DNA from: a virus
Length of the DNA: 30,265 nucleotides
Virus record (IMG/VR): IMGVR_UViG_3300030202_003271
Location: 1 to 30,265 of that record
Direction: 5' to 3' (one strand)
The translations under genes were made by a program, and so were the position numbers. Every line of letters begins with the position of its first letter. Positions within the stretch are counted from its first letter, which is position 1. Below are positions 1-30,265 of the stretch, piece after piece. The notes beneath the pieces were generated by a model, which was not told the DNA's origin, did not search any database, and was given only the letters and a program-made list of their open reading frames with translations.

Positions 1-2
1 TT

Positions 3-419
3 AAATATCATCTATATGAAGAAGGTTTTATAACTAAGCCTAATATTAATTTAGAAAAAATTAATGGATTTAAGTTTGATGTAGAGTTTAATTTAAATAA
101 AGCTACTATTCAAAGATTGTTTAAAGGTAGTACCTTCGCAAGTGAGACTAATAAGATTTATTTTTATACTGACGGTGAATCGCTAATGGGTGAACTTACG
201 GATAGGGCTAGACATAATACTGATAACTTTACTTTAAGTCTCGGTAAAGCTAACTTTAAGCTTGAGCCTATTGCTTTAAATTTAGATAATCTTAGATTAT
301 TATCTTTACTAAATGATGATATTAGAGTGAAGATCAATACTGAATATGGTGTTATTGTATTTGATATTGAGGAAAGTAATATTAAATTAAGATATATAAT
401 TTCAGCCTTAACACAATAA
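3..419 (+). CDS. 45: Sliding clamp, C-terminal part (T4 gp45-like), 5' end outside window
   Basis: The frame is open from the left edge, and 138 residues precede the TAA, so the start lies upstream of the window. T4 gp45 is about 228 aa, so roughly the last 60% would be present. The visible order is a helix followed by short beta strands: TIQRLFKGSTF, IYFYTDGESLMGEL, NFTLSLGKANF, then a final strand pair ending LRYIISALTQ. This fits the last clamp domain (helix, 'internal loop' strands, terminal strands). A clamp tethers DNA polymerase and, in T4, also activates late transcription. The downstream neighbours (FEN nuclease, primase) support a replication role. The stop overlaps the next ATG as TAATG. 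The assignment rests on pattern and context without obvious invariant motifs; another replication protein is possible. Confidence 0.55.
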   Translation, partial: KYHLYEEGFITKPNINLEKINGFKFDVEFNLNKATIQRLFKGSTFASETNKIYFYTDGESLMGELTDRARHNTDNFTLSLGKANFKLEPIALNLDNLRLLSLLNDDIRVKINTEYGVIVFDIEESNIKLRYIISALTQ

Positions 420-754
420 TGATTAATCAACAAAAAAAGAATAAGCTTAAAACTCCAGGATATTTTATTAAACGATTAAAAGATAACGATTTTGTTACTC
501 TTAGAATATTTGATAAATATAATGAAAGCGACCCAAGAAAATGGACAGTATTAGTAGATCCTAAAGGCTCTTCTGTGTTCATTACTTGTTTTGAGAATAC
601 ACCATTTAAAGATGAATATTTGTTTCAGTTTAATGATGGTAATCAATTATTTAAAAACAGTTTTAGTTTAAAGACTGATTCAATTGAGGTTGTAGTACAA
701 AAATTACTTAAGAGTGGTGTAAGGCAGAAGAATGAAAGTAAATTTATTGAATAA
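419..754 (+). CDS. Hypothetical protein, 111 aa
   Basis: I do not recognise this protein. It is lysine-rich and looks like a small soluble alpha/beta protein. It has a basic N-terminus (INQQKKNKLKTPGYFIKRL), then strand-like segments (KWTVLVDPKG, SVFITCFEN, EYLFQFNDG), then an amphipathic helix near the C-terminus. No signal peptide or membrane segment is seen. Its ATG overlaps the stop of the preceding clamp-like gene (TAATG), so translation is probably coupled, and a replication-associated role is possible only by position. T4 has rpbA after gene 45, but I see no convincing resemblance. The TAA stop lies inside a late-promoter-like box for the next gene. Confidence 0.75.
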   Translation: MINQQKKNKLKTPGYFIKRLKDNDFVTLRIFDKYNESDPRKWTVLVDPKGSSVFITCFENTPFKDEYLFQFNDGNQLFKNSFSLKTDSIEVVVQKLLKSGVRQKNESKFIE

Positions 755-757
755 ATA
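750..757 (+). promoter_or_regulatory. Late-promoter-like box AATAAATA
   Basis: AATAAATA differs at one base from the T4 late box TATAAATA and lies 5 nt before the ATG at 763. Its internal TAA (752-754) is the stop codon of the preceding gene. It is part of a window-wide series with constant spacing. Confidence 0.55.
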
Positions 758-762
758 AAAAT

Positions 763-1071
763 ATGGATGAAGAAGATCATAACTCTCCGGAGGACGAAGA
801 GCTTAGAGAAATGATCGAACGCGCTTTGAAAGATAATTTAAATGATCGTAAAAAGTTTAAAAAGCGAAAAGACCTAGCTAATCGGTTGGCTAATATATTG
901 ACTGAATATTTGGATAGCTACATTCTTCTTGGTTATGATTTTTCCGGTAGACATTTAGATATTAAAGCTGCCTCTACACCACAGCAGCAAGAGGCTTTAA
1001 ATTCTTTCTTAATGAAATACTTTGCAAGTGAAATGCAATCTATAAAAGGTGGTACAGATGAGTTACTCTAA
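763..1071 (+). CDS. Hypothetical acidic protein, 102 aa, with clamp-peptide-like C-terminus
   Basis: I do not recognise this family. The first 20 residues are strongly acidic (MDEEDHNSPEDEELREM). A basic helical stretch follows (DRKKFKKRKDLANRLANIL), then an alpha-helical C-terminal half. The protein ends TDELL. T4 late co-activator gp33 (about 112 aa) and sigma factor gp55 both bind the sliding clamp through a short hydrophobic/acidic peptide at the extreme C-terminus (gp33 ends LDFLL). The size, acidity and ending are compatible with a clamp-binding factor, but this is speculation. A late-type box lies 5 nt upstream of the ATG. The end overlaps the start of the next gene by 14 nt. Confidence 0.72.
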   Translation: MDEEDHNSPEDEELREMIERALKDNLNDRKKFKKRKDLANRLANILTEYLDSYILLGYDFSGRHLDIKAASTPQQQEALNSFLMKYFASEMQSIKGGTDELL

Positions 1072-1372
1072 AAAACAAATTTACGCTGTTGAAACAGGAG
1101 ACTATGTTGGTCAAATGTTCGCAGTAGTTGAAGTAGATAAAGACCATATAGGTTGTCTATCATTACCAGAAATGGAAAATATTAAAGTACCTAAGGAATC
1201 GTTTGATTCCGGAAGGAACAATGATATACTATCATTAGTAGAAGAGCTACCTAAAGATGTTTTTAAGGTAGTAGAAACTCAATATTTTAAAAATGAAAAC
1301 TCTGATAATAGACGGGAACAACTTAATACACCGAACGTATTATACAGCAAAGAATCAGGCGAAGAAGAGTGA
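1058..1372 (+). CDS. Hypothetical protein, 104 aa, overlapping FEN nuclease gene
   Basis: I do not recognise this protein. The N-terminal part looks like a small beta barrel (QIYAVETGDYVGQMFAVVEV, then HIGCLSLP). A helical stretch follows, and then a polar, probably disordered tail ending SGEEE. I chose ATG 1058 rather than GTG 1049 because it gives the ordinary start MSYSKKQ. The start lies inside the end of the previous gene (14-nt overlap). The last 80 nt, coding for the disordered tail, also encode the first 26 residues of the nuclease in another frame. This overlap is unusually long for the window and may explain the low complexity of the tail. Confidence 0.72.
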   Translation: MSYSKKQIYAVETGDYVGQMFAVVEVDKDHIGCLSLPEMENIKVPKESFDSGRNNDILSLVEELPKDVFKVVETQYFKNENSDNRREQLNTPNVLYSKESGEEE

Positions 1373-2177
1373 AGATCACTCTCAAGAAAAGATTAACAAC
1401 CTTCACATATACTTTACGCTTAACGCGGTGAGCTCCTACGTGAAGCAGTTTTTACCTGATAATACTATATTTGTATGGGATGAGAAGCCTATTTATAGAA
1501 CCAATATACGCAAGGAGATGCTTAAGGAGTATAAAGGTAATAGATCTAAAGATAATTCACCTCATCAAAATAATGAAGTAATTAAATCAATACTTAAGAC
1601 TATGGGCATTAATTCTATATTCCCTAGTCAGTTAGAAGCAGATGATGTAGTAGCGTACATATGTAGAGAGAAGGAAGGTTCTAAGGTAATTATCTCAGTA
1701 GATAGAGACTTTCTACAACTAGTAAGTAAAGAGTGTACTTTGTATGATCCCATAAGAAAGAGATATTTCGATTATGCTTCTTTTGAAAAGGAAACAGGAT
1801 TTAAAACTGTTGAAGAATGGTATACTGCTAAATGTTTAACTGGTGATAAGTCTGATAATGTACCAGGTATACCTCGCTTCGGTCCTGCAGCAGTTAAAAA
1901 ATACCTAAATGATCCTAGTTATCTTTTAGATGAATCGCAGCAAGCTATCTTTAAACGTAATGCAGATATTTTTTGTTTAGATAAGTATGAATCATTACCT
2001 GAGGAAAAGCAGTACTATAAAGAGCAGCTAGAAGTTAAGATAGATACATGCTATAAATCATTTCTTAAATATTGCAAAGATTATTCCTTTGAAAGAATTT
2101 TATCAAAGAAAGAAAATTGGTATAATTTGTTTTTTATGGAAAGCCTGTATAATAAACTAAATGATATCGCTTCCTGA
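1293..2177 (+). CDS. rnh: 5'-3' exonuclease / flap endonuclease (T4 RNase H, T5 FEN type)
   Basis: A 294-aa FEN-family nuclease, close in length to T4 RNase H (305 aa) and T5 FEN (291 aa). This family removes RNA primers and 5' flaps during lagging-strand synthesis. The PIN-like active site is readable in order: LIIDGNN with D7, VWDEKP with D63, basic residues R73, K81 and R84 in the arch region, LEADD with E115, D117 and D118, and SVDRD with D137 and D139. The H3TH DNA-binding motif GDKSDNVPGIPRFGP spans 184-198. The start is fixed by the LIIDGNN strand, which must be N-terminal, even though this overlaps the upstream gene by 80 nt. No Shine-Dalgarno is visible. The end overlaps the primase start by 17 nt, consistent with a primer synthesis and removal operon. 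Confidence 0.93.
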   Translation: MKTLIIDGNNLIHRTYYTAKNQAKKSEDHSQEKINNLHIYFTLNAVSSYVKQFLPDNTIFVWDEKPIYRTNIRKEMLKEYKGNRSKDNSPHQNNEVIKSILKTMGINSIFPSQLEADDVVAYICREKEGSKVIISVDRDFLQLVSKECTLYDPIRKRYFDYASFEKETGFKTVEEWYTAKCLTGDKSDNVPGIPRFGPAAVKKYLNDPSYLLDESQQAIFKRNADIFCLDKYESLPEEKQYYKEQLEVKIDTCYKSFLKYCKDYSFERILSKKENWYNLFFMESLYNKLNDIAS

Positions 2178-3219
2178 AGATTTTGTTATACTTAAGTTTT
2201 ACGAGTTAGGTTTTTATCCTAAGTATAATAAATTTAATAACGTATATCAATGCAGCTGTCCTATATGCAGAGAAGGTAACTCGCTAGGTAAGAAGAGAAG
2301 ATGTTATTATATTCCTAAAAATGAGAATATATTTTGTCATAACTGCGGTTGGTCAGGTAAACCGTTAAGATGGATTAAAGAAGTATCTAACTGTTCTGAT
2401 ACTGCAGTAATAAACGAACTAAAAGAGTATGTACCAGATGCGAATGATTTACCTATTAATAAAGAACAAGCTCGACCAACTATTCAAGTCGAGACCTTAC
2501 CTAAAGATAGTATTAATCTGTCTGATAAGTTTCAACTTGACTATTATAATAGCAACTCTGTTATTACGGCTGTTAGATACCTTATTAAAGAACGTAGATT
2601 AGATACTGCAGTTAATAAACCGGATAACCTCTATACATCTTTAACTGATAGAGTTCATAAAAATAGATTAGTCATTCCGTTTGTAAACGAAAATAAAGAG
2701 ATAGAGTTTTATCAAACTCGTACGGTTTTAAATAAAGATAATAAAACTAAACCTAAGTACTTAGGTAAAGTACAAGCCGAAAAAACGCTATTCAATATAG
2801 ATAGAGTATCTAGTGATCATGATAAGGTTTATATTTTTGAGGGACCGCTAAATGCGTTCTTTACTAAAAACTCTATAGCAGTAGCAGGTATTACCGAACG
2901 AGGTAGATCGTTTACACAAAGACAAGAACAGCAACTCAACTCTCTTAAATGGTATGATAAGGTGTGGATACTCGACTCTCAGTGGGTTGATCAAGCGTCT
3001 TTAGTAAAGTCTGAAGTATTATTAAAACAACGTGAGAAGGTGTTTATATGGCCCGAAAAGTTTGGTAAACGTTTTAAAGATTTTAACGATATAGCTATGG
3101 CATGTAAGATAGATGAAATTAAATGGGAATTTATAGAAAAAAATACCTTCGAAGGACTCGAAGGTATTGTTAAGTTATCAGAGATTAAAAAGTATAGAAA
3201 TTTAATTAAACATACTTAA
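2161..3219 (+). CDS. 61: DNA primase with zinc finger and TOPRIM domain (T4 gp61-like)
   Basis: A 352-aa primase-like protein, close to T4 gp61 (342 aa). It would synthesise RNA primers together with a replicative helicase. The N-terminal zinc finger is readable: C33-x2-C36 ... C59-x2-C62, within CSCPIC and FCHNCGWSG, as in the CHC2/DnaG class. The TOPRIM signature is VYIFEGPLNA, with E227 and G228, followed by VWILDSQ with D272; the usual DxD is here D-S-Q. An RNA-polymerase-like segment with RLVIPFVNENKEIEFYQTR precedes TOPRIM. The start overlaps the nuclease gene by 17 nt in another frame. The 3' end carries, on the opposite strand, a strong terminator hairpin serving the convergent gene. 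The last 14 nt overlap that gene's end. Confidence 0.9.
   Translation: MISLPEDFVILKFYELGFYPKYNKFNNVYQCSCPICREGNSLGKKRRCYYIPKNENIFCHNCGWSGKPLRWIKEVSNCSDTAVINELKEYVPDANDLPINKEQARPTIQVETLPKDSINLSDKFQLDYYNSNSVITAVRYLIKERRLDTAVNKPDNLYTSLTDRVHKNRLVIPFVNENKEIEFYQTRTVLNKDNKTKPKYLGKVQAEKTLFNIDRVSSDHDKVYIFEGPLNAFFTKNSIAVAGITERGRSFTQRQEQQLNSLKWYDKVWILDSQWVDQASLVKSEVLLKQREKVFIWPEKFGKRFKDFNDIAMACKIDEIKWEFIEKNTFEGLEGIVKLSEIKKYRNLIKHT
3137..3168 (-). terminator. Intrinsic terminator for the leftward gene, inside primase CDS
   Basis: A perfect 11-bp inverted repeat (AATACCTTCGA at 3142-3152, TCGAAGGTATT at 3158-3168) has a 5-nt loop. On the - strand it runs directly into seven T (3143-3137, partly shared with the stem base). 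It lies 38 nt beyond the stop of the leftward gene at 3206. On the + strand it has no T-tract, so it should act only on leftward transcripts. It is encoded within primase codons for NTFEGLEGI. Confidence 0.8.
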
Positions 3220-3640
3220 ACTGAGAGTTACCAGTCTGAGCTAAATAACCTTTAAATGACTCTGTTACTCCAGCTAACTCAGTAGCAACTCTAGCAAGTT
3301 TTCTCTGCTCTGAAGCTTTCATTCTATCAAAGATAGTATCAGGTTCTGCATTAGCTAACTGCTGCTGAATAGATTCAGCTTCTTCACCATTAAGGTAATC
3401 TAAAAAGTCTTCCATTCTACCTATCCAACCTCTAAGCTGCTCCTTCATAGCTTCATTACGTTCATTTACTGCTTGTGCTGCTTTAACATTAGGATCTTCA
3501 TCCACCACAGTATCATCCACTTCTACATCAACATCAAATTCACCTGGATCAGTGTTATCTTCTAGCTCAGCTTCAAATGCTTCTCTTTCGTCATTTTGCT
3601 CGTGCAGATTCTTAAAAAAACGTCTCTCAAATTTAGTCAT
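3206..3640 (-). CDS. Hypothetical acidic protein, 144 aa
   Basis: I do not recognise this protein. I chose ATG 3640 (MTKFERRFFKN), which has a late-type box 5 nt upstream; in-frame extension would read through that promoter. The N-terminal third becomes very acidic (EAELEDNTD, VDVEVDDTVVDEDP). The rest is predicted mostly helical with charged amphipathic stretches (VNERNEAMKEQLRGWIGRMEDFL; MKASEQRKLARVATEL). It has no membrane segment. It is the only leftward gene among rightward genes here, with its own late-type promoter and its own terminator, so it is a monocistronic late unit. Acidic helical proteins of this size include T4 prohead core proteins, but that link is only a possibility. Confidence 0.78.
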   Translation of the reverse strand: MTKFERRFFKNLHEQNDEREAFEAELEDNTDPGEFDVDVEVDDTVVDEDPNVKAAQAVNERNEAMKEQLRGWIGRMEDFLDYLNGEEAESIQQQLANAEPDTIFDRMKASEQRKLARVATELAGVTESFKGYLAQTGNSQFKYV

Positions 3641-3645
3641 AAAAA

Positions 3646-3653
3646 TATTTATT
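3646..3653 (-). promoter_or_regulatory. Late-promoter-like box AATAAATA
   Basis: Read leftward, AATAAATA lies 5 nt before the ATG at 3640. It is back-to-back with a rightward box at 3660-3667, so the 32-bp intergenic gap holds two divergent promoters. Confidence 0.6.
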
Positions 3654-3659
3654 CTCAAG

Positions 3660-3667
3660 CATAAATA
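3660..3667 (+). promoter_or_regulatory. Late-promoter-like box CATAAATA
   Basis: CATAAATA lies 5 nt before the ATG at 3673. It is the divergent partner of the leftward box at 3646-3653. Confidence 0.6.
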
Positions 3668-3672
3668 AATAC

Positions 3673-4029
3673 ATGAGTAACGGGGAATTTCCTTATAGTG
3701 TTGGTAAAGACGATAAACCAATTAATTTTCAAATGAACACATCTGATCAAATGTCTAAGTATAAAGGAGATGAAAAGAATCAAAAAGCACCGCCTATAGT
3801 ACCATTTGATGTTGAAGCTATGAATAGTAAACTGGGTGATATGTTTGTAAGTTTAGCAGAATTAAGAAATATGTTAATGAGAATGACAGCTCAACCTATT
3901 GAAGGTCCTACTGAAGTTCCAATTCAAGGGGTTAATAAAGGAGCTGTAGAAAACATTACTAACAAAATAGATAAAATTAACGAAATTATACTTGATATCC
4001 CAGAAGACTTGGCTAAAATAGCTATATGA
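3673..4029 (+). CDS. Hypothetical protein, 118 aa
   Basis: I do not recognise this protein. The first half is polar and probably disordered (GEFPYSVGKDDKP, YKGDEKNQKAPPIVP). The second half holds two amphipathic helices (AMNSKLGDMFVSLAELRNMLMRM and VENITNKIDKINEIILDIPEDL) that could form a coiled coil. It has no signal peptide or membrane segment. A late-type box 5 nt upstream suggests late expression, so a virion or assembly role is plausible. The stop overlaps the next ATG by 4 nt (ATGA), which couples it to the membrane protein downstream. Confidence 0.78.
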   Translation: MSNGEFPYSVGKDDKPINFQMNTSDQMSKYKGDEKNQKAPPIVPFDVEAMNSKLGDMFVSLAELRNMLMRMTAQPIEGPTEVPIQGVNKGAVENITNKIDKINEIILDIPEDLAKIAI

Positions 4030-4475
4030 CTTTCTTGAGATCGATAATTATTACAGTATTAGTAGCTCTTGGATTTGCTTTTGGTTTTAAAAATGTATTA
4101 GGTTTTTGGGAAACTTTTGCATTAGCTGTAGTTTTTCAATTTTTAGCTGCTTTTTTATATAGTTCAAATAAAATTAGTAAAGTAAAGGAACTTACTAATG
4201 ATTTTCAAAATGAGCTGGATCAATTATTAAGCTTAAGTGAAGCAAAAATAGATTGTCCTTGTGGTAATTATACGTATACTACTAACTTATTTCTAAATGT
4301 AGACGAGACGTTTAAGTGTGAAAAATGTGGTAATGAATTTAGAATTGATTTCTCTGCTACTCCAACATTATTAACACAGCCTGTATATACTCAAAGTGAA
4401 GTGGACTTAAAGGAAGGTAAAAACGACGATGAAATTAGATTTACTTCTGATTACAAGCAAGGAAAGGAACTATAA
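4026..4475 (+). CDS. Membrane protein with two TM helices and a zinc ribbon, 149 aa
   Basis: Two hydrophobic segments at about residues 5-21 (SIIITVLVALGFAFGF) and 27-46 (FWETFALAVVFQFLAAFLY) form a short hairpin in the inner membrane. A helical linker follows (KISKVKELTNDFQNELDQLLSL). After that comes a probable zinc ribbon with C77-P-C79-G and C98-x2-C101-G, each knuckle followed by beta-strand residues. A polar C-terminal tail ends the protein. Charge distribution suggests the zinc ribbon faces the cytoplasm. The function is unknown; a membrane-anchored metal-binding protein could act in host takeover or assembly. Translation starts within the end of the upstream gene (ATGA overlap). Confidence 0.8.
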   Translation: MTFLRSIIITVLVALGFAFGFKNVLGFWETFALAVVFQFLAAFLYSSNKISKVKELTNDFQNELDQLLSLSEAKIDCPCGNYTYTTNLFLNVDETFKCEKCGNEFRIDFSATPTLLTQPVYTQSEVDLKEGKNDDEIRFTSDYKQGKEL

Positions 4476-4483
4476 TATAATTA
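4464..4483 (+). promoter_or_regulatory. TATAAT-type promoter cassette, copy 1
   Basis: The 20-bp sequence AAGGAACTATAATATAATTA is repeated exactly at 29082-29101, also just upstream of a + strand gene. TATAAT at 4471-4476 fits a sigma70 -10 element. No clear -35 is seen. The ATG at 4488 would be about 5 nt from the expected transcription start. Confidence 0.5.
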
Positions 4484-4487
4484 TATT

Positions 4488-4798
4488 ATGGATAAAAAGT
4501 ATAAGTTCGACTTAAAAAGTAATACTACAGAAAATTTGAAGAAAATAAAAGAAGATTCTTATGTTATGGATAAGAAGTTTACTTTTGATTTGAAAGATGG
4601 TACTACTAAAACTATGGAGTTTGAAGAATTTGTACGGTGGTGTTGTTTAATTGAAGCTGTTCAAGTAGTAGACAATCAACAAGATGTAAATACTACCAAC
4701 GATAAGTGGATCAAGCCTTTAGCCTTTCAAAAATATATTGATGAAAGATTTCATTCAATGAAGCATGATCTTAAGGTTGAAGTAGTTATGGGTAACGT

Positions 4799-4802
<4 letters not shown>
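4488..4802 (+). CDS. Hypothetical protein, 104 aa, with duplicated N-terminus
   Basis: I do not recognise this protein. Residues 1-14 (MDKKYKFDLKSNTT) and 27-40 (MDKKFTFDLKDGTT) are a diverged direct duplication. The second copy contains an in-frame ATG at 4566 that would give a 78-aa protein. The remainder is acidic to neutral and helical (EFEEFVRWCCLIEAVQVV) and ends in a basic segment and VVMGNV. The 4488 start is preferred because the TATAAT cassette lies just upstream. The last 4 nt overlap the end of the convergent 1240-aa gene. A small regulatory or accessory role is possible, with no direct evidence. Confidence 0.72.
4729..4759 (-). terminator. Possible terminator at the end of the leftward virion operon
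   Basis: Read leftward there is an imperfect inverted repeat (arms 4749-4759 and 4737-4746, one bulge, very short loop) followed by AT then five T at 4733-4729. It lies about 40 nt beyond the stop at 4799, inside the convergent gene, like the stronger hairpin at 3137-3168. The stem is AT-rich, so it is only a candidate. Confidence 0.28.
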
Positions 4803-8520
<3,718 letters not shown>

Positions 8521-8521
<1 letters not shown>

Positions 8522-9381
8522 TATACTTCAATATTATTAACTGTATCAAATACAGTATTAGGATTAACAGAAAGAGCTGGAGTAATCACAGTTTCAGTTA
8601 ATACATCACTACCTTCATAACCCTCAACATTGAAATTACGTAAGAAGAAATCCTTAGCAGATAAGCCTGTATTAGTTGTAGAAACAGGTGTTGTAAAAGA
8701 AAAACCACAGTAGATATTATCTAAATTATCAAAGTTAGTTAGTCTTGGTTCTATATTAATTGTTGTAAGTAAAGTATAATTTGTTGTATTATCATCTCTA
8801 AAATCTATATGTATTTTTTGACCTAAATTAACATATCTAAATCTCAAAGCTCTGAAGCTATTAGTTGATAAAGAACTAAAAATATTAGACATGGTTGATA
8901 ACGGGGTGTTAGCCCTAACGTTATGTAAAACATCTCTAACTATTAAACTCTCTCTATTTATTAAATGAGATCCTACACCTGGTCTATCATCTCTACCAGA
9001 TAAAGCATACATACCAGTAGAATCAAAAGCTACCTTTACCAAGCTACCACTTAAAATCCCACCTTCAAGTAAAATTGTCGAGTTGTTTTCTGTTTTTAAC
9101 ACTACTGGGTCTTCAGTAAGTAAAGCATGAGCAGATAGAATAAACTCTGGATCCTGATCACCAATATATTGACCGGGTAGTGAAGATAGTGGTGCTTCTA
9201 AATTAGTAACGAAAGTGCTAAACCCCAACTCATAGCTTCCAGGACTGGGTATATTTTCAGCTGGTAAGCTATACTCAAACGACCAGGTAATATCGTAATT
9301 TGAATTAAATTTTTTACTACGCTCAATAAAAGTAAAGTATCTAGCGTCAGCAGGAAGTTTTATGTCACTAGGAAAGCCCAT
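8521..9381 (-). CDS. Lectin-like (concanavalin-fold) virion protein, 286 aa
   Basis: I chose ATG 9381 (MGFPSDIKLP) over the TTG one codon earlier, because ATG places the late-type box 6 nt upstream. The protein is almost entirely beta-strand. It has a pattern I associate with L-type lectin/LamG-like jelly rolls: ITWSFEYSL near the N-terminus, SLVKVAFDSTGMYALSG in the middle, then IHIDFRDD, and near the C-terminus IYCGFSFTTPVST followed by FFLRNFNVEG. Such domains bind glycans, so a receptor- or surface-binding role on the tail is plausible. It is followed by the 1240-aa protein at a TAATG junction, and the two probably form one unit. The fold assignment is inference. Confidence 0.72.
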
Positions 9382-9387
9382 CAATTA

Positions 9388-9395
9388 TATTTAAT
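9388..9395 (-). promoter_or_regulatory. Late-promoter-like box ATTAAATA
   Basis: Read leftward, ATTAAATA lies 6 nt before ATG 9381, between the stop of the 70-aa gene and the lectin-like gene. Confidence 0.5.
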
Positions 9396-9398
9396 TAC

Positions 9399-9611
9399 TC
9401 AACCCCTTATGAAAGTACAGGTATAAGAATTAGTTAAGTTAAGCTTTGTTTTAAAAACTAAATAATAACCCATTTTTAAAAGTTCTTTATTTAGAATATT
9501 CATATAATCTTCGTGTATGTTTACAAGTATACTTTCAGTATCCTCATCAAAAAGAACATAGTCAGAGAACTCTTCACATAAAGAACTTCCTTTCCATACA
9601 CTTGCTTCCAT
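9399..9611 (-). CDS. Hypothetical small protein, 70 aa
   Basis: I do not recognise this protein. It is acidic in the first two thirds (SLCEEFSDYVLFDEDTESILV), then helical (NIHEDYMNILNKELLKMGYYLVF), with a final beta-like segment ending TCTFIRG. It has no membrane segment. The start ATG 9611 has a late-type box 5 nt upstream, whose TAA is the stop of the 54-aa gene before it. It sits between tail-fibre genes and the lectin-like gene. Small proteins in such positions are often fibre-assembly helpers or minor tail parts, but nothing here proves that. Confidence 0.68.
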   Translation of the reverse strand: MEASVWKGSSLCEEFSDYVLFDEDTESILVNIHEDYMNILNKELLKMGYYLVFKTKLNLTNSYTCTFIRG

Positions 9612-9616
9612 TTAAT

Positions 9617-9624
9617 TATTTATT
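9617..9624 (-). promoter_or_regulatory. Late-promoter-like box AATAAATA
   Basis: Read leftward, AATAAATA lies 5 nt before ATG 9611. Its TAA is the stop codon of the 54-aa gene (9620-9622). Confidence 0.58.
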
Positions 9625-9784
9625 CATCGAAAGCTTTAATAATCTTTTCTATCTTTTCAATTAAAATAGCATTATTAGCGAATAAATTTGAATCTTCGAA
9701 TTTGAACAGTGTGTTATTAGATAGGATTTCCTTTAAAGTAGTAAAATCTTCATAATCTAAACCTTCAACTATAATTTCTTCCAT
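9620..9784 (-). CDS. Hypothetical small protein, 54 aa
   Basis: A short complete frame fills the space between the 567-aa fibre gene and the 70-aa gene. It starts MEEIIVEGLDYEDF and ends IEKIEKIIKAFDE. It is acidic, with a clean amphipathic C-terminal helix (NAILIEKIEKIIKAF) suited to a coiled coil or protein docking. Upstream, TATAACTA at a 4-nt spacing is a weak variant of the late box. The stop is embedded in the next gene's box, an arrangement seen at four other junctions, which supports it being a real gene. The function is unknown. Confidence 0.65.
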   Translation of the reverse strand: MEEIIVEGLDYEDFTTLKEILSNNTLFKFEDSNLFANNAILIEKIEKIIKAFDE

Positions 9785-9816
9785 ATTTTAGTTATATAGA
9801 AAAAACATAAAAGCAA

Positions 9817-11520
9817 CTATGACCATTCTAGGATAACTATACCTGGTCCTGGAGGAGGACCGAAAGGACTACCACTATGCCCTCCTTGACCACCACCTGG
9901 TGCAGGTGCATTACCAAAGTAACCAGAAGCTCCTAAGGATTCTTCTTTACCTCCTCCTCCTGAAGTATCCATCATTCCATTGCCACCGGTTATAACTACA
10001 CCATTTAAAACATATTGACTATCAGTATCAACATCACCACCAGATGAACCGGTAACTCCCGGTACTTGATTTTGATTAGGATCTTCTGCTCTATTTTGTA
10101 CATCTAATACATTTATTCCTCCCCCGGCCTCTACTAAGATATTATCATCTGTATCTTTAATAAATGTAGGTGACCCTTGTCTTTGAGCAGCGGTAGCAAC
10201 ACTCCACCCTTCTGCCACTTCAATCTTAAAAATAGTACCGGGCTTTGCAGATAGATTTCCTATCGCTGTTGAAGCTGCTCCACCTGGACTACTTCCTCCT
10301 TTACCACCTGAACCTGTTGCAGTAAATTTTATAAAATGTATACCATCAGGAACAGTAAAATCATGCGTAATATTAGGCGTAGTGTATACTTGCATACCTG
10401 GCTCAGGTCTTTCAATTACTATTCCACCACTAAGAGGGTTAAACTCTACTCCTGTTTTATCTACTGAAGCTGTTCCTGCTGGGTTAAATAAAGTAGTTAC
10501 TAAATTCTTCTTTACAGTTAATGTAGGAGCTGTCACTCCGCCAATAGCTTTAATAATGAAATTCATTCCTATAGCAGAAAGATTTCTAAAAGTATTAGTA
10601 TTTGATGCTGTAGTAACAGGCATTAATGTACTATTAGCAGGATTTTCAGATCCATATAAGGCTTTTGAAAGTAAATTAGGAACTCTAAAATGATCTGCTG
10701 TTTCTCCACCTGTGTTGTATGCTATGCCTATAACAGCTGAGAGTTCTGAATAGTCTGAATTACTAGCATATTCAGCTCCATCGCATTCTAACCAACCATA
10801 TGGTACATCATTACTAGCTGAAGCAAAAGGTACTATAGTACCAACCGGTAAAACACTTGCCGTAGTAGGTGCAACACCGGTACTAATAATATTAGGTATA
10901 GACCAGTTAAGATTACCTGTAGCGTCAGATCCTAAGAATGTATTATTTGTAGGTTCTGTGCCTGGAAAATTATAATTTACAGTGTTGATTTTAAGCTTAG
11001 AAGGTAGCTTTAAGTAACTATCAGCACCTACTGTTCTTTGTTGAATATTATCGATACTTAAGGTTGAACTTAAGGAGATCCTATTGGAAGCTAACTCTAA
11101 AGAACTACCTAACGAATCTTTATGATAATTACCTGCTGATAATGTACCAACAGTAACTAAACTACCATTACTAATATTAATTGTAGTATTACCCGCGCTT
11201 AGTAGATTAGCTACTGCCAGCCAATCTGTAGTAGAAGCGCCATTACCCTGTTTAACAACTTTTAAAGTATTAGTATCAGTTTCAAAAGCATAGTCACCAG
11301 TTAAACAAGGAGCTAAATTAGTTACATCTGCATTTTCACCTTTATACTTATTGCCAACTAAAATACCCCCTAATGTAGTTCCATCTCCAACAAATAATCT
11401 ATCTGTATCAGTTGTATAACCTAATTCGCCTCCTTCAAGAACTATATTTTTTCTATCTGCGTCTGTACCTCTTCTTACAAGAAGTTTAATTAAAGTATTT
11501 TCTAAAATTTCGATTGACAT
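9817..11520 (-). CDS. Tail fibre with MTD N-terminal-like, tail-collar and Gly-rich domains, 567 aa
   Basis: Residues 1-57 match the short N-terminal module of major-tropism-determinant/phage fibre proteins: IKLLVRRGTDADRKNIVLEGGELGYT, then DRLFVGDGT. Beta-rich linker repeats follow. At about 219-300 lies a phage tail collar domain: LPVGTIVPFAS, PYGWLECDGAEY, YSELSAVIG, FRVPNL and GMNFIIKAIGG. From about 397 a Gly/Pro-rich C-terminal domain (SGGKGGSSPGGAAS, GGGQGGHSGSPFGPPPGPG) ends in IVILEWS, as in glycine-rich phage tip domains. It is probably a trimeric baseplate-attached fibre or receptor-binding protein. Its N-terminus is a close paralog of the next-upstream gene's, with a different C-terminal tip. 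A late-type box lies 5 nt upstream. Confidence 0.85.
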   Translation of the reverse strand: MSIEILENTLIKLLVRRGTDADRKNIVLEGGELGYTTDTDRLFVGDGTTLGGILVGNKYKGENADVTNLAPCLTGDYAFETDTNTLKVVKQGNGASTTDWLAVANLLSAGNTTINISNGSLVTVGTLSAGNYHKDSLGSSLELASNRISLSSTLSIDNIQQRTVGADSYLKLPSKLKINTVNYNFPGTEPTNNTFLGSDATGNLNWSIPNIISTGVAPTTASVLPVGTIVPFASASNDVPYGWLECDGAEYASNSDYSELSAVIGIAYNTGGETADHFRVPNLLSKALYGSENPANSTLMPVTTASNTNTFRNLSAIGMNFIIKAIGGVTAPTLTVKKNLVTTLFNPAGTASVDKTGVEFNPLSGGIVIERPEPGMQVYTTPNITHDFTVPDGIHFIKFTATGSGGKGGSSPGGAASTAIGNLSAKPGTIFKIEVAEGWSVATAAQRQGSPTFIKDTDDNILVEAGGGINVLDVQNRAEDPNQNQVPGVTGSSGGDVDTDSQYVLNGVVITGGNGMMDTSGGGGKEESLGASGYFGNAPAPGGGQGGHSGSPFGPPPGPGIVILEWS

Positions 11521-11525
11521 ATTAT

Positions 11526-11533
11526 TATTTAAT
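11526..11533 (-). promoter_or_regulatory. Late-promoter-like box ATTAAATA
   Basis: Read leftward, ATTAAATA lies 5 nt before ATG 11520. Its TAA (11531-11529) is the stop of the 501-aa fibre gene. Confidence 0.52.
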
Positions 11534-13034
11534 AGTTAAAAATTGGAATAGCAAATCTATCATATGTACTATCAGAATCAGGATTTCTAACATCACCTCC
11601 TTTATTGAAAGTAATAAACCCTGCAGAACTTAATTCTATATTCGTACCAGTACTAGTAGTACCGTTATATACTTGCCGTAATTGAAGAGGTTCATTTGCC
11701 GCGTTTCTAGTAACAGAATCAGGAGATCCATTAAACAAGCTATTAACTGCATCTGAAGTATATTTTATTATAAAGTTTACACCAAAACCACTTAAAATAG
11801 CTCCTCCAACAACACCATCACCATCTAAGAATTTTTGTGATCCACTAAAGTCGCCAGCAACCGGAGCTATAGCACCAGCTCCATATAACGTACCGGGCAT
11901 GCCCCCGCCAGTTAAGTTAGGAATACCAAATGTAGTAGAACCATCGCCAGCCCCGTAACTCTCGTTTAATACAGCAAACAATTCAGAATATTCATCTCTA
12001 CTTAGAATCCTACCATTAGCAAGTAAGAATCCAGTAGGTACTGAATTAGTAAAAGCTCGAGCATGTGGTAAGAGAGTTCCTACTGGTACAGAATCACCAT
12101 CTGTAGACTTTAATGATATACCAGTAATCACATCGTAAATAGATGTATCAATAGTTTTTACTAACCCTTTATCTAACGTAATAAATGGTAACTCTGTAGA
12201 AGCAGCATCATTTATTGTAATACCAGTAGTTGCTATTTCCCCATTTATCAAAGTAAGATTACTTGTATCTACGCTTCTTAAATTAGTTTGTAAATTATTT
12301 GCTGAATTTAACGAAAGACCACTTCCTAAATTTACACCTCCTGTGCCAGCCCAGCTTGTAGCTGGTATAGTAGTCTCACCAACACTTTTAAATGTAAGTT
12401 TATTATCTACATTAAATTCGAATTGATCATGATTTATATCTAACTTGATAGGTACGTTATTACCTCCTACCAACCCTGAAGAAAGAGCAGTAGTAGCTAT
12501 TTCGCGTTCAGTAATCGAACTAGCCACTGGTGATATTTTATTACTAGGCCCGGATAATTCTAAATATGTTGTATTTAAATTTACATTTACTACCCCTCCG
12601 TTAGCTGATAATAGACCAGTGCCGAAAAACGACTCTTTAAAAAACGTAGAATCAAACTGTCCTGTATCGATAGTAAGTTTATTATTACTATCAAATTTTA
12701 CTAAAGTTTCATCAGGAACAGTACCAATATAAGAATAACCCGATAATGAATCGTTATAATTAGTAGATGTAAGCATATACAATCTACTATCAGCATAACC
12801 GATATCACCAATTTGCATTCCTGGAGAGCTTGTTGGCCCTAAACTGGAACTATTAGCAAAAGGTCCTACGTTTTTTGCTCCTACTGATCTGCCCCCGAAA
12901 GTAGAGCCGTCTCCTACAAACAATCTTCTTGTATCAAGAGTATACCCAATTTCACCTTGATCTAATACAATAGTCTTTCGCTGTGCATCAGATCCACGTC
13001 TTACTTTTAATTTTACTATGCTTATATTTGCCAT
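11529..13034 (-). CDS. Tail fibre with MTD N-terminal-like and tail-collar domains, 501 aa
   Basis: I chose ATG 13034 (MANISIVKLKVRRG). It begins 4 nt after the preceding stop and aligns with the paralog at 11520; a longer frame would only overlap the upstream gene. Residues 3-50 carry the MTD_N-like module (VKLKVRRGSDAQRKTIVLDQGEIGYT, then RRLFVGDGST), nearly residue for residue like the 567-aa protein. A long Ser/Thr/Asn-rich beta region follows. A collar domain at about 308-430 shows VPVGTLLPHA, PTGFLLANGR, YSELFAVLNESYG, FGIPNL and GVNFIIKY. The C-terminal about 70 residues lack the Gly-rich tip and end DRFAIPIFNY. It is likely a short fibre on the baseplate. Translation is probably coupled to the upstream fibre gene, as no late box is present. 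Confidence 0.84.
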   Translation of the reverse strand: MANISIVKLKVRRGSDAQRKTIVLDQGEIGYTLDTRRLFVGDGSTFGGRSVGAKNVGPFANSSSLGPTSSPGMQIGDIGYADSRLYMLTSTNYNDSLSGYSYIGTVPDETLVKFDSNNKLTIDTGQFDSTFFKESFFGTGLLSANGGVVNVNLNTTYLELSGPSNKISPVASSITEREIATTALSSGLVGGNNVPIKLDINHDQFEFNVDNKLTFKSVGETTIPATSWAGTGGVNLGSGLSLNSANNLQTNLRSVDTSNLTLINGEIATTGITINDAASTELPFITLDKGLVKTIDTSIYDVITGISLKSTDGDSVPVGTLLPHARAFTNSVPTGFLLANGRILSRDEYSELFAVLNESYGAGDGSTTFGIPNLTGGGMPGTLYGAGAIAPVAGDFSGSQKFLDGDGVVGGAILSGFGVNFIIKYTSDAVNSLFNGSPDSVTRNAANEPLQLRQVYNGTTSTGTNIELSSAGFITFNKGGDVRNPDSDSTYDRFAIPIFNY

Positions 13035-13038
13035 AAAT

Positions 13039-14178
13039 TTATGATATTCGTTTCCATACATACACTCCATACGAAGGAGGTATATTATTATGCGCTATAT
13101 TTCTTCCAACAGATGCTGAAACTCTCGTATTATTAACACTTTCATCCCTATCTAATATTTCAGTAGGAGCAGTAATTAAAGGAACGCTACTGTTCCGGGT
13201 AAAAAAATCACCAGCAGCAGCGTCACCTATATCAACTGCACCAAGTTCTAAAGCATATTGATATGGAGATTTAGTTAATTGTACTGGACTACCACTCCGT
13301 GTAGCAATTTGTACCCTAGAATCTGAAACAAATCGTGTTTCACCGTTCCATATACCTATCATTTCTTTAAAGTTATATTTTGCTCCCCAACCAGTTACAT
13401 ATAAACTTCTAACTGAAGCTGAGTAATTAGCTGCTGAACCTCTATCGAATCCAAAATCTAAAGCGTATAGCCATGGATAAGCTGTTGTACTATCTCTAAA
13501 TGATGCATTTCTATAATTTATTAAAAGACTATTACTATACTCTCCTGGAAAAGCGTAAACTTTAGTACCAATATTTAATCTTGCTCTTTGTTGTTCTACA
13601 AAATCTAAAGTAGAGTCAAAAGTACCTACACCAGCCGCTTGAAATGATTGAGATGATCCTGCAGTATTAGGAATTTGAACGTCACGTGCACCTATATTTA
13701 CATCATGAGTATGTGCAGGTAGATTACCTTCTAAAAGTGTAGTTTGATATTCACCTGCTGTATCTCCATTACCACTTCTTAATCCTAAAGCTTCTTCTTC
13801 TGCGCCACCTGGACAAAATTCTCTCGTATCACCGTTTTTATCTGTTAAAGTACCAGTCCCCACTAAAAATCTACCTTCTGCTACTTGTTCCCAAACAGTA
13901 CCAGCTATTCTAGTAGTAGGGTTATCATTAGTTAAAGTAAGTTGAATACTACCTACAGGGTAAAAACTATCTAACCACTCTAATGGATCACGGGTAGTAA
14001 ATCCTTGCGGGTAAATGTAATTATTAATTAATACCCTTTCACCGCTTAATGCCAATCCAGTAGAATTTCCTTTTCCATCAAACACCTTATTTAAATCAGT
14101 GCCTAATTCAGCCCCACTTAAATGTAAAAGAGAAGTATATAAATCAGATATAAATTGATTTTCTAAACTTTCAGGCAT
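13039..14178 (-). CDS. Tail-collar-domain fibre / baseplate protein, 379 aa
   Basis: The N-terminus (residues 3-62) is homologous to that of the next-upstream gene: SLENQFISDLYTSLLHL, KVFDGKGNSTGLALS and LINNYIYPQGF. A collar-like domain then reads WLDSFYPVGSIQLT, RIAGTVWEQV, EGRFLVGTG and GNLPAHTHDV (about 152-160). It closes at the C-terminus with NNIPPSYGVYVWKRIS. Long loops between 160 and 360 have no recognised domain and probably form the exposed variable part. The HTH and NNxPP motifs are typical of collar/short-tail-fibre proteins. A role in host contact at the baseplate is likely. A late-type box lies 5 nt before the ATG. The protein ends at the collar, while its paralog carries a Gly-rich extension. 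Confidence 0.84.
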   Translation of the reverse strand: MPESLENQFISDLYTSLLHLSGAELGTDLNKVFDGKGNSTGLALSGERVLINNYIYPQGFTTRDPLEWLDSFYPVGSIQLTLTNDNPTTRIAGTVWEQVAEGRFLVGTGTLTDKNGDTREFCPGGAEEEALGLRSGNGDTAGEYQTTLLEGNLPAHTHDVNIGARDVQIPNTAGSSQSFQAAGVGTFDSTLDFVEQQRARLNIGTKVYAFPGEYSNSLLINYRNASFRDSTTAYPWLYALDFGFDRGSAANYSASVRSLYVTGWGAKYNFKEMIGIWNGETRFVSDSRVQIATRSGSPVQLTKSPYQYALELGAVDIGDAAAGDFFTRNSSVPLITAPTEILDRDESVNNTRVSASVGRNIAHNNIPPSYGVYVWKRIS

Positions 14179-14183
14179 ATCAT

Positions 14184-14191
14184 TATTTATT
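14184..14191 (-). promoter_or_regulatory. Late-promoter-like box AATAAATA
   Basis: Read leftward, AATAAATA lies 5 nt before ATG 14178, in the gap after the 786-aa fibre gene. Confidence 0.6.
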
Positions 14192-14207
14192 CGTTAAACT
14201 TTAAATA

Positions 14208-16568
14208 CTACTGTTCAATAGTACCATATATTAATCCCCCTGTTATAATATAATTAGTACCGTCAACTGTGGTTATAGCATTACCACCTTTACCACCTTT
14301 AGGAGCGTAGCGGCTGAAAGACCCAACATCTCTTCGAGCCTTTATACTATCGCCTCCATCAGCACCCCAGCCACCACCACCAGCGGCATTACCCCATGGT
14401 CCATTTATTCTTCCAAATTGTTCAGTATAGCTTCTTGTTGTCGAGTCTACTGTTTCACCAGGCTGATTACTATCTCCACCATGGCCCCCGCCATATATTT
14501 CACTTTCAGGATTAACCGCTGTACCACCTTTTGCATTTCCGGATAGTATTCTACCACCACCACCTCCACCACCGTGAGGATCATTTCCTCTTCGTTGATA
14601 TCCTCCTGATCCAGCACCACCAGATTCGCCTCCACCACCACCAAAGTAAGCATCGCTATTTACCGCTCCTCTTATGGTTGTAGTAATAGGTAGGTTTCTC
14701 CATTGACCTCCATTACCACCAGGTTGACCTGGCGCGCCTCCTTCACCTCCTGATTCCCATGCATTTGGTTCACCAGGTAATGCATTAAAATTAGTAGTAT
14801 TTCCTATACCGCCTTTACCTCCTCCAGCGCCACCGCCGCCGCCTCCAAAGTTGCCAGTACCACTTCCTGCACCACCTCCACCTCCTCCAGCAATAGCACC
14901 TTGGTTAGTAATAGTAATTTTATCTGTAGTATTAATAAAGATAGCATCACTTCCATCCCAACCATCCCACAAATTCTTTTCAGGAGGCGCGCCTATAGAC
15001 CAGGATTGCTGATGATACTTACCTGCTGCAAGAGAGCCCCCGTCTCCCCCTCTTCCCATAATAAACCCGTTATTTATAAGTCTTAATCCCCCAGGCCAAT
15101 CACCCGTAGTTAAAGCCGGGCAATCCATATCATCAGAATATATGTAAACTCCTGATCTAATAGTAATAATTGCTCTATCAATACCATTCCACCCTCTATC
15201 TAAAGCCCATTCTGCTAAATTTAAACACTCTTTATTTTCTGTTATAACCGCTCTGAAGGTAGGCACAGCTTCAACAACTTGCGTACCTCCTCCTATTTCT
15301 GTATTAGGTTCATTTAAATCATAAGGTACTCTTCTCCAAGTATATAATCCATAACTTGGAGGTATATTATTATGTTGCTCAGTACTACCTTGATTAGAGC
15401 TAGGTATAGTAGCGGACCCTTTAATTTGCGCGTTAATGGATAAATTAGATAATTCTGCACTACTAACTTCTTCATTTAATTCTTTTAACCTATCAACCCC
15501 TGCTAGGGCTACCGCTGCTTCATCTTGACCTAAAACGTCAATAATAATATTACGAGCTTTTATTAAATCTACTGAACTAAATGTACCTGGGTGTACTCTA
15601 TCACTATCTCTAGAATCGTAATCAGCTTGTTGTATCGATATACCTCCTGATACCCATTGCGCCCCCACCGGTCGAGGACTATCAGTTATAAAAACTTTAG
15701 TATTAGGTATATTACTATCCAGAAGACCTGCCCAGCCTGGTCCTCCTACTAAACTACTACCCCAGCCCTGTAAAGAAAAGTTGCCTAATTTAGGATTAAA
15801 ATCATTATCTGTATATCTATATCCTTCATCGTGTCTTTTTTTAATTAAAAAGTCTCTATAGTTAGTCTGTCCATTAAATGTAATATTATTTTGAAAAGCG
15901 TTAACTTCATCTTGACCTAAAAGATAAGAAAAGGGGTTATTTGAGACGTTAGGTAATAAACTAGCTGCTGCAGGATTGTAATTTTTTTCTTCAGTAAGAT
16001 TTCTTGGATTTACATTAGAACCGAAGAAAAAGGAAAATACATTTAAAGCACCTGTACCATGAGTTCGGCTTTCATTACTATTAATACTACGAGTAGTAGT
16101 CTGTACACTAAAATCGTGTGTATGTGCAGGTAAATTAGTACGTCCTAGCTTATCAGTAAATGCACCATCTTTATCTCCGTTTTCTTTGCCCACTGAACCT
16201 GGTGTAAAAATGTTTTCAGTTCCACCTACACCAACAAAAAATCTACCCGGGCTTTCTAATACCCATTTTGTACCTGCTATTCTTTTAGAAGGATCATCGT
16301 TTGTAGTAGTTAGAATTATGCTACCTATAGGGTAAAAAGCATCTAACCATTCAGTCTGTGTACTATAACCTTTAGGGTATATATAGTTATTAATTACAAC
16401 TCTATCATTACCGTCGCTACTTAAAGAAAGCCCTGTAGTATTACCTACACCATCATAGATTTGTTTATTAAAAGGTAATTCTACATCTAAACTAGTTACA
16501 GGATGTAATAAAGAAGAATAGTAATCTGCTATTCTTATCCCTTCAAGACTTTCTCCTCTATTAGCCAT
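14208..16568 (-). CDS. Tail-collar fibre with polyglycine-rich C-terminal tip, 786 aa
   Basis: Residues 1-70 form an attachment module shared with the 379-aa paralog (SLEGIRIADYYSSLLHPV, QIYDGVGNTTGLSLS, VVINNYIYPKGY). The collar domain starts at WLDAFYPIGSI (74-84) and includes KRIAGTKWVLESPGRFFVG and NLPAHTHDF (145-153). It closes at about 400-415 with NNIPPSYGLYTWRRV. Beyond it, a second part starts with a beta module (about 435-480) and then a long glycine-rich domain to the end, with runs such as GGGGGGAGSG, GGGGGGAGGGKGG and HGGGGGGG, ending IYGTIEQ. Gly-rich tips of this type resemble gp38-like adhesins that pack polyglycine-II helices (family knowledge; structure inferred). It is the strongest receptor-binding candidate here. 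Its C-terminal DNA is notably richer in G+C than its neighbours. Confidence 0.86.
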   Translation of the reverse strand: MANRGESLEGIRIADYYSSLLHPVTSLDVELPFNKQIYDGVGNTTGLSLSSDGNDRVVINNYIYPKGYSTQTEWLDAFYPIGSIILTTTNDDPSKRIAGTKWVLESPGRFFVGVGGTENIFTPGSVGKENGDKDGAFTDKLGRTNLPAHTHDFSVQTTTRSINSNESRTHGTGALNVFSFFFGSNVNPRNLTEEKNYNPAAASLLPNVSNNPFSYLLGQDEVNAFQNNITFNGQTNYRDFLIKKRHDEGYRYTDNDFNPKLGNFSLQGWGSSLVGGPGWAGLLDSNIPNTKVFITDSPRPVGAQWVSGGISIQQADYDSRDSDRVHPGTFSSVDLIKARNIIIDVLGQDEAAVALAGVDRLKELNEEVSSAELSNLSINAQIKGSATIPSSNQGSTEQHNNIPPSYGLYTWRRVPYDLNEPNTEIGGGTQVVEAVPTFRAVITENKECLNLAEWALDRGWNGIDRAIITIRSGVYIYSDDMDCPALTTGDWPGGLRLINNGFIMGRGGDGGSLAAGKYHQQSWSIGAPPEKNLWDGWDGSDAIFINTTDKITITNQGAIAGGGGGGAGSGTGNFGGGGGGAGGGKGGIGNTTNFNALPGEPNAWESGGEGGAPGQPGGNGGQWRNLPITTTIRGAVNSDAYFGGGGGESGGAGSGGYQRRGNDPHGGGGGGGRILSGNAKGGTAVNPESEIYGGGHGGDSNQPGETVDSTTRSYTEQFGRINGPWGNAAGGGGWGADGGDSIKARRDVGSFSRYAPKGGKGGNAITTVDGTNYIITGGLIYGTIEQ

Positions 16569-16573
16569 AATGT

Positions 16574-16581
16574 TATTTAAT
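16574..16581 (-). promoter_or_regulatory. Late-promoter-like box ATTAAATA
   Basis: Read leftward, ATTAAATA lies 5 nt before ATG 16568. Its TAA is the stop codon of the 729-aa gene (16579-16577). Confidence 0.52.
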
Positions 16582-18766
16582 AAGAACCTCCACTACTACC
16601 ACTGCTACTATTACCACCACTGGTATTTTGTCTTCTATTGCGCGCATCATTAGAAGTCATTCCATGAGATGAATATCGAGGCTGAGGAGAAACCAATGGT
16701 TCTCCCTCACCGCCGGAGGGGTCTTCAATTTCAACTTGTTCAACATTTACATTTACTATGGGAGTTAGATATGCATGAGGTGTATTAACATGTAGTGGAC
16801 CGACCATAAAACCTTTATCAGGATGTACATGGTAGAACCCAACATAATCTTCTCCTGTATCAGTTAAAACTAATTCACCACCCGAAGTATATAGTTCACT
16901 AGATTCATTTATATCAATTGTATCTAATTCATTATTATCATCATCATCTTGCGAAACAATAATATTAAAAACAGTTTCTTGTAATTTATAAATTTGATCA
17001 AAAACTCTCGAAACCGTATGATAATTTACTTCTTCATTATCATGAAACTCTAAATCTCTAAAATTAATATCTATACCTTCATATGATACAAATTTACCTA
17101 ATACTGGAATACCTTCTCTTACTTCAGCAAATGGTATTACACTTGCGTTCAAAAATACATTAACAGTATCCTTAATAATATTTTGTAATTCACTATTGAC
17201 TGATATACCTAAACTAGATTCACAACTAATAATTTTTTCGTATAAATTTTCTAAATCTAAAGGAACAAAATTCTTATAAAGTAGCTTACTTTCCTCCATT
17301 AGATATATTCTTCCTATATTATGAAGAGTATAAAATAAATTTGTACTATTTTTACCTACTAAGAAATTTAAATTATTATAATTATTTGAAGGTAGTGTAT
17401 TAGAGTTAAATTTCTTTTGTATTTTATCAAATCTTTCTAATGTACTATTAAAAAACATATCTTCTAAATAAAGCAAGTTTTTATTAGAAGGGAAACCCGC
17501 TACATTTTCAGGATTAGAAATAAATCTTGATGATATAGCACCTTCATCATCTATTACAAAAATATTAGAATCATTACCCGAAAAGTAAATATTAACTACA
17601 TCCTCTTTTGAATTATAAACAACCTCAGGTTTAAATCTTGTTAATTGTTTGGGGTTAAATGGTAATACATAATCACCATCAACCGCAGAAATTTTATCAA
17701 TATCTAAATGATAAATATAAAACACTTCAGCGTCAAATCCTTCTAAAGAAGTTAATATTAATACAGAATCATCAGAGTCTCTTATATCAAATTCTAAAAT
17801 TTCTTCTCCAGGATTAGAGGAAACGATATTATTAATTAACTCGAACGTATACTTATTAACTAGTTTTATTTTAGAGGAAACATTAACGTTATCATCTAAA
17901 TTTTCAGTATATCTATAACCTAAAATATTATTTCCGAGACTTACTTTATCATCTATAATATTATCATTTAAAGTAATTTGATCTACCAACTTTAACACTC
18001 TACACGGGGCTACAAAACTATTATCATACAACTTTAAAATAAACGATTCAGTAGTTTTTTCTAATGCATATAATGTATCAGTATTATTATCATAGCTAAA
18101 TCTTTGTGCACCCTCAAATACGTCTTCCTCTAATCGTATGAGACTCCCTCCAGTAGCAAATGTACCTGAAAAGGTGTACGATGACGTTGAAGTAGTAGTA
18201 AAATAATTAAAAGACTTATCATCGTAAATAAAAATCATACTATCAAGAGTATCATCTAAAACCTCTAATCCAGGAACGTTTTCTGTAAAACTAAAAGGGT
18301 CAATCTGTATAGACGTGCTATTTGATTTAGATACTTTTACATCATCATTTCTTAAATCTTTTTTACCACTTGATAGACCTAAAAAGTAACTATCTTCATT
18401 TTCTATTGAATTTAAAAAATCAAATAAATCAGGATTAGCAATAATATTTTTTGAATATATAATTAAATTATTCATATTCAAAATTTGTAAATTAGTATCA
18501 ATAAAATTTTGATCTATTACGTTTCTAGGTGATATAGAAGGTTGCTTTAATACATTAGTATTCTCTATAGATACTGTTCTATCAAATTCAAACTTATTTA
18601 AGAAACAATTAGTTAGAAAAGTATCTTTACCACTTAATAACTTAGAAGTAGTATTAAAAGTTTTACCAGTAAAAGCTTTTCCTTCATGTATAGTGAATAA
18701 CCCACTATAATCGAAGCCGCTTAAAGTAAATGAATCACCGTTAGTATATTTAAAATAGTCTATCAT
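16577..18766 (-). CDS. Virion structural protein with His-rich C-terminal motif, 729 aa
   Basis: The family is not named, but the protein looks like a tail/baseplate component. The N-terminus has a small motif FTLSGFDYSGLFTIHEGKAF. A related but His-rich version lies near the C-terminus: DYVGFYHVHPDKGFMVGPLH, with H646, H648, H659 and H664. I recall similar Y-x-G-x-Y/H motifs in marine T4-like virion proteins. The centre has repeated strand pairs resembling propeller blades (DTLYALEKTTESFILKLYD; VLILTSLEGFDAEVFYIYHL; NIFVIDDEGAISSRFI). The last 30 residues are Ser/Gly/Arg-rich, ending SSGGSY. Translation begins inside the stop of the upstream 779-aa gene (ATGA), so the two are coupled and possibly form a complex. 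Confidence 0.75.
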   Translation of the reverse strand: MIDYFKYTNGDSFTLSGFDYSGLFTIHEGKAFTGKTFNTTSKLLSGKDTFLTNCFLNKFEFDRTVSIENTNVLKQPSISPRNVIDQNFIDTNLQILNMNNLIIYSKNIIANPDLFDFLNSIENEDSYFLGLSSGKKDLRNDDVKVSKSNSTSIQIDPFSFTENVPGLEVLDDTLDSMIFIYDDKSFNYFTTTSTSSYTFSGTFATGGSLIRLEEDVFEGAQRFSYDNNTDTLYALEKTTESFILKLYDNSFVAPCRVLKLVDQITLNDNIIDDKVSLGNNILGYRYTENLDDNVNVSSKIKLVNKYTFELINNIVSSNPGEEILEFDIRDSDDSVLILTSLEGFDAEVFYIYHLDIDKISAVDGDYVLPFNPKQLTRFKPEVVYNSKEDVVNIYFSGNDSNIFVIDDEGAISSRFISNPENVAGFPSNKNLLYLEDMFFNSTLERFDKIQKKFNSNTLPSNNYNNLNFLVGKNSTNLFYTLHNIGRIYLMEESKLLYKNFVPLDLENLYEKIISCESSLGISVNSELQNIIKDTVNVFLNASVIPFAEVREGIPVLGKFVSYEGIDINFRDLEFHDNEEVNYHTVSRVFDQIYKLQETVFNIIVSQDDDDNNELDTIDINESSELYTSGGELVLTDTGEDYVGFYHVHPDKGFMVGPLHVNTPHAYLTPIVNVNVEQVEIEDPSGGEGEPLVSPQPRYSSHGMTSNDARNRRQNTSGGNSSSGSSGGSY

Positions 18767-21102
18767 TTGTAGTCAATAAAATTTATATCGTTTATAACAG
18801 CAGTTTTAGGTAACGAGCTTTTAATATTACTTAACATTACATCTCTTACTTCGTCTGCTACATTAGTACTAATATTTAAATTCTTAATATTAATATCAAT
18901 AATATTACTCTTATTTTTAAGATTAGTATTAATTGAATTAAGAAGATTAATTTTATCAGTCAAGTTTCTCATTCCACAAGGTAACGAAATTGATAAATCC
19001 TGAATATTATCGATATTAGTACCAAAAATGTATCCCAATTCTTGATATTTTTCCAAAGGTTTTAAGGTTAAGTAAAGATTATTAATAAACAATTTATTAG
19101 TAGCGTCATTAAATAGGATTTCTCTTTTATTATTAGACGACTTTAAAAATATATCGCCAAATAAAATCTTCTTAGTAAATATTTGATACGCGTTAATATT
19201 AAATGAAAATATTACATTAGTATTTAAATATAAATTACAGATACCTTCTATAGCGTTAAAAGATAGGAAAATATTATTTTTTTCAAATTTATCTAAATTA
19301 AAGATAGTTATAAACGTGTTTTTATCTAAACGATCTTCAATTGATACTCCTTCAGTGCTGTTATCAAATATTTTAAATTGAAAAAGCACTTCGTCGCCAG
19401 TTTTAGTAAAGCTAAACCCTCCATTAATATCATTACTTTCAGAATATAATGTAAAATCACCAGCTTCATTTTGATAAGTAAAGCCCAAGCTAAACCCACC
19501 ATTTTCATTAATTGAGTTAAAGTAATTATTCACTCTATTATTAATACGAGCAGTTTTACAGAAATTAGTAGGTGACTCTCTTAAAAAGTCGTTTCTTGAA
19601 ACTCTAACATATTTGTATCTTTTTTGTGGTTCAAAAGTTAAATCACTCTTTTTATCAAAATATATTTTTTTCTTAACTGAATCTTTTAAAGTGGAATTAT
19701 TTTTTATTAACTTTTCTACACTTTTTTCATAAGTTATATTAAAAATAGGTGATGCAGCTAAAGCAGTTTCTTTAGTAGTATAATCAGGATAATAATATCT
19801 ATCAACCCATATTCCTTCTTGACCTATACCACCTGATAACCAAGTACATAAATACGTTACATCCTCATCTACTGTGGAATCGTCGTCTAATTTATAAACT
19901 CTATCAGATAAATCAGGTCTCTTAAATGAAAACGACCCACATTTAGTAAATTTAGTATCATTAATGTTTAATTTATTGAATGGCGCCATCGATGACGGAG
20001 TAGTAAAAAATGTTGTACCAGGTTTTATCTTTATATCAAAGTTATCGTATACAAAGTTTAAAGACAAGGTTTCATTTCGTTCACTATCTACGTCAGATAA
20101 AATAGAAGTATATCTTCTTAAATTTTGACTGAATATTGTAGTATCTGAAGTAGATAGAAGATTATTTGAAGAGGTAAACTCTTCTTGTGTATTAACTATA
20201 TTTTTTAAATTAATAAAATTAAAATCTAATTTATTATTATTCGATGAACTATAAAGCAAATAATTAGATGGTAGATGAAAATCACTCTTATCATTGTTAA
20301 TAGTTCCTTTATTAGTATACGTAACAAAACTTGTATTATAAGGTGACGGTATATTTAAATTAACTTCTTGATTAAGCCTGATAGAATTACTACTCACAAA
20401 AAATTGATTAGGTTTTGATGTATCATCAATTAGTTTTGCAACAAGATTTCCTCCTAAACCTATAATAGAGTATTTTCCATCTGTCTTTTGAGAAAATAAA
20501 TTTATATAACTTTCGCTTTTGTATTTTAAGAGATTATATTCTAAATTTCTACCAGAAGAAGAAATTTTATTTTCTGATACAAATAGTATATTTCTGTTAT
20601 TTTCAATATCTCTTGCATCATCACTAACTACTAAAAAATATCTAATATTATCAACTACTGTACTAACTCTACAAATAAAATCATCAATAAAGATTATTTC
20701 AAAATCACTAGCAAATTCTATATTAGTTGTGAAAGAAGTTTTACCATAAAATTGCGAATTGTCTATATCATTACTCGTTTTAAAAGCGCTTAACGAAGCA
20801 TTGTCGAATATTAAAAAATTACTACTTGAGGTAGTAAAGTTTAAAGTTGTAAAAAATGAACCAGGTTTAACTCTTACCTCTTTTACTGATGCTACGTCAT
20901 CTAATAGATACTCATTAGTAAGATAAAAATTAGTGAAATTTAAGTTTTTGAAATCTTGAATCCCCGATAAAGCAGATATAAAATTTAATGAAAATCCACC
21001 ATTATACGTCTGCCTATATTGATCTAATGTTAGATCAGCAGGGCAACAACCAGCTTCTACAGAGCTTAAAGCACTTAAACTTGATTTTAACAAACAACCC
21101 AT
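18763..21102 (-). CDS. Virion structural protein with lectin-like C-terminal domain, 779 aa
   Basis: No family is recognised for the whole protein. The N-terminus is Cys-containing (MGCLLKSSLSALSSVEAGCC), but it lacks a hydrophobic signal core, so it is not a convincing lipoprotein signal. The middle is long, Asn/Ser/Asp-rich and beta-strand-like. From about residue 510 a region resembles a LamG/concanavalin-type jelly roll: NGGFSLGFTY, NGGFSFTKTGDEVLFQFKIF, TFITIFNLDKF and GICNLYLNTNVIFSFN. The final about 70 residues are helical with NLKNKSNIIDINIKNLNIS. The location between baseplate and fibre genes suggests a baseplate-periphery or fibre-connector role. A late-type box lies 6 nt upstream of its ATG, and the end overlaps the 729-aa gene by 4 nt. 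Confidence 0.74.
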   Translation of the reverse strand: MGCLLKSSLSALSSVEAGCCPADLTLDQYRQTYNGGFSLNFISALSGIQDFKNLNFTNFYLTNEYLLDDVASVKEVRVKPGSFFTTLNFTTSSSNFLIFDNASLSAFKTSNDIDNSQFYGKTSFTTNIEFASDFEIIFIDDFICRVSTVVDNIRYFLVVSDDARDIENNRNILFVSENKISSSGRNLEYNLLKYKSESYINLFSQKTDGKYSIIGLGGNLVAKLIDDTSKPNQFFVSSNSIRLNQEVNLNIPSPYNTSFVTYTNKGTINNDKSDFHLPSNYLLYSSSNNNKLDFNFINLKNIVNTQEEFTSSNNLLSTSDTTIFSQNLRRYTSILSDVDSERNETLSLNFVYDNFDIKIKPGTTFFTTPSSMAPFNKLNINDTKFTKCGSFSFKRPDLSDRVYKLDDDSTVDEDVTYLCTWLSGGIGQEGIWVDRYYYPDYTTKETALAASPIFNITYEKSVEKLIKNNSTLKDSVKKKIYFDKKSDLTFEPQKRYKYVRVSRNDFLRESPTNFCKTARINNRVNNYFNSINENGGFSLGFTYQNEAGDFTLYSESNDINGGFSFTKTGDEVLFQFKIFDNSTEGVSIEDRLDKNTFITIFNLDKFEKNNIFLSFNAIEGICNLYLNTNVIFSFNINAYQIFTKKILFGDIFLKSSNNKREILFNDATNKLFINNLYLTLKPLEKYQELGYIFGTNIDNIQDLSISLPCGMRNLTDKINLLNSINTNLKNKSNIIDINIKNLNISTNVADEVRDVMLSNIKSSLPKTAVINDINFIDYK

Positions 21103-21108
21103 TTTATA

Positions 21109-21116
21109 TATTTATT
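21109..21116 (-). promoter_or_regulatory. Late-promoter-like box AATAAATA
   Basis: Read leftward, AATAAATA lies 6 nt before ATG 21102. Its TAA is the stop codon of the 180-aa gene (21114-21112). Confidence 0.6.
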
Positions 21117-21654
21117 CAGTATTCTCCTTATATGATTTGTTATCAAATTGAACTATATAATTGTTTTTCTTTGATAGTAGAGTTATTCTAGAACTATTAT
21201 TATCATCATTTAGTAGATCCACACCCATAACATCTAGATCATCTACATTTTCATAATAACTTTGCGAATTAATAATTATAGGCACATTTACACGTAAAGT
21301 TTCTCCTGTAATATAACCTATGTTCATTTTGAAAGTAATAGCTTTTTTTAGAGCATATGATGAAGGGTAGTATTTGTGCTTGTAATCTGTACTAAATGTA
21401 ACTGGAGTAGCCCCTTTTTGTAATTCAGGAAAAATAGACTCTTTTCTATAATCTCTAAAAATTTTTATATCAGGGTTGAATACATCAGAACCGTCGCCCC
21501 AGTCTATAGTAACGTATGCTGGAAACGTTTCTGTGTATATATTAGATATATCTAAAGTTACTTGAGTAAAATCAAATAAATCTATTTGATTTAAAGTTTG
21601 TTCAGTATTCATATCTTCTTTGGAAGAAGAAACAGATAAGGTAAATGTATTCAT
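21112..21654 (-). CDS. Small PKD-like virion protein, 180 aa
   Basis: The key evidence is the segment AYVTIDWGDGSD (residues 46-57), the hallmark WGDGS turn of PKD beta-sandwich domains. It is followed about 40 residues later by STDYKHKYYPSSYALKKAITFKM (88-110), the expected 'H-x-Y ... Y' strand. PKD domains are protein- or glycan-contact modules common on surface proteins. The rest is polar with a short acidic stretch (DDLDVMGVDLLNDDN). It is coupled to the upstream 954-aa gene by an ATGA overlap. The larger PKD-containing protein two genes upstream makes it likely that both contribute similar modules to the baseplate. Confidence 0.78.
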   Translation of the reverse strand: MNTFTLSVSSSKEDMNTEQTLNQIDLFDFTQVTLDISNIYTETFPAYVTIDWGDGSDVFNPDIKIFRDYRKESIFPELQKGATPVTFSTDYKHKYYPSSYALKKAITFKMNIGYITGETLRVNVPIIINSQSYYENVDDLDVMGVDLLNDDNNSSRITLLSKKNNYIVQFDNKSYKENTE

Positions 21655-24515
21655 AGAATTAAAGCTGCTGAGGAAAGAGGTAGTTTAGAGGTTGATAAAG
21701 TAGGTACTGAAGAGGATAGAGTGAAGAAGGCATTACTTAAATCAGCTTCACCATTTGCAGTAAAGCTATCAGTAAATCTACTATTATTACTACTAAAAGT
21801 TGAACTGTGTAAAAAGTTTACACTATCTTTATACTCAAAAAGATAATTTACCAATAACGGTCCTTTATTAAGATCTTTAATTAAAAATGCTAAATTAAAT
21901 TGCTCGTTATCACTATTATAGGTTAATATAGGTTTACCGCTTTCTATATAAACAGAATCAAATGAAGATAAATTAAACATACAATTATTAGCATTATTTC
22001 CTGTAGTAGGAAATATTTGTTCCGTTTTATCTTCTATGTAACTATATTTAAATATTGAAGGGTATAATCTTATATTCTTAAATGTAAGCTGTTCTTTTTG
22101 AACTCTGCAATAATAAACATTACTTCCAACCTTAAGTCTATTACTTACTTTATCAAAGAAATTAGTATTAATATTTAAAGTACTAGTAAAGGTATTAGGA
22201 GTAACAAATTTATTATCTTTATAAGATGTTTTTTCTGTAACCAAAAACGAACTAGTTTCGATAAACAAAGTATCATATAATATATCAAAATCTACTACTT
22301 TGTTTGATAACTCATGACAGATAGTGGTGTTATATTTACCAGAAAGATAATCTAAAGTTTGAGTTAATTCTTTTACTGCTGGCGCAGCCGACTTTTCGTT
22401 AATATTTTTAATGTAAATTTTACCTACATGATTTTTTCTATCAAAGGTAGATTCCGGAGATGTATCTATAGTAGAAAAATCAGTAACGTTAGTGGAATCA
22501 ACTGTATCGTTATATAAAAATCCTTCATCTGTTTGGGTATAATTAAAAATAATATTATCAGTAAATTTTGAACCATCGTAGTTTTTTACTCCGTTATCCC
22601 CTGATAATCTAACATTATAAGTAAAATCACCTGAAAGACCTTTATAGAGAGATATACCAGGCTTGTATACAGTATCAGGCCCAGTATCATCACTTAAAGC
22701 TCTTACTACTGTCGTGCCTCCGTCATAATAACCTATACCTGCTTCAACTAACTCAGAAAAATAGAACTGATCTGCGCTTTCACTAAACGCGCTTAAACCT
22801 GATTTAATAGGATCAGCTAAAGCTTCAGTATCAGAAAATCTAAAATATGCTCCTTCTTTTACGTCGGCATCAAAAGTAATTGATTCAGGTCTCGTATAAT
22901 CAACTTCAAGATAATTAGAAGGTTGAATTAATTCTTGATACGGAGCAAAAAATCTACCAAATATAAAGTAAGAAGATAACGGTAAATCTGGAGACTGGTC
23001 ACCAGGAGCATTAAATCCGTTAGTAAATCCTGATATACCAGATCTTATAGTTTCCGAAAATGTAGCACTATCAGTTATATCATAGTCAAATTGATATCCT
23101 TCACTATATAAATCATCAAAAAATACATAACCATTTAAAACTAAATTTTTAATATGATTAGGTACTTCAAATTTTAAGTTACTTCTATAATAATTATTAT
23201 CTTTAACTAACCCGAAAATATTACCAAAAATATCTTTCTTACTATCATCTATATACCCCTCATTATACAGATAAGATAAATCAGTATTTAAATTTCTTTC
23301 TTTTTTAATTTCAGAAGAATATCCTAAAAAAGATGTACTTCCTTTATCTAGATTAGGTTGATTTATAGCTATACCTTTACTTCTATTATTAATAGAACTT
23401 GAAGTATCTACTATAAAAGTTAAAATAGAATCATTATTAGTATATAAATTAGGATCAGGAAATATATAAAATTGATTAGGTTTGTATTCTGATCTTTTAA
23501 AAAAATCTATTCTTTTGCCTTGTATAGTAGCTATAGCTGTATTGCTAGGTTTAAAGAAACCTAAATCCCTTTCACTTATTACTTGATTAGAAAAATTAGA
23601 AGCAGTAGAAGGGTAATTTTGATTTAGAAAATTAGCATAAGGTTTTTCTGATTTAAATAGAATTCCTATATCTGAATTACCATTACTATCAGTAGATAAA
23701 AAGTAAAAATCTGAACCTATAAATTTTTCTGTCTGTTTCTTTTTAGAGCTTAAAACTTGATCTAACTCTTTCAAATTTAACAATTCACTATCAACAGAAG
23801 AGAAAAGCTGATTAATTAAATCACTTTCAAGATCTTTAAATAAATTACTTCCCTTAGATACAACCCCAGGCTCATACTCTTTATAGTTAGCACCATATTC
23901 TTTAGCATCAGGATCTCTATTAAAATATTGAGCAAAATTATCATAATACTCTGTTAATGATACAGAAAGATTAGTTTTAATATCTTCTATGTTATAATCA
24001 ATATTGCTTGTATCCCTATTCTCTAAGAAGTCTATAATTAAATCCTTAGAAGCTTGCTCAACACCTATACTACTTCCTTTAACTTTACTTTTAGTAAGGG
24101 AGTAATGCAAATTATTTCTCTTTTTCTTATAGTATGATATAATATTTCTAATTTTTTTACTGAAAAACGACATGGCAATTTGCATATCATACTTGTCAGT
24201 AAAATCTAATTGAGTTAAAAACTTCTTTTCAGCATTAGAAGAAAAGTTTAACGTTATATCTTTTAAGAAATCTCTGTACCTATCTAAAATTAAATCTTGA
24301 TTACTTACCCCAAGTGTCGTGTTTCTAGTATTCCATTCATTAAGATAATTATTATAGAAAGCTGTTAAAGTTTCAGGCTTATAACTCTCACTTACCGTTT
24401 CAATGAATTGCAAAAACGAGTATGGAGTAAATTTATCTAATGCCTCGTCACTATTTACATTAGAATTAGTTATAGATTGGTTTACATTTGGAAACCCTGT
24501 AGTAATGTTATCCAT
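21651..24515 (-). CDS. Large baseplate/virion protein, 954 aa
   Basis: No firm family. Residues 1-210 are predominantly helical with aromatic-rich segments (FLQFIETVSESYKPETLTAFYNN, ILDRYRDFLKDITLNF, YDMQIAMSFFSKKIRNIISYYKKKRNNL). The remainder is beta-rich with many Ser/Asn/Asp loops and a possible propeller-like stretch near 730-800 (VVDFDILYDTLFIETSSFLV). Being the second gene after gp25-gp6, it occupies the position where T4-like genomes carry wedge proteins gp7/gp8, and the size suits a large wedge component. I could not confirm homology from sequence reading. A GATAAATA box lies 6 nt before ATG. The end overlaps the 180-aa PKD gene. Confidence 0.75.
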   Translation of the reverse strand: MDNITTGFPNVNQSITNSNVNSDEALDKFTPYSFLQFIETVSESYKPETLTAFYNNYLNEWNTRNTTLGVSNQDLILDRYRDFLKDITLNFSSNAEKKFLTQLDFTDKYDMQIAMSFFSKKIRNIISYYKKKRNNLHYSLTKSKVKGSSIGVEQASKDLIIDFLENRDTSNIDYNIEDIKTNLSVSLTEYYDNFAQYFNRDPDAKEYGANYKEYEPGVVSKGSNLFKDLESDLINQLFSSVDSELLNLKELDQVLSSKKKQTEKFIGSDFYFLSTDSNGNSDIGILFKSEKPYANFLNQNYPSTASNFSNQVISERDLGFFKPSNTAIATIQGKRIDFFKRSEYKPNQFYIFPDPNLYTNNDSILTFIVDTSSSINNRSKGIAINQPNLDKGSTSFLGYSSEIKKERNLNTDLSYLYNEGYIDDSKKDIFGNIFGLVKDNNYYRSNLKFEVPNHIKNLVLNGYVFFDDLYSEGYQFDYDITDSATFSETIRSGISGFTNGFNAPGDQSPDLPLSSYFIFGRFFAPYQELIQPSNYLEVDYTRPESITFDADVKEGAYFRFSDTEALADPIKSGLSAFSESADQFYFSELVEAGIGYYDGGTTVVRALSDDTGPDTVYKPGISLYKGLSGDFTYNVRLSGDNGVKNYDGSKFTDNIIFNYTQTDEGFLYNDTVDSTNVTDFSTIDTSPESTFDRKNHVGKIYIKNINEKSAAPAVKELTQTLDYLSGKYNTTICHELSNKVVDFDILYDTLFIETSSFLVTEKTSYKDNKFVTPNTFTSTLNINTNFFDKVSNRLKVGSNVYYCRVQKEQLTFKNIRLYPSIFKYSYIEDKTEQIFPTTGNNANNCMFNLSSFDSVYIESGKPILTYNSDNEQFNLAFLIKDLNKGPLLVNYLFEYKDSVNFLHSSTFSSNNSRFTDSFTANGEADLSNAFFTLSSSVPTLSTSKLPLSSAALIL

Positions 24516-24521
24516 TAAACA

Positions 24522-24529
24522 TATTTATC
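24522..24529 (-). promoter_or_regulatory. Late-promoter-like box GATAAATA
   Basis: Read leftward, GATAAATA lies 6 nt before ATG 24515, just after the stop of the 732-aa gene. Confidence 0.58.
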
Positions 24530-24530
24530 C

Positions 24531-26729
24531 TTAAAATAGGGATAGACTACTAAATAAGGAGTTTCGAATGCTAATATCAAAGATATTATCTTCTCCTTCT
24601 AAACTACTCAACGGTTCATTAAAGCCTACTGTAGTTAGCCCATTATCATAATCTATTAATCCGCTAAATATAGTATTATCTGTAACAGCAGATAAGGAAT
24701 AAAATTCATAAAAGGTATTAACTGTATCTATATTATATAAAGTAGGTAAAATTAATCCCCATCCCCAGTTATCACCTCCACTTAAAGATGCATTAAATGA
24801 TTGATTACTATAATCACTCAGCATGTATGTATTAGTATTCTTAGCTCCTCCACCTGTATTGTGACCACTTAAAGCACTTAAAGGCTGGAAGGTATTTAAA
24901 CGTAAATATGTATTACTATACTTTTCGTAAGCTACAAGATCACTTCCTGCTGAAACTTCATATGTTAAGGAACTTATTTCCGGTCCTAGATTCTTACCAT
25001 GAATAACTTTAGTTGTAGTACCCATTGGATCAAAATTTTCTTCAAATTTATTTTTACTACCTCTAAATTTATTATAGCTTAAACTTAATGTATCTATAAA
25101 TCTTTTGACTTGCTCAGGTTGTTGGGCTAATGCTCTATCAAATACTATTCCATTATCGTTAGTTAAAGAAGCTAAACTTATTAATGAACTAATATCACAC
25201 ATATCAATATCTGTATTATTTGATACAAAGTTAAATACTCTTTCATATAATTTTTTACCCAGTAAATCATATCTGCTGCTTACATTACCAAAAATAGTAC
25301 CAATAAAGTCATCAAAAAAGATATTTTTATCTAGTAAGATTTCTTGAAATCTCATATCTTTTATATTTTGTTCAAAGTCAAAATTTTCGTTGTGCTTATA
25401 AAAATTATAAAAATCTTTAGGATAAGCAGTTAGAGTTACTAAACCATTTACTGTAGAAAGTAGAGAACTACTAGTATTAAACGCATATTGATTTCTCGCG
25501 CTAAGTGTTAATCTTGTAGCTGAAGCAGAAAGATTATCGTTAAATGTAAGAGCTCCTCTAAACCAGAAATTAGTATCTAATGATGATAAAGTACTAGCTA
25601 AATTAGATATAGTATAGTAAGAGGACTGAACAACATTATCATTGTTAAATAAGTTACTAGTAGCCCCCGATAATACTACAAAAGTAGGATTACCAGCTGA
25701 TAAAGCTTTCATAGTAAAATTATCATTACTAACAGGTGTAATAACAAAGGGTATATCTAAACCTTTATATTGTGTTTTACTAATCGAAAAGGTTTCTCGT
25801 TCAACACCTTCTCCGTTAATACCATTAGAGCTAAATTTTATGGCGCTTAAGGTCTGTCCAGAGGTTGGACTTATAAATGAAGATAAAGTAATATCTAAAT
25901 TATTAGCGTAATTATTATTTTTATAGCCCTTTAAAGTATTAGAAAAAATATTTTCTCTATTTTTGAAAAAGGATATATTTATTGGAGATGTTTGATCATC
26001 TGCTTTTACATATATTTCTTTTGAACCAGAGCTTCCTACATATACACTTGATAAACTTGTACTTAAACCTGGAACTAAAGCACCGTCAGTAGTTAGTCTA
26101 GCATATAGATCTACTGACGAAAGTGATATTTTATCAATCTCTACAAATTCAAAACTAGAGAGGGTTGGTAGATAGTTTTTTTCGTAAATTGAAAAATATT
26201 TTTCTAAACTGTTAAATTTATTTTTCGTTAAATTAAAGTAATTTTTATATTCACTACCGGAAACACTATAATATAAATCTTGAAAATCTTGATAAAATGG
26301 AGTTTGTGAAGTTACTGTAATAGGACCAGATATTTCACCTGCTGATAAAACTAAAGCTGGCTTGGAAGCAGCTATGTCTCCCGGTGGCATACTAAGAGAG
26401 AAGGTATTTGTAATATAATCTTTAATATGAACTGAATCACTATACGAGGCTAAAATAGAGTTATTTTTACAATCACGTATAACCATTCTTACTATATACT
26501 CACCAGGATATTGATATATATGAGTACTACTAATATTATTACCAAAAGTACCATCTCCAAAATCAAAAGTAACCTTTTGATCGTTTAAAGGAATTTCCCT
26601 ACTATCATCTTCAGGTATTCTAGCTTTAAAAGTAAGAGGAGTTATATCCAGATTATAAGATGAGAGTTTTGCTTCTCCTTTATAATCTATGACATCAAAA
26701 ATAGCATAGTCTGTTTTAATATTACTCAT
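24531..26729 (-). CDS. Baseplate-region protein with N-terminal PKD domain, 732 aa
   Basis: A PKD-type beta sandwich occupies about residues 25-105, with KVTFDFGDGTF (52-62), then STHIYQYPGEYIVRMVIRD (68-86), a textbook 'GDG ... H-x-Y-x-x-PGEY-V' pattern. The middle (110-430) is Ser/Leu-rich beta structure. Around 430-590 it becomes helical (FDFEQNIKDMRFQEILLDKNIFFDDFIGTIF, LLGKKLYERVFNFVSNNTDIDMCD, QPEQVKRFIDTLSLSYNKF). Its start overlaps the gp6 stop by 8 nt, so it is translated with the wedge genes. It probably takes the place of T4 gp7 or another wedge protein; this is inferred from gene order. No late box is present, as expected for a coupled gene. Confidence 0.8.
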   Translation of the reverse strand: MSNIKTDYAIFDVIDYKGEAKLSSYNLDITPLTFKARIPEDDSREIPLNDQKVTFDFGDGTFGNNISSTHIYQYPGEYIVRMVIRDCKNNSILASYSDSVHIKDYITNTFSLSMPPGDIAASKPALVLSAGEISGPITVTSQTPFYQDFQDLYYSVSGSEYKNYFNLTKNKFNSLEKYFSIYEKNYLPTLSSFEFVEIDKISLSSVDLYARLTTDGALVPGLSTSLSSVYVGSSGSKEIYVKADDQTSPINISFFKNRENIFSNTLKGYKNNNYANNLDITLSSFISPTSGQTLSAIKFSSNGINGEGVERETFSISKTQYKGLDIPFVITPVSNDNFTMKALSAGNPTFVVLSGATSNLFNNDNVVQSSYYTISNLASTLSSLDTNFWFRGALTFNDNLSASATRLTLSARNQYAFNTSSSLLSTVNGLVTLTAYPKDFYNFYKHNENFDFEQNIKDMRFQEILLDKNIFFDDFIGTIFGNVSSRYDLLGKKLYERVFNFVSNNTDIDMCDISSLISLASLTNDNGIVFDRALAQQPEQVKRFIDTLSLSYNKFRGSKNKFEENFDPMGTTTKVIHGKNLGPEISSLTYEVSAGSDLVAYEKYSNTYLRLNTFQPLSALSGHNTGGGAKNTNTYMLSDYSNQSFNASLSGGDNWGWGLILPTLYNIDTVNTFYEFYSLSAVTDNTIFSGLIDYDNGLTTVGFNEPLSSLEGEDNIFDISIRNSLFSSLSLF

Positions 26730-28560
26730 CTACAACTTTAATTCTATTCGTTAATGAAAGAGGTGAATATAAGTATGGAAATTTAAAATACGGTAAAGTA
26801 GTATCTTGATTTACTAAAGATATATCACTAGTCTCGTATATAGGATTAAAAGATAGAAATGAAACAGTGTCTATACTGGCTCCAGTTAATTCGTTCTTAG
26901 TATAGATACGTTTAACTCCTTCTAATGATAAAATGTCATTAGTTAATTTATTAAAACTTAAATTTTGACCTAACTTATTATTAGAGGGATCAAAAAATGA
27001 CCTTATCAAAGCAGCAGTTCTTTCACTTAAAGTATCTTTATTAATTTTATTATTAATTTCCCTTACTACATACAGTAATGTATTATCTAGTAAATTTAAA
27101 TCTAAGTTAGATGAATTTGTAAAGCCTAGTCCATACGCCATATAAATAGGGTCTCTAGGTACAACAGTATTAGAAACCATTTTTCTTTCTTTACAAGTAT
27201 CAACTATTAAATTTTTAAAGGATTCAGATAGATACGGAGGGAAAAATTTATCTTCAGTTACTTTAAAATTAGGAGTGCAAAATATGTTAATATTATTAAA
27301 ATCACATGAGTCAGCAAAATTAATTTGATTAATTAAAACTCTATTTACCTTATTAGGATCAACACATATATCGTAAAAGTATTGAATGTACTCATTTATG
27401 TACGAGTCGTTATCTACCACGGATATACTATTAATCACATTAGCTAGATTTTTTTCCAAAAATGCCTTATAATCATCTTCATTAACTAATCTTAATTGAG
27501 ATGAAAAAGATTTAGGCGCATTTTTTCTAATTTCATCTACTGTTTCTTCTTCTGATAATGAAGTAGAGTTTTGAGGGTTATTAACAGTTAGTAAGGAACT
27601 ATTAGCTACATTAATAAATGTTGTTTCATCTTTATTAGCAAACGTATCATTAAAAATTTGTCTTTGTCTTAATGAATCATAATTAAATAATTTATTACCA
27701 TTAATAACATTTTTACTAATTATGCCTTCAGTATTATCTGATAAAATATAATTTACTGAAACTACATCTCCTGCATTTAATTTTTTACCAAATACCCCAC
27801 TTCCAAATTTAATTTCATAAAAACCATTTTCGTTTAAGCGCTTCTCATAAACTCTATCTGTTGAATCAGTTAAATATAAACTATCTACTTCTTTATACAA
27901 ATAGTAAGTATTATCGTTAGCTTCCTTAACGTAAACATCAATAGTATTATCTGCTATAAATTTTTCATCCCTACTATCTACTACATTTTTTACTACTATA
28001 GGAAGTAATTCAAATTCTTCTCCTTGAGCGTTATAATCCGGATACTCTTTTATTGAGCCTTGATAAAGTATTACCGAATCATTTAAACTTTTTAATACTT
28101 CACTTCCGGCAACAGTTTTGTTAAAAGAATAATCATCAATAAAATTGTATTGAATACCATCTGCTAAAAAATACGAATTCTTCTTAATTGTATAGCTTCC
28201 TATAAGCATATCAGCTGATCCTACAGCGTTAATTGGTACTATAGAAGTTTGTTTACCAGCAGGTTTATAACCTATTAGCTTAACAATCTTATTCATATTT
28301 TCATAAATAGATGCTTGATCAAAATTAACTTCTGCAGCATTTTGATTTAAATAGAATAGTAAGACGTGATAAGAGTAAGCTATGATATCTATAACTGCTG
28401 CTAAGTTACTTCCATCATAATTTTGATCTGTAAACTTTTCATTCGTGTTTAATCTGTTTACTATATAATCTTTTAAACTTACAGCATCAAATGCCACATA
28501 AGCATTTTGCGGTAAGCTAAAATCTAAAAATTCATTGTCGTTGTTATTAGGAGTAGCCAT
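26722..28560 (-). CDS. 6: Baseplate wedge protein gp6 (J-like)
   Basis: A 612-aa protein near T4 gp6 size (660 aa). The N-terminus has the family pattern AFDAVSLKDYIVNRLN, FTDQNYDGSNLAAVIDIIAYS, LLFYLNQNAAEVNFDQA and NMNKIVKLIGYKPAGKQTS. The centre holds the J-like beta domain (KRLNENGFYEIKFGSGVFGKKL, GDVVSVNYILSDNTEG). The C-terminal part includes EETVDEIRKNAPKSFSSQLRLVNEDDY, the conserved J/gp6 segment before the swivel domain. gp6 dimers link wedges into the inner baseplate ring and trigger sheath contraction together with gp25 and gp7. It starts 2 nt after the gp25 stop, so it is coupled to gp25. The adjacency gp25-gp6 is a hallmark of contractile systems. Confidence 0.93.
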   Translation of the reverse strand: MATPNNNDNEFLDFSLPQNAYVAFDAVSLKDYIVNRLNTNEKFTDQNYDGSNLAAVIDIIAYSYHVLLFYLNQNAAEVNFDQASIYENMNKIVKLIGYKPAGKQTSIVPINAVGSADMLIGSYTIKKNSYFLADGIQYNFIDDYSFNKTVAGSEVLKSLNDSVILYQGSIKEYPDYNAQGEEFELLPIVVKNVVDSRDEKFIADNTIDVYVKEANDNTYYLYKEVDSLYLTDSTDRVYEKRLNENGFYEIKFGSGVFGKKLNAGDVVSVNYILSDNTEGIISKNVINGNKLFNYDSLRQRQIFNDTFANKDETTFINVANSSLLTVNNPQNSTSLSEEETVDEIRKNAPKSFSSQLRLVNEDDYKAFLEKNLANVINSISVVDNDSYINEYIQYFYDICVDPNKVNRVLINQINFADSCDFNNINIFCTPNFKVTEDKFFPPYLSESFKNLIVDTCKERKMVSNTVVPRDPIYMAYGLGFTNSSNLDLNLLDNTLLYVVREINNKINKDTLSERTAALIRSFFDPSNNKLGQNLSFNKLTNDILSLEGVKRIYTKNELTGASIDTVSFLSFNPIYETSDISLVNQDTTLPYFKFPYLYSPLSLTNRIKVVDE

Positions 28561-28562
28561 AA

Positions 28563-29051
28563 TTAAAATATAATATATCCGTTGTTATTTAATGACGACC
28601 TTATAGATATACCATATACATCTAGGGAAGGAATATCGATTTGCATGTTTATTCTATATTCATTTTGATCCGTATTAGGAATAACTACTACATTATTAAC
28701 AGTTATCCTTGGCTCCATTTCAGGTAATCTATTTCTTATATCGTCTCTTATTGAAAAAGCGCTGAAGTCCGAAATAGGTTCAAATAAATACCGTCTTAAA
28801 TCTAATCCAAACTCTGGACTTAATATCTTTTGCCCTGGAGTTGTTAAGAATATATTAGTAATACTATTTCGTATAGCATTTTCATCAAATACGCCTTGTA
28901 TGTCTTTTAATACAGAGTTCTTGTTTAATTGTTTATTATAGTAGACAGATGTCTTTAAATCTAAAAATAAATCCTTAAAAAGATACCCTTGATTAAGTGA
29001 AGCACTATCAAGTTTAGTAGTTGAAATATCTGTTAATTTGATCAAGGCCAT
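28563..29051 (-). CDS. 25: Baseplate wedge protein gp25 (TssE-like)
   Basis: A 162-aa member of the gp25/TssE family, a little longer than T4 gp25 (132 aa) because of an N-terminal extension. Conserved segments are RNSITNIFLTTPGQKILSPE (61-80), FGLDLRRYLFEP (81-92), then IRDDIRNRLPEMEPRI with the diagnostic E113-P114-R115, and a closing strand EYRINMQIDIP. gp25 sits in the inner baseplate, stabilises the wedge and nucleates sheath assembly. It heads the long leftward virion operon and is preceded by a box variant ATTAAATA. The 53-bp gap upstream is a divergent promoter region toward the + strand gene at 29105. Confidence 0.95.
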   Translation of the reverse strand: MALIKLTDISTTKLDSASLNQGYLFKDLFLDLKTSVYYNKQLNKNSVLKDIQGVFDENAIRNSITNIFLTTPGQKILSPEFGLDLRRYLFEPISDFSAFSIRDDIRNRLPEMEPRITVNNVVVIPNTDQNEYRINMQIDIPSLDVYGISIRSSLNNNGYIIF

Positions 29052-29057
29052 TTATTA

Positions 29058-29065
29058 TATTTAAT
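29058..29065 (-). promoter_or_regulatory. Late-promoter-like box ATTAAATA
   Basis: Read leftward, ATTAAATA lies 6 nt before ATG 29051 (gp25) and probably drives the baseplate wedge unit. Confidence 0.52.
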
Positions 29066-29081
29066 GTAGCATATTCATATT

Positions 29082-29101
29082 AAGGAACTATAATATAATT
29101 A
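29082..29101 (+). promoter_or_regulatory. TATAAT-type promoter cassette, copy 2
   Basis: An exact copy of the 20-bp cassette at 4464-4483. TATAAT at 29089-29094 would start transcription about 4 nt before ATG 29105. No -35 match is obvious. It is divergent from the gp25 late box. Confidence 0.5.
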
Positions 29102-29104
29102 GAT

Positions 29105-29368
29105 ATGAAGATTACTGGAAAACTTATTACTGAAGTCGAAGTTGATCATAAAGATCTAGCTAAAGCTCTTAAACGTGCTATTTTTGTAGAGCTTGATCTA
29201 CCTCGATATAATAAAGTACATCACGACGGTATATCTTTTATTGAAACTGTTGATGCTCATACTTCTCATAGGTTTGAATATGAAAGACCTGTAAAGCTCG
29301 CATGTAAAGATGATATTGAAGTGTTTGAAGCGTATAATACTATAAAAGAATTTTTATATAACGTGTGA
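29105..29368 (+). CDS. Hypothetical protein, 87 aa
   Basis: I do not recognise this protein. It is small, soluble and probably alpha/beta: an N-terminal strand (MKITGKLITEVEV), a basic helix (HKDLAKALKRAIFVEL), then His-rich middle loops (YNKVHHDGISFIETVDAHTSHRFEY) and a C-terminal helix (DDIEVFEAYNTIKEFLYNV). It has no membrane segment. The promoter cassette immediately upstream is shared only with the gene at 4488, which suggests the two are expressed at the same, probably non-late, stage. The function is unknown. Confidence 0.75.
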   Translation: MKITGKLITEVEVDHKDLAKALKRAIFVELDLPRYNKVHHDGISFIETVDAHTSHRFEYERPVKLACKDDIEVFEAYNTIKEFLYNV

Positions 29369-29383
29369 TTCTTTGCAAGTTGG

Positions 29384-29391
29384 CATAAATA
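29384..29391 (+). promoter_or_regulatory. Late-promoter-like box CATAAATA
   Basis: CATAAATA lies 5 nt before ATG 29397. Its constant spacing is the main reason for choosing that start. Confidence 0.6.
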
Positions 29392-29396
29392 ATCAT

Positions 29397-29972
29397 ATGG
29401 CTGATAAAAAGTTTGTAAGTTTGCATGAATCTTATATGAGAAGATATGAGCGTGGAGGTTTTCTTGTAGGAGATGTTTTTAAGTTTAATGATAACTTCAA
29501 GAGCTCAGATGAGTTTAAATCTTTAGGTACCAATACTCAGGAGCTTTTACAGCAAATGATTGACTCCGGTCAACATGTCAGAGTTGTAGGTATTAAAGAT
29601 ACTACTTCAGCAAGATACCCTGCTAATGCTGATACAACTACATTAGATGTGGTATTAGATCTAGCTCTTGACGATGGGGGTGGAAGGTATTCACATCACG
29701 TTTCTATTCCTAGTAACTTAGGACAATCTGAAGAGTTTTATCCTAATCTTCCTCCAATTCCGGATGCATTCAAGAGAAAGAGCAATGTTAATATTAAGCC
29801 AGAAGAAGCAGAAACAACTAAGGCTCCAGAAGCTAGGGATGAAAGTCCTGATAGGGCTCTTCCTGATAGTAATGTAGATATTCCATCTGATGCTGTTACA
29901 CCATCTCCAGCTGCTACTTCTTACACGCAGCAATATTTAGGTGATTTAACTAAGGGCCCTAGCGCTTATTAA
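29397..29972 (+). CDS. Conserved-looking T4-like phage protein of unknown function, 191 aa
   Basis: I chose ATG 29397 (MADKKFVSLHESYM) over the in-frame TTG at 29373, because an upstream start would lie across the late box. Residues 1-110 look like a compact conserved domain: KKFVSLHESYMRRYERGGFLVGDVFKF, then QQMIDSGQHVRVVGIKD and TTLDVVLDLALDDGG. From about 125 to the end the protein is Pro/Glu/Asp/Ser-rich and probably disordered. I recall a similar N-terminal pattern (KKFVSL-x-ESYM, RGGFLVGDVFKF) in marine T4-like phages, without a known role. Late expression suggests a virion or assembly protein. The last 14 nt overlap a possible convergent small gene. Confidence 0.82.
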   Translation: MADKKFVSLHESYMRRYERGGFLVGDVFKFNDNFKSSDEFKSLGTNTQELLQQMIDSGQHVRVVGIKDTTSARYPANADTTTLDVVLDLALDDGGGRYSHHVSIPSNLGQSEEFYPNLPPIPDAFKRKSNVNIKPEEAETTKAPEARDESPDRALPDSNVDIPSDAVTPSPAATSYTQQYLGDLTKGPSAY

Positions 29973-30087
29973 TCTTAATATTTTTATTAAGAATTAAATT
30001 GATACAAGCAAGTATAAAAAGACCGAACAGGTATGTTTCGGTATATATAACATAGACGCTAAAAAGTACTAAGGCTGCTATATACAT
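29959..30087 (-). CDS. Possible small membrane protein, 42 aa
   Basis: This short frame starts with an ATG inside the end of the upstream leftward gene (10-nt overlap, as at other coupled junctions). It encodes MYIAALVLFSVYVIYTETYL, then FGLFILACINLIL and a basic tail NKNIKINKR. That is one long or two short hydrophobic segments followed by a positively charged end, which is typical of small phage inner-membrane proteins. Against it, AT-rich DNA easily gives hydrophobic frames by chance, and a terminator-like hairpin (30014-30042) falls inside it. If real it may be a holin-like or membrane-modifying peptide; that is not supported beyond its hydrophobicity. Confidence 0.42.
   Translation of the reverse strand: MYIAALVLFSVYVIYTETYLFGLFILACINLILNKNIKINKR
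30014..30042 (-). terminator. Possible intrinsic terminator, leftward
   Basis: Read leftward: ACCGAAAC, loop ATACCT, GTTCGGT, then CTTTTTAT. The stem has one bulged base and is GC-richer than its surroundings. It lies about 36 nt beyond the stop of the partial gene at 30078. It conflicts with, or lies inside, the possible 42-aa gene. Confidence 0.45.
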
Positions 30088-30265
30088 TTTTCTAGATTTA
30101 CTAGACACGCAAAAGCGTTTATCTCTTTATCTACTACAAAAGCGCTCTTATACAAATGATCAGCTATATTAGCTATAAAAGCTTTCTTTTGATCATCTTG
30201 TAGATTGGTATTATAGATATAGTTTAAGAAGTTAGCTAGCAAAGTATCATAGTCACCTTGAAACC
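30078..30265 (-). CDS. C-terminal part of an unknown protein (5' end outside window)
   Basis: The frame is open from the right edge (codons in phase from 30263). It encodes 61 residues before TAG, beginning FQGDYDTLLANFLNYIYNTN and ending INAFACLVNLEKCI. It is helical and soluble in appearance (LQDDQKKAFIANIADHLYKSAFVV). Too little is visible to name it. It is transcribed leftward toward the convergent 191-aa gene. Confidence 0.7.
   Translation of the reverse strand, partial: FQGDYDTLLANFLNYIYNTNLQDDQKKAFIANIADHLYKSAFVVDKEINAFACLVNLEKCI

Follow-up and report, generated by a model that had tools for sequence, protein, structure and literature searches.

The window (the whole 30,265-nt stretch analysed, from IMG/VR record IMGVR_UViG_3300030202_003271) is a 30-kb piece of a T4-like phage with 32% G+C, in which genes are tightly packed and gaps of 8–17 nt are common. 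Its left side carries the C-terminal part of a gp45-like sliding clamp together with a 5'-3' exonuclease and a primase, its middle holds tail-fibre-like genes, and its right side contains gp6, gp25 and a fragment of a clamp loader (Table 1). The named phages nearest to its gp6 are cyanophages, at about 25–28% identity. No gp55 gene was found within these 30 kb, which represent a partial genome. The minus-strand gene at 4799–8521 encodes a 1240-aa protein whose C-terminal half contains long Thr-Asp/Thr-Gly dipeptide repeats and which has no PHROG match.

Table 1. Genes and promoter-like elements of the window; positions are those of the whole stretch.
Feature	Position	Strand	Remarks
gp45-like sliding clamp, C-terminal part	3..419	+	PHROG 223, E 5.5e-7
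Late-type box AATAAATA	750..757	+	5 nt to ATG 763
Late-type box AATAAATA	3646..3653	-	5 nt to ATG 3640; divergent from box 3660..3667
Late-type box CATAAATA	3660..3667	+	5 nt to ATG 3673
AGGAAC-N5-TATAAT, second promoter class	4465..4481	+	6 nt to ATG 4488
Late-type box ATTAAATA	9388..9395	-	6 nt to ATG 9381
Late-type box AATAAATA	9617..9624	-	5 nt to ATG 9611
Late-type box ATTAAATA	11526..11533	-	5 nt to ATG 11520, tail fibre-like gene
Late-type box AATAAATA	14184..14191	-	5 nt to ATG 14178, tail fibre-like gene
Late-type box ATTAAATA	16574..16581	-	5 nt to ATG 16568, tail fibre-like gene
Late-type box AATAAATA	21109..21116	-	6 nt to ATG 21102
Late-type box GATAAATA	24522..24529	-	6 nt to ATG 24515
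gp6-like baseplate wedge gene	26722..28560	-	internal gene; without box at 5–8 nt
gp25-like baseplate wedge gene	28563..29051	-	heads operon gp25-gp6-...
Late-type box ATTAAATA	29058..29065	-	6 nt to ATG 29051, gp25 baseplate wedge
AGGAAC-N5-TATAAT, second promoter class	29083..29099	+	5 nt to ATG 29105
Late-type box CATAAATA	29384..29391	+	5 nt to ATG 29397

The first-pass annotation had listed 12 starts with a T4-late-type box 5 or 6 nt ahead of the ATG, missing boxes at genes that overlap or abut an upstream gene, and an absence of Shine-Dalgarno sequences. These observations are accurate. The octamer, NATAAATA or ATTAAATA, lies at the reported spacing at 12/12 starts, where shuffled sequence would give about 1.5, and each boxed ATG opens an ORF of 70–954 aa in the mechanical ORF list. 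ATAAATA-N5/6-ATG occurs eight times in the window (mean of 1.03 in dinucleotide shuffles, 0/100 of which reached eight), and ATTAAATA-N5/6-ATG four times (mean 0.46, with no dinucleotide shuffle reaching four). As ATAAATA per se is not enriched (21 occurrences against 32 expected), it is only the placement of the box that is special. Boxes precede 12/15 non-overlapping starts vs 0/10 overlapping or abutting ones (Fisher p = 1e-4), fractions that are approximate, as the gene starts are predictions of a simple gene caller. Strict Shine-Dalgarno cores (GGAG/GAGG) precede 0/25 starts, including 0/12 boxed ones. At 3641–3672, a 32-nt gap is common to two divergent late promoters, whose start codons are no more than 33 nt apart.

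At least 80 relatives of the window are present in IMG/VR, with gp6 identities of 62–100% in the best segment. Two of these, G001 (170,908 bp) and G002 (196,877 bp), are close to genome size. Between them, these two encode homologues of gp17, gp18, gp20, gp21, gp23, gp25, gp6, gp32, gp41, gp43, gp44, gp46/47, gp55, gp61, uvsX and uvsW. Across 81 mutually related sequences, the numbers of NATAAATA boxes at distances of 0 to 9 nt from an ATG were 5, 6, 3, 10, 1, 94, 102, 1, 3 and 5. Because these sequences are related, distinct orthologous upstream regions were compared, and the spacing proved constant while the spacer sequence varied. For gp25, the box stood at 5–7 nt in 44/44 distinct upstreams with nine different spacers; for the gene starting at 21102, at 5–6 nt in 18/18 distinct relatives; for that at 29397, at 5 nt in 36/37; and for that at 24515, at 6 nt in 27/31, with three more at 9 nt, each with a further ATG 6 nt from the box. 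Three same-strand overlapping internal genes (18766, 21654, 26729) had a box at late spacing in 0/111 distinct upstreams.

The same dependence on operon position held in the near-complete relatives, where boxes precede 45/106 first genes vs 2/75 internal genes in G001 and 38/137 vs 5/91 in G002. In G001, ORF-opening ATGs lie 5–6 nt from 35 boxes, and hardly any lie at 0–4 nt. ATG is the dominant codon at 5–6 nt, but GTG is also found at 5 nt (four cases in G001, seven in G002), so AUG would be preferred without being exclusive, and GUG is a leaderless start codon in some bacteria as well; TTG was not found at 5–6 nt. A strict Shine-Dalgarno core accompanies 0/47 boxed starts in G001 and 1/43 in G002. 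G017 (contig IMGVR_UViG_3300020578_000006) is the most distant relative; its late boxes stand 4 nt from 12 starts, 5 nt from 15 and 6 nt from 10. With a 4-nt spacing so common, either its +1 would be one base nearer or some sites differ. Among 20 contigs with gp23 relatives, 148 matches to the late box were found vs 25 for the reversed pattern. A search of the relatives for the opposite arrangement, in which boxes would stand ahead of internal genes or at random spacings, did not find it. The earlier proposal that the boxes are promoters and not ribosome sites is supported by the operon-first dependence and by the spacing kept in diverged relatives.

In T4, the late octamer spans -13 to -6, roughly a helical turn ahead of +1, and the -35 region shows no conservation (PMC2988020); structures of gp55 are available (PMC7892883). 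The TATAAATA-like octamer of T4 late promoters has its counterpart in NATAAATA/ATTAAATA at the 12 window starts, a likeness that concerns the octamer sequence only. With an octamer at -13 to -6, a 5-nt spacer would put the predicted +1 on the A of the ATG. The boxes precede genes for virion proteins, namely gp18, gp20 and gp21 in the relatives and gp25 and tail fibres in the window. A search for gp55 and gp33 homologues, which the first-pass annotation had suggested, was half successful. Homologues of gp55 (PHROG 234) are encoded by both near-complete relatives (1e-25 in G001, 7e-25 in G002); gp33 (PHROG 254) was found in HTVC008M and Mosig but not in G001, G002 or G017, where divergence may have hidden so small a protein. 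Besides the copy in the window, gp45 was detected in G002 (1.2e-14) and G017 (5.6e-13), and not in G001. Overall, the identification of the boxes as T4-type late promoters is supported, with every prediction that it makes for the sequence borne out.

The layout extends beyond the late class to which the first-pass annotation had confined it. The window's two remaining promoter-bearing starts, 4488 and 29105, have the form AGGAAC-N5-TATAAT-N5/6-ATG, which is conserved in relatives; at 29105, most of 40 distinct relatives have TATAAT 5 or 6 nt from the ATG. This is possibly a middle promoter class served by a putative activator, "middle" being a label that we infer. The element occurs seven times within L091 (20 kb of G002). 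TATAAT also stands 5–8 nt before 17/61 unboxed first genes in G001 and 21/99 in G002, vs 3/73 and 3/86 internal genes, and exactly 6 nt before 21 first genes in G017. These TATAAT-like boxes often carry a TTGA (TTGANN) at a 16-nt spacer (11 cases in G001, 10 in G002; few at other spacings), and the genes with early-type TATAAT in the relatives include gp43, gp32, uvsX and gp55 (6–8 nt to the ATG). The sigma-70 -10 hexamer ends about 6 nt before +1, so a TATAAT at 5–8 nt again predicts a +1 at the ATG. All promoter classes therefore look leaderless from their spacing, although about 40% of G001 first genes match neither class exactly. In G001 and G002, 7% of genes have a strict Shine-Dalgarno core ahead of them.

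The major capsid gene departs from this pattern, which corrects the earlier prediction of leaderless mRNAs for a whole late regulon. In the relatives, gp23 has no box at late spacing and is preceded instead by a conserved leader of about 80 nt, also present across a wider set of gp23 loci (L087:86-198, which is the upstream region in G001; L205; L199-L220). An alignment of 13 sequences predicts two hairpins, GAGG..CCUGA and CUUGGGA..UCCCAUGA, the latter sometimes followed by GGUCGAAA, with 12 predicted pairs of which seven show changes on both sides. A AAAGGAAA-like sequence lies ahead of the gp23 ATG. One locus (L205) was searched against Rfam, without a match, and we consider the leader a candidate new structured RNA.

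Counting genes with a box at 5–6 nt vs 17–45 nt sets the group apart from T4 and the cyanophages. These counts are 34/11 in G001 and 26/7 in G002, 8/6 in HTVC008M, 6/18 in Mosig and 3/18 in Melnitz, and 0/26 in S-SKS1, 1/22 in P-SSM2, 0/15 in Syn9 and 0/24 in T4. At the gene level, no box at leaderless spacing was found in KVP40, in the Sinorhizobium phages phiM12 and phiM9 or in RM378; phiM9 has the best gp17 identity among the matches listed (38.6%). T4 late promoters (gp55/gp33/gp45) share with the group the octamer core ATAAATA before late structural genes as well as gp55 and gp45 homologues. In T4, however, the octamer lies mostly 21–28 nt from the ATG with a Shine-Dalgarno sequence between them (strict cores at 40% of genes), and its first base is T, which in the group it mostly is not. 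The NATAAATA late promoters of cyanophages (P-SSM2, Syn9, S-SKS1) use the same octamer with the first base free but have it at 5–6 nt in 0–1 genes, vs 15–26 at 17–45 nt. At orthologous genes, the box is 30 nt away for P-SSM2 gp25, 31 nt for Syn9 gp20 and 28 nt for T4 gp18 and gp20, against 5–7 nt here.

The first-pass annotation had called the layout unusual for a T4-like phage, which is true with respect to T4 and cyanophages, but cultured pelagimyophages share it in part. In HTVC008M and Mosig, several late genes, including gp25 and csgF, have the box exactly 5 nt before the ATG, and in HTVC008M such boxes match independently annotated CDS starts (7562, 19456, 31132, 49760, 75559, 142360, 16007, 18916). 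Only part of the late regulon is alike, however; strict Shine-Dalgarno cores precede 31–34% of genes in the pelagimyophage isolates, and early TATAAT elements are not at 5–8 nt. Earlier authors found no middle or late promoters in pelagimyophages (PMC7029224), and a SAR11 transcriptome paper covers other pelagiphages, HTVC022P and HTVC027P (PMC12753301). The csgF/csgG-like curli genes and their neighbours (G001 139780-145285, G002 182490-187865) have HTVC008M homologues with 38–49% identity over most of the region.

Trees of gp23, gp17 and gp20 place the window's group on a deep separate branch, apart from HTVC008M, Mosig and Melnitz, and its gp23 is 27% identical to that of HTVC008M. With core genes not closely related to HTVC008M, the group does not appear to belong to the pelagimyophages, and given this separation the leaderless layout probably arose more than once. 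In trees in which RM378 stood for the Far-T4 phages, gp23 groups with it (97/98), but on very long branches that make the grouping unsure; gp17 and gp20 do not resolve the position. Far-T4 phages, whose only isolate is Rhodothermus phage RM378, resemble the group in their long divergent gp23 and deep position; unlike the group, RM378 lacks leaderless-spaced late boxes.

Outside the T4-like phages, the late transcripts of phiKZ may be leaderless, a case that we do not use as evidence because the literature searched held no confirmation of it. In leaderless genes of Actinobacteria and Deinococcus, -10 elements adjoin the ATG. Individual leaderless mRNAs have been described in phages, that of lambda cI being a named example (PMC9031893), and in Sinorhizobium meliloti 171 leaderless transcription start sites have been reported (PMC3616915). 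Cellular leaderless genes likewise place a -10 element one turn ahead of the start codon and lack a Shine-Dalgarno sequence; the group differs in using a viral gp55-type element too and in the large share of operon-first genes involved. In the literature searched, subscription journals excepted, we met no phage reported to base its entire programme on leaderless mRNAs.

Could the box instead be an AT-rich translation-initiation element, Kozak-like or S1-binding as in Bacteroidetes, in mRNAs that start further upstream? A group almost without Shine-Dalgarno sequences needs some other start signal. Flavobacteriales are not known to use Shine-Dalgarno sequences. Published host predictions for Far-T4-like phages fall partly in this order (PMC13037479, PMC7198788). 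We nonetheless regard such an element as unlikely, since it is missing before overlapping genes, which need translation too, and since the box is the known gp55 octamer, found before orthologous late genes of T4 and cyanophages at a distance of 20–40 nt. In addition, the TATAAT of early genes with TTGA at a 16-nt spacer is explained only by a promoter.

Start codons of uncultured phages are predictions, and the box might be a late promoter whose real start codon lies further downstream, on an mRNA with an ordinary leader. We give this very little weight, as the gp18 and gp25 starts are colinear with those of their homologues in other T4-like phages and as there would then be no reason for a fixed 5–6 nt in diverged relatives. 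It is equally improbable that compaction of an AT-rich genome simply pushed promoters against genes and left a 5–6 nt spacing by coincidence, for which the close gene packing and low G+C content might speak. The spacing is the same where upstream gaps are wide (205 nt at 9611, 53 nt at 29051), the distance from box to ATG is sharply bounded, and T4, P-SSM2 and S-SKS1 are AT-rich with 0–1 such sites.

We therefore favour leaderless transcription from promoters at the start codon. In this widespread uncultured T4-like group, nearly every operon-first gene is predicted to be leaderless and the usual ribosome-landing sequence appears to have been given up. A phage gp55 sigma on host RNA polymerase would read the boxes, with transcription beginning on the A of the ATG (5-nt spacer) or 1–2 nt earlier (6–7 nt). 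The resulting late mRNAs would be leaderless, ribosomes would initiate on their 5'-terminal AUG with no Shine-Dalgarno sequence involved, and downstream operon genes would probably be reached through coupling or re-initiation. The same layout would operate at sigma-70-type early (TTGA-N16-TATAAT) and middle-like (AGGAAC-N5-TATAAT) promoters, so that operon-first genes in the group would by default be expressed through leaderless initiation. We infer the transcription starts, the leaderless state of the mRNAs, the mode of translation and the temporal classes from sequence. Taken jointly, gp55-read late promoters, a +1 at or near the ATG, leaderless late mRNAs and a leaderless default for operon-first genes are very probable. 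We also consider it likely, with less confidence, that a whole deep T4-like lineage has leaderless first genes in nearly every operon and in all temporal classes (host sigma-70 early, AGGAAC-dependent middle, gp55 late) while keeping a structured leader for the major capsid gene, that this is convergent with the partial pelagimyophage version, and that it reflects hosts with ribosomes favouring leaderless starts.

When gp6 and an alignment of gp17 were compared with 84,980 species genomes in search of a host, neither had a relative there. An actinobacterial phage was considered and rejected, as the marker WhiB is absent, and a Bacteroidetes-type TAnnTTTG promoter was discarded because it showed no fixed distance to the ATG; the early promoters of the group look like sigma-70 sites of the ordinary kind, unlike those of Bacteroidetes. 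The Flavobacteriales link of Far-T4-like phages (PMC7198788, PMC13037479) may or may not apply to the group here. The phage tRNA-Met of G002 was rejected as an initiator tRNA, having G-C as its first pair and no G-C run in the anticodon stem, and no homologue of the HTVC008M bS21 was detected in G001 or G002. Both near-complete relatives carry a tmRNA (L089:4252-4661 and L090:15777-16193, both on the minus strand; 134 and 133 bits), whose reading frame seems to continue unusually far (>30 codons) beyond the resume codon.

The late transcription of T4, a textbook system, yields messages with leaders and Shine-Dalgarno sequences. If the proposed reading is true, leaderless initiation can sustain the programme of a lytic phage, which may also account for the failure to find late promoters in pelagimyophages (PMC7029224). 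Start codons and operons would further be called better in many viral contigs, and the leaderless layout would itself be a clue to the hosts of the group.
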